Of a DNA stretch of 64,000 bases, positions 1 to 64,000 are shown one piece after another. Position 1 is the first letter of the stretch. Every line of letters starts with the position of its first letter. The stretch covers positions 62,001-126,000 of the forward strand of contig JADIIU010000030.1 of NCBI GenBank assembly GCA_027603945.1. The letters are read 5' to 3'. Source of the stretch: Terramyces sp. JEL0728. Lineage: Eukaryota > Chytridiomycota > Chytridiomycetes > Rhizophydiales > Terramycetaceae. The position numbers and the translations under genes were made by a program. Under the pieces are notes generated by a model. The model was not told the DNA's origin. It saw only the letters and a program-made list of their open reading frames with translations, and ran no database searches.

Positions 1-700
1 AATATCCGCGGCTTTCTTGATTCTATATTACGAAACACGTACTCATTGACTGTTTCCTGCAAATTTTGCATATCCTGCTCTCCTTTCTTCAAATCAGTAT
101 CCAAACTGGTAATCTTTATTCGATATTTGTTTGTTAAATCCTCCCTACGTTACCATAACTTACAGTTCCTGGATGGTTTCCTTTTGGACTTCAACTTCAT
201 TGTGGTAGCTATTTAACGCCAAAGTACCTCTCAACTTCAGCGATTGATTTTTTTGCCTGCTATTAATTAAAGTTACAATCAACGGCTTGCCTTGGATCAC
301 GCCAAGTTTTCGTCCCTAGATTAAAAATGCCTACAGTTTCGACTCTAGGCGGTATGTGTGAGTACGCCGTTCTCTTTCTGGTTTCTGACTCGTGTAAAGT
401 TTTGTAATAATTCAGCTTTGTTTTCAGACTTGAAGAATTGGTGCTTAGCGCTTGTATCTGCTCTTTCAAAGAATTTATGTAATCGACATCTGGTTTGTCT
501 TTGATATCTCCACTAAATATTAAAATACCTTTCGGGGTTCCCTTGTTTATCTGCAGGTTGAGTTTGTTCAGTTTTACTAGTAGCCTATGTCAATCCGACA
601 GGTACTTTTTAGTGCTATCGTCATTGGATTTGAGCTTCTTTTTCAACGCAAGATTTTCATCTCTTAAACTGAAGATTTGATCCTCCCGTTCATCCAGCAT
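1..700 (-). CDS. RPGRIP1L-like ciliary transition-zone protein, N-terminal part (runs off the left edge)
   Basis: The gene starts at 700 and runs leftward out of the window, so only about 200 N-terminal residues are visible. They are coiled-coil. A segment with RDEN...KKLLVKLNKL, followed further on by RTAYSHIPPRVET, resembles the N-terminal coiled coil of RPGRIP1/RPGRIP1L, a scaffold of the ciliary transition zone. Introns inferred from frame are 585..605 (21 nt), 209..227 (19 nt) and 145..163 (19 nt). A further one near 260..283 is uncertain because no standard GTA donor restores frame. Removing the 21-nt intron removes the only early in-frame TGA. An ACGCGT box lies 9 bp before the ATG. 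Identity rests on two remembered motifs, so other centriolar coiled-coil proteins are possible. Confidence 0.6.
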
Positions 701-709
701 TTTAGATGG

Positions 710-715
710 ACGCGT
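710..715. promoter_or_regulatory. ACGCGT (MCB-like) box before the RPGRIP1L-like gene
   Basis: A palindromic ACGCGT sits 9 bp upstream of the start codon at 700. The same hexamer at similar distance precedes IFT172, TEX9, the C2-like gene and the LicD-like gene. In other fungi this hexamer is the MluI cell-cycle box bound by MBF; that function here is inference. Confidence 0.4.
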
Positions 716-753
716 TTGTTGACGAAAAAACACAAAAAGAAACAAAAATATGT

Positions 754-3482
754 TTAGTATTGATCAGTATCAGTCTCAACAATATCTTGGTCAACAACAA
801 GGGTAACTTTGGCTTTAAGAGTTCCCGGGATGTCATCATAAACAACGAATCTTGCTGGAGAGCCGGTATTGATAGTACCAACCAGCCCTTCCAGCTTGAA
901 CGCTTTCGCAACATTCCAAGTGAGTAAAGACGCCGCATGTTTAGCTTTTTCAAAGTCACTCAATTCGTGATAGTTTGGCAGGTCAGCTACAATCCACCCT
1001 GCTTCCCAAATCAATCCCCTGATAAAATTATCTTCAGGACCGCTAATTGCAACATTTACACCTGCAGCCAGCAATTGAGAGTATGCTGTTGGCGAGCTGC
1101 CAGTAACCAAACATTCCTGTTTGTACCACGAGGAAGGTGTGCATCTTGTTGGGGACAGCACTACAGAAACATTCTTTTTAAATAATTCGCCAGCTAACAC
1201 ATGCGCTTCAGCACCTCCTATAATAACATTGACTGGCAAATTATGTAATAGCGCATAGATTTGGGCTGCTCCATCAACATCGACAGCAACAACACCAGTC
1301 TTGCTCTTTCCAATATTACGGCCAATAGTTGTAATTTGCCCTGCCAAGCTTGATGAAATAGAATTGCTTGGCGGACTAACATCAACTTGGAAATGCTCAG
1401 CGACGTTTCTCTTGATAAATGATGCATCCGATATTTCTATTTTAATAATCAATTACTTTCAGATCCAACACGGAAAGCAGTACTGATGCCCTTAATCATT
1501 GTTGATGACTTGAAAATTGAAATTGCTGTAGTTACTCCAGCTTTAAACGCGGCATCAAGAGCTTTAGAGAATTTTCGTCCAACGTATATCCCATCGGCAG
1601 ATGGTAATAAATCATCAGTGCTGATTTTGCCAGATGAAGTTCCAGGCTCGCTTGCAATCTCTTCAATTCCTAATCTAACACTAGCAGCAACTAATCCAGG
1701 AATAACCCAGCCATTGTTTAAATCAACTTTTTCGCCCTTGACCGCACACTTTGGCCCGATACAAGTAACAGCACCATCCTCAACAACGATTAAACTGTCC
1801 TTTTCCCAAGTAGCTTTTGGTCCGTGAACTAATCCGGCAATGTTGTGATAGGTAATTGTAGAAGTAGCTGCTGGCTTTTCCAGTTTGGAGTGGACATTTT
1901 CCTTTTGGAACGCAGTAGAATCATATTCTTGCGCAATAGATTTACCATAGTCCGCATGCTTAAACGTGGTGTATCCGTCAGTAAAGACACGAAGCGGATG
2001 AGCACCAATTGCAAGAGGATACTTGTCCCAAATAACAACATCTGCATCGTATCCAGGAAGAACATATCCAATTCTCCAGTCTTGCCCCATTTTCTGGGCA
2101 GGTGTAGAGGTGACTGCCTTTAATGCAATATCAGCATCCAAACCATAATGATGCGCTTTAGCTGCCTCATAAATCAAGTTTTGTGCATTCAGCACAGGAT
2201 GGTCTGATTTAAAAGCCACTTGAACACCAGCATCTGTGAGTACTTGAGCAGCTCTAACGGATGAATCATAAGCTTCCTTTTTGTATCCCCAGTGATCAGC
2301 AAATATCGCAGTTGCAATTCCCTCCTTGGCAAGCAGTGGTGCTACTCTCCATGCTTCTAAGGCGTGGTGGAAAGCAGTGATTTTAAAGTTATATTCATGA
2401 CTAAGTCGAATCAACGCTTCCAGATCATAAGACTAGGTTAAAAAGGGATCACTTCGTAACAATGTGCATTTAATTTGACTTTTCCTCTCAGCAGTGCAAT
2501 CATTGACTCGTCATCAACTGGCTCTGGGAATCTAGTCTTGATCCTGGAATGTGCTTTTTTTGAATGTGCTTTGTAAAGAGTTTCTGCTTCATAGCACCAT
2601 TGATCTTGCACAATCAATGACTGGTAAGCATCATCGAATCGTTTACGGAACAGGTACCCTAATCCAAGACGCGATTCCGGTAATTGGTTCTTTCTGCGAC
2701 CATTATTGATTGGATTTTCACCGCATGCCATCTTCATCCATCGCCACGTAGGACCATCTTGTGCTTCCATTCCTGCGTTCAACAGCATATCTTCAGATCT
2801 GTTGCTTGGGAATAATCGGTGTTTGACAGCAAATGCTTCGCCGCCCATTGCAGTACCAGAACCAGGCAAGATAAGCGAAGTAGTTACACCACCAGAGTTG
2901 ATAATTCCAATAGCATTATCGTATGGAGAGAACCCATCCAGCGATCTTAAATACGGTCTGGTTGAAGATTCGCTCATTTCGTTTGTATCCGAGGCACCAG
3001 CAAAAGCAGGCCATGAATCCAACCCCGCGTGGCTATATTAAACACAAATACCTGTGCATATCAACAATGCCAGGAGTAACATAATGCCCACGAGCCTCAA
3101 TAATTTCACCATTGAAATTTTGGACAAGATCGTTTCCAACTTTGACGATAATACCTTCTTGGAACAGGATATTAACATTTCTTGATAAATGGCCGTCTCC
3201 GTTCCATAAGGTAGCGTTCTTGATCAAGACTGGTGGAGTTGGTTGCTCGCCGCCCAAGTTGTATCGCGGGTTCTTTGTGCGATGTTTAGGAACTACAGGA
3301 TCGTAAGTTCGTGCTCTGCATTGCGCTAATCCATCCAAAAACACTGATTTTTCAATCCCAATTTCTTGATTTGGGTCTTTCGAGATTAAATATGTAGAGA
3401 CTAGGAATCCCAAGATCAGCGATGGAACTGCTAGCCATGTAAGCTGAAAATTTTGTTGTCGATGTAACGGTTTGTACGTCAT
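754..3482 (-). CDS. Membrane-anchored amidohydrolase-superfamily metallohydrolase
   Basis: Four exons (3482..3052, 3032..2453, 2432..1457, 1436..754) joined by introns of 19, 20 and 20 nt give about 889 residues. An N-terminal hydrophobic segment (residues ~15-35, LAVPSLILGFLVSTYLI) suggests a type II anchor. The composite N-terminal beta domain leads into PGIVDMHSHAG, the first metal-binding HxH motif of amidohydrolases. This motif appears only after the 19-nt intron is removed, which also confirms the splice. NAHCYE and AFHHALEAW further on match later metal-ligand strands. It looks like the large fungal amidohydrolase-related proteins. The substrate cannot be told from sequence. No AATAAA overlaps the TAA stop, unlike many neighbours. 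Confidence 0.8.
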
Positions 3483-3674
3483 TTGGTATAATTTTTCAAA
3501 CGGTAATTTAAATCAAATGGTGCACACGCGCATTGATTGCTCATTAAATGCAAGGGTTGAAACGAGCCTTACCGGGAACATATATGGATAACACAAGGTT
3601 CATATCAACTCGAAATGAATCTCAAAGCTCAAGATCAAACTTTGGTATAGCTCTTGAAATATATGATGATTTTA

Positions 3675-4571
3675 TTACAAGTCAAATATTTTCCCGTCTT
3701 TAACGTTATTAACTATACTGCCTTCTACCTGTACGATTACCCCACGTTCAACCAGGACATCCTCACCAGTCAGCCCATTCTTGCCTTGAACAGTCATTCG
3801 TTTCTTCATCAAAAAAGTCCCATATGCTTGGTGAGCTACCAAGGGCAGCATATCATTTTCGTGTAAAACTAGCAGCTTCTTCAACCCCGATAACCCCATC
3901 AATGATTTTTTGTTGGGCAAGTCGGATTTGTAGATAGCATCAGATAGCCCGTTGGTAGTACAGTCATACCCTCTCCAGAGTATTAGTTGGAAGGCGTCTT
4001 GTTCAGTATCCCATTCAGCCATTCTGGCGTCAAACTGAACTATGGGCTTCATTCCATCTCCGTCAGTGAGGCTGCTCAGTCCAAGCAAGACTAGTTGCTG
4101 TGCCAAAACTACAGAGGCAAGCGAGGCAGTAAGTGAAATGATTTTATCGTGCTTTCCAGAAAACATGTGTTCACCAAAACAGTCTTTGTCAGGATTGTAA
4201 TGCGTGGGTAGCACAACTGTAATTTCGTCACTCTGAGTGAAGCCATACTTTGCCTGGGTTTCTTGCATGATTGCTTTAAGTGTAGTTCCCATGGCTATTC
4301 CAAACTTTTCATTGTACTTTTTCTCTGGAAACAGCCGTTTGCTTTGTCTGCTGAATCCTCTTAAATCCAGTCTTATTGTCAGCCATTTCTCGTTGCTGTG
4401 CTGCTGGCGAATTTCTTTTTCCTTTTGTCGTATCATGTCTCCCAATTCAGTCCATACTGGTTTCTCTATGCTGGGCCATGCTTGGTGCTTTACGTCAGCA
4501 CTGAATTTCATCAGCTCGCAAGCCTTTAATTGTTGATAAATCGACATTTTGGATAATATTTTTTCCTTCAT
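3675..4571 (-). CDS. Thg1-like protein (tRNA-His guanylyltransferase family)
   Basis: A single exon of 298 residues. LDLRGFSR corresponds to the first metal-binding aspartate region of the Thg1 palm domain, SDEI to the second catalytic Asp-Glu, and FDARMAEWDTEQDAFQLILW followed by RGYDCTTNGLSDAIY to the conserved C-terminal Thg1 block. Family members add a nucleotide to the 5' end of tRNA-His or repair tRNA 5' ends in the 3'-5' direction. The N-terminal motif differs from canonical Thg1, so it may be a Thg1-like protein rather than the essential tRNA-His enzyme. The stop codon lies inside TAATAAA, a likely poly(A) signal. Confidence 0.75.
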   Translation of the reverse strand: MKEKILSKMSIYQQLKACELMKFSADVKHQAWPSIEKPVWTELGDMIRQKEKEIRQQHSNEKWLTIRLDLRGFSRQSKRLFPEKKYNEKFGIAMGTTLKAIMQETQAKYGFTQSDEITVVLPTHYNPDKDCFGEHMFSGKHDKIISLTASLASVVLAQQLVLLGLSSLTDGDGMKPIVQFDARMAEWDTEQDAFQLILWRGYDCTTNGLSDAIYKSDLPNKKSLMGLSGLKKLLVLHENDMLPLVAHQAYGTFLMKKRMTVQGKNGLTGEDVLVERGVIVQVEGSIVNNVKDGKIFDL

Positions 4572-4713
4572 TTTATCCTCAAGTGGCAGTCAAAATCAGA
4601 TGACTCGTCCAGCAAAGTCATGCAATACTGGTAATTTGAGATAAGCTTGATTGCTCGGCATCCGACTCGTATGCATCGCACTGAAGCATCACAGAACATG
4701 AAATAACAATACT

Positions 4714-7199
4714 TTATTCCCACTTGCAAAACCTTTCGTGGGAATCAGGATTCAAAACTTTTTGATGAATAAGGCAGTGGATGAAAAACTCTGCTGTAAC
4801 AATACGTCCACCAGCTCGCTGCAAAAGTTTATCTTTCTGATCCGGTTCATTCTCGCACAGCACAAAATCGCAATCAGGCAATTCTTTGCGGTTGGATATA
4901 ATAGCCTCACTGCATTTGAGGATCTCTGTCCAATCTGATTTGGGGTTATAAACTAGATTAATACAGAGTACCATGGATTTTAACGCCTTTGAATATTCCA
5001 TAGTTTGATACTGGAGCACTGCTCCAATGGCGCAAAATTAACGATTCGCCATTACTTAGTCTATACGAATCAAATTCCAAGAGACGGTTCTCTTTGATCG
5101 AATCGCTAATCCACATACACGATATTATAGGTATTCCTAATGCTATGTTAAGGAAAAATACCCAGTGCCATCAAGTATTTTTTTGTTCTTAATGGTCGAG
5201 ACGCAATCAGTAAAATGAACGGAGGTGTCTTGTTGATTTGAGCTCTACCTTGGAAATAGCTAGAAATGGAAGAAATCACAGTTCCACCAGATTGTTTGAC
5301 TTGTTTCAATACAAATTCTTTGTCATTCAGCCATTTGAAAAGCTCATCATCCTTTTTATCTGTTGGGTTGGTGGAATACGATAGAATAAACCCATAGCCT
5401 TTGAACAATCGTGAATTTTCTGGTTCTTTTTCTGTTTTCATCTTCTTTTTAGTTGATTTCGGTACAGCTTGCTTTCTCTTTTTTGTTGCTGGAGATTTTT
5501 GTGTTGGACGGTAATCTTCATCTGCACTATTATCAGGTTCAGTTGAAGATTCGCTATCAGCCCTTTTCCTTATCGGTGAAGACTGGAATTTTCTGTTCAT
5601 ATTGAGTTTTTCTTTTGGCAGCACTACTGATCGAGAAACATTTCGTCGCTGGTTGCATTTGAAACAGCAATTTTCATTCTGATTGGTTTTGTATTTTTTT
5701 GTTAGTACAGCGCTGCACATTTTGCATAGATTTCCTCTTTGCATATCTCTATCAGATTCAGTAATTTTTCTCGTTCTTGAACGGAAATCAGTGACAACAT
5801 CTTCCTCCATCGCATTGCTGGTCAGTTCTTGTGAGCCGGCCAAGAATGGATTGACATTCTCTTTTAATTTTTCAGTCGCATCAAGTTGAGAAGCGTTGAA
5901 TTCGGGCTTTTCTTTAGAAACATTAATTTTTGGGATGGCCAGCAAGTCAGTCCCTAATCTTTCCAACTCTTCTTGATTCATTTCCTGTTCTGCATTATGG
6001 TTAGATTGCGGAGTTGCCAGAATGACTTTTTCTGAGTGTTGGACAATATCATGCTGCAATATCTCTGATTCACAATCAGATTCATCCACCTCTTGTATTG
6101 AGGTATTAGTAAAATCCATTTCAGATCCAAATTCTTTATATTCTTGCTTTGATTTTTCAATCATTCTTGCCAACATCAAAACATCTTCATCCTGCGAATG
6201 AATAAATGGATTTGAAGAATAAAGAGGCTGGGTTGGTTGAAAATTGATATCTTTTTCACAAGTGAAATATGGAGTTGATTTATGGTCCATATCTACTTTC
6301 TTTGATTGAGATGGCGACAAGTGTAATTTGATTTTATATTCGGGGTCTAGTTCCATCTCTTGATTTTCCTGTGAATGTGGTTCCTGTGAATGTGATTCCT
6401 GTGAATGTGATTCCTGTGAATGTGACTCCTGTGAATGTGGTTCCTGTGAATGTGACTCCTGTGAATGTGGTTCATGCTCATCAGTTTGTAGTTCTTTCGG
6501 AGTATCTAATATCATACCTTCTTCCTGAGTACTAGGTACAGGCTTTGCTGGTAAAGTGGGAGTCTCCTCCACTAGCTTCTCTGGAGTGCTCGGAATTTCA
6601 TCCACAGATTTCTCCAGTACATTTGGCTCCTGATCTTGCACATTGTCAGTTGCAATTAGTAGCTCTTGTGAAATATTCATTGAAATACCCAACTCTAAAC
6701 TTTCAATTTGATTTTCGATATTAGCAGGATAAACTATTATATTTTCTACTGATAATGCACTCTCCTGCCTTAAAATTGAATTATTGTCCATGTCCGGATG
6801 AATGTCCACTTCTAGTAAAATACTTTCCTTAGTATTTGAATCTTTCCAAGACACAGTTTCAATTGATAAATCTTTATGGTTATCAATAATAGATATATCT
6901 TCAATCGAATCCTTGATTTCAATTATTTGCTTCACAGGAGAGATGTTGAATAAATTGGGACTGGCAGCCTCAGGAACATGGATATACTGACTAAATAGTT
7001 CCTTTTGGATGCGATCATTTTCATCGCTATCAATTGCAATTATATTATTTTGGTTTGTTAATTCCTGGGCTGGCTGGAGAGAGGTTCCGGGGGTTGGAAG
7101 ATCTAAAGGCTGCGTTATTGATTCTGTTGTATTTCCTGACAAATCAAAGCTCAATTGGATTATTGGTGGATTCAAGCTGTACTTGTATATTTGTTTCAT
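4714..7199 (-). CDS. 53BP1/Crb2/Rad9-like checkpoint mediator with tandem BRCT and SQ cluster
   Basis: Three exons (7199..5162, 5142..4973, 4953..4714) with two 19-nt introns give about 815 residues. The last ~240 residues form a tandem BRCT module: FKGYGFILSY opens the first repeat, LGIPIISCMWISDSI carries its conserved tryptophan, and a second repeat follows after the second intron. This matches the order and motifs of the C terminus of 53BP1. The first half is acidic and disordered, with about eight HSQE/HSQN repeats (residues ~243-280), an SQ cluster of the type phosphorylated by ATM/ATR kinases. Two paired cysteine motifs (CKMC and CCFKC, residues ~485-515) may bind zinc. I see no clear Tudor domain. 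The gene is divergent from the next, 45 bp apart. Its stop lies within GAATAAA. Confidence 0.75.
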
Positions 7200-7244
7200 G
7201 AAAAAAAGTGAAAATACAATAGATAAGCTCAGATATAAAGAAAA

Positions 7245-7613
7245 ATGGAAGGTAATATCGTAAAATGGCTGGAGATGCAGAAGCGGCAGTGCGAACCGGC
7301 TTGTGGTATAAGCAACCCCGAAAATCAAATCGTAGAGTTTATACTTGCGAATCAAGGAATCTGTATTTACCAACTCGCTGCGCTGGAACTGCAAACAAAA
7401 GACAAGATTACTACCGTATTGAATATCGCAATACACACTATGACTGGATCAAACAAATTGTTCAAATATATAAAACAAATCAAGCAAATACGAGTAATTG
7501 GGTATGGAATGAACGCCACTGTTTATACTGTAGATGAAGATTATAATATGGAATATGAATCATCCAAGCAGCGAATCGCGTCTATTTTACTCAGCAGTAA
7601 ATCGCAGCAGTAG
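7245..7613 (+). CDS. Small unknown protein, 122 aa
   Basis: An open frame of 122 residues starts 45 bp from the divergent BRCT gene. It has a mixed, globular-looking composition (cysteines at residues 16 and 20, a middle segment ENQIVEFILANQGICIYQL that could form helices of a winged-helix fold, and an acidic end). I do not recognise the family. A second open frame (7265..7537) overlaps it in another phase, but its composition is poorer in hydrophobic periodicity. The stop is TAG with no overlapping AATAAA. Whether the gene is expressed is uncertain. Confidence 0.45.
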   Translation: MEGNIVKWLEMQKRQCEPACGISNPENQIVEFILANQGICIYQLAALELQTKDKITTVLNIAIHTMTGSNKLFKYIKQIKQIRVIGYGMNATVYTVDEDYNMEYESSKQRIASILLSSKSQQ

Positions 7614-8063
7614 CCAAAGAGTTCAAGTAAAAGAGATTTCAATCGTGTAGTAGACTGGAGCCTGCATCCAAGAAACGCCCTTCCAATTCTGACAGCGGTA
7701 TAAAAGATCACGTCGCCGCTGATTGTTGATTTCAAGAAAGAAATCAATACGGCATTCATTTTGTGGCTGTGGTACATTTCACTGTAATTTCATGCAGAAA
7801 GTAATTCCAGATCTACGACATACACAGGAGATGCGGCATTTATCTGAATCCTATGCGGTTTACGAAATCTGGTGTTTCCTTTGGAAAATGTAGACCATGC
7901 AGCAATTACCTATCCTGCTTCTGTTATTGCAAGTCCTCAAGAAATATAAAAAACCGTGTATTATTTATAATGTTTGAATGTTGTGTACCGAATAATGATA
8001 GAGAAATTCCACTACCGTTTGGCGTGATTTAAATTTAAACAAAAACGCGTCCACTCGCACTGA
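7614..8063. other. Intergenic region, no gene recognised
   Basis: About 450 bp between two + strand genes, long for this compact region. No tRNA A or B box and no U1, U2, U5 or U6 snRNA landmark was found by eye. The right end carries an ACGCGT box 13 bp before the next start. A small RNA gene cannot be excluded. Confidence 0.4.
8045..8050. promoter_or_regulatory. ACGCGT box before the LicD-like gene
   Basis: ACGCGT followed by CCA lies 13 bp before the ATG at 8064. The same ACGCGTCCA stretch precedes the RPGRIP1L-like gene on the opposite strand. Confidence 0.4.
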
Positions 8064-9169
8064 ATGTATACATTTCCAAAACTACGCAAATCAAGGGGGA
8101 TATTAATCTTCAGTTTGATTGGATTAAACATTGCTATATTGTATTTACTTGGATACTTTGATACTGCGGATAATATTAAAGTTGAGGTATTTTCGGTACA
8201 ACAACCCTTTGTTAGACAGCCGTATAAAACTGATATTGTTTTAACCGGATGCGGAATCGATTGCGTTGTTCATTATCAGCTACTTGCACCAGATACTAAT
8301 CAAAAATTTATCGAATGGGAAATGAAAACAAACCCGGAAGGATATCCATTTGATATCCCTTTGGGCACGCAGCTATTGCCTGCTGAACAAAGTTTTATTG
8401 AATCAAAAAGTGATTTAAGGGAGAATCAGGATTTAAAGTACTTTTATGAAGATGAAAATATCCACCATCTTGATCTTCGTTTTTCAAAAGGTGCTGCGTT
8501 AGAGGGTAAAAAATACGAGATTATCCATGAACTGTTCAAACAATGGTGCTTTATGTTAATTCTAGGGCTCTGTTCAGTGATTCAGTAGAGATCCCGTACT
8601 GGATTATGCATGGCAGTCTATTAGGCTGGAAATGGGGAGGCAGGACCATGCCTTTTGATGATGATGTTGACATACAGGTTATTGCTAATAATTTGTATGA
8701 TCTTGAAAAATACCACAACAAAACCATTGCTGGCCATGTAACCTTTTTCTTATCCCAGTATATTCTAGAGGTCAATCCGAATCATGCGGTGAGAATGAAA
8801 CAGGCAAACAATGTCATTGATGCCAGGTTTATAGATACCCGGAATGGGCATTTTATTGATATTACTGGCGTATCTAAATCCAGAAGGGTTTATGCTTGCA
8901 AGACGCCGCAATTCTACACTTTTAACAGCTTGTTTCCCCTCGTTCGGACCACATTTGAAGGTATTCCCACATGGAGACCAAACCAGTACCAAAAATTGAT
9001 TTTGCGCGAATATGAAGACAAACCATTCTATAAGGTAACCAAAACTTACACCAGGAATACAATTTCAATTTTAAAACGGGTAACTGGGAAAAATCATTTT
9101 CGCGTAAAACAAAAAGTAGTAAGCCAAACGGAGTACAGGGAGTCAATAAAAACAAATAAACTAATTTGA
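8064..9169 (+). CDS. LicD/fukutin-family nucleotidyltransferase-like type II membrane protein
   Basis: Two exons (8064..8545, 8566..9169) with one 20-nt intron give 361 residues. Residues ~13-32 form a transmembrane anchor (GILIFSLIGLNIAILYLLGY). The intron removal joins QWALFSDSVEIPYWIMHGSL to GWKWGGRTMPFDDDVDIQV. The last string, with GR..PFDDDVD, is the hallmark of the LicD/fukutin/FKRP fold, where the acidic residues bind metal. Relatives transfer phosphocholine or ribitol-phosphate onto glycans in the secretory pathway, so a Golgi glycan-modifying role is likely; donor and acceptor are unknown. Its stop lies 9 bp from the stop of convergent IFT172. Confidence 0.8.
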
Positions 9170-9178
9170 TTTATTAAA

Positions 9179-12100
9179 TCATGTAAAGTAAATAGGAGCC
9201 TGGCTGGATCGGCACCACGGGCAGGCCTATTGTCAATTAAACTTACTCTTTCGATCATAACGTACTTATTCCAGTCGTCTTTGTTTGCGAATTTGGAGCA
9301 TGTTGTGCATTTAACTCTATTTCTCGATAACGGGTACCCGGTAACGACACAAGGCTCGTACACCTTTTTACAGCTGTAACAGTCCAGAGATGCGTCGTAG
9401 ATTACAGTTTTACAATTTTCACACTCTCTTTTGTCTGTTTCTTGGTTTACCTTTTGATCTAATGATATCTGTAACACCCAATCTCTAATTTGTTCGATTT
9501 TTTCATTCTACTTTAGATAAACAGTACTTGAATGGCTTTGGATGGAAGTTCTACATCAAACGGAACATCGGTGTTGATAAAATCAGTGTTCTCGATCATT
9601 GAGAGGTCGCCTTCCTCAATTGCCTCACTCAAATCCAAATATCTGTTCCAACATACAAATGCCATGGACAGCATTCCGGAATTCTAATTTAGATAAATAA
9701 TACCTTTGCTGCTTGACCGGCTTCCAAAAACGTCTTGTCTGCTGGCAGGATGTTTGTGTATCTGAGCAATGCAATAGCTTGTTTTGCTGCAAAGTACAGC
9801 AAATCACGCTTCTTTGAGCATGAACAATGCAAAGTCATATAATGCGCAATTGTCAAGTATAACCCAAAGGCTTCCAGCAATTTCGGATTTGCAGTAATTC
9901 CCGTGCCGTGGATTAGTTGGAAAAGCATATTTCTTAGTGAAGCGATATTTTCAGAGGTAGCGTTTCTATCCTTTAGCACTGCAACTGATATTCTCTTGTA
10001 CAACTCCAAGTTATTTTGTGAAGGCGGGGCTCCATATTGATTAATTACACTGACTGCAGTGTGGAAATTACCTTGGGTAACCAGCAAGGTGCAGTAGCTT
10101 GCCAAGTATTTGCCGAGTACTTCAATATTCATACCTGCAGCCGCAGTCTCCAAGCACTTTTCCCATTCTCCTCTCTGCGCAAACACTTCCAAACCTGCGT
10201 TTACATCAACCTCAACTAATGCGTCGCCGTGGCCAGATGTTTTGAGGTGTTTCACATAAGCGTATTCAACATAGTCGGTGTATTTTGGTGCATAAGTTAC
10301 AATGTGTCTTGCCTTTTCCCAGAGTCCTCCAGCAATGAAGGTATCGATTGCATCCTTCAATTGTTCAATTCCAGCATAGAGCTCTCCTGCCGTATCGAAT
10401 TTGCCAATTTCAACAAGCTTTTTGCAGGCTGCGACGACGATTTCTTTGCCTTTTTCCGGCACAAACTTGACTGCAAGATCTGCAGCTCTCCCCCATTTTT
10501 CTTCGAGTAAATCTAAATCCTCGGTGTGAGAAGTGGAGAGTTTCAAATACATTTCGACGGCGCGAAGATATTCTTTTTGAAGCTCAAAAGCTTTTGCTGT
10601 TTTGATCAAATGGTCCTTTCCAGCATCTGATTGTCCAGAGAGATACCTATCATATTCTTGGTGCAGTTCTGCCGCTTTATTCGGAACATACTGCTTTGTA
10701 AACCTTAGGGCCTCTTTCCAGTTGTTGCTCTCCTTGTACATCTTTATAGCCAATTCCGGTCTTTGAGCTCTTAGAATCAGTGATTCTGCTTTTGCAAATT
10801 CATTCTTTGAAAATAGAACCTTTGCTTGTCCAATCAATACTTCTGGGACACTGACCGGTTCATGGTTTTCTGCAACAGCCAATGCTGCTTCCCAGTGTTC
10901 ATCGTGAATGTACATCAAAATAGCTTCTCTAGGCTTCCCAGCCAAAATGAAAGCAGTTTCGGCTTCTTTGAACTTTCCTTCATCTTCCAAAAACATTGCG
11001 TGCTTGTAGTGTACATCTGCCAGCTTATGTTTATCTGCAAATCTAGATAGTTCAAAAGCAAAGTCAAATGCTCCATTTTCAGTCGCAAAGTCTATAGCGG
11101 AATCGAGGAGGTTGAATTTCGTGAGCAATTTTACGGCAGATTCACCTCCCAAGGATCTTGCCCACAGATATGCAACCTGCTTTGCTGAATTTGGACCACC
11201 ATGAGATTTGCCCACTCTATAGGCTTCTTCAAACATGTTGTTTGAGCAATACATGTTTATTGCAGATTTGAAATCGCTCGCTTCTACAAAGTGATATTCT
11301 GCTTGTTTCAGGTTTCCTTCCGATTCCAACGTCTTTCCAAGATATAGATGGGTTTCGTTTAGCAAGTCATTGTGGTATTGTGTGACCAATCGAATCATAT
11401 TGTCATAGTTTTGGTGGTTTTTGTACATATTGATTGCTAAATCTGGTTCTCCAACAGTAATGTACAGTTTCTCTGCGTCTTTCAGCTTTCCTTGAGATTC
11501 CATCTCTTTTGCTTGTGCAATATACCAGCTCGAAACATTTTCTTTTGACATATACGAGATTGCCAAGCTGTGTGCCTTTTCCCATTTGTTTGCATTTGTG
11601 TACATTTCAACTGCATCTTGTGGATTGCCGGCCTCAACGTAATATTTCTCTGCCAAACTTGTCTCTCCCACAGATTTAAAATGCTCTGCCATTTGTAGAA
11701 CACACGGCCTTGCTTGGTCGCTTGATTGAAGGGTATCCACTATGCTGACTGCTTTCTTCCACTGCTTTGCCAAAATGGCTGCTTCTAACGCTTTGATGGA
11801 TTTTCCGGCTTCGATAAAGTGATTAATTGCTCCGTCCGTTTGTTTTTGAGTCATTAAAAAGTCGCCCCATTGCTAATGTTAATCAGAGTTACCTCTTCCA
11901 ATTTTACAACCTCAGACGGATAGAGTACCCGCGATAAATCCACTGCTGCTCGGAATGCCTTTCCTTTCCTGTAGGCATCTAATGCCCTCTCATTGCCGCC
12001 CAATCTTTCGTATAGTTCACCTGCCTTTGCAAACAATCCTCCCTTATACAGCGCGCCAGCAACTCTTTCAGTTAATTCTACATTGTTAAACAAGCTGTTT

Positions 12101-14593
12101 TGGATTAGAACCTGAGCAGCTTTCGATGGAAGGCCGCCTTTCAAGTAAAGATTGATGGCCGAGATGTAGTCGTATTCCTCTTCCTTGATCAGAGCAGCCT
12201 TTTCCTCTTGCCCAGAATCAATCAACCACTGGAAATAATTCTTTTTCAGCGTATCCAATTCTGGATGATTTTTAAGCTCTGCAACCTTTATGGACATGTC
12301 CCATTTGTGCATTTCTTGGTACATTTCCATAGCCTCTTCTACTTTGCCTTTTTCCAAATAAATATTTTCTGCCACTTTGAATTGTCTATCCAATACCGCA
12401 AGCTTTGCTCTAACAGCATAGTGATCCAACTCCATCTACTTTAATATTATTTTACATTTGGATTATCTTGGCCCGATTGATCGATGGTATCATTCAAGTT
12501 GTGAAGATATTTAGATCGGGCCACGTCCCCAATGGCTGCATAACACCGTTCGGCGATTCCCAATTTTTGATCTTTCAAAGCAGTTGTACTAAGGCTTTTC
12601 CACATTGCTTCCGTTTCAGTGGTCATTTCCAAGGTCTCCAGCAATGCAATTGCTCTTTCATAGTCTTTATCATCCAATGCCGCTCCGAATTCAATCAAGC
12701 CTTCGTCAAGCGTATAAGAGACTGTGTTTACACCTTCATCGACTATCACTTCGGTTTTTCCATTTGCTCTTTCGATATCCTCAATTTCGCCCTTGATCGG
12801 GAACATGGTAACTCTTTCAGGGCTGTCGATAGAGTACCAGATGCACAGGTTTCCTCTGCTCTGTGCGACAACCACATCGCTGTTAGGAACCCACTAGTGT
12901 TACGCCAGCGTACCTGAACATAGCTGCAAAAGTGCAGCAGAGTAACCCTAGTCAATGTTTGAATATCATACAGGTGTAACTGTCTTCTTTTGTCTCTGAA
13001 TAGCAATTTATTTGCTTTTCCTGACAGCTCGAGCCAGTCAATCTTTGAATCATGCGAAATTGTTGAAATGGTCAATCCGGTAGCTAAATCTAAAATTTGC
13101 ACAGTTTGCAGATCCACCAAATAAGCGACTTTTTTAATATCTTCGTCTGCTTTGCTTTCGCTGATTCGCACGCTTATCAAGTGTGGACTCATATGTTCTG
13201 TTCTGCAAGATCCCAGTAGCTCATTGACTCCATATTCAATCAAAGATAATTCTCCAGCATTAAATACCATACAAATCTGCGGGTTTTCAAAATAAAACTT
13301 TTCATTCCCACTGCCAGTCCACGGTACTTCGCTCAGTTTGCAGCTTGCCAAATCTCCCATCAACAAAGTCTCTGGGGTATTGGCAATTAAAAATTGATCT
13401 TGGAAAATATTCACCTTTTGGATTTCATATCCGTAATGAGACTTGAGTACGATTCTTGAACCAGTAGACAGCCTCTTGACAATCACCTGGCTTTGCGAAA
13501 CGTAATTGAATTCAAATTTGCCCTTGTACCGTGATCTTCGTAGACAGCAATCAAATAGTTCGACAGCACCATTCATATTTCCCTAATCTTAAAAGATAAC
13601 TACCACGACCAACCTTGAGCCGTCCGGTTTCCATCCCAAAGCACTAATGGTGTAAAAGTTTTCAATGGTTTTCATTTGCGCTTCTTCCCATTGCCCTTTG
13701 GAAATCAAATAATTAAAAATATGCAATCTACGTAAAACAACAAGTACCTATCGTAACTTCCAATCACTATGCACTGACCAGATGGACTTTGCTCAGCAAC
13801 CGTAAAATCCTGAATATCCGGATTGAGGGAATAGTCAAACTTCTGAAGCACTTTTCCTGCCATCAGTACAATATACCTTCGGCGTCGTAGAAAACCACAG
13901 TGCGATCTGGGCCAGCAGCCATAACTGATTCACCCCAAACCAATGAAATTGGCGGGCAAGGATGGGTACAAAACTTTCCCTGAGACGCTCCAGAGACGCC
14001 ATCATCAAAAAAGAACCTGTTAATAGCTCCATCCAAATGTCCAGTAATGATAGCATTTCCTTCAACATTACTGACAGCTGATACGACGCACGATTCAGTC
14101 TGATACAAAGTTGCTGCCTTGTTTGTTTTCAAATTTCCAACTCTGACTTTTCCATCGCTTAATCCAAATACGATTGCGTTGTGCTGCTCTCTTGGCCAGG
14201 TTAAACAGGTGATATCCGCAGTTTGGATGAACTTGTTGCAAATAGACTTTTTTTCGCCCCAGTCTAATCCCAGCTTGTAAACATAAACCACGCAATCCGA
14301 TTGCGCAACTGCCAATTTAGTTGAATCTGGAGAGAATGCCAATCCACAAACAAAATAAGATCTGATATTCTAATTTAAACGTGAAATACTTTTGAATCGG
14401 CAGGTTTAGTTGCAAATCTATCCTTTCGCTCCCCTGTTTCGTCAAATAATTGGATAGTCCTGTCTGCCGTAACGACAGCTAATTTTTGATTATTTGGAGA
14501 CCAAGCAAGCGCTGTTACCCTATTCGGCGAATCTCCTGAAGCTATTATCGACTTTAAATGTCTATTGTTGGCTGATATTTACCTAATCTGCAT
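9179..14593 (-). CDS. IFT172: Intraflagellar transport protein 172 (IFT-B)
   Basis: Twelve exons are joined by eleven introns of 20-21 nt (14562..14582, 14370..14389, 13857..13876, 13728..13747, 13583..13603, 12894..12913, 12436..12455, 11873..11892, 9684..9703, 9508..9527, 9227..9246), giving about 1730 residues, close to the usual ~1750. The first exon is only 11 nt. Removal of each intron reproduces continuous IFT172 sequence: N-terminal WD40 repeats (e.g. KPADSK then [17 protein letters not shown]), then long TPR-like repeats ([21 protein letters not shown]), then a C-terminal cysteine module with CENC, CYSC, CTTC and finally CPWC. The last intron is needed to reach CPWC and the true stop; unspliced reading would run into the opposite gene. 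IFT172 is the peripheral IFT-B subunit acting at the ciliary tip, so the organism has a flagellum at some stage. Confidence 0.97.
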
Positions 14594-14602
14594 TTGAGTT
14601 GA

Positions 14603-14608
14603 ACGCGT
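14603..14608. promoter_or_regulatory. ACGCGT box before IFT172
   Basis: ACGCGT lies 9 bp before the IFT172 start codon at 14593, the same spacing as in the RPGRIP1L-like gene. Confidence 0.45.
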
Positions 14609-14688
14609 AGAAACTTCAAAAGCGTGATTTCTAGTGGCTACTTGATATAGCGGCTCACATAAATTATCCAACACGTATGAAATCTTTA

Positions 14689-15582
14689 TTAAAGAGGTTT
14701 TTCGTTCAAAATGATTGGAGTGAGGATTCTGGCTTGCATAAAGTCAATTAATCCAACTAAATTAGCAACAGTTACCTGTCTTTTTGACAGATTCTCCCCA
14801 TCCTTTTTCCTTCCAGGTTTCTTCTCTCATCTCTTTACGATGTTGCAATGTAGGATATGCCCACATGTGATGGACATAATTCAAGTGTCCGATTTGAGAA
14901 AACCAAGCACCTACAGGTTGGACGTGTTGTTTTCGGGCTTCCAATCCCATACGCCTACATTATATTTAATTACCATCCTGTAATTAGCAATAAGTACCTT
15001 GTTCCCATTCAAGCAATTTCCCGGGCTTCAAGAGATATGATCGCAGTTCATAGATAACGTCGGTATCGTGAGGAACCGACGCATTCCAGAATGCGAATTC
15101 AAGTATAATTTGAGAATCCCTTGATCTTAGCATTGGTCTTATTTTCTTTTCAAGCTCAGCATCCACTCCCTGAAAATCAGCGAAAATCACCTTGTTCCTA
15201 TTCGCAATCTTTGCTTCATGAAATGCTTCATATCCTCCGGGATATTCCCATAAATGAACTGTTTTAACAAATGATTACTGGCTTGGTCCAGCTCGCCGAC
15301 AGTGTTTTCCCATACACCAAACAACTTTCGTTGATCACTAACTAATTGCGGATGAAATTCCTTCATGGTTCCAATGTAGTCACTCATGGCTTCCGGCTTA
15401 ACATTGTGGATAGTCATTTCGTGGATAGACCTGCCATTTGCGAGCAACTTGGAATAAGTTTCATTTAAATCTTCTGCTTTGAGATTGCCGTGGAGTATAG
15501 TGTTTACAATGTCCTTTGCAGATAATGATACCGCCCTTTGCTGAGTAATTAGCTTGGTTATCGGTGAGAGCCCAAACTTCAT
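14689..15582 (-). CDS. NIPSNAP-family protein with a 4-nt micro-exon
   Basis: Five exons with introns at 15259..15278 (20 nt), 14978..14997 (20), 14955..14973 (19) and 14757..14775 (19) give about 270 residues. Each join restores NIPSNAP-like sequence: GELDQAIHLWEYPGGYEAF, then the second repeat with YELRSYLLKPGKLLEWEQGW, then AWFSQIGHLNYVHHMWAY, and an end with ARILTPI. The exon at 14974..14977 is four bases long and supplies parts of the Gly and Trp codons of EQGWR. NIPSNAPs are mostly mitochondrial dimeric alpha-beta-barrel proteins linked to mitophagy sensing; the N-terminal ~25 residues could be a presequence. The stop is within TTTAATAAA. Confidence 0.88.
14974..14977 (-). other. Four-nucleotide micro-exon of the NIPSNAP gene
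   Basis: On the coding strand the order is donor GTACTT...TTACAG (20 nt), then GATG, then GTAATT...TGTAG (19 nt). Leaving out the four bases breaks frame; including them gives the conserved tryptophan and continues into the family motif. Confidence 0.8.
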
Positions 15583-15709
15583 TCCAGATTGCTAAAGATT
15601 TGACTGTTCGCATTTTCCCGAATTATTGCGGTGCTACATCCTTAATACCACCGCATTTAATTACTGCAGAGATACCTCACTGCTGCTAATACATAACGTG
15701 ATATATAAT

Positions 15710-17868
15710 TTATTCTTTTTCCAGGATACGAACAGGCTGGACTGGCATTTCAAAGCGAATACCAGAGTTTTCAAATTGACGCTTCAGTTCAAATAGAAAT
15801 GCAGTCCGTCTCCCCCATCTTCTAGCACCATCTTGCCAGTTACCTTTGAAATCCACCGAAAACCGTAAAGTAATCAAATTGGTACTCGCCATATCCATAA
15901 TCTCCATCGAACAAGTAGGGCGAAAGCTGCGAGATTGAGCCGTAGTGAATTCAATCATCTTTGCTTGCACTTCTTTAAGCTTTGATTCCGGTGTATCAAA
16001 CGACACTTTTACCAAAATATAATCTGACATATCCGTAGATCTTCTTACATTGATGATTGTCTTTCCGCTTAATACCGCTGAGTCAGTTAAACACTTACAA
16101 TTAGGGATATAGATCTTCTGGCCGTCAATTGTGAATGTAGTGGTGAGAATGTTGAATTCTTCCACTACATAGTTATTACCATCGATAAAGACTCTGTCGC
16201 CAACATCATACGGATGGACGGCAAATATGAATATAATTGAATCAAAGGTGACTTTGGCAGTTCCACCAAACATGAACGAGAGCCCAACCAGGATTGTCGA
16301 AAAGGGTACAATTGCAGTAATAGGGATGCCAAACACTGGCAAAGAGAGCAAGAGCGACAATATAATGGAAAACCCGTACAAAAGACTGTTCAATGTACCT
16401 AAAGCGCTTGAAAGATCCCGCAACGACTTCATTAGATTTCTTCTTTCTCGATATATTCTTAAGATTGACCATTTTAGCTCCGTTTGATTGATGCTGCCAT
16501 TTCCATCTCGATCAAACAGCGCAAAGGCAGTTTTGGCTTCGTCTTCTTTATCGAAATATGCAAAAAAGGACCCTACAGAAATTTCATTGGTATCGGTACT
16601 TTTTAGCTTTGAAAATAACTTTTCAGAAAGGAAAACTGCGTGTTTGTCAGAAAGTAAATCCATTCCTTTAGACCTTTTTGAAGATAGCCCTCCAATCTTT
16701 AAGGCAGATTTGAACTGGTCCCAAGATAAAAAAGTATTGCCTTTAGTTTCTTTGGATAAAGATTTCCGTCTTGCCGTCCTTTTGCCTGTTGAAACGTCGG
16801 TTTTTGACAAATTCAGACCTATTGATTGCGCTTCATCCACTTTAATTTCAATACTGTTCCTTCCTTGCGGAATAGGTTGCGGCGGATTCTTTGATACAAA
16901 CCAGCTAAATAGTGTCCTTTTTGGGCGGACAGGAAATTCACTCGGCAAATCTTCTCTGCCAGCATGCTCATCTTCTCCGCTTACTGGATCTGGAATCCTT
17001 ACGTTGTCTTTTTCGCCATCAAACAAATCCCCAAAAATGTTGATATTTCCAACAAGACACTGTCGCAAATGTTCAATAATATCAATTGCTTTTTTCGATT
17101 GAGACATTCGTTCCTTGTATGCAACTCTGCTGTTAGGCTTGATTACTTGTGAAAATCAAAGGCAACCTTTTGAACCAATAATCTCTGAAAGAACAGGATA
17201 ATTGTAAATATCATTCCGGTTAACATGAAATTAAAGATATTGTCCCATGGATTCACCTGAACCAGTTGAAAGAAAATAATGCGGAACGCAACAACGCTGC
17301 CTATGCCCCAGATCATTAATGAGAGCCAAAATTGCAATTCGGGAATATAAGCCAGCTTTTGTCTCATACTTTCACTGCAGGTTCCATAAAACCTTTCAAT
17401 CACTTCAATTGTGAATACCGGTAATGCGAGTAAGGTAAACCAGGTACCCAAAAATATAACCCAAGACACAGACAAAAATAAGGAGCTATGGTTAAAAATC
17501 CATTACCAAACAACAACTATTTGATTCTCAGTTTGTATGCTTAAATTTGTACTATTTTGATGGAAGTTTGGCTTTGAGTCATTGTCAATACTTACGATGT
17601 ATGCCGCTGGTGTAATTAAGATGCCAGTCCCAAATATCAACAAAAATATAAACGATAAAACCCCTCTGAACTTGAACAATCTGGCGAAAAATCCATCTCT
17701 CTCTCCAACTTCAACATCCAGTTCTGATATTGAGTCTTGAGGAGGAGCGTTTTGCTGTGTTTCTGACAGGATATAAGTTCCTGATGGGATTGACCTGGAA
17801 GACGTGTGGATTAAATTTGCTTCTGAAAGATTTCCTGCTCGCTGTCGGATAGTATTGCTCTCTGCCAT
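15710..17868 (-). CDS. EF-hand mechanosensitive (MscS-type) ion channel
   Basis: Three exons split by introns 17486..17506 (21 nt) and 17127..17146 (20 nt) give about 705 residues from the ATG at 17868. Order: disordered N terminus, several hydrophobic segments in exons 1 and 2 (e.g. GVLSFIFLLIFGTGILITPA), a polar cytosolic stretch, a canonical EF-hand loop DRDGNGSINQTE at about residue 435, then MscS pore helix and beta domain (FMFGGTAKVTFDSIIFIFAV, HPYDVGDRVFIDG, NILTTTF). This is the architecture of fission yeast Msy1/Msy2 and fungal relatives, ER or plasma-membrane channels that adjust calcium and volume after osmotic swelling. Such a role suits a wall-less zoospore (inference). Confidence 0.92.
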
Positions 17869-18047
17869 CAAAGTTTTTCTCCACCCTTTCTGGTCCAATT
17901 CCAGGTACAAATAAATAAGGAAATTGAAACGCCTCCATTAAAAATAAGAAAAGTAGGGAATAAGGATGGATTCGATATGGGTATCTCACGGACCACACTT
18001 ATTTCAAAGATTCCCAGGCAAGAAACGGCTAAAATTAAACATTGAAT

Positions 18048-21000
18048 TTATTTCTTTGAATCCACCGTATCATTTGTAGATTCCTTTGGCACCAGCTTTG
18101 GAGCCAACTTTGGAGCAAGTGTGGGTGCCTGGTTTGGAAGTTTTGGAGCCAATTTAGGTGCGTCTGGCAACTTTGGAGCCAATGTGCTATCCATTGACGA
18201 TACGGTGGTATTGGATTTCTTTATATTTAAAACAGGAGCTTTGTCCCCTGCCAAAGTTGATGGGACTACCACTTTCTTTGGCAGCTCTGGAGCAACGTTG
18301 TCCATAGACGTGGTGAAGCTTGAACCTTTCTTTATCTGATCACCGACTGGCGTTTTTGGTGCGTCTGCTTGTGTTGGATTCAAAACAGGGGCAGGTAATT
18401 TTATGTTTCCTAATTGAACTTTACCTAGCATTGGTGCAGCAGGCATTTGGGAGTTCCTATTTTCGCTCTCGCCGGCGACTGTGTTCTTTTTTAATAATAC
18501 AGGTGCTTGTTTTACTTCACCACTTGATACATTTTTGGATAGGGTTATTTTTGCTTCGCTCTTTACAGAATTCTCTCTTACTAAACCTGGTGCGACGGGC
18601 TGTTTTTTAAGCATAATTGGAGCTGCTGGTAAAGTCTTTACCTCTGCTGGATTTGATAGTTCATTCGTAGAACTTTTGATGTTATCCATACTACTTTGTG
18701 GGGTGATGACTACCTTTGAACCGATTTTACCTGGAGGTAGTTTTGGAGCGTGGTGGGATATGTTGATCTTGCTGGTATCTGAACTATCGCTTTCTGTTGG
18801 TATACTGTGCTGCCTTACATATGCTGCTGCCGCTGGCAACGGATCGTTTGTACTTGATTTAAATGGGTTGTCAGAGGCTGCAATTGCTTTCACTTCCAAC
18901 GATTCTTTACTGCCTGCTGCAATAGTCATGCTGGAATCGGTACATTGTCTGATGTTTGTGTCCTGCAATGGAACTTGGATCTCTGTGGAAGTCATTCTGC
19001 TATGTGCTTTTGCAGGTGGAATATCCGCAGATGGTTTTCTACTATGCGCAAGTAAATTCGTTTGTGGTTCTACGGACGGCCTCCTGCTTGATGATAAAAC
19101 AGGCGCCTGCGTTTCTGCAGACGGCTTTCTACTATGCGCTAAAACAGGAGCTTGAAGGTCGACCGACGTTTTCCTACTATGGGTCAACAAAATCGTTTGC
19201 GGTTCCACTGAAGGTCTTCTGCTGTGTGGGAGAATATCAGTCGGTATTTCACCTGAAGGTTCTCGTTTTACTTGCACTTGTTCATTGGATAGTTTTTTAC
19301 TATGTGGCAAAGTTGCAAGTTCAGTAGAAGGTCTCCTGGTATTTGAACGAGATGGCACGTCTAAATTTGTTGAATACATCATCCTTGGTGGTTGTTCAGA
19401 TACGGTGCTCTCTCGATTAATCGAACTTGTCTCGCTAATATCTGCTGACGAAATTTCCGGAATGATAACCAATTCGTTTGGTGCAGACGAGGTAACACTC
19501 ACAACAATATTTGGTGATTTGGTTGGATTATGTTCAAATACTGGCGATGCATCTGTGGTGCCGGTAGTGTCAGATTGAGTATGCTCTGCCTGTATCTCAC
19601 TTTCTTGAACAGACGATTGATCAATGGATTGTCTTTTCGTTAACGTAATCGTCAGGTTTTCTTTGGATAATTTTACTTGCTGGATAGAGGCTCTTTTCTC
19701 TAAGGGTAAAACAGGAGCTGCTGGTAGTTCATTTGTGTTTATACTATGACTACTACCACTTTGAATTGATTCCCGTTTTTCTAGAGGCAGTACAGTGGAA
19801 TCTAAATCCCTATCCTTACTCTGCTGCGCAGATTGTCTTTTTTGATCAGGTACAAGGAGGTTCTGTGGTTCGCTTTTATCTACCTCTTCCTTGCTGTTAT
19901 TAACAGATTTTGTTTTCTGCACCGGCAATAGAGGTGCAGCAGATAGTAATGAGTCTTTGCTCTGCTGTCCGGACTGTCTTTTCTGATTAAACGAAATATG
20001 CTTCTGCAAATCAACATTTACACCCTCCCTACTGTTTTGAACCGATTGGCTTTTTGGTTGTGCAAGCACTGGGGCAGTATTCATATTGAGTCCTCGTTCT
20101 CTACTTTGATACATTGGGAGACCTTTTTGTAGCGGCTTTACTTGAACATTTTCATTTGACATTTGCGCAGACTGCCGTTTCGTTATTGACAAAAGAGGTG
20201 CTGCTGGTAGTTGAGTACTCTCAAGCGCACTTTCTCTGATTTGTTGAATGGACGGCCGCTTGGAGGTTGGCAGACTTTGGACATTTTCTAAAGAACCTTT
20301 GATTACATCTTCTCTGCGCATTTCATTACTATCAAGCCCTCGTTCCCTACTCTGTTGGAAAGATGGCCGCTTGGAGATTGATAATTTTTGAACATTATCT
20401 GATGAACCCATATTTACTCCTTCTCTACTGTTGTGAATCGAGCTACTGTGCGATTTTGGTAACACAGGTGCTGAATTTAACCCGTATTCCCTACTTTGCC
20501 GGATCGCCACTCCTTTTATTTGCAAATTCACTGCAGCAGATCCTTCATTGGTTTCACCAGGAGTGTCTTTGGTTTGGATCGATAGCCTTTTTTCCAGTGG
20601 TAGTATTGGGGCACTTGGCAGTAAACTAGGATCGACTACTTGTTCTTTGCTCTTTTGTATGGACAATCTTTTCGTTTGGACAAATGGAGCAGCGGTTACA
20701 TCCACATCTTCAAAAGAGGCTGTCTCTGGAGATTCAACACCTCTTCCTACAATTTCTTTGGCGCTCTGAAGGGTCTTATCATCAATATTTGAGGGAATGA
20801 ATGAATTATGTCTGCTTCTATCTGAGGGGATATTATGTGATGTCTTTCTTGCTCCTGGCAATCCAGTGGAACTATACCCGCCAACACTCTCCTTTTTATG
20901 GATGATGTTTTGTAAACTAAGCGATATATTTCTATTATCTTCGTGTATTTCAAGTTGCTTTTTACCATCTCGAACTTCGATTGGCACTGTTTCTTTGTTG

Positions 21001-22488
21001 ATGGACAAGGACGCTTCAGAGCCCCTCCTGGATTCGCCCATGATAGGTGTCGATACTGGAATGAAGCCTAATGATAAATTCGATGTCGATGTTTTTAATA
21101 CGCTGGAAAACAAGCTAAATACACTGGAGTTTTGTACATCTTTTGTTATGTTGCCAGCAATATTTGTCAAGGAACCTTTGAATGTTGCTAGGTTTTTGGT
21201 TAAGGAGCCCCCTTCGATTAATTCATCTTGCTGTTCGTTGTTTGTTTGCATTTCCTCGTTCGATTGTGATTTAGTTTCTACTTTTCCATAATGATCCAAA
21301 ATCGTGTCAAGGTTCGGTGATTGGTTGACTGTATCATTATTGTAGCTTATGTTGGGAGATTCGCACGATCTGCCATTTGACAGCCCGGATAAATGGTTTT
21401 CGGATGGAGCTTCATCATCGTCGGGAATATAAACATCCTTTGGAAACCCACTTAGAGGAGTCATGAACACTTCATCGTCAGCCTTGAATTAAAGAGAATA
21501 TACTTGATGGGGAAGACTTTCGCTTGACTCGTTTCCTTGCTCTGGCTCCTGATCTTGCTCTGGTTCGACATCTGGAAATAAATCTGCCTTTCGGCTTTTC
21601 ATTCTCTCTTGCAATTGCATCAATTTGTATTCGTCTTGTCTTGCAGTGACATCCGCCATCAAAGAATCCTTTACTTGGATTTCCGCCGTCAAATCATTAA
21701 TCCTCTACAATTAGCTGTATGTTCCCTTTTGCAATTTTGGATTGATCCCGTCTTCAGCACACATTTCCCACAGCTGGCCAAGCTGTTTTCTCATTTTAGC
21801 AATTTCGTATTCCAAATCGGTTTTCTGTGCTTCTCCCCACTGTATAGCAACTTTTCTTATTATAGACTCCCTTTGGTAAGCTAAAAGTACCACTCTTTTA
21901 ATTCTTGTATGTCCATACACGAGAATGAATGGGCAATTTCGTCCTGGATTAATTTCAATTACTTCTATTAAAATGACTCTTAATTCGCGTTTTTCAGCAT
22001 TGAGGAATAACGTTGCATTTGCTACTGATATAGCCTGTGGTGGAGGTTCGCCTGCATCTGCTTGTTGTTTACTCGCGTATTGATTCAAAAATCCATCCTT
22101 CAAAACAAAAAACAATTGAGTAGGGTTCTTATGAATGAAAAAGTACCTTTTTAGATTCCGAAGATGACCAGAGCAGTAGCCCAGATTTCAGCTCTTTGTT
22201 TCTATCTAGCTCTGATATTTCTATTTTAGGTCCCAAATGAATGGTGGTGCCTAATCTAGATTTCCTTTTGTTTGCTTTGGTATTATCGAATGAACTGGCT
22301 ACTGATGCGAGCAAATCAGGATCAGATTTTTGTTCTAGTCTGGGCGTGGTCGAGACTGACGGCTGTGATTTTGGTATTTTTGAATCAAATGCTCCTTGGG
22401 AACCGCTTCTGGTTCTGGTTTGTAACGTTGCTTGCTTTTGCGGTAATTTTAATCCACTGATTAGTATATTCTGAAGTAGTGGTGCCAT
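18048..22488 (-). CDS. Large PH-domain protein with coiled coil and RxS phospho-site repeats
   Basis: Four exons (22488..22147, 22127..21726, 21704..21504, 21482..18048) give about 1459 residues. Residues ~100-225 look like a PH domain (GLLLW...LFFVLKDGFLNQY, then FILVYGHTRIKRVVLLAY with a final VAIQW). A coiled coil follows (~235-300). The remaining ~1100 residues are disordered and made of degenerate repeats with K/R-R-x-S cores such as KRQSAQQSKD, RRPSVEP and HSRKPS, alternating with LPAAPVLPLEKR. These are typical basophilic (PKA-like) sites, inferred only. The middle intron 21705..21725 has GG instead of GT at its 5' end. The other introns end in AAG. A membrane-binding signalling or cytoskeletal scaffold is likely; no ortholog recognised. 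Confidence 0.75.
21705..21725 (-). other. Probable intron with non-canonical GG-AG ends
   Basis: On the coding strand this 21-nt stretch begins GGAACATAC and ends CTAATTGTAG. Without removal the frame hits TAA and TAG inside it; with removal the coiled coil continues. Branch-like CTAAT and TAG are normal, only the donor is wrong by one base (GG for GT). Confidence 0.5.
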
Positions 22489-22557
22489 ATCAGGAAAAAC
22501 AAAAAGTGTAAACAAAGCGGATTCTACCAAATAAATTGTTGACAGAAAAGAATTATA

Positions 22558-23459
22558 TTAACCTTCAAAAGTCAATTGCAAACCAACTTTGTGGACATCA
22601 GCGTTCAAACGAGTGGTGTCAAAGAGACCACCAACAGCGAATTTAATTCCATCTCTCAAAGTGTGAGTGAAACCTAATCCTAAACGACCTTGGTTGTCAA
22701 TCTTTGCCTTGAAGAAAGCGTTCTTGTCTACAACAACTTTAGTACCGACTTCAATGCTGACGCTGGAGTTTGGTAAAGCTTTGTTCCAGACTGCTCTAGC
22801 ACCGGCTTCAACATCAGCGTTGACTTTTTGGTGGTAAGAAGCAGTGAATAAAGAGAATTTGTTGGCGCTATAATTAACAATAATTACGATAAGAGGGAGA
22901 CAGAGTATAATGGAGCAATGTATCCCAAAACAGCGCCGTACTTGGTAACTTTGGCTTCAGATACGTCGTATGCAACATCGGCACCAGCTACAAATCCGTT
23001 GGAACCAACAACTGCATCTCCAAACAAAGTTGGACCCTTGAAAAGATCGAGGGAAGAACGAGTAAAGACGTATTCTTGTTTGTATTCAACTCCAGCTTTG
23101 GCATTCTTGGTACTAAAATTAAACACTAGCTACCCTTTTTCTGGCAAGAGGGAGGCATTAAGATCTAATTTAACACCAGGAGCAATAGAGTCTACCAATT
23201 CCAACTGAGCACCGAGGACGTTTGAAGTGGTCCAGGTTTCGGTAAAGGTCAAACCTTTGGATTTGTCAGTGTATTTTGCCTTAATGTCAGAAGCAATTGC
23301 GCCAGACTTGTTGTCCTTGTTTCCGTTGACGGTGAATTTAATACCATTTGGAGTAGTGGTGTTAACTTCAAGTTTGGCTGATCCCACAGGGTAGTCTTTT
23401 CCAAAGAGATCGTTCGCTGGTTTACCAACGTCGCTGTAAGATGGTGGAATGAATGGCAT
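22558..23459 (-). CDS. Mitochondrial porin (VDAC)
   Basis: Three exons with introns 23113..23133 (21 nt) and 22868..22887 (20 nt) give 286 residues, the family size being ~283. The start MPFIPPSYSDVGKPANDLF is the classic fungal porin N terminus (PPxYxDxGKxxxDLxxKDY). Alternating beta strands follow, and the C-terminal part has GLGFTHTLRDGIKFAVGG and ends LQLTFEG as in eukaryotic porins. It forms the outer-membrane channel for ATP and metabolites. Codon use is biased, consistent with high expression. The gene ends 70 bp before the PH gene on the same strand. Confidence 0.96.
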
Positions 23460-23540
23460 TTAAAGATGAAACGAAAAATGAAAAATGTTGCTCACGTTGA
23501 TTATGTAATAAAACAAATAAGGTAAAATTATTCAAATAGG

Positions 23541-23822
23541 TCAATTATTGATGGGTACTTGCGCTCTTGTTTCTGGAATTGGCTCGTCATTAGCTCCCTG
23601 CTCCTCCTTCTTTTCCCTTCCATCCATGTACTCTTTGAATGTCTGCACCTGCTTTTTTGAAGTTGATTTTTCTCGAGTTACACTGCTTCCTGATGGCAGC
23701 TTTACGGATTTTCTTCCTGTAAGTTGGGATATAGATTTGACGCCATTTTGTTCAGTAGCTTTCGAAACTGAAGCTCTTCTTTCCAGTATCATTTGCTTTA
23801 GGGTTTCATTAGTGTCTGACAT
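23541..23822 (-). CDS. Small disordered protein, 93 aa, unknown
   Basis: A continuous frame with an ATG at 23822 and TGA stop. The protein is polar and low in hydrophobics, with LKQMILERRASVSK, GRKSVKLPSGSS and TFKEYMDGREKKEE. Two R/K-x-S sites recall the phospho-site motifs of the PH protein nearby. No family recognised. It is divergent from the MAPR gene with 287 bp between them. Confidence 0.5.
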   Translation of the reverse strand: MSDTNETLKQMILERRASVSKATEQNGVKSISQLTGRKSVKLPSGSSVTREKSTSKKQVQTFKEYMDGREKKEEQGANDEPIPETRAQVPINN

Positions 23823-24109
23823 TTTTAATTTGCAAAACGCGCTCCTCCAATTTGGATTACAAGATGTATTCGCACCTATTCCATTCTAATCGATATCTGT
23901 GTCTGAGGAAATGGCAGATGCTATTGTTAATATAATGAAACATGCTCTGGCTTGAATCCGCTAACAGTCGAGTTTCAACAGCGCTCATTCAGCTCTGTAG
24001 ATGCATTGTATTACTAAGCGTACGATCCAAACACCTATAGCATTCCATGCGGACAAACTTTTAAGCACCATTGGTGGCCGAATTATTTGTGTTTGAAAAT
24101 TTCCCATAA

Positions 24110-24466
24110 ATGACCACTGAAAGAACATTCACACCAGAAGAATTGGCGAAATACAATGGGCTGGACTTGAATGTCCCAGTTTACTTGGCAATCAAAGGAA
24201 CCGGTACCCATCACTGATTATAGTATTCGATGTTTCTTCAGCTAGAGCAGACCATTACAATGAAGGAAAGGGATATGCTGTATTCGCTGGAAAGGACGCT
24301 TCAAACGCATTGGGGAAATCATCAGTAAAGCCAGAAGATTGCTACGCTGATTACTCCAAATTGACAGAAGAAGAGGTAAGCTGAATTAACAAAGATAAAA
24401 GTATTGGATAAATGGCATGCGTTTTACTTGAAGAAATATCCAGTTGTTGGAAAAGTTGTTCAATAA
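24110..24466 (+). CDS. MAPR-family cytochrome b5-like haem protein (Dap1/PGRMC-like)
   Basis: Three exons (24110..24203, 24224..24375, 24395..24466) with introns of 20 and 19 nt give 105 residues. The sequence runs FTPEELAKYNG, PVYLAIKGTVFDVSSARADH, GKGYAVFAGKDASNALGKSS and ends VLDKWHAFYLKKYPVVGKVV, a complete MAPR domain with the tyrosine that ligates haem in this family. Family members support sterol synthesis through P450 enzymes. No transmembrane segment is present, as in yeast Dap1. The second intron ends in AA-AG. The stop overlaps AATAAA, and the next gene converges 36 bp away. Confidence 0.93.
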
Positions 24467-24502
24467 ATAGAATATTGTGATATTTCTTGGCTCAAGGCTA
24501 AT

Positions 24503-27012
24503 TTATTTGGAAAAGCTTTCTAAAATCTGCAATTTCTTTTCCCTCCACTCTACTTGAGCCAGGTATTTCTCTTGTAATTCCTTCAAGCTGTACAGCTCGA
24601 TTGACGGCCGAATAATCATTTGATATAGCAAAGTTTTTGGCACCATTTGAATGAAATCTTGGATTCGCATAGACGCAATGGTAACATCTTCATCTGCCAC
24701 TACACCGTGTTTGCAGTATAGGTTTGGACTGTGTGGATCGGTTATGTTGAATAAATCATAGTACAAATTCTTTGTAAATTCTTGGCTGGTCAATACCTGT
24801 TGATCTGAAAATAATTTAGGAATATGAGGAAAGAATTCCCCTTGGAGTTCTTGGGTTTCCACCTTAACATTTGCAAAGTGTCTGTCATGGATATTTGCAA
24901 AATCGCACTCTGCATATGTCGTTTTGGAGCCCTGAACGGTTTTCAAGAACGGCAGTAGTCTAGTTACTTTACAGCTCCCTTCTAGGATAAAATGTATTTC
25001 CGAATATTGGCTGCCCTGCTCGATAATTACTGTATTTTTAGTAAAGTTATATATGCGGAAAAAATTTGAATTGACCATTACCTTTAACGGATCTTCGTAT
25101 CCTTTAAATAAGGATTCCGAGAGTACTTGGTAAATCCAATCTTTAAATTCTTTATCTTCGCCTCTGCCTCGGTACTTGTTAGCAAAATAATTACATTTAC
25201 AAAATCGTCTTTATAAGAAATCGCTTACCTTTGTCTACCCTAAGAAAAATCGAGTTTTCAGTTGTTGCAGCAGTATATAATCTCTTTATGTCTTCAAGAA
25301 CTAGACATTCGTCACCAAATATGCTTCCTGAATTCATCATATCCAGCTATTATTAACCATAAATTGACTCTAGATTTGTATCCATCGTTAATTCGGACCA
25401 ACTCTACTTGCCCAGATATTACAAAATAAAAACAAGTGCCGACATCTCCTTCTCTCATCATTATAGTTTTCTAATCAGGATAAACTTACTTTAGGATGTT
25501 CTTCCAATTTCACCGCCTGGCAGAGAAATAGCCTTTGATTAGGCTGAAACTTTGCAAATCCCTGTATTCTAAAAGATAATAGTTTTTCCAGTACACTAAC
25601 CGTTTCTGCAGATCGTTCGTATTGAGGCTCTCTCAGGAGCTGTTTAATTTGGGAAATGTAATTCTGGTTTGGAATCACAACTTGGGATTTCAGTAAATAC
25701 GTCAACAAATCAGTAGGCTTTAATTGGTTTTCAGACAGTCTGTCGTAATTCTTGACTGATATTCGTTTGTACCAACTTCCGAGTTTCCGATACATGTTGT
25801 GGATATTAAACACGTAAATCCAGTTTCTTTTTGCCGAGTAGGTCAGTGGTTTGAAACTAGTTGGTTTCGTTGACATTAAGGATGGTTTTCTAGCTCTAAA
25901 CTTTTCATATTTTGACAGGATCGTGTTATGAGACTCTAGGAGAGTGTTCACTTCATACTTTAGTGTTGATCTTCGAGAATTTGGTTTACTTTTCTGTTTC
26001 TGCGAAATTTCAAAAGTTTCTGAGGGGCGATCACTCTGAGTTTCAATAATCGAGCTTCTAGCAGAACTGGTTTGATCAAGCGTGCCTTTCCTGGGTCTCA
26101 TTTCCCTTCTAGTGGTTGAGATTGATTTTTGGCTTGTAGGAAACTCGTAAACGTTTTCACCGTTTTCAGTCGATCGGCATTCCGGATCAAAGGTAGTACT
26201 TGTAGCCTCTGTGTCGTTTTGCGAGCTGTACAATTCGTTTCCATATCCTTTGCGTGTTGGTAGACTGATTGCTACATTTAGTATATATTACTTTCAATGC
26301 TCTTATCCTTTATGCTCTCCAAAGTAGATTTTCTTCTTGGCTTTCTGATACTTTTTCCTTCACTAGTTTGCAAATGATCAGCCTCCAACACTGCTTCTAC
26401 CTTTGCTTTCAAAGAAAGAGGGTTGTCATTATTTGCTGTTGATACTTTGGGATTCTGTTCGGCGCCAGGAGGTTCACGCGGGCTTCTATTATCTGTTTTG
26501 ACACGATTTTGTTCGGTAATGGATCCCTCGCCAATACTTTTCTCTCTGTCATTCGAAATCGAAGCATTACGACCCCCGGAAATCTTTCTAATGCTCTTAT
26601 CTGATAAAGATGGTAATTGTACTTTTGAATCGGATGGCAATTCCTGACACTTTTGAAAAGGCTTCCAATTTTTACCATTTTCGATGTTGTCAATTGGATA
26701 GCTGTATTTTTTTGTAATAGACGGCAGCTCCTGGTCTGTTCTGCATTGATTATTTTGTAGCAGAGGCTCTTCATGTAGTCGCTGCGGTTGTTTTGGACTA
26801 TTAGGGTCGGCTGGAATCGTGTTTCTGCTACCTTTGTTGCTGTTTGCTCTACTTCTTGGTGAAAATGGGCAGACAGTGTCTTGGGAAGCTATCTCTCGTT
26901 CTTTGAAGACCGCCTTACTATTCGCTGCAACCGTAGGTGATTTCTGCTTTGGCTGCTGATTCAAATCCGATGCGTTCTTTTTGGAAAAGACACCCTGATC
27001 TAGTTCATTCAT
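24503..27012 (-). CDS. CNBD2-like protein with tandem cyclic-nucleotide-binding domains (paralog A)
   Basis: Six exons with introns 26272..26291 (20 nt), 25471..25489 (19), 25347..25368 (22), 25209..25228 (20) and 25175..25194 (20) give about 802 residues. The first ~400 residues are disordered and rich in K/R-x-S; a helical region (NWIYVFNIHNMYRKLGSW) follows. Then come CNB domain 1 (KTIMMREGDVGTCFYFVISG, NSGSIFGDECL) and CNB-like domain 2 (FTKNTVIIEQGSQYSEIHFI, LEGSCKVTRLLPFL). The order matches CNBD2 of animal sperm flagella. A 14-nt exon (25195..25208) is shared in position and size with paralog B. The canonical PBC arginine motif is not evident, so nucleotide binding is unproven. Confidence 0.75.
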
Positions 27013-27144
27013 AGTCACTTTTGTTTTCTTTCCGGATTGTTAAGTGATGTTCTAATATAAACAATGATGGAATTAAATTACTAACAAAGAATCCAATTTG
27101 GTATAAATATTTATTTCAAAAAGTGAGCTCCTCTACGACAGGCA

Positions 27145-27747
27145 TCATACCTTATCCATGGATTCATACAGGGATCTATCACTTTTCAGGGTATTGGTGC
27201 TGTACAATGGAGATTTCGCGTATCCGTCAATTTCATTGACGTTTTCCAAGATTACAAAAGAATTATGCGGATTTGATCTAAAAGACTGAGATATAGTCAC
27301 AATGTCTTTTTCTAATTTGACCGAATGTGATCTTGTCTTGGGGTTTATTTCCGCTGAACCCGCCTTTAGTATTTCAGAGCGTACTCGACCTCTGCTGACT
27401 AATACTTGAGTTTGGTTCAATGCAGGAACACTCGCGTTGGAAATAGAGTGGCCGCGAGCTAGGGATTTCGACAGCTCTTTGATACTTGCTTTTCTATGTT
27501 TTTGAGGTTTTTCGTTTTCCGAATTGAATTCCCGCTGGATATCTTTCTCGTGCTTTCCAATTTCTTCCAACACGCTGGTGCTCTTGAGGGTATCCATGCT
27601 GCTATGACTGTCAGGTACGTTTCCCACGCAGCTAGGAATACTTGAGAGATACGAAAATTTCCTGTCAGGTTTTGGTGGTGACTGGTGAACATTTACTCTT
27701 ATCCTATCTGTCTTTCGGTCAATGAATGGAGATTTATACCCTGACAT
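27145..27747 (-). CDS. Disordered Ser/Arg-rich protein, about 200 aa, unknown
   Basis: Starts at the ATG at 27747 (MSGYKSPFIDRKTDRIRV) and stops at 27145. The protein is polar with several R/K-x-S motifs (HRKASIKELSKSLARGHSIS, KTRSHSVK) like the N-terminal tails of the flanking CNBD genes, suggesting a common kinase environment. The terminal codons could instead join a short further exon through an 18-nt GTATGA...GTAG stretch, but that lacks a branch-like motif. A perfect CRE palindrome (27811..27818) lies 63 bp upstream. No ortholog recognised. Confidence 0.55.
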   Translation of the reverse strand: MSGYKSPFIDRKTDRIRVNVHQSPPKPDRKFSYLSSIPSCVGNVPDSHSSMDTLKSTSVLEEIGKHEKDIQREFNSENEKPQKHRKASIKELSKSLARGHSISNASVPALNQTQVLVSRGRVRSEILKAGSAEINPKTRSHSVKLEKDIVTISQSFRSNPHNSFVILENVNEIDGYAKSPLYSTNTLKSDRSLYESMDKV

Positions 27748-27810
27748 ATTTTCGGCTCTGCTTTTTGCGAAAAATAGCAAAGCAATTTAACCATATTTGT
27801 AAAGGAGATA

Positions 27811-27818
27811 TGACGTCA
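27811..27818. promoter_or_regulatory. CRE-like palindrome TGACGTCA
   Basis: Perfect TGACGTCA, upstream of the gene starting at 27747 and next to the CNBD genes. The same element precedes several 7-TM genes at 35-41 kb. Confidence 0.4.
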
Positions 27819-27899
27819 AATCCCGAAGCATTCGCTTCATTAGAACTAGTGATTGGATAGAACAGCAAACCATCAGCTACGACGAGCTATACTAATAAT

Positions 27900-28088
27900 T
27901 TATTGAGCAAATGTAACAGTAAATTTGGATCCATCAAAAAATTCCAGATTATGTTTTGGGAGTTTGCTGTAGTCAATCAACCCACCGTCACTAGAGGGAG
28001 CATCACAAATCTGCATTTTGGTGTCAATTACTTGTGAGATTATCCTGTTTAATTTGCCTTACCATCTTATCGTAGATATCCAGATCAT
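27900..28088 (-). CDS. Possible very small protein (49 aa) with two tiny introns
   Basis: The C-terminal exon (27900..28010) encodes ICDAPSSDGGLIDYSKLPKH and onward to VTFAQ, ending in CAATAAA, the local stop/poly(A) arrangement. Going upstream, introns 28011..28031 (21 nt) and 28043..28060 (18 nt) restore an open frame to an ATG at 28088. The protein would be 49 residues. Its start lies 38 bp from the divergent gene at 28126. I do not recognise it; the 5' exons are uncertain and could extend further. Confidence 0.35.
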
Positions 28089-28125
28089 TTCTTGCTGGAA
28101 AACTTTTTTAATTTTTTCCGTTGAG

Positions 28126-28578
28126 ATGGAAATACAATGGAGCAATTACCCTAAAGAGAGAAATTACGACTGGTGGAATATTGGCTTATTGGAGAGAAAG
28201 ACACAGCCAAGATGGAAAGTAGGAAACCAATCTTGGATATCAACAACTCTAGACAAAAAGCACATTCAGAATCAATTCAAATTTCAAATCAATAAACTTG
28301 GATATCCATTTGCACCTCATAATAATCAACTCACCTCATCGCCAACCTCAACTTTATGGCTAAACCAGAATACCTGTCGTATACCTCTTACAAAATTGGA
28401 TTTATACACGAATTACCCTTTTCAACTGGTGCATCAACCGCAAAAGCTAACCGAGATGCAAATAGCAGTCGCCAGGCAACAAAAACTAGCCCGGAAACCA
28501 AGCGGAAGAATTTCCAAACGTAAAAGCACCTGCAGTTTGCTCCGTGAATTCAAAGCGCAAAACAGCAAGGAAATGTAA
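28126..28578 (+). CDS. Unknown basic protein, 150 aa
   Basis: An uninterrupted frame from ATG at 28126 (MEIQWSNYPKERNYDWWNIG) to TAA inside ATGTAATAAA. The protein is rich in Trp, Asn and Gln in its first half, with short motifs such as LGYPFAPHN and LDLYTNYPFQ that resemble the microtubule-binding repeats of ciliary inner proteins only loosely. The basic tail (ARKPSGRISKRKST) has basophilic serine sites. Its position among flagellar-type genes suggests, but does not show, a flagellar role. Confidence 0.5.
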   Translation: MEIQWSNYPKERNYDWWNIGLLERKTQPRWKVGNQSWISTTLDKKHIQNQFKFQINKLGYPFAPHNNQLTSSPTSTLWLNQNTCRIPLTKLDLYTNYPFQLVHQPQKLTEMQIAVARQQKLARKPSGRISKRKSTCSLLREFKAQNSKEM

Positions 28579-28604
28579 TAAATTTATCATGTAATTCCTT
28601 TGTT

Positions 28605-28803
28605 TCAAAAGCAGTGACCAGAATTATTGATGGGGTTGACACTGCAATGTTGTGGATAGTAAGGTGCAAGTTTAACCTTGCAGTTTGAAATCAGGTGGAG
28701 CACGTACAATCCGGTCAGCAGCACACCAATTTCGAACGGTATCTGAAAAAGTATACTTTACGTAGTTTCAGATAAACATCGGAAAACCCCATTTCTTGCC
28801 CAT
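28605..28803 (-). CDS. Possible small single-pass membrane protein
   Basis: Joining across a 22-nt intron (28756..28777, GTTTAT...CGTAAAG) gives about 58 residues: a basic start (MGKKWGFP), a hydrophobic span containing FEIGVLLTGLYVLHLI, and a cysteine-bearing tail. An alternative 19-nt intron (GTAAAG...TTCAG) gives a different short product. The gene would converge on the 28126 gene with 26 bp between stops. Support is weak: frame and hydrophobicity only. Confidence 0.3.
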
Positions 28804-28987
28804 CTTTATTATAACTGGAAATTCGGCTTTTCTAGAATCTATACTTTAAATCTTTACGGAATCACTTGCTAATTGTTGCTCTGCATGATAAATGCTCTTT
28901 TTGTTTTATTTTCAAAGTCAAGTCCTATGATAGAATAAGTTGGACAATGGAATATTTACTATTTTTTATTTCTCCGATAACTCTATT

Positions 28988-30913
28988 CTAGTGACTGTTT
29001 TCAGCCAAATATTTATCTTGCAGCACAGTCAAATCCTGCAGAAAAACATTGTTGTTCATGGACATTTTGTATAACAACGGTTCTGGTATCATTTGCAAAA
29101 AATCTTGAATACATATAGAAGCAATGCGACACTTTCCTTTTGCTACTAGCCCTGTGTTATGGTAGTTATGCGAATCTTTAAATTCCATGGAATTAAATAG
29201 GTCGTAATACTGCTCCTTTCTGAAATTTGATTCGTTTGAATTTTCTCCAATTTTAGGAATATTTGGAAAAAACGTTCCTGGTTGCAATTCAAGGATATCT
29301 ACGGTGACTACTATATAGTTTGGATTGCTCTTGTAGTCAAACCCACACGGTTCTAGTACTTTTAAATGTTCGTTTCGCAGAAAAGGTAACTCGCGAGTAA
29401 CTGTGCATTCTCCTTTTACAATAAATAACAGCTCGGTAATTTCGGCATGTTCAGCTACAATTTTAGTATTCGTGAAATTGCGCGACTGAAAACTGTTACT
29501 ATTTACCATCAGTTGTAATGCTTGCTCGTAACCTTTGAATACTGTTTCGGATAGTGTTTTATAAATCAACTGTTTTTCTTCCTGTGCTTCCTCTGTTGGC
29601 AAATACTGTATTAACTCATGTTACTCTTAAAAAATCCTCTTTGATTAAATTCCAATTACCTTTTTCAATCTTGATCAGGAGAGACTTTTCAGTCGTTGCT
29701 GCACAATATAATCTTTTTGATACGTCGGAAAACAAGCATTCGTTTCCAAATATGTCGCAGGAATTCAGCAGGTACAGCTATATTAACTGCAAGTACCCTA
29801 AATTTGTGGCTTTCGCTAATGCGAACTATTTCAACCTGTCCGGAAATGATAATGTAAATACAGGTGCCTACCCCACCTTCTTTCATTAAAATAGTTTTCT
29901 ACTTTAATTCAGTTTACCTTTGGAAATGATTCTAGCGACATTATATTGCATAAATATAATCTTTGATGCATTGGGTACTTTGCGAACCCGTCTACTTTTT
30001 GATACAGCAAATTCTGCAACACAATGAGATTCTCATGTCTTCGCTTGTATTGAGGCTCCACCAGAAACTGCTTCACTTGGTTACTTAGCATTTGATTTGA
30101 TATTAGCGTGTGGATGTGGGCAATGGTCACCATTTCGCTATCTACAGATGGCAATGCTGAAATTACGTCACTCAGTGATTTGGATATCTTTCTATAGAAC
30201 TTTGACACTTTGCGCAATAGTTGATAATAATATAGTAATTGCATCCACTTTCTTTTGGAAAATCTTGACAGCTCTTTGGCTTCGATGATCCGTGAAAGAT
30301 TAGGTGTTACTTTAATACCTGCTGATTTTCCATTTTTTTGTACAATAGTAGGAAATTTAATATTTACAGACTTTTCAGGCTTATCTAAGGATTGTCTTTT
30401 GTATTCCCATCCGCCTTGTGAACTGCTTGAGGGTTTGGAAATATCTACAGTCGCCGCGGTTATTGGATATTTTAGTAATGAATTTGCGCTCTTGGCTTGC
30501 TTCATATTTGGTAAATTTAATTTCGAATCAGAGAGAGTCTCACGCTCTATTTTGGTCTGGTTATTCCGCTCGATTGTATCATTTGAAAGGTGTTTTGGTT
30601 TTTTGAAGGGTCGTGGTTTCGTCTTTGCAGAAGCAAGGTACGATTGAGCAAATTGATCCATTTTATCCAGCTGTGCTTCGATATCAATGTTGCGTCTATT
30701 GGTAGGGCTGATTGTCAAAGATCCCATCGTACTCTTACTGCCCATGGCATCAGCGCTCTTTTTCGGGGATTCAGAATATATTGTATCTTGTGATCCGAAA
30801 TCACCATCCTCAATCGTAATTTTAATTTTTGAGATATCGCGCAGCTTTCGTGGGGTTTTGGTTGGTTGAGTTTGGCCAGACTCTGGTAAATTGGATTTGA
30901 CAAATGCTTTCAT
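28988..30913 (-). CDS. CNBD2-like protein with tandem cyclic-nucleotide-binding domains (paralog B)
   Basis: Five exons with introns 29899..29917 (19 nt), 29778..29796 (19), 29639..29659 (21) and 29606..29624 (19) give about 615 residues. It is homologous to paralog A over the helical region (KWMQLLYYYQLLRKVSKFYR), the QRLYLCNIMSLESFPK string, CNB domain 1 (KTILMKEGGVGTCIYIIISG, CDIFGNECL) and CNB-like domain 2 (ELLFIVKGECTVTRELPFLR). All four introns sit at the same codon positions as in A, including the 14-nt exon 29625..29638, so the pair arose by tandem duplication after the introns were gained. Paralog A has one extra N-terminal intron. A flagellar signalling role is inferred from CNBD2. 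Confidence 0.75.
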
Positions 30914-31160
30914 GGATGTATTAATACTACTATTGGTAGAGACTAGAGAAAGTTACCGCAAGAAATAAAAGGTAATATGTGGATTTTATGACAATGAACG
31001 AGAGCACAATGGGATATCAGCTTTGCCAGCGCTGGATATTCACCAATTTATTAGATTTACTGCAAAGTAGCCTCATCTGCATTTGTACTTTAGAATTTAA
31101 CGGTAAATCATATTTCAAACATGCTTCCCAATAATGGTTTATTTTCATAAAACTCACTCG

Positions 31161-32369
31161 TTATTTCCTATCTCGCTTGAGCGATGTGGATCTATTCATT
31201 GTCTTTGGTCTATTTTGGATCTTTTTATCAACTAAAAACTCCAACTCGTCTGGCAACACTGGTGATAGAAATCGAATGTAATCTCTTTCCGGTATCTTTT
31301 GGGCTGCCCGTACTTCGTCATGATCAAACGTTACTGTTTCTTGCCGTTGGTGATTGGTTGAGAGGTAGTTATGCAAGAAAATCAGCCTGTTGGCTCTATC
31401 AGGATTTTCAAAGTACTATGTCAACGAAAATTACTTTATCCCGGATATTAGTTATTTTCTCTGTAGAGTCGACAAACGCTTTTGGTTGATACAAGTTATC
31501 TGCAATCTTTTCCAGCTTTTCTTTGTACTCTGTTCCGTAGCTGAGATATACTTTTTGTCTGAATGGAATGAATGGAGGATGCGGAACCTTTTTAGTCTGA
31601 CCTTACAGCTTGGACTTTCAGCACATTTTCGTTTGGCTCGCAATCTTCAGGAAACGGATTTAAGCGCGGAAATAGCGAGTATTGGATCAATTCTTCTGCG
31701 GTGTAATCTTCATCATACAGCAGTTATTAGTCGAGAAATACTTGAGGAGAAGCTCCATATCCCAAGGCTCCATAATTAAATGTAATTTCCAATCCAATTT
31801 GTCCGACAATTGTCTTTTGACCATTAATCGCGTATTCTGCAGAGGAGGGTGATCCCTAGGTCAACAATAGTTACTCTAATAATGTCATGAATATGAAACA
31901 AGGTTCCTCCAATCCAATATTCAGAGTTATTTGGCCCAATGCCAATCACATCTACACGCACCAGATTGAACGGATGTGTCCGCAATGCAACTACCTAAAT
32001 GAGCACAGTGATACATTAAGCGGGAAATGTTTGACTTGGTTAAAATGTGCTGATCCATCCACGTTCCTTACAATTGTTGTTCTCGCAGTCCAGTTTCTCA
32101 CGATTATCGAACAGTATATCGAATGATATTGAATCGTCTGCGTAGTGAGATTAACTGGATTAAGAAGGAGTACCTTTAGCTAATGATAATTCCTTGATTT
32201 TCATTCCTAAAACACCTTGAACTGATTTTTTCTCTAGCACTTCCAAATTCCGCTGAATTGTGAGGTTGCGATCAGCAAATATGTGCGAATCTTCTTCTTC
32301 CACTAGTTTGACTTGTTCTTTGGCGGCCGGGAGTAAAGAATCCCATAGATTACTCTTTCTTCGTCTCAT
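31161..32369 (-). CDS. C2-like domain protein, 363 aa, probably flagella-associated
   Basis: Seven exons with introns 32155..32173 (19 nt), 31995..32014 (20), 31856..31874 (19), 31721..31741 (21, see below), 31588..31606 (19) and 31416..31434 (19). The middle looks like a C2 beta sandwich: KHFPLNVVALRTHPFNLVRV, GPNNSEYWIGGTLFHIHDI, GQIGLEITFNYG. After it come LIQYSLFPRLNPFPEDCEP and a basic tail. I could not assign an ortholog; C2CD6-type sperm proteins are one possibility. An ACGCGT box lies 3 bp before the ATG, as for the flagellar genes here. Intron 4 has TG instead of AG at its 3' end. Confidence 0.65.
31721..31741 (-). other. Probable intron with non-canonical GT-TG ends
   Basis: On the coding strand the stretch begins GTATTTCTC, holds the branch-like CTAATAAC and ends ACTG; the next AG is 13 nt further and would break frame. 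Removing 21 nt joins GYGASPQ to LYDEDYTAEEL. A sequence change from AG to TG, or a length polymorphism in CTGCTG, are alternatives. Confidence 0.45.
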
Positions 32370-32372
32370 TTT

Positions 32373-32378
32373 ACGCGT
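32373..32378. promoter_or_regulatory. ACGCGT box before the C2-like gene
   Basis: ACGCGT lies 3 bp before the start codon at 32369. Confidence 0.4.
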
Positions 32379-32480
32379 AAATATTTATTGTGAGTAAAGT
32401 ACCCTTCACTGTTCCAAGAATATAAAAATGGTTGGACAGATTAGTTCCTTTATTCAAATATAATTTCATCCTCGCCAGAG

Positions 32481-33707
32481 TTAATCAATCTTGACTGGTA
32501 GCGGGAAGGGATCCTTGTTTGAGAGCACAATAGTCTTTTTTTCAAACGAAACATATCCTTTCATCAACCCCATGTCTATCAAGTTCACTATGAAGCAATA
32601 CACTTCATCGTCTTCTACTGTCCTTTCCAGCGCGACACTAATGCCATGACTGAGAGCATCCACAGTAAGTCTATTGGATTTATCCAAAAACAGCCAAATC
32701 TTTCTAAACAACTGTCGCACAACCAACAGCCTACACCTCTCCACAATCAAAAAGACATTCAGATCCACCAGTTTTTTCAATGATTTCTTCAGCAACAAAT
32801 CAAACTCCTTTAGATTGCCAGACTTGATTGCTTTAATGATTGGTATATAAATTTCCAATTGGTCTGGAATGTCAAACTTTGGGAATGAGCCAAGGAGGAT
32901 CTGAATTGGTATCAGATACTGCAAAATCCTCGTGATATTTGCATCTTTAAGCTTAGGGCAGGAAAAGGTAAGTTGGAGAGAATACCTAGAGTTAAAGAAG
33001 AGTACGTCAAGTCCAACGATGATTGGGAGTATTTTTCATCATAAAAAGCCAATATCCCTGTGTAATACTTGAATGTAGCTTGATCACTCTTTGGATATTG
33101 TTCCAGCGGCGGCAAATCTGCAGCGCCTATTGATTTTAATATATTCGCGCATAGATTAATTGAAGATATTTTAAAGTAGGTCTTGAACAGCAGATTGACT
33201 ATGTAGTACACCCCCCATTTCCTGGACTCTTGTGGGCTAGAAAATCTATCTGTTGCACATATGCTGAATGCCTTGTTCATTGTTCTCGTATGCTCTTCCA
33301 TTACGTTTGCTCCTTTCAATTCGGCCCTCCAGCTAGAGTCGTATAGTTCTCTATTTACTGTAAAAATAACTGGCAAGCACCATCTAGTCATTGAAGTTAC
33401 GATGGCGTGTAGATTAATTGCAACTGCATTTTGTAGTGTCGCTATGGTCTTGAAATCTTCATCCAAATTGGAAATTACCTGCAGGTGGTGAAATACCACT
33501 TCATTCCAAGGTCCAGGTATCCTGATCCCGACATATCTCTGCAAATTATCAATCTAGATTAACAACGACTACTTTTTTGATGGTTGGAGGAAATTTTATG
33601 GCTTTAGTTGAATCATTGATTGATAAGAGCGATCCCAGCACATCTCCATCTTCGTTTGTAATTGCATCTTTTACTTTCTGGAGAAATAAATCCAATTTGC
33701 TTGACAT
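32481..33707 (-). CDS. PCID2/Thp1-family PCI-domain protein
   Basis: Three exons with introns 33554..33572 (19 nt) and 32945..32985 (41 nt) give about 388 residues (human PCID2 is 399). The start MSSKLDLFLQKVKDAI, then ILQYLIPIQILLGSFP, the winged-helix part with DEVYCFIVNLIDMGLMKGYV and the end IVLSNKDPFPLPV match PCID2. It belongs to TREX-2-type complexes that couple transcription to mRNA export at the nuclear pore. The second intron is the longest in the window, about twice the normal size, and no internal AG-GT splits it. Confidence 0.88.
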
Positions 33708-33862
33708 TTTTTGGAGATTTCAAAGAAATTTCAAGTACCAATTTCTGCAAGGTTCGATTAGCCTCAGATTGTGCCAATCGCTATATAAACAGATCATCTA
33801 AAGATCAGATTCATCTCGCATTTTAGTCTAGGCTCTGCTGGAACACATTTAGCGAAATCTCT

Positions 33863-34429
33863 TTATTCAAATTCGTAATAATATTGGAGAGCATCCACGT
33901 ATTCGTCGCTCCCTTCCAATCTGCCCGCTTTAGGCACTCGTCCAATGACTTTAAACCCAAAGCTGTCCCATACTTTGACTGAGCCAATATTGTTTTCAAA
34001 TACCAAATTAAACATGGATGCTTTGTATCCTAAGGCTGGAGCAATCTTCAGAAATGCTTTACACATTACTTTGGCCACGCCTAATCCCCTAGTGTCTGGC
34101 TCCACAATAAATCCTCCGTTGCAGATATGAGAACACCTTCCAGGAAAGTTTGGCTTCACGTAAAACGCACCCAATACTCTACCGCCATTGATGCAAACAA
34201 ATCCTGGAGAAAAATATTGTATGAATTGGTCTCTATCCAGCTCTTCTTCAAATGGATACGTTTTCCCTTCTCTAATTATTGCATTTAAAAGAGCGTGCAG
34301 TTGATCAATATGCTGCGGCTGTATCTGGATAATCTCAACCTGGTCTTTGGTTTTCAATGTATCCGTAACTGGAAATAAGTGATCTATGGTGCTCAATTGC
34401 TGCTTAATTTTTCCATAAGCCGAGGACAT
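33863..34429 (-). CDS. GNAT-family N-acetyltransferase
   Basis: Single exon; the ATG at 34429 gives about 188 residues. The GNAT core is clear: IQIQPQHIDQLHALLNAII, LGAFYVKPNFPGRCSHICNG, the acetyl-CoA loop region VEPDTRGLGVAKVMCKAFL (R/Q-x-x-G-x-G/A type) and a C-terminal block with FNLVFENNIGSVKVWDSFGF, as in the fungal histone-type Spt10-like and related acetyltransferases. The substrate is unknown. The stop lies in GAATAAA. It is divergent from the endosulfine gene (228 bp). Confidence 0.85.
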   Translation of the reverse strand: MSSAYGKIKQQLSTIDHLFPVTDTLKTKDQVEIIQIQPQHIDQLHALLNAIIREGKTYPFEEELDRDQFIQYFSPGFVCINGGRVLGAFYVKPNFPGRCSHICNGGFIVEPDTRGLGVAKVMCKAFLKIAPALGYKASMFNLVFENNIGSVKVWDSFGFKVIGRVPKAGRLEGSDEYVDALQYYYEFE

Positions 34430-34657
34430 TGAGTTTTGGGGAAAGTTGAAAATGGCTCCCAACTCCAAGTAGATGGCCAGGAAAGCACAACCAGCATGTT
34501 GGCAACTCTCGCTGTTCGATCCGCGACTGAATTTTAAGTGGTTAAACAGCTATAACTGCAGCGATATGTGGTCCCAGTTTCAGAGCATGTTCAGGTGTGG
34601 TAATGTGGCGCTTGTTGAGCTGAAGTTGGAACAAATTAATCTCAAACGAAAATCTCG

Positions 34658-35027
34658 ATGCAGGTTGACCCGTCAACACTTTCGGAACAAGACAGACAGT
34701 TCTATGAGAAATACGGAAGGTTACCCCCACAAAAAAAGCCATTAGGACAGCGCATAAAAGTAGCTATTATTAACCTAGGTATAATTAATCTAATTGTAGG
34801 GTGGAGATCGTAAATACTTTGATTCCGGTGATTATGCAATGTCAAAGGCAGGAAAGAGTGACCCAGAAAACGTCGGTAAAGTGAGAATTAATGTAGGTTC
34901 ACAACATCCAAGTCCTGAGAGGATTCCTCATTCCATCCCGCAGACAATGAAAAAAGGCGATATGACACACTCTCCTGTTAAAGAAAGCGGACTAACACAT
35001 GAACAAGCAGTCAAAGAAGGTGTTTAA
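34658..35027 (+). CDS. Endosulfine/ARPP-19 (Igo1-like) PP2A inhibitor
   Basis: Coding parts 34658..34759 and 34800..35027 give 109 residues. The conserved core is FYEKYGRLPP then DRKYFDSGDYAMSKAGK, containing FDSGDY, the motif phosphorylated by Greatwall/Rim15 kinases that turns the protein into an inhibitor of PP2A-B55. In fungi this controls quiescence entry and mitosis. The intervening 40 nt consists of two complete tiny introns placed end to end (19 + 21 nt). The acidic start and long C-terminal tail are typical of the family. Confidence 0.95.
34760..34799 (+). other. Two abutting introns (19 nt + 21 nt) with no exon between
   Basis: The 40-nt stretch reads GTAGCTATTATTAACCTAG (34760..34778) followed directly by GTATAATT...AATTGTAG (34779..34799). 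Each half has its own donor, branch-like TTAAC or CTAAT and TAG acceptor. Frame is preserved only if all 40 nt leave. Confidence 0.7.
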
Positions 35028-35158
35028 AATATAATTAATGGAATTCAGTTCGAACCTTCAATTACAATTCCTTGTACGCGTCGATTGAATGTAAATGAGA
35101 GCATGAGTAGATCTGAGTTGCGTTTATTGAGAGCGGTTAATATAATTGCATTGTGAGG

Positions 35159-35166
35159 TGATGTCA
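35159..35166. promoter_or_regulatory. CRE-like TGATGTCA before 7-TM gene 1
   Basis: One mismatch to TGACGTCA; 26 bp before the ATG at 35193. Confidence 0.35.
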
Positions 35167-35192
35167 CGAAATTGCTTGCAAATTTTCATATA

Positions 35193-36074
35193 ATGCTTCA
35201 TAATCGGCTGCAGATAAGTTCTCCATTGGAATACACAGCGGCAATATCAATGTTGATATCGTACGGATACAGTATCTATTCATTAGGGGATATTTTTGTA
35301 CATGGAAAGTTGAGTTCATTTGCTCACCAACTTTTGATTTTTCAAACCATCAATATCGGCATGCTGTTTGCAGAGTATTACAATAACTACTATTATAATG
35401 GATTTATCCCGGGGATTCTAGTTACATTCCTGCAACCAACTTTGATTTTTGGCATAGCAGTCACAAATATAAGGATCCTTAGGCTATATAAAAAAGTGAA
35501 TACGCACATCACGGACAAACTGTTAAGAATTGGATACTGGCTGTTTTCAATTTTATATGCGCTGCCAATAGTGTTCCTGCTAATCGCGTACAGCATAAAT
35601 TCAAATTCCTCACTAAGAGCAAGCAGCCTCACAATTCTAGCATTTTCAGTCCTCGTTGTAATATATAATACAGCTCAGGGAATTTACCTGATTTCATTCG
35701 TTTACAACAAGAATTCAACAAAGGAAAAAACGAAACTGCTTGTAGAATTCCGGAAAGCAAATTTTATAATAGTATTTTTAATAGTGTTGGATATAGCCGC
35801 AATAATAATCTTTGTTCTGGCACAATTCGCCCATCTTGGCAGACCCACAAACTATTTGCTGATAGAGCTAGCTACCAGTCTGATAGGTATACACTACTCT
35901 ACTCTGCAACTAATGTTTAAACAGATAAACGAACTAAGTGCGCAATGCACGCCGAAACCGCCTGGTGCGCTCGCAAATTGGGTTGGCCAGTTGTGGAAAA
36001 AGAAAATCAAAGAAGAGGAACAAGTAGATGACGAATACTCACAATTTCAAAGTGTAGCTAATGGAGTTTTTTAA
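35193..36074 (+). CDS. 7-TM array protein 1 (unrecognised family)
   Basis: Intronless, 293 residues. The ATG at 35193 (MLHNRLQISSPLEY) is chosen because protein 3 starts with nearly the same string. Seven hydrophobic segments are visible at about residues 10-30, 40-60, 68-95, 105-130, 140-170, 185-210 and 220-245. Segment 5 contains VVIYNTAQGIYLI, segment 6 IVLDIAAIIIF, segment 7 LIGIHYSTLQLMFKQ. The cytosolic-type C terminus is basic then acidic: LWKKKIKEEE...DDEYSQFQS. The topology is GPCR-like, but I see no rhodopsin DRY or NPxxY motif and no retinal lysine. It is the first of seven same-strand paralogs. Confidence 0.8.
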   Translation: MLHNRLQISSPLEYTAAISMLISYGYSIYSLGDIFVHGKLSSFAHQLLIFQTINIGMLFAEYYNNYYYNGFIPGILVTFLQPTLIFGIAVTNIRILRLYKKVNTHITDKLLRIGYWLFSILYALPIVFLLIAYSINSNSSLRASSLTILAFSVLVVIYNTAQGIYLISFVYNKNSTKEKTKLLVEFRKANFIIVFLIVLDIAAIIIFVLAQFAHLGRPTNYLLIELATSLIGIHYSTLQLMFKQINELSAQCTPKPPGALANWVGQLWKKKIKEEEQVDDEYSQFQSVANGVF

Positions 36075-36109
36075 TTATCACATAATAAAGCCTGATTTTC
36101 ATTGTATGA

Positions 36110-36117
36110 TACGTCAT
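36110..36117. promoter_or_regulatory. CRE-like TACGTCAT before 7-TM gene 2
   Basis: ACGTCA core, 22 bp before the ATG at 36140. Confidence 0.35.
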
Positions 36118-36139
36118 CCTCACTTTTACTTTTTTTCTC

Positions 36140-37045
36140 ATGCCAAATATACAATTGCTAACTAGTAGTGCGTTGGGATATATATGTTTGTTGATATTTG
36201 TATTCTCGTATTTCTTTAGTGTGTATATGATTACAAGGATATGCACTGCAGAAAAAATGACAGCTCTTAGTATACAGCTTTTATTTTTTCAAATAATCAG
36301 CATCGCATTATTATTCTTTATCGCGCATAATTACATATACAATTACACTATACAGATGAGTTGCGTGGTGCAGATTTGCGAAGGTACAATGCTGCTGGCC
36401 GTTGCAATTGTGAATTTGTGGGTTCTTCGGTTTTACGAATCAGGGAATCAACATAAATACGGTATTTACATTAAATTCGGAATAGGCTACTTGCTGGCTC
36501 TGTACTTTAGCAACGTAATCATTACAATAATTGTGACAATTGCTCCCATTGAAATCTTGAACAAGATCAACGTGATTGTGGTATTAGCACTGGCTGTTTC
36601 GGTTGTGATTTACAATATTTCTCAGGGAATTTATTTGATTGTCAAAACATCGAGGACGAATACGAATGAGAAGATTCAGCAGACTTCGGCATATCTGAAA
36701 GCCAAAATATTGATACTGGTAATGATAGTATTGGATATATCAGGGACATTATGTTACGCTATCTCGAGTTTTGCAATATTGGACCATGACACTACCGTAA
36801 TACTGGATATGATACCAACAGGGCTGACCTGTATTCATTTTTCAACCATACAAGTAATGTACAGACAAATCAATGATATTCAAGTTGCAAAAATGAATCA
36901 AAAAAGCGTAGAAATTGTCACTAGTAATACCTTGGCCAGATGGGTTGCGAATATCTTGAAAAGGAAAACAATCCAGGAAGAAGAAGAGTTTGACGACAAT
37001 TATTCGCAGTTTCAAAGCCTCGCACCAGATACAAATCTAAAATAA
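36140..37045 (+). CDS. 7-TM array protein 2
   Basis: Intronless, 301 residues, starting MPNIQLLTSSALGYI. It has seven hydrophobic segments with the array signatures VVIYNISQGIYLIV (segment 5), IVLDISGTLCYA (6) and CIHFSTIQVMYRQIND (7). The tail KTIQEEEEFDDNYSQFQS repeats the C-terminal motif of proteins 1 and 3, which suggests a shared cytosolic partner or trafficking signal (inference). The stop lies in AAATAAA. Confidence 0.8.
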   Translation: MPNIQLLTSSALGYICLLIFVFSYFFSVYMITRICTAEKMTALSIQLLFFQIISIALLFFIAHNYIYNYTIQMSCVVQICEGTMLLAVAIVNLWVLRFYESGNQHKYGIYIKFGIGYLLALYFSNVIITIIVTIAPIEILNKINVIVVLALAVSVVIYNISQGIYLIVKTSRTNTNEKIQQTSAYLKAKILILVMIVLDISGTLCYAISSFAILDHDTTVILDMIPTGLTCIHFSTIQVMYRQINDIQVAKMNQKSVEIVTSNTLARWVANILKRKTIQEEEEFDDNYSQFQSLAPDTNLK

Positions 37046-37219
37046 ATCCATAATACTTTTTAGCTTGCTATTGGCTCTTATCTTTGGTATCTCGGCTATA
37101 CTAACGCGGAAAAACGGAATAGTTCCTTTGCAGTTCCACAAGTATAAATCAGGATTAAAATAATACTATTGATTCGATTTTGCAGCTCACTTTCAAGACT
37201 CATTGTTTGGCAATGATTT

Positions 37220-37227
37220 TGACGTCA
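37220..37227. promoter_or_regulatory. CRE palindrome TGACGTCA before 7-TM gene 3
   Basis: Perfect palindrome, 29 bp before the ATG at 37257. Confidence 0.45.
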
Positions 37228-37256
37228 TTGCACTTTATAAAACTTTATCGATTGCC

Positions 37257-38138
37257 ATGCTTCATAATAAGATCCAGATACATACCCCATTGGATTACCT
37301 TGCCGTAATATCAATCCTAATTTCATTTTTTATCAGCGTGCTATCTATTGGGGCAATCAACACGGCAGCCAAACGACCGGTATTCACCAATCAATTAATT
37401 TTCTTTCAAATCATCAATATCAGTATGCTATTTTATACATTCTATCATTATTATTTTTTCACTTCAAATGCAGTTGGGAGAACAGTGGATATGCTGGTAA
37501 ACACGTTAATATTTGGTGTAGCTGTTACGAACCTGCGAATTTTGAAAATATATCAAAAAGTAAATCAGGATATTACAGATAAGAAGGTGCAAGTGATTGG
37601 AATATTTTTTACTATACTTTATGTGATTGCCATGATTCCGTCGGTTATCCAGCTTGTCGTGAACGGCACGCTGATATCTAATATCCAAATTTTCGCAGTA
37701 ATTGTATTCTCTCTATTTGTAATTATATATAACACCGCACAAGGTATCTATCTTATTTGGCTGGTTTATAGTTCTGTTGGCACAATTAATGATAGCCGCA
37801 CAGCTTTCAGAAGAGCCAATTTCTTGATAGTATCAATGATAGTAATGGATATTATTGCCTTGATCTTGTATATCATTCAAAATTTCGTGACTGTTAGTCA
37901 AACAGATTTCAGCGTCCTCGGTATTCTCGCAACGTCAATAATCGGAATACACTATTCTACTATACAGTTGATGTTCAAAGTTCTTAATCAGGTTGGGAGC
38001 AAGTCGAGTGATTTACAAAGAAAGTCTACGAGAGCATCAGAATTAATTGGGCAGCTCTGGCAGAAAAAGATTACAGAAGAAGAAGAATTTGACGACGGGT
38101 ATTCGCAATTCCAAAGCATTGGTGGTGGTGTTTTGTGA
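37257..38138 (+). CDS. 7-TM array protein 3
   Basis: Intronless, 293 residues from the ATG at 37257 (MLHNKIQIHTPLDY). This is the closest paralog of protein 1: FTNQLIFFQIINISMLF in segment 2, VIIYNTAQGIYLIWLVY in 5, IVMDIIALILYIIQNF in 6, IIGIHYSTIQLMFK in 7 and the tail KITEEEEFDDGYSQFQS. The CRE element lies just upstream, inside the longer alternative frame that begins at 37203, which supports the later start. Confidence 0.8.
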   Translation: MLHNKIQIHTPLDYLAVISILISFFISVLSIGAINTAAKRPVFTNQLIFFQIINISMLFYTFYHYYFFTSNAVGRTVDMLVNTLIFGVAVTNLRILKIYQKVNQDITDKKVQVIGIFFTILYVIAMIPSVIQLVVNGTLISNIQIFAVIVFSLFVIIYNTAQGIYLIWLVYSSVGTINDSRTAFRRANFLIVSMIVMDIIALILYIIQNFVTVSQTDFSVLGILATSIIGIHYSTIQLMFKVLNQVGSKSSDLQRKSTRASELIGQLWQKKITEEEEFDDGYSQFQSIGGGVL

Positions 38139-38195
38139 CCATTGTTTAATAATAAACACGTAATTGAAACCGCTGGTTAGTAACTAATTTTCACA

Positions 38196-39023
38196 ATGAC
38201 CACATCAGTAATGAATTTAAATCAGCCGCTATATATTCTATCAGCATCCCTATTGGCTTTATCATTTGTTATCAGCATTGTAATGCTAGTTCTATTGTAT
38301 TCAGCCGATTCAAAAAAGACATTCACCATTCCATTCACTATCTTTCAGATACTAAATTTAATTCAATGCATAAATGTTACATATAGCCATTATTACAGGT
38401 ACAGCATAATCATGGAAAGGCTGCAGGATTTCTTTGTGTGTTTAATGGTGCTTGGGATCTTTACGATTACTTTGATGATATTGCAGATATACGAAAATCT
38501 AAATTCTGCAAGAGCACAATTTATCCTCAAAGTATTTAAACACATCGGTCAAACTTATTGTCTGATAGCATCAATTTTTTCACTCCTATATGCCATTAGC
38601 CCACATCTATTTCCGCAGCTGCGGATTCTGAAACTTGCTCTGGTTACGGTTTGGTTTATTAGCGTAGTTCTATACGACAATTGCCAATCAGTCTATCTAA
38701 TTTTCAAGGTATTTGCCAGAAATTTTATGCATAAAAGAAGGGAGGTGGTGAACGAGTTTAGAAGGGCATCTTCCTTTCTCTTTATTGTAATCATTATTGA
38801 TTGGATAGGGATAATCCTGGGAATTTTACAGTCCAGTCAAACTCTGCAAAACACGATGCTGTTTTCAGAAATTGGAATTGCGTGCACCGGACTTCATTTA
38901 TCTCTCATGCAAATAATGATAAAGGAACTTTATCTGCTTTTGTTGGTTGGAAATATGCAAGTTTCATGTGGCTTTGTAGTATCTTGCACTTCGCTCGATG
39001 ACATATCTGGAACCGCTACATAA
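38196..39023 (+). CDS. 7-TM array protein 4
   Basis: Intronless, 275 residues. Segment signatures are altered: VVLYDNCQSVYLIF (5), IIDWIGIILGIL (6), CTGLHLSLMQIMIKEL (7). The acidic EEE...YSQFQS tail is missing. With protein 5 it forms a subgroup having YDN-QS and DWIG in place of YNTAQG and LDI. No clear CRE is seen upstream, only an ACGT core about 35 bp before the start. The stop is in TAATAAA. Confidence 0.78.
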   Translation: MTTSVMNLNQPLYILSASLLALSFVISIVMLVLLYSADSKKTFTIPFTIFQILNLIQCINVTYSHYYRYSIIMERLQDFFVCLMVLGIFTITLMILQIYENLNSARAQFILKVFKHIGQTYCLIASIFSLLYAISPHLFPQLRILKLALVTVWFISVVLYDNCQSVYLIFKVFARNFMHKRREVVNEFRRASSFLFIVIIIDWIGIILGILQSSQTLQNTMLFSEIGIACTGLHLSLMQIMIKELYLLLLVGNMQVSCGFVVSCTSLDDISGTAT

Positions 39024-39178
39024 TAAATACCAGTTGGATTTCCCTATTTCTCAATGTTGCACGCGATATAGCCAGATGGGAGCAGCAGGAGAGATGCCTT
39101 TTTATTGAGATTGTAAATATTTATTATCCATTGATAAGGCATTGTGAAATCACCATTGTTACCTTTTATCTAGCCAAC

Positions 39179-39997
39179 ATGCCAAATACACAGTTGGGAT
39201 GGAGCTCTCCCTTGGAAATTTTGGCTTTTCTAGTAATAGCAGGTTCATTTGCACTGAGCGTTGGAATGATTGCAAATATATTCGTAAACCCAAAGAAACA
39301 GATCTTTACATGGCAGCTAACAGTGTTTCAAATGTTGAATCTTATACAATGCCTCAATATGTTTTATTGTAATTACTATAGGTTCAGTGTTACCCTGAAT
39401 AAAATTGTGGATGCGCTGGCTGTAACTATGCTGCTGGGGATCCTGGTAACTGGATTGCGCATATTGAAAATTTACAAGTACATCAATCCAAATATATCAG
39501 ACCACTGGACCAGAGTCGCGAACACTGCCACGCTAATACTCTACGTTATAGTGATTGTGCCGTGTTTAGCCAATGTTGCCATGACTCCATATTTACCCCA
39601 GCCTTACAAAATGATTAAAGCGTATATAATGATGGTGTGGACAGTCATAGTAGTAGTGTACGATAATGTTCAATCAATTTATCTATTGAATTTGGCATAT
39701 GGGAGGAACCAATTCAATGCAAAGGAGCGCGTAATTTTGGAATTTCGGAAAGCTACAGCAGTAATACTATTTATAATGGCAATCGACTGGATCGGTGTAG
39801 TCTTTGAAGGAATTCTAATTATGGAGTCGGACGGTTTCAAACAAATGGTTTATGCGCAAATTGCGGTAGGTCTTTCAGGCATCCACTACTGCGGAATGCA
39901 AATGATGATGAAGCAGTTGTGTGTGCTGACATTCTCTGGCCTCACTCCGCCCAAAGTTCAAGAATCCACCTTCAAAGCAACAGAACTCAGCTTATAG
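39179..39997 (+). CDS. 7-TM array protein 5
   Basis: Intronless, 272 residues from the ATG at 39179 (MPNTQLGWSSPLEILAF). This start aligns with proteins 1-3; the open frame extends upstream to 39131 without support. Signatures are VVVYDNVQSIYLL (5), IDWIGVVFEGIL (6) and GIHYCGMQMMMKQL (7). The tail is short and lacks the EEE motif. TAG is followed at once by AATAAA. Confidence 0.78.
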   Translation: MPNTQLGWSSPLEILAFLVIAGSFALSVGMIANIFVNPKKQIFTWQLTVFQMLNLIQCLNMFYCNYYRFSVTLNKIVDALAVTMLLGILVTGLRILKIYKYINPNISDHWTRVANTATLILYVIVIVPCLANVAMTPYLPQPYKMIKAYIMMVWTVIVVVYDNVQSIYLLNLAYGRNQFNAKERVILEFRKATAVILFIMAIDWIGVVFEGILIMESDGFKQMVYAQIAVGLSGIHYCGMQMMMKQLCVLTFSGLTPPKVQESTFKATELSL

Positions 39998-40009
39998 AAT
40001 AAAAATGAC

Positions 40010-40017
40010 TGACGTCA
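40010..40017. promoter_or_regulatory. CRE palindrome TGACGTCA before 7-TM gene 6
   Basis: Perfect palindrome, 28 bp before the ATG at 40046. Confidence 0.45.
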
Positions 40018-40045
40018 GCATTTTAAACTTTGCTACCTTTCAATA

Positions 40046-41316
40046 ATGGACACAGGCCCAGATATCTTGCTGTATGTAGAATATATTGCAATCGGAATTT
40101 CAATATTATTGTGTTTGGTCGTTGGATCAAAGCTGTTTTTTGGAGGCGACGGCATAAAAGCCCAATCAAAGGATATCGCTTATCTTTTCGTATCGCTATT
40201 GCTTTTAGTATTGAAGATCTGTATCATATCGATATCTTTAAAAAGTCCGATACTACAAATTTTGATGTTTATTTTGCACTGGACTGTATTGCTGGGAATC
40301 TTTGTTTTGAATTCGGTTATATTAGAAATATTCAACAAGTTCGATAAAACCATCAGTATCGAGAAAATCAGGGCATCCCGATTGGTATTATACATCTTTT
40401 ACGTGCTGGGGATGCTTCCTGCCATAGTAGACGTGTATTTCATAGTAGCCTCACTGTCGCGGACTTGGATACATAATGTGATATTTTCTTATATTAGTAC
40501 TTGTTTTACTCTCGCTTGATTTGGGAATTGGGAATTAATATCTTGGAAACTATTCAGTATGTTGCTGTTTATTATCGAAGCACTAAAACCTCGGCAATGG
40601 AATACACTGTATTGCAAAAGGAATTGCCAGGGCGGATCTGGATTTTTATATTGGCATTTGCGCTCTCTTGGTGTAGCTTTATTCTGCTTGTTTTTTCAAA
40701 TCAGCAATTATCCGATTGCGCAATGGCTTTCAATTGTTTGCGAGTATCGTTGCTTGTTGTTATCAAGAAATTAATCCAAAGAATATCTCGAAAGCTACTT
40801 AAGCCAAAAAAGATGTCTGGAATATATTCTCACCAGTCATACCTGCCAAAGTCAACGAGTTCCGGATACGAACCTTCAAGATCATTTAATGATGGCACTC
40901 AATCTCATAAATCGTATCAGGAAAGTTCAAAGTCATACAAGGGATCAGGGTGTTTATCTAGGGAAGATCAAGTGAGGAGAACAAATACCAAGGAAGAAAA
41001 TAGATCAAATAAATCCGTACTTGCTAAATTAGAAGAGCTGATTCAAGAAGAAGAACGAAAAGCCAATATTAATCAAGGTGAAACCCGAAGGCACTCAAAT
41101 ATTAAACAGCGTGACCAATCTTTCCCAAGATTAGAGGAAATAAAACGAGCGCATACATATACCGATAGACGGAAAAGTTTAAAAGAAGATGCAGTCGGAA
41201 AGCAGTTTTCACCAGAGGAATATAGAATGACACCATCAAAGAGCTCCAAGATGCTGACTGAAATCGATGCAAGGAGGAAATCAGCACAGTATTCCAAGCC
41301 GGATTTTCAGTTGTGA
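40046..41316 (+). CDS. 7-TM array protein 6 with long cytosolic tail
   Basis: Two exons with a 20-nt intron at 40478..40497 give about 416 residues. Seven hydrophobic segments are visible (e.g. ISILLCLVVGSKLFF, DIAYLFVSLLLLVLKICII, HWTVLLGIFVLNSVIL, ILETIQYVAVYY, IWIFILAFALSWCSFILLVF). A ~170-residue polar tail follows, beginning with YSHQSYLPKSTSS and rich in Ser, Arg and Lys. Protein 7 shares the intron position and the SYLP motif, so 6 and 7 form the second subfamily of the array. ETIQY in segment 5 parallels the Q-x-x-Y of the other members. Confidence 0.75.
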
Positions 41317-41433
41317 TATGCTACAGCAATGTTATGACTTTTATACCCAATCAAGTCTTCTAGATCACTTTTCGGATGTATTAAAGTAATAAACCAACAC
41401 TTGATAATCCTTTCGATACCGTAAGTTTTTGCC

Positions 41434-41441
41434 TGACGTCA
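41434..41441. promoter_or_regulatory. CRE palindrome TGACGTCA before 7-TM gene 7
   Basis: Perfect palindrome, 25 bp before the ATG at 41467. Confidence 0.45.
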
Positions 41442-41466
41442 ACCCAGCTGTAAAAATCCTTTACAA

Positions 41467-42548
41467 ATGGACATGCTAAATGTTGCTCTGATTTACTTGC
41501 AAGCGGTATTGTTGGGAATCAATGTTATTGTTTGTGGGTATGGCATGTATAGATATCGCAACGACAAACTCCACTATATCCTGCTTTTGTTTTCCGCGTT
41601 TCTACTGGCCCTATTCAAAATGATACTAGTGATTCTCAATGTCACTCTGCCGGTATATGCAATGACAGCAATGATTTTGCATTGCACGGTTGGTTTAGGG
41701 ATTTTCGTGATCAACTCGGTTATACTGCAAGATTTTACAATTTTTGATCAACGGATAAGCGTCACTAAAATCAATACTGCTAGGCTGTTTATGTACGTTT
41801 TGTTTGGGATTAGCATCATTCCGCTGTTAATCGGGATTATCAATTCTGCCGCGTCAATCTACAAAGCCTGGGTGGAAAAGGTAAAACGTTTTCAATGTAG
41901 TATATCTTGTACTATCAAATGTGCTGGTTCCTCTTTGTTGATTTTCTTGAAACCCTGCAGTATATCTATCGGCACGTTACCCTAAGTCGGCAAGTGGATA
42001 ATGAATTGAAATCGTTGAAAAGGGGAATCGCGGCCAAAGGCAGAATTAGAGTGGTGTCGTTGCTTTTCGCATGGCTATCACTATTATGTCTGTGTTTTGG
42101 TCAAGAAGGATTTTCAATGACTTTGAATTGCACGCGTTTGGCAATTCTCGTTCACCTTAAAAGGGTATTGACTGATACGATCAAAAAACACTTGTCAAGG
42201 AGAATGGGAGGGATGCACTCCCAAAAATCGTATTTACCCCAGTCATTTGCGTCGCAGCGTTCGTCAGTGAAACCTCGTTCACATGTGCGATCATTACGCG
42301 AAAATAGTGGCAGGGAACATAGTGGAAATTCTAAAAGAGAAACAAACATCCAAATGGAAACCAGCACTCCTAAAAAAGAGGTTAATTCCGCAAGATCTCC
42401 CTCTGCAGATGGCAAATCGAGAGAAGGTTCGATCCAAGACGCCAGTGCATCACTTTCAAAAGCCGAGGCGAAAAAAGAGATAAGCTTGCTCATTAAGCAA
42501 ACGGAATCTGAAAACACTTGTACTACACAAACACAGAATGCCGACTAG
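41467..42548 (+). CDS. 7-TM array protein 7 with long cytosolic tail
   Basis: Two exons with a 20-nt intron at 41881..41900 give about 353 residues. The membrane part mirrors protein 6: LHCTVGLGIFVINSVILQDF, AWVEKYILYYQ across the splice, VDFLETLQYIYRHV, RVVSLLFAWLSLLCLCFGQ and NCTRLAILVHLKRVL. The tail begins MHSQKSYLPQSF, matching YSHQSYLPKS of protein 6, then is polar and Ser/Lys rich. It is the last gene of the array; the next gene converges from the minus strand. Confidence 0.75.
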
Positions 42549-42609
42549 CCCATATTTGGTTAAGCTTCCATGTAATAAATGATACCAGTAATAAAAATGA
42601 ATTTCTACT

Positions 42610-43870
42610 TTATTCTTCTTGGCACCCTCCAACGATCCAGTAATAAGTATCTAATAAATCATTAACAGAAGATTCAATGCTGAATTGCATTCCGACACGT
42701 CTGGATAACTGCCTATTACTATTATTCTTGTAGATATCACGTATGATTTGGCAGAATTGCTCGGTATTCCCCGTGTCAAACATCCAATTATCAATCATTT
42801 TGTATACTGTAGTGAATGCGCCAGAACGTACTATGCATGACGGTGTACCACAAGCCATCGCTTCAGCAACTGTGAATCCAAATGTTTCGGATCCTGAAGC
42901 ACTTACGAAAATATCAGATTGTGCGTAATAGCTAGCAACAATCTTTTCATTGCGGATCATTCCAGTAAAAATGACTCTATACCTTCCATTTATCTACATT
43001 AGTAACTTTTTACAGCTTCGTGTCCAGTATAGACATTTTCCTTTCCGACTATTCTCCCTGCCAACTGTTCCAGTTCTTTTCTAACTGGCCCGTCGCCAAC
43101 AAGGACAAGAGTAGCTGTATCCAATACTTCAAGTGCTTCAACAAGGAAATCAATGGATTTTTCAACAGCCAATCTTCCACAGTAAATCATCACAGGTCCA
43201 TCAGTCGACATTGATTTCAAATCTAAAACATCCCCTTGGTAATTCTTTGCATCCGGATGGAATATTTTTGTGTCTAATCCAGATTTCAAAATATGTACTC
43301 TGTGAGAATAATCAAAGATATAAGAATCAGCGGTTTTGGATGGGATTCCAACACAGTCGGCAAAGAAGCTGAGCGGCAAGTAGTAAGCCAATGGAAATAG
43401 AATGTCTGTAATCCAGTTGAACAATTTTCTAAACAGAATCTTTCCGAAATATAAATCACGGTAATATTCAAGGTAAACATGGTAGGAAACATAGATTTTG
43501 ACACCTCTGAGCCACATTAGAGGTAGGAGTGGCAGGAATGAAAGACACAGCGGTGCAACAATATGAGCAATGTCGTATTCTACAGGTTTCATGAAATTCA
43601 GTAAATCGTAAACAAGTGAAAATGGAGGTAAAATAAAAGTTCTCGAGTTAATAAAAAGAACCTTTGATGATTATAGAATGGGTTTGACAATGATGGTACG
43701 ACTACATCGCAATCTGTTCCTTTGCAAGAGAAAACCGTAACTTGGTGTCCTTGGTCCTTGTATCCTTGAATCCAGTTTTTGCAGCGATTAGCAATTCCGG
43801 AAACGTATGGTGGTAGATATTCAGTTGCGAAAAGGATCCGTAAAGGCTTTTTTTCTTGCATAAAGGACAT
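42610..43870 (-). CDS. GT-B glycosyltransferase, group 1 (GT4/SQD2-like)
   Basis: Three exons with introns 43642..43661 (20 nt) and 42994..43013 (20 nt) give about 406 residues. The N-terminal Rossmann half starts RILFATEYLPPYVSGIANRC. After the first splice comes EYDIAHIVAPLCLSFLPLLP. The C-terminal half has VMIYCGRLAVEKSIDFLVEA, LVLVGDGP and the E-x7-E region SASGSETFGFTVAEAMACGTP that binds the sugar nucleotide. This pattern resembles SQD2 and related fungal enzymes that glycosylate lipids such as diacylglycerol; the acceptor is not provable from sequence. Hydrophobic stretches in the N half suggest membrane association. Confidence 0.85.
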
Positions 43871-44296
43871 TTTTTTCAAACTTTTTGAATTTATACTTGT
43901 TTTAAACGTGGGATCTGATTGGTCGAAACCCAGGTCACATAGAATCATAAAACGGAAACGTGCTATGAACAGACAGTATATCTGAGGTGGTAATAATAAT
44001 CGCATGCGTTAAAGAATATCTAGTTGTCCAGATATTTATCATTTCAGCTGTAGACAATTTTTACACCACTCGAATTTAGTACTGTTGAATATTAATACTG
44101 TTCAAATTTCTAGATAACAATAGATTATCCGTCCAGACTCTCATTTCTGCAACCACGCATATGAAATACCATCCGCAGCTGTGCGATTTGTCGGGAAGAT
44201 AGACACTCGAGTAAGGCTGTAAACCGAAATATTGTCTTTTGTTTGGATCTCAATAAAAGTCTATAATATTTGCACCTGAGGAAATAAGTTGTCCAG
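43871..44296. other. Divergent intergenic region with a 12-bp direct repeat
   Basis: Between the glycosyltransferase and the zinc-motif gene. AGTTGTCCAGAT occurs near 44020 and again just before the start at 44297. No gene or RNA recognised. Confidence 0.35.
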
Positions 44297-45279
44297 ATGA
44301 AGTGCAGACCATCTCCAAAAATAACCCCGACATTGAAATGCAGCAATTGCGAAAAGGAATTGGTTTTCTGTGATCTATGCGAGAGTGTATCTCATCAACA
44401 AGACACTTATTGCCAGGTGTGCGACTTGAAGGTGCTTTTTTAATTTACAAGATTGATGATATCCAGAGATATCTCAGCCCAATGGCCTTACTCTTGATCT
44501 ACAAAAAGTATCACAAAGATTATAAACAACGCTTGCTTGAAGAGTTTATGGATTTGAAAATGTACTTGGCAAATACACCAATTAAATCAGCTCTATTGAC
44601 GGAATTGGCTACAATTGGATTGAAATCAGTCAAGCATAAAAAGAAACAACCGGTGATTGATTTCGATTCTTGGAAGACTTACATTCTATTGATTGATATT
44701 TTACATTTGGTTTACGAACGAAAAGAATTTTATTATAATGTAAAGAGTTACAGTAATAGAGTATTTGGAGAGTTTAACCCGCAATCATCGCAGCAGATTA
44801 GTAATTTCAAAAAGATTTTTGATAAATGTCCATTGCTACTGTATTACAAACCTCTCTTGGAAACTGAATTTATCGTTAAATCAAACAGTCAGCTATTTGG
44901 CAGCGTGAACAGTCCTGGGCCATCCAATTCCGACACTTCACGAGCAATTGAAGAAAACGGGACAGATTCAGAGCATTACGAGTTTAAAATCCTTGATGTA
45001 AACACGCACTACAAACCAAGCCAAAGACAATACCCGAAAACTCAATCGTTTTTATATTCAATCAACAAAAGGCGGACCCAAAAATACAATCAAAAGCGGG
45101 AGTTGATAAAGTCTAATCTATCTTCAATTAAGGATGTTGATTTTATATTGTAAGGTGTTTCTGATTGTAGTAAAAGCGATTGCATTAGGAACGATGAAGA
45201 GTACAAAAAGTATATCGAGACGAATGAGCTGAAAGATTTGTATCGTCAGGGATTCGAGCTAATAAAAGATTCTTTCTGA
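44297..45279 (+). CDS. Unknown protein with N-terminal zinc-binding cysteine cluster
   Basis: Three exons with introns 44432..44451 (20 nt) and 45150..45170 (21 nt) give about 313 residues. The first exon encodes CSNCEKELVFCDLCES and YCQVCDLK, three C-x2-C pairs that could form a zinc ribbon or B-box-like site. The rest is helical and Lys/Tyr rich (MALLLIYKKYHKDYKQRLLE, DSWKTYILLIDILHLVY). The second splice removes a TAA and adds about 35 residues (CIRNDEEYKKYIETNE). I do not recognise an ortholog. A cytoskeletal or ciliary zinc protein is possible but unsupported. Confidence 0.65.
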
Positions 45280-45433
45280 TCCAGCAAGTTCAAAGTCCAA
45301 CTAGCGCGTTCTAGCAGGACCAAAGCAGCAGATGGTTAAATTAAACAAAAACTCACCATGATTCAAATCCTAATCAAAATTATACCAAATCACGTGACTA
45401 GTATAAATTCTCTTTCAAAAGTCAAAAAACTCA

Positions 45434-46622
45434 ATGACAGTAAGAGAACCGCTTCGAGACTCTACCATTCTTAGCTATGCTAAACGCAAGCTAGACAACA
45501 ACCTAGATCCTAAATACAAGCTGCCGGTAGACTCTGAATTCAACAGAGCCTTCTCTTGGTTTGCAAACAAACAAGTACCAGCCGCACTCCAACCGTTACT
45601 TCAATCGTACGTACGCTGGACACAAGGGTTCTTGAACGATCCTAGAGACACTATATTCATCTCTCACATTATTTTCACTTTTGCAGTAGTAATCCCGTCA
45701 ACTTTACTGCTGCTCTACAGGTTCAATTGGTTACATGCTGTTTTGCATACTGTAATGATGGTAGTTACTATTCCGCCTTTTATTCTAATGCTACACTGTG
45801 TATCGCACAAGAAAACTTCAAAGAACGGTATTCCGGATTTCATTATTCACTACATCCTCTGTCCTTTCTACGGACAAACCTGGAGCACTTTTTATTACCA
45901 TCATGTCAAGCATCATCATATTGAAGATAACGGGCCTGATGATTTGTCATCAACTATTTGGTATGACAGGGACAATTGGGTTCACTTTGCTATTTATTTC
46001 TTTCGGTTCTACTTTTTGATTGGAATGGAGTTGCCAGTTTATTTCTACAAGAAGGGTAAGTTGAACTGGGGGATTAATGTGTTTGTTGGGGAATACTTGA
46101 CCATCATGTTTATCTTTTCCTTCTTTTTTGTTTGCGATCCGCGGTCTGTTATTTTTGCATGGTTTGTTCCTTTGAACTTTTCCAGGTAACTATTTCTAAT
46201 GTAGAATTGGTATGATGACTGGAAACTGGACTCAGCATTCCTTTTTAGCCCAGGATGATGCTACGAATGACCATAAAACCGCTCTGACTGTCATAGAATC
46301 CGTGTACAACGCTACTGCCTTCAATGACGGGTACCATACTTCTCACCATCTTAATTCAATCAGACACTGGCAAGATCATCCAGAGCATTTCTTTCAAAAC
46401 GTGGAAAAATACAAGTCCGAAAGAGTTGTTATTTTCAGGGACTGTGATTACTGGTTGATTTGGTGTCATTTGATGGTCAAGGACTATAACTGGCTTGCTG
46501 ACCACTTTGTTGACTTGACTGGAAAGATGTCTGTTGACGACAAAATTACTTTTCTCAGAAACAGAGTTAGAAGATTGTCTAGAGAAGAAATTGTAAAGAA
46601 CTATCCAAACTACTATTCTTAA
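45434..46622 (+). CDS. Membrane fatty-acid desaturase-like di-iron enzyme
   Basis: Two exons with a 19-nt intron at 46186..46204 give about 389 residues. Histidine boxes typical of membrane di-iron enzymes are visible: HCVSHKK, HHVKHHHIED and, after the splice, YHTSHHLN. Between them lie hydrophobic pairs (ISHIIFTFAVVIPSTLLLLY, LHAVLHTVMMVVTIPPFILM, YLTIMFIFSFFFV). The substrate may be an acyl or sphingoid chain in the ER. The spacing departs from classic delta-9 enzymes, so a hydroxylase is also possible. The stop is in TTAATAAA. Confidence 0.8.
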
Positions 46623-47044
46623 TAAACAATGTTTGATGCAGGTCCGCAAGATCTCACCAAGAAAAATCGTCGTGCAAGACAACCTTGAATGCACGCGACA
46701 GCCCCCAATGAACATATCAAAAAATGTACTTTTTATGGTTTCTCTCAACTGTCAATACGCAAGCGGTAATTCCAGAGAGATATAGAATATAAAAAGCTTC
46801 AAAATAGATTGAGACTCGACCCGAGGGGAATCAAAACCTAGACTGATTATTACTCTGTGATGCGTTGGCCAGGAATATACACAACAGGGTAAAGGGAAAT
46901 CCAGTACCTATGCTCCGTTGCCAAACTTGCAAAGTAAATCTATGCACCAACAAGAATTAAAAAAGAAAAAACGGTTTTTATATCTCAAAAGCCACCCAAG
47001 CCACGCGGAAAGTGAGTCGAAAAATCGTTGAAAAGTTTATCAAA
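46623..47044. other. Intergenic region, no gene recognised
   Basis: About 420 bp before the CWC25 gene. A weak tRNA-like B-box resemblance on the minus strand near 46830 does not fold into a cloverleaf. A TATA-like run (TTTTTATATCTC) lies about 65 bp before the CWC25 start. Confidence 0.35.
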
Positions 47045-47850
47045 ATGGGAGGAGGCGATTTGAACTTGAAGAAATCATGGCATCCAAATACATACAAGAA
47101 CCAGGAAATTGTTTGGAAGCGAGAACAAGAGGTTGAAAAGGAAAAGAGAAAGCTTGAGCAGCTACGAAAGGAAATTCAAGAAGAACGAGACAGAGATGAG
47201 CTCTTGGGGCTGCATGATACCAGTAAAGGAAGGCAAAAGAATATTCGGTTAGAATGGATGTATGCCTCTGGTCCATCTCAGCAAAACGATTTTGTTGAAC
47301 AAGAAAAAGAGGCATTCTTGCTGGGAAAGAAACGCATTGATAAAGTCGATCAGCCAAGCGTAAATCAAGTAATTCATATTAATATTAGGTTGATAAACCA
47401 GCTGGTAATTCTGTTTACGGTATGCTGGCAAACTCTCAGAGAGATTTTCAAAATAAGGTCAGAGATGATCCATTGTTGGAGTTTAGGAGACAGGAACAGC
47501 TGACTTTGGAGGCCATGTTAAAGAATCCGTTGCGGTTAAAGGAGTTGCAGAAACGAAAGGAAAAGGAGGAGAGAAAACGTCAAAGGAAGGAAAAAAAGAA
47601 GGAGGATCGCAAGAGGGATCGATCATACTCGCCAGAAACAAGAGACCGATCGCTTGAAAGAAGAGATAGATCATCTGAAAGAAGAGACAGATCGCCTGAA
47701 AGAAGAGACAGATCGCCTGAAACAAGGGACCGATCGCCTGAAAGAAGAGATCGATCATCTGAAAAAAGTTACGAAAGAAGAGACAGATCAGTTTCGCCAA
47801 AAAGAAAAAGAAACTACTCTCACTATGATCGTGAATTAACTGTAAAATAA
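47045..47850 (+). CDS. CWC25: CWC25-like spliceosome step-1 factor with RS-type repeats
   Basis: Two exons with a 20-nt intron at 47369..47388 give about 261 residues. The N terminus MGGGDLNLKKSWHPNTYKNQ is nearly invariant in CWC25. It is followed by LEWMYASGP and, after the splice, RDFQNKVRDDPLLEFRRQE and LKNPLRLKELQKRKEKEE. Cwc25 stabilises the branch helix for the first transesterification. The tail carries about eight RDRSPERRDRSSER-type repeats, encoded by a 15-21 bp DNA repeat, unusual for a fungal CWC25. In a genome with ~20-nt introns this factor has very little room between branch point and splice site (inference). The stop is 7 bp from the convergent SMPD4-like stop. Confidence 0.93.
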
Positions 47851-47857
47851 ACCTCTT

Positions 47858-50163
47858 TTAAAAAAGGATTTTATAAACCAACGTAACAAATATAGCTAAT
47901 AACGTCGGAATGAGGTTATTAGTAGCTGCAAAATTCCTCAACCACCATAAACCAGCATTAGGCAGCCAAGCCAATTCATTCTGCGCCTTAAATTCACCAT
48001 ACTACATTAGCCAAACTTACTTTTTCATCAAACAGCTGAGCAAGGTAATTAAACAAATATACAAGGCTAGCAAATTCGTTTGATTTTACCAGCTCAAGAG
48101 ATTTCTTTGACTTTAGCAATTGTATCTGTTTTGAATCCGATTTACGCACACCATGTTTAATCTTTTTAAATGAATTTTACCTGTTCTCTGCCTCTATAAG
48201 TCAGGACAGTTTGGAATCTTTGTGGTTCGTAGACACCAGGTTCGATTTCGTTGAGTTCAGTTTCTTCCAGATGAATCAAATCGCTTGTTGTTTTCTTCAA
48301 GATTGGCTGCTCGTATTCTGGCAGCTGCCATGTCCTCGTTAGGATAGCCTTTGTTTGTTCCAACCGCAAAATGGTCTTGTCAATCAAAACCAGCTGATCT
48401 GCAGATATTTCTTTTGTTTCGCTAAAGAACTGGGATATCTTTTCAAATAAATTGTCAGGAGAAGGCGGTTTCGATTGATGTTGGGATTTCTTGTGTTTTA
48501 ATCTCTCCAAAGTTTCAAACAATCTTGTTCTTAGTATCGCTGGCAGGATCAAGTCGTCGGATTGTGGTATTTCTTCAAACAATGGAGTATACTCGTACTT
48601 GGTATGTAATGAAATGATATGCACACGAGTCTTTGGCCCGCTGTTTCTATATTGATAAGCAACATCGCCAGAATGTTCCTTAATTGACCCCATTCTTGGA
48701 GTACCAAAAGTACGGGACGGAGTTGCACTCATTGCTGTTTTAGGAACAATTCCGGTCGAGTAATTGTCCAGAGATAGCAGCGCTGTTTCCATTGCTTTCA
48801 ACAATGCAACGAGACTATCGTCCGCGTAACAATCAATGACTTTTTCGGTAATCGACAAGAAATCATCCTTCTTTGCACCTGCTGGAAGAGCTTTCAAAGT
48901 GTGGGAAACTGGTTTTTGAGGTCTGGCAGACGAATAGAAATCAAACTTTTGGGAGCGAGCCAAAAACAATTGGAATATCTTTGTATAAAACAAAAAGTTG
49001 TCAGTGACAAAGAGAGACCTTTGATTAAATCTAGTTACCAATCGTCTGTGAACCTACTTTTAGTAGCCCTCCATGGAAATGCCCAAGATATCCAACAATC
49101 TACAATCTACAATAAATTAGAAATCACCCCTCCAATAGAAACATCGTTTGGCCAGTGCAAGAATGCCATGTACAAGAATCTGTAGAATTTGACAGAGAAT
49201 GCTTTGTAACTATATACTTTGATGTGTTCATTTAAATTATCCTGCTCTAAAGACATTCTTTGGTCGTTGATGTACTTTAGATCCAACGACACCAAGTATT
49301 TGGAAATGATATTGATGCATTCGATTTGATACGAATTTGGTTTTGCATAATTCGTAATTTTGGTCGAATTCAACCCTACAGTTTCAAAGTCATTTTGGCA
49401 CAGCAGTTCTTCAATCAAGGCTTCAATAAAGAACTGACTTGTTTTAAGTGCGGATGACAGAGAATCGATCGCCGTGCACTTGAAGATGCAGGAATTATCC
49501 AATTGAACGGGTACTTGCTTTGGCTGATTCTTGACTGGAGTCTGCATGAAATCCACTTGCTTTTTAGGAATAAAGAAACCGAGGTACTGCTTTAGCAATT
49601 CTGAATAATTCGGGTTCAAAATTGATTGGAATTGCGGTTTGATATTTGAATCCAATATAGTAGATTCAAGAAAAGTTGGACATTGACTAAAACAAAACAA
49701 GTAGTATTCAATCATATTAAACATGATGCGGTTCTCCTTGTCCCTTGTTAATAGATTGCCCTTGTACATTGGGGAGAGGTTTGCGAGATCCGCAGAAGCC
49801 AGTATCTTTCTCGTTGCTTCCTACATTAACAATACGTACTGGCAGTATTTCAGGCGAGATGTAAAATGAAAGCGAATTATCATACTGGAAATAAATTAAT
49901 TTCAAAATAAAGATATTCTGAGGTTTGAAAATGTTTACTGGTAAATCTTTTATCTGTGAGTGGAATAGCCCTTTTTTAGTGTTTAGCGATCCAAATAGAG
50001 CTGCGCAAAGCTCGGGGATGTTTTGGAATAGTGGACGTGAGATTGCGGAATCGTGTGTTGTTGACAACCATTGATTGACGAGATTGATTGCGTCCTTGAG
50101 CTTCTTTATATCTCCATGCTTTGAAATATCGATCCAATCTTTTAGTAATCTATTTGGGTCCAT
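47858..50163 (-). CDS. SMPD4-like (neutral sphingomyelinase 3 family) membrane protein
   Basis: Six exons with introns 49821..49839 (19 nt), 49107..49127 (21), 49031..49053 (23), 48162..48180 (19) and 48002..48020 (19) give about 734 residues. Motifs resembling SMPD4 include IEYYLFCFSQCP, LKQYLGFFIPKKQV, LYMAFLHWPNDVSIGG with ISWAFPWRAT after the splice, and NFLFYTKIFQLFLAR. The C terminus is a tail anchor (TLLAIFVTLVYKILF). SMPD4 is an ER and nuclear-envelope protein that interacts with nuclear pores; its sphingomyelinase activity is debated. Assignment is from remembered motif order and should be checked by profile search. Confidence 0.7.
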
Positions 50164-50250
50164 GATTGCAACTTGTGATTGGAAAAAAGAAAAATAAGAT
50201 ATAACATGGCAGCCAGGAGGCAGGTTGTAAGTATTAGAAGTGGATTATTT

Positions 50251-50644
50251 TTATTCTTTAACGATACCTTTCTTGATCAATAAATCTTCCAATTCGCCAG
50301 ATTGATGCATATTAATCATAATATCACAGCCGCCAACGAATTCGCCATCAATAAATACTTGTGGAATTGTCGGCCAGCTGGTAAATTCTTTGATTCCACC
50401 TCTTAATTCTTGATCTTGCAAAATATCAAATGTCTTGTAAGTTTCTACTTTTTGTAATTCAAGGATTTGGACTACGGCTCTGCTGAAACCGCACATTGGT
50501 TGTTCCTTGTTTCCTTTCATGTAAACTACTACCGGGTTGCTCCTGACGGACTACATTAAAATTAATTACTGATTCAATGTCCTTTTTCAGTGCATCCGAA
50601 AGGTTGCGTCTTAAGATAAAGTTGAACCTGGCTAGTCTGTTCAT
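50251..50644 (-). CDS. GRX5: Mitochondrial monothiol glutaredoxin (Grx5/GLRX5)
   Basis: Two exons with a 19-nt intron at 50551..50569 give about 124 residues. The mature core has [20 protein letters not shown] with the CGFS active site, [20 protein letters not shown] with the TVP-type cis-proline loop (here TIP) and GG motif, and a helical end. The first ~20 residues ([15 protein letters not shown]) are an arginine-rich mitochondrial presequence. It carries Fe-S clusters from the ISC scaffold to targets. The stop is in GAATAAA. Confidence 0.96.
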
Positions 50645-51356
50645 GATGTGAAAAAATATTCTAGAAAAAATTCACCTATAATGCATCAGTTGAATCGGCC
50701 CAGGAGTCTCAATAATACACATATTTGAGTTACTAGCTGGTTTATAAAGTCTTATTTGTATCTGGCTTGGCGGACCGCCTGGAATGACTTTAACGAACGC
50801 AATGTGCACTCCAAAGTAAATCTCCCTCACATTATCATTACTGCAAGTCCAGAAAACTGTCTATTTTGTTGGAATGTCCATCACATTGCTGCCCGACCGT
50901 CTTTGGTCACAATTAACGAGCTTGGCCGAAAAGGTACAAAGCTGCCAGAGCCGCACAAAGTAAGGAATATTAAAGCAGTTCACTTTTCTTTCGCCTTGTC
51001 AATGCAACTTGAACTGGTTGAATTCGCCTCGTTTCTCTCATTTGATGCCGTTTACGTTTGGGCTCACACGGTTGGGGACCCGACCTTTTGTGTCCTTCCT
51101 GAACGAAGCAATCAAAGGATTTGGAAAAACACAAGGCGACAACTGCAAACTAGAAGATGAGCTACGAAATCACCCTCGCCTTTATTTGCATTCAGCACTC
51201 ATCGGATATCTAATTGGGCATTCTCATTTGATTTTAATTTCGTTGTTTCAAAAGTCCCGCGTCGTTCTCAATATGGAAATCGACCACCACAATCAGGGCC
51301 TCGTTCATATTTAAAGACTCCAAGCACTTTTTCGAGTTCATCCATTATAGACAGAA
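50645..51356. other. Long upstream region of the mucin-like gene, possibly holding an unrecognised gene
   Basis: About 710 bp, the second-longest gap in the window. A + strand frame (50756..51160) stays open for 134 codons but shows no family motif or hydrophobic periodicity. TATTTAAAG lies about 45 bp before the start at 51357 and could serve as a TATA element for a strongly expressed gene. Confidence 0.35.
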
Positions 51357-52307
51357 ATGCAATTCACTCAATTAGCTTTCCTTGCTTCAGCCGCTCTTGC
51401 TGCAAAGAGAATTAACGTTCGCCAATATGACGTTACAGTAGAAACTACTACTCAAGACCTTCCAAAGCCAGCTCCAACCACTACTCCTCCACCTCCTCCA
51501 CCAGCTCCAACCACTACTCCATGCGAAACCACCACCAAGGATGTTCCAAAGGCTGTTCCAACCACTACTCCGTGCGAAACCACCACCAAGGATGTCCCAA
51601 AGGTTGTTCCAACCACTACTCCGTGCGAAACCACCACCAAGGATGTTCCAAAGACTGTTCCAACTACTACTCCATGTGCTGAAACCACCACCAAGGATGT
51701 TCCAAAGACTGTTCCAACCACCACTCCATGTGCTGAAACTACCACTCAAGATATTCCAGTTGTTCAAACTACTACTGAAGGTGGTTACCCAACTGTTCCA
51801 ACCACCCCAGCTTCTCCTGGCTACCCATCCAGCGACGACAGCTCCAAAATCCCATCACCACCAGACAACTACCACAACTGGGTCTACGATGCTAACTGCC
51901 AAGAAGTTCCAGCTACTCCAAACTACCCAACTACTCCAAAGACCCCAACTTATCCACCAAAAGATATTCCAAAGGTCCCAGCTCAACCAAACTACCCAGG
52001 TAACATTCCAAAGGTCCCAACTACTCCAGCTGGTTATGGAAGCAGTGGTGACATTCCAAAGGTCCCAGTCCCAACTCCTACTGATGAAGATGAAGACTGC
52101 GAAGAAGACCTTCCAGAAGTCACTACTACTCCATGTGACCAAGACATTCCGGTTGTTGCTACCACCACCCCATGCGACCAAGACATTCCAGTAGTTGCTA
52201 CTACCCAAGGAGCTGCTTATGGCGGTCAAGGCCCATTAGTCGCTTCTGGATTAGCTTCCGGATTCTCTGTTGCCGCAATCATGGCTGCAGTTGTTCTTGC
52301 CCTTTAA
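51357..52307 (+). CDS. Secreted Thr/Pro-rich mucin-like, probably GPI-anchored cell-surface protein
   Basis: Intronless, 316 residues. A signal peptide (MQFTQLAFLASAALA) is followed by a Lys-Arg site where a Kex2-type protease could cut. About five near-identical 17-18-residue repeats of the form TTTPCETTTKDVPKxVP follow, each with one cysteine, then shorter PTTP and DIPKVP repeats, an acidic patch and two CDQDIPVVATT units. The end is a hydrophobic GPI-type signal (SGLASGFSVAAIMAAVVLAL). Dense Thr/Pro predicts heavy O-mannosylation (inference). Codon choice is strongly biased (ACC ACT, CCA, AAG), indicating high expression. A wall or cyst-coat component is likely. Confidence 0.85.
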   Translation: MQFTQLAFLASAALAAKRINVRQYDVTVETTTQDLPKPAPTTTPPPPPPAPTTTPCETTTKDVPKAVPTTTPCETTTKDVPKVVPTTTPCETTTKDVPKTVPTTTPCAETTTKDVPKTVPTTTPCAETTTQDIPVVQTTTEGGYPTVPTTPASPGYPSSDDSSKIPSPPDNYHNWVYDANCQEVPATPNYPTTPKTPTYPPKDIPKVPAQPNYPGNIPKVPTTPAGYGSSGDIPKVPVPTPTDEDEDCEEDLPEVTTTPCDQDIPVVATTTPCDQDIPVVATTQGAAYGGQGPLVASGLASGFSVAAIMAAVVLAL

Positions 52308-52359
52308 GCATATGTAAACTAGAATAAAAAAAGTAGTTTTTAATAAAGACTGGTTCTTT

Positions 52360-53326
52360 TTATTCCGGATTTAGAGATTTCAAGAATTCTTGCTCTGTGA
52401 ACTGTAGAATCTTTGCAGCTTCGGTGTGCATCTATCTAAGAACAAATTACCTTTTGTCTTTTCAGAACCTCAATGAGCTGATTCTGTTTTTTTAAGCCAA
52501 GGATCAAATCACTCTTTTGCTTTTGTAACCGCTTATTGTCACAAAATAGTTCCTCAGCAGTCTGTTTCCCAACCTGCAACTTTTCCTTAAAATCAGCTTC
52601 CATCAGATTCATGGAATTCCTCAACCGCTCAACTTCATCTGCCAATCGATTCAACTTGATATCCTTTGCATGCACATCCTGCTCAGAGCTCTTTGTTTGC
52701 CTCGAACTCTGCGAAGCCTGTCTGTTCAAATTACTAATCTCTGTTTTACAGGCAATTAGTTCTTCCTGTAGCCCAGTATTCTGTTTCTGCAATCTTTCGC
52801 TTGACGTTTCTAACGCGGCAATCTTTTTCAAATCTTTTTGCCTATCCATTTCATTAAGCTTCAGCTTTTCCTGCAGTGATGTTATGGTTGTTGTCTATGT
52901 TAATGTTGGTTACTCGCTGCTGTTTTTCGACTGTTAATCTGTCCAACTCTTGTTGGACTACAATTAATTTGGCTTTGAGGAATCTTGTAGTTGCTTCAGT
53001 GCCGAGAGACTCTTCGGATACATTTGGTAACTCTGAGCCAAAGTCAACCAGTGTTCGCTGTTTACTTATCGAGGCGGTACTTGGACGCTTCTTTAATTCA
53101 AAACTAGTTTAGTCGCCATCTACTCTATTTCGATTTTAGGTGCTGTTTTAGGTCTCTCCAAGTTTTGCTTTCCTTCTTTCTTGAATCAGGAAATACTTAC
53201 CACTACGCTTTCCACATTCTGCAAAGCCTGTGTGACTTTGGATGTAATCTGCTTATTTTTCAATCTAAAACTCTTTTCTCTTTCTAATAAATCTCTGCTG
53301 AAATCGTCCAACTCATCTCTGATCAT
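52360..53326 (-). CDS. TEX9-like coiled-coil protein (ciliary/centriolar)
   Basis: Five exons with introns 53180..53200 (21 nt), 53104..53123 (20), 52895..52913 (19) and 52432..52450 (19) give about 295 residues. It is coiled coil through most of its length. The C terminus, restored by the last intron, is LKKQNQLIEVLKRQKMHTEA then AKILQFTEQEFLKSL, the signature end of TEX9 in animals and other flagellates. TEX9 has been linked to centriolar satellites and sperm; its molecular role is little known. The ATG at 53326 is preceded by ACGCGT. The stop is in GAATAAA. Confidence 0.85.
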
Positions 53327-53332
53327 TTGTTG

Positions 53333-53338
53333 ACGCGT
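53333..53338. promoter_or_regulatory. ACGCGT box before TEX9
   Basis: ACGCGT lies 6 bp before the TEX9 start codon at 53326. Confidence 0.4.
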
Positions 53339-53461
53339 GAGAAAGAACAAGTGATTTTAACTGAATTCGCACTGTGGATTACATTTAATCAATTGTGCGT
53401 TTGGTAGCGAAAGAATAGCTATTTGGCAACTCTGATTTGCTGGCAGCAGTATACAAATTGT

Positions 53462-53695
53462 TTATTTCTCGAAACTAATATACTTTATATCCGACATTCG
53501 CAGCTGCGCTTCGCTGTACATGCCCATTGGAGTAGTTAGGTCGGATACGTTCAGCAGGGTCTGATCAGAGTTGATTTCCCGCAAGACGCCATCAATTTTG
53601 TTGCCATCAAGCATACAAAACTCTACCTTTTCATTGCTATTTATTCTCGACAGCCAAAATCGTAATGTTGTGTGGTGAAGCTGTTGCAAATCCAT
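53462..53695 (-). CDS. Gemin7-like Sm-fold protein (SMN complex)
   Basis: Single exon, 77 residues. The Sm-like core reads VEFCMLDGNKIDGVLREINS then LLNVSDLTTPMGMYSEAQLR and SDIKYISFEK. The combination of VSxLxTPxG...A.LRxSDI is characteristic of Gemin7 rather than of canonical Sm or LSm proteins, whose Sm2 box is different. Gemin7 pairs with Gemin6 in the SMN complex that loads Sm rings onto snRNAs. Its retention shows that snRNP assembly by SMN is probably present. The stop is in AAATAAA. Confidence 0.78.
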   Translation of the reverse strand: MDLQQLHHTTLRFWLSRINSNEKVEFCMLDGNKIDGVLREINSDQTLLNVSDLTTPMGMYSEAQLRMSDIKYISFEK

Positions 53696-53892
53696 TTTTT
53701 TTCTTGAAATGAAATTGCAAGATTAATCGATATTGGCGATTTCATATTGCTTTATTGCTGGCCGCAAGACGTAGCGGTTTAGTAGGCGGAATATTGAACT
53801 TAATCAGAGTCGGATTTTTTCGACCGAACTTTTGAAACACTGTCGGCCAAGTAGATATAAAACCATATGGTGACGGTTAATTTGGAAATAGT

Positions 53893-55275
53893 ATGTCGGA
53901 AACAGAAACAAAGATTTCCTCCACAGAAAAAACAACAGTGTCAACTTCTGTAGGGACTGAAACACCAAAATCTTTCAAATACATCACACCAAATATTTTA
54001 CAGCTTAGTTTGACTGTCGCGATTGCTGTCCTGGTATCCGTAGTGTGTTTCCTGTACGCATTCCTGTACTTGAGCACTCTGTGGGATCCAGCATCGCGAA
54101 TGTCAAACGTCCCAGTAGCAGTGCTGAATGCAGATGCAGGCTTTGATTTCACAAACTACGCTGATAAAAAAGACAAGATATTGGCTCTAACAAAAAACCA
54201 CACCTTGGGCGAAGCTGTTTCTTACATTTTGTTTTCACCAGATTCATCAGCATCTAGTCTATTGAATTGGCAGCCAATTAGTCCGTTTATTACTTTAGAT
54301 GACTTGAACACTAGATTGGAACACGGTGATTATTGGGGGTACATTTACATTCCGCAGAATTTCAGCCAGACACTGCTGCTAAATACCGTTAATACTACTT
54401 CACATCTGGACTCGAATGCCAGCGGATCAATGTCGATCATGTTTGGCTTTGATCAGGCAAGACAGCAAACTGTAACTTCTCTGCTCTCAAAGCTGGTAGT
54501 TGGCACATTCACAGCCATTTCTCAAGGCTTGGCAAACGAGTTTGTCGCTTTTGCTGAAAAGTCTCCTAATGGATACAATGACCTACTCGTATCTCCAAAG
54601 ATCCTGGACTCGTTCATCACAGTGTATATTCACAATATTCATCCAATTAACGTCTACGGTCAAAATTTCAGTACGTATATTGTCGGGGTAGTCCTCTGGA
54701 TCGCATGTTTGACCATTACATCGATTACATTCAAGTACTTTGAAATGGGCTTCAACAACATAAAGGAATCGTACAGCGATACAAGATTCATACTCCGATA
54801 CCAATTCTATTGCAACATATTTCCATTCTTTCTTACATTTGTCGCCTCAGGTAGTATATTCCTTATGCTCACAATCTTGAACCGTGGAACTGATTTCCCA
54901 GGCGGTAAAGAGCCAATCGCAATTTTTTTATTCATATGGCTAAGTACAGTAGCGTACCTGCAAATTAACTGTTTGACTGCAACTCTTGTTGGGTACAATA
55001 ATTTTGGAATGATCATGTCGTTGTTTCTCATTTTGCAGTTGGCCACATCTGCAGCTATCCTCGATCCGATCGTGATGAACAGTGTAACTGATATTACTTT
55101 TGTGCTACCCATGCATTACTCTGTCAAAGGATTACGGTGTTTATTATTAGGTTCTCAGTGTAACTATATGGGCAGAGATGTAGGGATCTTGTTTGCCTGG
55201 GCGATTGGATTGTGGTTGGTTATTAATATCCTGTTGTACCGGCAGATACTCGGTAGATTAGAAAAATCTAAATAA
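53893..55275 (+). CDS. SNG1-like multi-pass membrane protein (DUF3533 type)
   Basis: Intronless, 460 residues. One transmembrane segment near residues 35-60 (LQLSLTVAIAVLVSVVCFLY) is followed by a long extracytosolic domain with NVPVAVLNADAG and GDYWGYIYIPQNFSQTLL, then about five C-terminal segments (IVGVVLWIACLTIT, FPFFLTFVASGSIFLMLTIL, IAIFLFIWLSTVAYLQI, LILQLATSAAIL, ILFAWAIGLWLVINILLY). This is the layout of fungal SNG1/YhgE-Pip-like proteins associated with nitrosoguanidine and drug resistance. Transport activity is unproven. The stop lies 7 bp from the convergent ataxin-3 stop. Confidence 0.85.
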   Translation: MSETETKISSTEKTTVSTSVGTETPKSFKYITPNILQLSLTVAIAVLVSVVCFLYAFLYLSTLWDPASRMSNVPVAVLNADAGFDFTNYADKKDKILALTKNHTLGEAVSYILFSPDSSASSLLNWQPISPFITLDDLNTRLEHGDYWGYIYIPQNFSQTLLLNTVNTTSHLDSNASGSMSIMFGFDQARQQTVTSLLSKLVVGTFTAISQGLANEFVAFAEKSPNGYNDLLVSPKILDSFITVYIHNIHPINVYGQNFSTYIVGVVLWIACLTITSITFKYFEMGFNNIKESYSDTRFILRYQFYCNIFPFFLTFVASGSIFLMLTILNRGTDFPGGKEPIAIFLFIWLSTVAYLQINCLTATLVGYNNFGMIMSLFLILQLATSAAILDPIVMNSVTDITFVLPMHYSVKGLRCLLLGSQCNYMGRDVGILFAWAIGLWLVINILLYRQILGRLEKSK

Positions 55276-55282
55276 AGCAGAT

Positions 55283-56110
55283 TTATTGGCCAAATCTCTC
55301 CAGTCTTTTTCTTCGCATTTCGTCCATTGGAAGCTCAGGCAGACTTTCAGTAGGCTGTTTTGATACGATAGTACTAGCTGGTGTAGCTGGAATATGGTTT
55401 TGGTCTTTTAAGCTTGCAGACATGGCAAGGGCAAGAGATTCTTCATCGTTGCCTGCATCCATCATGCTCTCCTTTATCGCCCTTTGCAAATCATCATCAT
55501 CCTGCCCCATACTCATCTGTATCGCCCTCTCCAAGTCATTTTCGCTATCGTACTGCTGGACTTTGGCTGGGATAGGATTCATCATTGCGAATTGATCAGC
55601 TTCGCTGGTTGGTAGATCGCCGTTGACAATGAAAATAGAGTACCCTTCAGTCTTGATTTGTAATAAAAACATTCCCAAGTAAGTCTCGGTGATATGCTTT
55701 GGTTCAGGGAACACGCTGTTCAAATTATAGAACCTCGTGTTTGCATTTCCAAATTTTCTTATTGCAAACCAGTGTTGATCCAGGTTACATATATACGCTG
55801 ACTGTGTTTCTGGGTTTGTATTCGCTTGCTTGGCTATTGGGTCTGAACTGGCGAATGGGAGTAGCTCGAGGTTGAATACTTGGAGTGCTCTTGCTACAAC
55901 TTGAACTGAAAAGAATCCGCTGTCGTCATAGTTATTTGATTGGAAATTTGCTTGAGGGTCGAGTGTTTGCAGTTCTTCCTGGTCTAGTTGTTGTGCTATT
56001 GAAGATAAATCGACGGCTGTAAAGTAACTTCCTTGGAGCAGGTTATTTATTGCATGCTGCGCACACAGCTGTCCCTCTTGTTTTTCATGAAATATTGTAA
56101 TATCGAGCAT
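55283..56110 (-). CDS. Ataxin-3-like Josephin deubiquitinase with UIMs
   Basis: About 275 residues from the ATG at 56110 (MLDITIFHEKQEGQLCAQHA); an in-frame ATG at 56149 would add 13. The Josephin catalytic set is complete: Gln and Cys in EGQLCAQHA, His in DQHWFAIRK and Asn in YNLNS. Two or three ubiquitin-interacting motifs follow (DLERAIQMSMG, DLQRAIKESM, ESLALAMSASL). No polyglutamine tract is present. It trims ubiquitin chains, preferring long ones, in protein quality control. The stop is within CAATAAA, so its poly(A) signal reaches toward the opposite gene only 7 bp away. Confidence 0.95.
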   Translation of the reverse strand: MLDITIFHEKQEGQLCAQHAINNLLQGSYFTAVDLSSIAQQLDQEELQTLDPQANFQSNNYDDSGFFSVQVVARALQVFNLELLPFASSDPIAKQANTNPETQSAYICNLDQHWFAIRKFGNANTRFYNLNSVFPEPKHITETYLGMFLLQIKTEGYSIFIVNGDLPTSEADQFAMMNPIPAKVQQYDSENDLERAIQMSMGQDDDDLQRAIKESMMDAGNDEESLALAMSASLKDQNHIPATPASTIVSKQPTESLPELPMDEMRRKRLERFGQ

Positions 56111-56211
56111 TAGGATAAAAATTCTCACCCTTGTCAAAAAGTCAAACATTGCACGTGATTAAATGTTAGTAGTTAAATGCCAATCTTGAGAGTATATTTG
56201 TTTATATTACA

Positions 56212-57209
56212 TCACTGTGGAGCTGGGCCATCAAATTCCTTCCAATTGCGGTGATCCATGGTCTTAAAGTCATCAACCAAGGTCAACTGAAGCAGATACT
56301 TGCACAGTTTCCACAACTCTGTATCACCAGTATTAGCAAGCGCGTTCTTGAATGGAGTAATTTTTAATCCCTGAATTAAAAATACGTACTGATTGCGGGT
56401 TGAATGCAAAGTTTCTGGATAGATCGTCAACATGGATTGTATTATGTACACTGAATTGTGGTAGCTTGTTCCATATAATCTCTAGTGCTTTAACCTGCCA
56501 TTAATCCCAAATACTTGGTGTCTCTTTTTCTTTCCGGTAATTGTAAACATTGTTGAAATGTCCATTACAAAACTAATTTGATATTCTGGATGGGTCAGCA
56601 TCCCTAATTCTGTAATTTTAGCTTCCAGCCATCTCCAGTTAGTCTGAGACCAAATACAATATTCGTAGTAAGGATTGAGGACAACCAGCATCTGGTGCAA
56701 CCCTGGTCTAGCTAATTGCATAATATGATTAGCTTGGCTCTTGCAATCAAATAAAGTGTAATCCAAATCAAGCACAAGTAATCGCTTCCCTGGTTTTGGT
56801 TGGTTGATTAGATGAATTTTGGTCTACGTTATCTAAAGAGTACTTGCGAAATTGTTTTTTGTAGAGCGAGTTGGTTTGCAGGTTCTTTGATTGGATTGTT
56901 AGTATTGGATGATCTGTAGTCGATATCCAAATCGTTCAGGACATCCATATCGCTGAGGTCTTTAATTATATCTTCATCTACTGTTCCCATTAGGATAAAG
57001 TGATGATTTGGCTTTAATTTCAAGTCCTTGATCAATGTATTGTCGGGTGGAAGTTTCCCTTTTACCAATCCAATGAGCTTTTGTTTAGTGGGAGAGACTT
57101 GGGTTATTTCGTACAGGTATTCCTTTAGTTCTTTAATTGATTGATCTTGCTGGAAATCCAGTTTGTATTCCTTGCCATTCCACTTTGCAGTTAGATTTGC
57201 CTCTGTCAT
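56212..57209 (-). CDS. UBLCP1: UBLCP1-like proteasome phosphatase
   Basis: Four exons with introns 56824..56843 (20 nt), 56495..56514 (20) and 56371..56389 (19) give 312 residues, near the usual ~318. An N-terminal ubiquitin-like domain (KWNGKEYKLDFQQDQSIKEL, PTKQKLIGLVKGKLP) is followed by an FCP/SCP-type HAD phosphatase domain with the nucleophile motif LLVLDLDYTLFDCKS and, after the second splice, VDDLSRNFAFNPQSGLKI. UBLCP1 binds Rpn1 through its UBL and dephosphorylates the nuclear 26S proteasome. Each intron is confirmed by continuity with the family sequence. Confidence 0.95.
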
Positions 57210-57248
57210 GAAAAAAGTTTAATCACAAGCGATAATTAGCGGTAAATA

Positions 57249-57307
57249 AATAGGGTTTATTGGTAATAAATAATAAATAGATTTTTACGGATTGGATAAA
57301 CCCTATT
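57249..57307. repeat. 12-bp inverted repeat between two minus-strand genes
   Basis: AATAGGGTTTAT (57249..57260) and its exact complement ATAAACCCTATT (57296..57307) are separated by 35 bp. The right arm overlaps the stop of the small gene at 57306. A stem-loop in RNA or a bound factor is possible; similarity to TTTAGGG telomere units is probably chance. Confidence 0.4.
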
Positions 57308-57512
57308 AGCAGATGATTCCATCATTCAGCTGTTCAAAGTCAAATTGTTCAGGAGTAGTTGTAGTAGTCATGACAGCATCGTTTGATAAATATTCTTTTT
57401 GTACAGGAGCCATTTTATAAATAATTACCTCTGCAATTTTGGTCTTCCTTTTATATTTTTTCTTCAATGATATGGCTGTGACTGGACGGTGAATCATTCC
57501 GTTTACCACCAT
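57306..57512 (-). CDS. Small basic-to-acidic protein, 68 aa, unknown
   Basis: Open frame with ATG at 57512 and TAA at 57306. The middle is basic (SLKKKYKRKTKIAEVIIYKM), the end acidic (TTPEQFDFEQLNDGIIC). No family recognised. The start codon is followed by GTGGTAAAC, so it could also be a 3' exon of a longer spliced gene. It ends 96 bp before UBLCP1 starts on the same strand. Confidence 0.4.
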   Translation of the reverse strand: MVVNGMIHRPVTAISLKKKYKRKTKIAEVIIYKMAPVQKEYLSNDAVMTTTTTPEQFDFEQLNDGIIC

Positions 57513-58272
57513 GTGGGTGTCAAAACCAAGGATTTCTTGGCTAATTCAAGTGTAAAAAAATTAAAAATTATATGGCTGTGATCGCAATAAAATACCGCAC
57601 TGTTTAGATTCGAAACGGACCTGTTTATTATTAAACTAGAGACGCTCCAATTTCCGTTGTGTTTTCTTTCAAAACGTGGCTGAAAGGGATAAATCTCGGG
57701 ACTGGAATCTAAATTCTAACGAAGATGAGTCTGTAGATACTGGCCAGAGCACCAATTCAAGGTGGCATTCACTGTCCTAGTACTGGTGAATGACAAGATT
57801 TCAAACTGGTTGCCGCTCACATTAAATACTGTACTTTTGATTTCTCTTCAAATGTTCATTGCAAAAGTACATCGAACTCGCATCCGAGTGAAGGACTCCA
57901 GTCTCCAAAGAGAAACAGGGATAATACTCAAGAAATGTATCCGGTTCATGAAACGGTCATTAGTCAGTAATGTACTATGCCGCGATTATACCTGAATTGA
58001 TCTCCCATTGTTAGAAGGAAGGAGGACGCTATGAAAGGTCAACCACGGCAAAAACAACAATGGTAATTAAAACATGAAAAAGAATTCTGTTTTTTTTGTT
58101 CTTATATCAGCGTGGCGCAGTATGTTAACAAATAGCGCAGCGGAGCTTTATACATTAAGTGGTTGGGTTTGAAACAGTACGGTCTATTTGCATTTATAAA
58201 ACCGGGTATTTTGAATACCCGATCAAGTGGCTAATATTTATAGTGCATGAAAAGTGCAGACTAAATTTTCCC
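57513..58272. other. Long gap, possibly containing a short spliced gene
   Basis: On the + strand, 57640..57760 reads as RDKSRDWNLNSNEDESVDTG in an open frame. From about 57790 another frame reads as a polar Ser-rich peptide (SEGLQSPKRNRDNTQEM) to a stop near 57970. GT...AG stretches of suitable length lie between them, but none joins the two frames cleanly. I make no gene call. The last 100 bp are the promoter of the SDR gene. Confidence 0.3.
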
Positions 58273-59190
58273 ATGAACTTCTTATTTGGCCCTCAACCTG
58301 AAAAGATCGCCAAACTCCCTTCAAATCAGCTAGACTCTCTATTCAAAAACAAAAACATTTTGATTGTAGGCGGTACAGCAGGAATTGGAAAAGCCCTTGC
58401 AATCTCCAGTTTAAAACGCGGATCTGCTGTTACTGTTGTTGGCAGAAGAAAGCCAGATCAAGACTTGGAAAAGGCGAAATTCATTCAAAAGGATTTGACT
58501 CTTATGCGCGATGCTGCAAAATTACCAAGCGATATTGATCTCAGCAAATACGATATCGCAGTGTTCACAAACGGGATCATGCCATCTGGCAAACGTGTAG
58601 AAACAAAAGAAGGTATTGAAGTCGATATGGCTGTTTCCTGTTTATCCAGGTTTTCTATTTTGAAATACTTTGCAACAAAGAAGTTTGGTGCAAGTCGATC
58701 GGATAGAAATGCCAAGCCAAGATTGTTCTTGATGGGCTACCCAGGTAAAGAAATTTCCCTTGAAAACGTTGACGATTTGAATTCAGAAAAGAACTACAAT
58801 TTGATGAACGCGCATATGAATACCGTCGTTGCCAATGATTCCTTTGTCACCCACTTTGCCAAATCACTGCCAAACGCCAACGTGTATGGCCTCAATCCTG
58901 GTTTGATCAAGACTGAAATCAGAGACAACGCCTTGGGTAAAGACTCCTGGCTGTCTTACTTTGCCGAGTCAATTATTAGCGCTTTCAATCCAACCACTAC
59001 TAGTTACTCTGAAAACACTCTGGTACATTTGCTGGTCTCGCCTGAATTGGAAACCAAATCTGATATTGCTTTCGGCCCTGATTTATCAATCTTGAAGAAA
59101 AATTCATTCTTGGAAAAGGACAACAACTATGAACGGATCATCAAGAATATTGAAGGACTGCTGGATAAGGCGTTGCATGCTACCTTTTAA
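58273..59190 (+). CDS. Short-chain dehydrogenase-like protein with altered active site
   Basis: Intronless, 305 residues from the ATG at 58273 (MNFLFGPQPEKIAK). The Rossmann fold is clear: LIVGGTAGIGKALAISSLKR for the glycine-rich NAD(P) loop, VVGRRKPD, then FTNGIMPSG in place of NNAG. At the catalytic site NLMNAHMNTVVAND aligns where YxxxK is expected; the tyrosine is not conserved (His or Asn there) and no lysine follows. Similar degenerate SDRs occur in fungi. Activity is therefore doubtful. Strong codon bias. The stop is in TTTAATAAAG. Confidence 0.85.
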   Translation: MNFLFGPQPEKIAKLPSNQLDSLFKNKNILIVGGTAGIGKALAISSLKRGSAVTVVGRRKPDQDLEKAKFIQKDLTLMRDAAKLPSDIDLSKYDIAVFTNGIMPSGKRVETKEGIEVDMAVSCLSRFSILKYFATKKFGASRSDRNAKPRLFLMGYPGKEISLENVDDLNSEKNYNLMNAHMNTVVANDSFVTHFAKSLPNANVYGLNPGLIKTEIRDNALGKDSWLSYFAESIISAFNPTTTSYSENTLVHLLVSPELETKSDIAFGPDLSILKKNSFLEKDNNYERIIKNIEGLLDKALHATF

Positions 59191-59270
59191 TAAAGATTGG
59201 TCTCAATTGATAACACGAGCTTCCATCTGAGAAACGCTGCACCAACTAAATTCATTTAAATTTATTAATA

Positions 59271-60724
59271 TCATGCAAAAACACCCTGGACGGCACCAGA
59301 AGCCATCGAAGTAACAAGATTAATTCCATTCTTCCACATATAGTAATTACTCATCAAAATAAGTGTAGCTGAAAATCTGGCGAATCTGATAAACTGTCTG
59401 ATGGCTGTCATCACTTGAATTACAATTTCGCGCACCCACCTGTTTACTCTATCTGTCCATTGAGAATACTTTGCCAATTCGTCAGCCTTTCTTTGATATG
59501 CCGCGCGAAGATCAGCTTGGAAGTTGTGATAATTTCTTTCCCAGATCTGTCTTCCAATCACTGCAGCCTCAGCCGGTTCCAGTCTTGCAATAAATCCCTC
59601 CAATTCGTTTTGCGATGCGGTTGCAATACCTTCCACTTCTCTCATGATTGTACGAAGGTGCTTTCTTCCAGTAACTTGCACAGGGTGGTTTCCTGCTTTG
59701 CGAACCTTGGCTACAAATTCAACCCACACAGTGTTTGATGCCTCAGACGCCATATTGCTTACCAATGCTTCTGTTGCAGTAATCATGTTGAATCTAAATT
59801 AGCTTTTAAATCACCTGTTGCCACCTCCACGGATTTGTGAAATCAACTCGTTAACCATTTGTACAACCAATGGTCCGTCACCATCAAGACCGCCAACTTC
59901 AAATGGAATCAAATTTTCCAGGAGGATGCCCGACATTTCTTTGCAGATTTCTGCATGGATAACTTGGTTTTCGCCCATATCAAAAGGTAACTTGTTGAAC
60001 TCCAAAGAGAATTTTTGTTTAATGAGGCTCCTGACTCTGTTTGTGGTTTCGTCTCCATCGACTTCATTCAAAAGATCGTTGAGAAGATCTTCATTTGGGA
60101 TTTCTCCATTGATGGTCATGTTTTCAACTAAAACCACAGATTGTGTAATGTTGGTTGGCTTTCCAGTGGTAGTTGCATGACCCATGTTGATTACTTGCAT
60201 AACTGTATCCAAACCAGCAGTTGTGAAACATCCTCTCTCAAACACATAAATTCGAGCGGCTAATCTAGCAGCCAGTCCAATAACAAATGGTAAAGCGGTT
60301 TGGTTGTGATTAGCCCCGCCTTCGCAATCCAAAAACACCACATGTCCTGGTCCATTTGGATTCTCAAATACCATCATATCAATACCGTGGGTGATCGGTA
60401 CGTTTCCGGGTGCCGAAACAAACTACTGTGAGTATAAATTACCTTGTAATCTTTGTTTCCGGTTATGTGATATCGCATCAACGAGGCTGTATAACTCTTT
60501 CCACTTCTTCCGAAACCTGCAAAAGCGCAAATATAAAGCGGTGCTGGGAGTTGTGATAGTAGCGCTTCTGCTTCTTGTGTGATTCCTGTTGAAACATATC
60601 TAATGGAGGAGGAACCCGGCGTAATTGGTTGAGCTACAACGTTCAGTAGCGGGACTGGCTGAGGGATTGATTGCCACGGTTCTGCTGGTGCAGTCTGGCG
60701 AACTCGGGATAATAGTGAATTCAT
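59271..60724 (-). CDS. GBP/atlastin-like dynamin-superfamily GTPase
   Basis: Three exons with introns 60423..60442 (20 nt) and 59794..59814 (21 nt) give about 470 residues. The GTPase motifs are visible: P-loop ICAFAGFGRSGKSYTASLM (GxxxxGKS), the switch-1 region VPITHGIDMM, DxxG as FLDCEGG. A helical middle and a hydrophobic C-terminal stretch (RFARFSATLILMSNYYMWKN) follow, as expected for membrane-shaping members. The domain resembles guanylate-binding proteins more than Sey1. The classical RD guanine motif was not identified by eye. Function is unknown. Confidence 0.8.
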
Positions 60725-60983
60725 TCGCAAAGTAAAAAGCTGACAACGTCACAGTATAAAAATTTGCCGTTTTATCATGTGAAAAACACAGACAAGGAGA
60801 GAAAGTGTCAATCAAAAAGAACTCTGGCTTTGCAATTGGAAAAAAGTAGTTTGCATAATCAAAAAGAAAAGAATGTAAATTTTTTGGATTGGCGGGTGCA
60901 AGGTTCTGCAAAGAAATCGTGTTTCGACTTTTTCCGCATCGAAAGCTGGTCTTGTGCGAAAAAAGTTTAATGCAAGGATTATA

Positions 60984-63553
60984 TTATTGTTTAATACCCA
61001 TCCAGAAACTAGCATACATATTGACTCTGTCAATGAACATAGTTTCTCCTTCACGCACTTGGCAAACCTTGACTTTAAATCCTTGTTGTTCAAACAAGAC
61101 GTTATACCAAGGCGCCTTACCTGCAGATCTCCAAAATACATAACCTCCAGCAGCCATCTTTTGGTGGACTGCTGCAATTTCAGCTTTAGCATCTTCTTCA
61201 GAGAACCAATCAAGGTGGTCCATAAGAATAACTTTGGTGAGTTCGCCATCCTTAATAGTCTTCAAAACATTGATAATGTAATCAGTGTGGATCTTGATAG
61301 CATCGATACGGTGTGGTTCAGCAAGTAAAAGGTTGTACCCTTCTTCGGTAAGATAAGCTGGGTTTCCAGTGGCTGCCTTGTTGTACTTGAGCATGAGCGG
61401 CATGTAGAAAAAGTAGTTGTCATCTCTCAAGTGGGACTTTGCAATGACAGGGTCAAAAGTGTTTACACAGTACTCATGAGCAGAGCCTACAGTTAATTTA
61501 AGCTTACCTTCTTCCAATAGCATTTGCATTTGTGCTGGCGGTACACCCAAAGCTCCCCACAAGAATCTGTCGTTGTTCAATATACGAATTAACCATTTGT
61601 TCAACAAATGAGGACGTAGTTCTTCTGTCCAAATTCTGTTTTGTTCTTCAATAGTTTCAGCGGTACACATGCGCTCGACAATCGGTTGCAATCTGCGCAG
61701 TTTAATCACAAAGTTGAATACACGAACAGCGAGACCAGAACACCCGGTTTTAAACAGGTTTTTAAAGTTGCCAGTTTTCTTCCAGAAATCATAAGCATAT
61801 GGAGAAAGGTTTGGAGACAAGTGAGTATCGAGTAAAATTTGGAAGTCCTTGACGAAACCTTCACCCAAAAGTTTCCAGTAATCTTCATAGCAGAGAGAGG
61901 TAAGGGCTGCGAGTTTCAATTCGAGCATGTGGTTTTGGCAAGGGTTCAAATCAACAGAGTGGATTCTTTGTGGACCAGCTTTAATGGCATACTCTAAAAC
62001 GTTACATCCACCAGATGTAATTACAAACATATGATCTTCAGGTTTCAAGTCCAAGAACTGCAAATCAACCCTAGGATCTTCCCAAGCGAAAGCGTAAATA
62101 TAAGTGCTGAATCGGTCAATGAGTTTAGGGTCGAATGGCTGTCTCCATCTTAAGCCTTGTCCGTGAACGTGGTTGCTAGATACGTGTAATTCTTCTTTCT
62201 TTTCAACAGCAGTGGTTTCAACATCCATATCATCGGATACTACAGATACATCATCAGGAATTTCAGGAACACCTTCTGGGTTACCAGTACCGTCAAGAGA
62301 GAAATTAGCAAGCGATGGAAGAGCAGCTATAATTAACAAGCAGAACACCTTTTTGAGCACCAATCCAAACATAGTATGGGATTTTTACAAATGGCTTGAT
62401 AAAGTTATTAAGGGAATTAAGTGTTTTGACAGTTTTGAATTTGTGTTCAAGATATTCACGACGGCCAGGAGAAAGGTAAACGTTATCAGAATCGAACCAG
62501 ATGGCCCAGAACCATCTCATGAACCATCCAAGCTGACGAGTTGGGTCAGCAGAGCGTTTAGGAGATACATAGAAATCAGCTACGCCAAAGATACCAGTAG
62601 GAGCCAAAACTTGAGCAATTCTATCAACAATAGGATAGTAGGTTTCAATCATAGTCAACGAGTAGGACATGGTAATCAACGCAATATCGAGATCATCGCC
62701 ATCTTCAGCAGGGACTTCGAATTTGGAAGCATCCATGCACAAAACTTTAACATTGGTCCATCCAAGTCTTTCGAATCTCTTGCGAGCAATTTCGCACAAA
62801 GAAGGAGTAATATCAACGAGGTACACTCTGTCAAAGTTGGAGATTGGGAAGAACTGATTCATTCTTTCAATGTTTTCACCAGTACCACCACCGATATCGA
62901 TCCAGGCAAATCTCTTTCCAGCGCAAGACAAGAAAGCAGGAGATAATGGAGGAGACATCGGCTCGCCCTTTTCGTTGGTATATAAACCATTTCTATCACC
63001 TTTAAAGACCGAAGTGAAATCACAAGGATAAAGTTGGCGCAGTTGAGCAGCACACAGTTTCAACATGGTGCTTCTTCCACGAAGCAATCTAGCAATTAAC
63101 CAATGATCACCTTCTGCGAGTAACATCGTAAACATCAGCCTGTCCTTCATAAAATTCTTCAAGACGACTTTGGTGTTCGTCAGAATCAATTCCAGTACTC
63201 TTCTTTTTTAAAAATGGTTTAATGAAACAGTTGTAAGCAAATCTGAGGTATGGACGACCAATGGTTGACAAAGTGTAACCAATGAATGCGACCAAAAGCA
63301 GTGAAACGAATTGCAAACCTGATGGGAGGTAAGCTAATGCAGCGAATGAATTGACAATGCGTTGTTTGAAAATGCCGATGCTCGAGGTAGATGGGATCCA
63401 GTCGGAAGCAAGGAATGGAATGCAGAATGCAATGAAAAAGTAGAATCTCTTGTATAAAAAGATTGATTTTGAACTTGATAGTTTGGCGCCAGCCTTGACA
63501 TACACACCTTGTTGGTGAGCACCGTCAATCTTTGTTCTGGGAGTGACGTTCAT
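60984..63553 (-). CDS. BTA1: Betaine lipid (DGTS) synthase, BtaB-BtaA fusion
   Basis: Three exons with introns 63089..63110 and 62327..62348 (22 nt each) give about 841 residues. One or two N-terminal membrane segments are followed by the BtaB-like methyltransferase (YDVTRRRLLRGR across the first splice, then WIDIGGGTGENIERMNQFFP as SAM motif I). A linker follows, then the BtaA-like transferase (FSTYIYAFAWEDPRVDLQFL, VITSGGCNVLEYAI, VDLNPCQNHMLELK). The enzyme moves the 3-amino-3-carboxypropyl group of SAM to diacylglycerol and methylates it, giving the phosphorus-free lipid DGTS, made by many fungi and algae under phosphate limitation. The domain order is that of eukaryotic BTA1. Biased codons suggest high expression. 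Confidence 0.96.
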
Positions 63554-64000
63554 CAATTCAGCAAGAATTTTCTAGGTCATTTTTAAACCCAGATCTCAGG
63601 TGAAAAATGGACGCTTTTCAGCCAATCATTTTCCTCGTGTAACCCTTTCAGTATTTTACAGACGACAGCGGAGAAACCGCATACTGAATGGAAGCTGAGC
63701 GTTTGCCAGCTCTAGTGCTAGCGTTTGGGCAATTGCTATCCGCATCTGATTGGGCCAGTTGGGAATCATGGCAGGCCGGCATAATAGTGGTTGTTAAATG
63801 ACGGCCAACATATTCACATCAGTGCACTGAGGGGGTGCACGAGATAGAAGTTGAGTGCGATTTAGGCGGATTAGCAACTCTAACCGTTCTAATCAATTAT
63901 CGCGTATCAGCCAATTCGAGCACAACTAAGCGAATACCAAGAGGCAAGTTCAAGGGACGGTGAATTCTAATGAACAAGGCAAGATTGGCATCAAACCATT
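63554..64000. other. Upstream region of BTA1 with CCAAT-type motifs
   Basis: About 450 bp to the window edge. GCCAAT occurs near 63617 and 63910 and ATTGG near 63750, possible CCAAT-factor sites. No gene recognised; part of a neighbouring gene may begin at the edge. Confidence 0.35.

Follow-up and report, generated by a model that had tools for sequence, protein, structure and literature searches.

The window raises the question of whether a fungal nucleus can carry spliceosomal introns of about 20 nt as its ordinary condition and, if so, how such small introns might be recognised and removed. By the window we mean the whole stretch of 64,000 nt that was analysed, which is part of the 15.0-Mb genome of Terramyces sp. 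JEL0728. A sequence-only reading had placed about 80 introns in it, nearly all close to 20 nt, and had taken them to be spliceosomal and present throughout.

Introns in the genes of the window

The gene models of the window, and the two genes that the sequence-only reading had used as examples, are as follows.

1..64000, unstranded: whole window; 45 gene models with 90 predicted introns, 88 of them 19–22 nt, about 9% possibly false by decoys
9179..14593, minus strand: IFT172 gene, 1730 aa, 11 introns of 20–21 nt; identical to deposited HDV01_004251 across 1727 residues, junctions compared with relatives
14562..14582, minus strand: IFT172 intron 1, 21 nt; gapless in 21 of 26 relatives
14370..14389, minus strand: IFT172 intron 2, 20 nt; gapless in 22 of 26
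13857..13876, minus strand: IFT172 intron 3, 20 nt; gapless in 25 of 26
13728..13747, minus strand: IFT172 intron 4, 20 nt; gapless in 25 of 26
13583..13603, minus strand: IFT172 intron 5, 21 nt; gapless in 26 of 26, retention gives in-frame stops
12894..12913, minus strand: IFT172 intron 6, 20 nt; gapless in 22 of 26
12436..12455, minus strand: IFT172 intron 7, 20 nt, in a variable protein region; gapless in 13 of 26
11873..11892, minus strand: IFT172 intron 8, 20 nt; gapless in 24 of 26
9684..9703, minus strand: IFT172 intron 9, 20 nt; gapless in 25 of 26
9508..9527, minus strand: IFT172 intron 10, 20 nt; gapless in 23 of 26
9227..9246, minus strand: IFT172 intron 11, 20 nt; gapless in 17 of 26
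47858..50163, minus strand: SMPD4-like gene (PF14724), 5 introns by gene model (49821-49839, 49107-49127, 49019-49038, 48162-48180, 48002-48020)

All 11 of the introns proposed for IFT172 were recovered, and retention of any one of them leads to a stop or a frameshift (11 of 11). A 12th intron in an earlier model of this gene was false; those seven residues are retained both in the final model and in the deposited protein. The five introns proposed for the SMPD4-like gene reappear as well, with lengths of 19, 21, 20, 19 and 19 nt. Given the decoy rate, about 80 true introns is a fair figure for the window, and the predicted introns of 32 and 46 nt are doubtful. For TOP1, introns 5–12 (eight units at six positions) are gapless in 15–16 of 16 relatives; introns 1–4, in the variable tail, are without alignment support, with 0, 1, 6 and 9 of the 16 relatives gapless.

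A length peak specific to GT-AG

A motif-only scan of 264 kb found GTA...TAAY(N1-5)AG 85, 85, 49 and 28 times at total lengths of 19, 20, 21 and 22 nt, and 9–28 times per length elsewhere at 14–18 and 23–59 nt. Counts at 10, 11 and 12 nt were likewise elevated (93, 64 and 59), a probable effect of the letters that GTA and TAA share within GTAAY. A gene finder whose only inputs were GT/AG ends and a uniform length prior of 10–59 nt called 140 GT-AG introns at 19–21 nt over 314 kb, which is 10.1 times the mean of the remaining lengths. The 31 control dinucleotide pairs gave 8–33 introns at these lengths, at most 1.6 times the mean and without a sharp peak; the highest of them (1.6 times) was CT-AC, the reverse complement of GT-AG. 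Among the 32 pairs, then, the peak belongs only to GT-AG, the ends of U2-type introns, and there is no GT-AG excess beyond it (195 calls at 10–16 and 25–59 nt, versus 185–405 in the 31 control pairs).

Trained models over 314 kb, from which gene models shorter than 90 residues or overlapping a longer model were left out, comprise 215 gene models and 465 introns. As many as 454 of the introns, spread over 151 genes, are 17–24 nt long (116 of 19 nt, 193 of 20 nt and 102 of 21 nt), and they occur in all 26 sampled stretches, on 21 contigs, at a density of 5–26 per 10 kb; extrapolation to the whole genome gives 21,700 introns. Such a single narrow peak below 30 nt, repeated genome-wide, is what ultra-short introns as a general state would look like. 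The predictions support the conclusion that introns of 19–22 nt are the rule across the sampled genome, and the organism is a fungus. Their size is near the smallest recorded in any organism, and it appears to hold throughout the genome.

It might be argued that the short introns are assembly errors or artefacts of gene finding. Codon-shuffled decoys yield about 41 such calls per replicate versus 462 on the real gene spans, which suggests a false-call rate near 9%, and the false 12th intron of IFT172 is an artefact of just this kind. The peak is, however, seen without any gene model and is specific to GT-AG, and the excised blocks are missing from the proteins of relatives, so that artefact as a general explanation is scarcely credible.

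The claim of general shortness stands as a rule and fails as an exclusive one. The RPS3 gene (stretch L006) has a 45-nt intron that is supported by homology and has no internal AG|GT junction, and longer introns therefore exist in Terramyces. The 11 introns above 24 nt, which the consensus excludes from the 465, have total site scores of 6.1–12.1 versus a short-intron median of 9.7; the homology check covers RPS3 only, and some of the others may be real. A nested-intron reading was considered for two 45-nt introns.

Splice sites, geometry and the spliceosome

The 454 short introns start mostly with GTA (403) or GTG (31) and end mostly with TAG (294), CAG (96) or AAG (57), as had been described for the window, the remainder being GTT (18) and GTC (2) donors and GAG (7) acceptors. 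The branch-like motif, noted earlier as lying close to the 3′ end and here of the TTAAY/CTAAY type, is present in 443 introns, and 11 have no good branch match. In 369 of the 443, the branch A lies 5 or 6 nt ahead of the final G. The resulting layout resembles a ruler, with a GTAATT-like donor, a branch A 13–14 nt after the first G, and then 5–6 nt to the last G. The donor consensus is GTAATT, and only 97 of the 454 introns have G at position +5. In-frame stops are commoner in 21-nt introns (75 of 102) than in those of 19–20 nt (176 of 309; P 0.003).

A canonical U2 snRNA gene (140 bits) carries GUGUAGUA, with which the branch motif can pair. The genome also has matches to the genes for Prp8 and Slu7, the latter above cut-off, and a U2AF65-like gene that scores 252 bits, below the curated cut-off of 310, in a search of unspliced sequence. 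Loss of Slu7, reported for Stentor and predicted here too, was not borne out; its retention was counted against the model, which had expected it to be dispensable.

The same survey gave no convincing match for U1 or U6. The Rfam model for U1 found nothing in Terramyces and equally nothing in control genomes, which makes the search uninformative; pattern matches to U1 numbered two, versus one for the reversed pattern, and are at chance level, one site (L031) reading as coding sequence and the other (L030) lying inside an open frame. Two Rfam matches to U6, at 27 bits versus a gathering score of 44, are near-identical copies on contigs C199 and C111 that do not resemble U6. Of three U6 patterns, two gave nothing and one gave five matches with 1–2 mismatches, versus four for the reversed pattern; the one inspected, the best, on C65, resembles coding sequence by eye. 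One guess is that the U6 gene is itself split by introns.

Two processes other than splicing would also restore the proteins. Translational bypassing, in which the ribosome would skip the blocks, occurs in some yeast mitochondria, and ciliates excise sequences from their DNA. Neither accords with GT-AG ends, with a branch motif that stands at a fixed distance and matches U2 snRNA, or with the presence of spliceosome genes in the genome, and we consider both very improbable.

Our preferred explanation, with a probability of about 0.94, is that the blocks are major-type (U2-type) spliceosomal introns, apparently cut down to about 20 nt across the Terramyces genome. Direct support comes from their genome-wide presence, the fixed geometry, the protein-family fit of the genes tested, the capacity of U2 to pair with the branch motif, and the gene matches for Prp8, Slu7 and U2AF65. 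The spliceosomal nature and general distribution claimed by the sequence-only reading are thus borne out, as far as genome sequence can speak to them. Recognition would occur by intron definition, with both ends seen jointly as one short unit; the constant spacing would serve as a length ruler, and the first AG past the branch would be used. U2AF65 would be unable to bind a pyrimidine tract at the usual place, because no tract fits between the branch and the AG. This poses a structural puzzle, since U1, U2 and the tri-snRNP would have to be accommodated on a donor-to-branch gap of 13–14 nt, with no space for a tract after the branch.

Tiny exons and back-to-back introns

Two further genes of the window are needed here.

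14689..15582, minus strand: NIPSNAP-domain gene (PF07978), 4 introns; compared with P0001 and P0002
14978..14997, minus strand: 20-nt intron ahead of the 4-nt exon; gene model and protein comparison
14974..14977, minus strand: 4-nt exon between the 20-nt and 19-nt introns
14955..14973, minus strand: 19-nt intron behind the 4-nt exon; gene model and protein comparison
34658..35027, plus strand: endosulfine-family gene (PF04667 relatives), three intron units; relatives' alignment
34760..34778, plus strand: first unit of a back-to-back pair, 19 nt; pair gapless in 18 of 21 relatives
34779..34799, plus strand: second unit, 21 nt, abutting the first (zero-length exon); pair gapless in 18 of 21 relatives
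34876..34896, plus strand: 21-nt in-frame intron, retained as seven residues in deposited P0241; insert absent in 21 of 21 relatives

The deposited Terramyces proteins, an independent annotation, excise most of the blocks read here as introns. The deposited models also keep 21-nt introns as false seven-residue inserts and lose the 4-nt exon with its surroundings, and Boothiomyces models are broken at some of those positions; comparative studies of the Terramycetaceae consequently inherit errors. These retained inserts are new observations, as are the 4-nt exon and the back-to-back introns with zero-length exons. Exons of 30 nt or less, the shortest being the hardest to detect, are rarer than random placement would give (17 versus 32).

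Zero-length exons occur at four AG|GT junctions in three loci, with units of 19+21, 23+21 and 22+21+21 nt. At all four, AG meets GT between complete intron units, which is the sequence signature of recursive splicing. The units would probably be excised one after another, since excision of the first puts the GT of the next against the upstream exon.

Alternatively, each group could be a single intron of 40–64 nt that is removed in one step, its internal AG|GT sites unused. The mRNA would be identical, the RPS3 intron, lacking an internal junction, implies that longer introns can probably be removed, and the AT-rich background of an intron would produce more chance units than the coding background on which our chance figure for motif runs is based. 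Against this, all seven units, which belonged to the training set, score above the 10th percentile of short introns, and four zero-length exons are more than expected from random placement (0.56; P 0.004) or from chance motif runs (0.15), with none in three decoy replicates. We regard one-step removal as a serious contender, if somewhat short of an even chance.

Stepwise removal can be extended into a broader proposal, which we hold only tentatively and at clearly less than even odds. The fungal spliceosome, in which U2, Prp8, Slu7 and a U2AF65-like protein are retained, would act as an intron ruler working mainly in steps of about 20 nt; some longer sequences would persist as back-to-back units removed successively through zero-length exons, and this would be recursive splicing on the smallest scale known. 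With the back-to-back introns, stepwise removal could be put to the test on molecules 40–64 nt long.

Comparison with known systems

In recursive splicing, ratchet points with zero-length exons divide very long fly introns. The Terramyces junctions are similar in that an AG immediately before a GT creates a new donor after the first step; they differ in having units of 19–23 nt, whose stepwise removal is putative.

The closest match in length is the chlorarachniophyte nucleomorph, where, in the part of the source available, introns are 18–21 nt in Bigelowiella natans and 18–23 nt in the group (PMC6461891). Both systems have introns of near-equal length, as a general state and of the GT-AG type, the nucleomorph genome having U1, U2 and U6 of its own. 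The nucleomorph, however, is described there as the remnant nucleus of an endosymbiont, 373 kb in size and holding 865 introns, with no identifiable 5′ splice-site motif, whereas Terramyces is a chytrid fungus rather than a relict of a green alga, with a 15-Mb nucleus, an extrapolated intron number in the tens of thousands, and clear donor and branch motifs.

In Stentor coeruleus the introns measure 15–16 nt, the branch A usually occupies position 10 or 11 and the branch consensus is weak, and the portion of the paper at hand lists U2AF2 and U2AF1 homologues and reports Slu7, Prp18 and Cdc40 as not detected (PMC9505925). The tiny, near-constant length and the set place of the branch A are shared; the Terramyces introns are longer (19–21 nt, with the branch A farther from the donor), Slu7 is present, and the host is a fungus rather than a ciliate. 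The sequence-only reading had seen a strain on spliceosome geometry; the spacing is indeed tight, but Stentor offers a precedent. Paramecium and Nyctotherus, with introns of about 25 nt and a reported deficit of lengths divisible by three (PMC5014332, in part), likewise combine ultra-short introns as a general state with stops in introns divisible by three. The Terramyces introns are shorter, and the deficit is one reported for the ciliates, the comparison with Terramyces covering in-frame stops.

A literature search, in which subscription journals are poorly covered, gave no report, among the matches listed, of a fungus whose introns are generally near 20 nt. Cryptococcus neoformans is described as the fungus with the largest proportion of short introns of those surveyed, its mean being 56 nt and its class of 20–40 nt small, as far as the source was available (PMC11913375). 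It resembles Terramyces as a fungus with short introns, but its introns below 40 nt are a minor class, whereas those of 19–22 nt are the rule in Terramyces. Relict nuclei and some ciliates were the previously known hosts of such a general state; Terramyces would indicate that a limit of about 20 nt is attainable for an ordinary fungal nucleus, one with U2 snRNA, Prp8, Slu7 and a U2AF65-like gene still in place, and it is well suited to asking what minimum size still allows an intron to work.

Intron length and abundance

The genome of Terramyces sp. JEL0728, a fungus of the Terramycetaceae (Chytridiomycota, Rhizophydiales), consists of 231 contigs and 15,016,339 bases; the window occupies positions 62,001-126,000 of contig C30. 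The sequence-only reading had placed introns of about 20 nt throughout the window, and this was borne out there (of 90 introns predicted, 88 measure 19-22 nt) and beyond it, in a sample that joined the window to 25 stretches of 10 kb on 20 other contigs (314 kb, roughly 2% of the genome). Scanning 264 kb for motifs alone, with no gene models, gave a spike at 19-21 nt. An untrained gene finder, supplied only with coding statistics, stops and terminal GT/AG and with a flat length prior, likewise gave a peak at 19-22 nt. With this finder, GT-AG yielded 140 calls at 19-21 nt versus 195 over 42 other lengths, or 10.1 times as many per length; 31 other dinucleotide pairs, run as a control, yielded 8-33 calls at 19-21 nt and an excess of at most 1.6 times.

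Once trained on its own calls, the finder predicted 465 introns in 215 gene models, and 454 of these are 17-24 nt long. They occur in 151 of the 215 genes and in all 26 stretches, at 5-26 per 10-kb stretch, and their length histogram, a check that had been proposed for the whole genome, has one peak in this sample, at 19-21 nt. Codon-shuffled decoys gave about 41 such calls per replicate versus 462 on the real spans, so that about 9% of the intron calls may be false. Scaled up from the sample, the genome total would be about 21,700 introns.

Intron counts by length in the 314-kb sample (n = 454)
17 nt: 1
18 nt: 2
19 nt: 116
20 nt: 193
21 nt: 102
22 nt: 29
23 nt: 8
24 nt: 3

The rule of about 20 nt is not a strict limit, because RPS3 (stretch L006, 4781-5560, + strand) has a homology-supported 45-nt intron at a conserved, unbroken position. 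It is the sole homology-supported intron above 24 nt not made of back-to-back units, RPS3 alone having been checked among 11 calls of that length. A recombinase-like gene elsewhere (stretch L025, 3754-4697, - strand) has a predicted 36-nt intron, 2-nt exon and 19-nt intron, with uncertain local structure.

Two other observations concern genes of the window. Seven neighbouring genes on one strand (35193-42548, +) appear by eye to encode related multi-pass membrane proteins with common endings such as YSQFQS; five lack a predicted intron, and two (at 36140 and 39179) match no Pfam family. At 60984-63553 (-), a single protein joins a methyltransferase to DUF3419, the layout of the fungal betaine-lipid synthase BTA1.

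Support from protein families

An intron was counted as supported where a relative aligned without gaps within four residues of the junction. For IFT172, compared with 26 relatives (P0003-P0028, mostly named chytrids), each of the 11 introns noted earlier is gapless in 13 to 26 of them, and retention of any one would cause a frameshift or in-frame stop, which upholds that gene structure. The final model corresponds to HDV01_004251 of the same strain, with identity over 1727 of 1730 residues. The three units of the endosulfine gene are gapless in 18, 18 and 21 of 21 relatives. In TOP1 (stretch L018), 15-16 of 16 relatives support introns 5-12, eight units that occupy six positions; introns 1-4, in a variable tail, are not supported by the alignment (9, 0, 6 and 1 of 16). 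The SMPD4-like gene with five introns also stands, as a predicted gene model carrying PF14724.

Deposited proteins bear the marks of missed introns. Both endosulfine and TOP1 of Terramyces retain in-frame 21-nt introns as seven-residue inserts, which are absent from all relatives compared (21 for endosulfine, 16 for TOP1). In the TOP1 protein deposited for Boothiomyces, the triple-intron site carries an insert and two further intron sites show gaps, and the NIPSNAP part of a Boothiomyces protein lacks two stretches; at the site of a 4-nt exon in NIPSNAP, 16 residues are missing from the Terramyces model and 6 from the Boothiomyces model. The breaks in the Boothiomyces proteins suggest, at the level of protein sequence, that this sister genus has introns of the same kind. 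The errors in the deposited Terramyces models (P0001, P0121 and P0241) include a fusion of NIPSNAP with IFT172.

Back-to-back introns

At three loci, complete units stand head to tail with no exon between them.

Endosulfine gene, window: 19+21 nt
Gene in stretch L020: 23+21 nt
TOP1, stretch L018: 22+21+21 nt

Relatives' proteins run uninterrupted across the endosulfine and TOP1 sites, the two loci compared. The four zero-length exons exceed the 0.56 expected from random intron placement (P 0.004) and the 0.15 expected from chance motif runs in coding sequence, a figure that would rise with AT-rich, intron-like background; three decoy replicates contained none. These controls lean somewhat toward the claim, because the units were in the training set and the background was not AT-rich. 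The 4-nt exon of the NIPSNAP gene lies between introns of 20 and 19 nt, and by coordinates the domain match (profile positions 1-98 of 102) spans it.

Intron anatomy and the splicing machinery

The donor consensus is GTAATT (n = 454), with A at +3 in 89% and T at +6 in 59%; position +5 is T in 200 introns and G in only 97. Among the 443 introns with a branch match, the motifs include TTAAT (111), CTAAT (67), TTAAC (52) and CTAAC (33), and the branch A follows the first G by 13 or 14 nt in 363 introns and precedes the last G by 5 or 6 nt in 369. Between donor and branch, pyrimidines make up 58% (47% in coding sequence) and G+C 31% (40%). Because there is no room for a pyrimidine tract between branch and AG, we infer that U2AF65 must act otherwise.

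The survey of spliceosomal components that the sequence-only reading had called for succeeded in part. U2 snRNA (Rfam match of 140 bits, with the canonical GUGUAGUA), Prp8 and Slu7 (two exons above cut-off) were found, together with a U2AF65-like protein at 252 bits, where the curated cut-off is 310; this search took no account of introns and gave 27 matches, the weaker ones resembling other RRM proteins. The genome search returned no U1 or U6 snRNA, which says little, as only part of the candidates was scored. Two near-identical stretches, L023 and L024 (contigs C199 and C111), carry an open frame that crosses false U6 matches and are possibly a repeated or duplicated gene.

Comparison with known systems

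Introns of this kind are already known, because similar lengths are reported in Stentor (15-16 nt; PMC9505925), chlorarachniophyte nucleomorphs (18-23 nt; PMC6461891), and Paramecium and Nyctotherus (about 25 nt; PMC5014332); a 23-nt Trichomonas intron was termed among the shortest known in 2025 (PMC12316389). The consulted part of a survey of 644 fungal genomes names no such case (PMC8476143), and Cryptococcus neoformans, described as the fungus richest in short introns, has a mean of 56 nt, with introns of 20-40 nt forming a small class (PMC11913375). As far as literature searches reach, a fungal nucleus in which introns of about 20 nt are the rule is new, as is their back-to-back arrangement.
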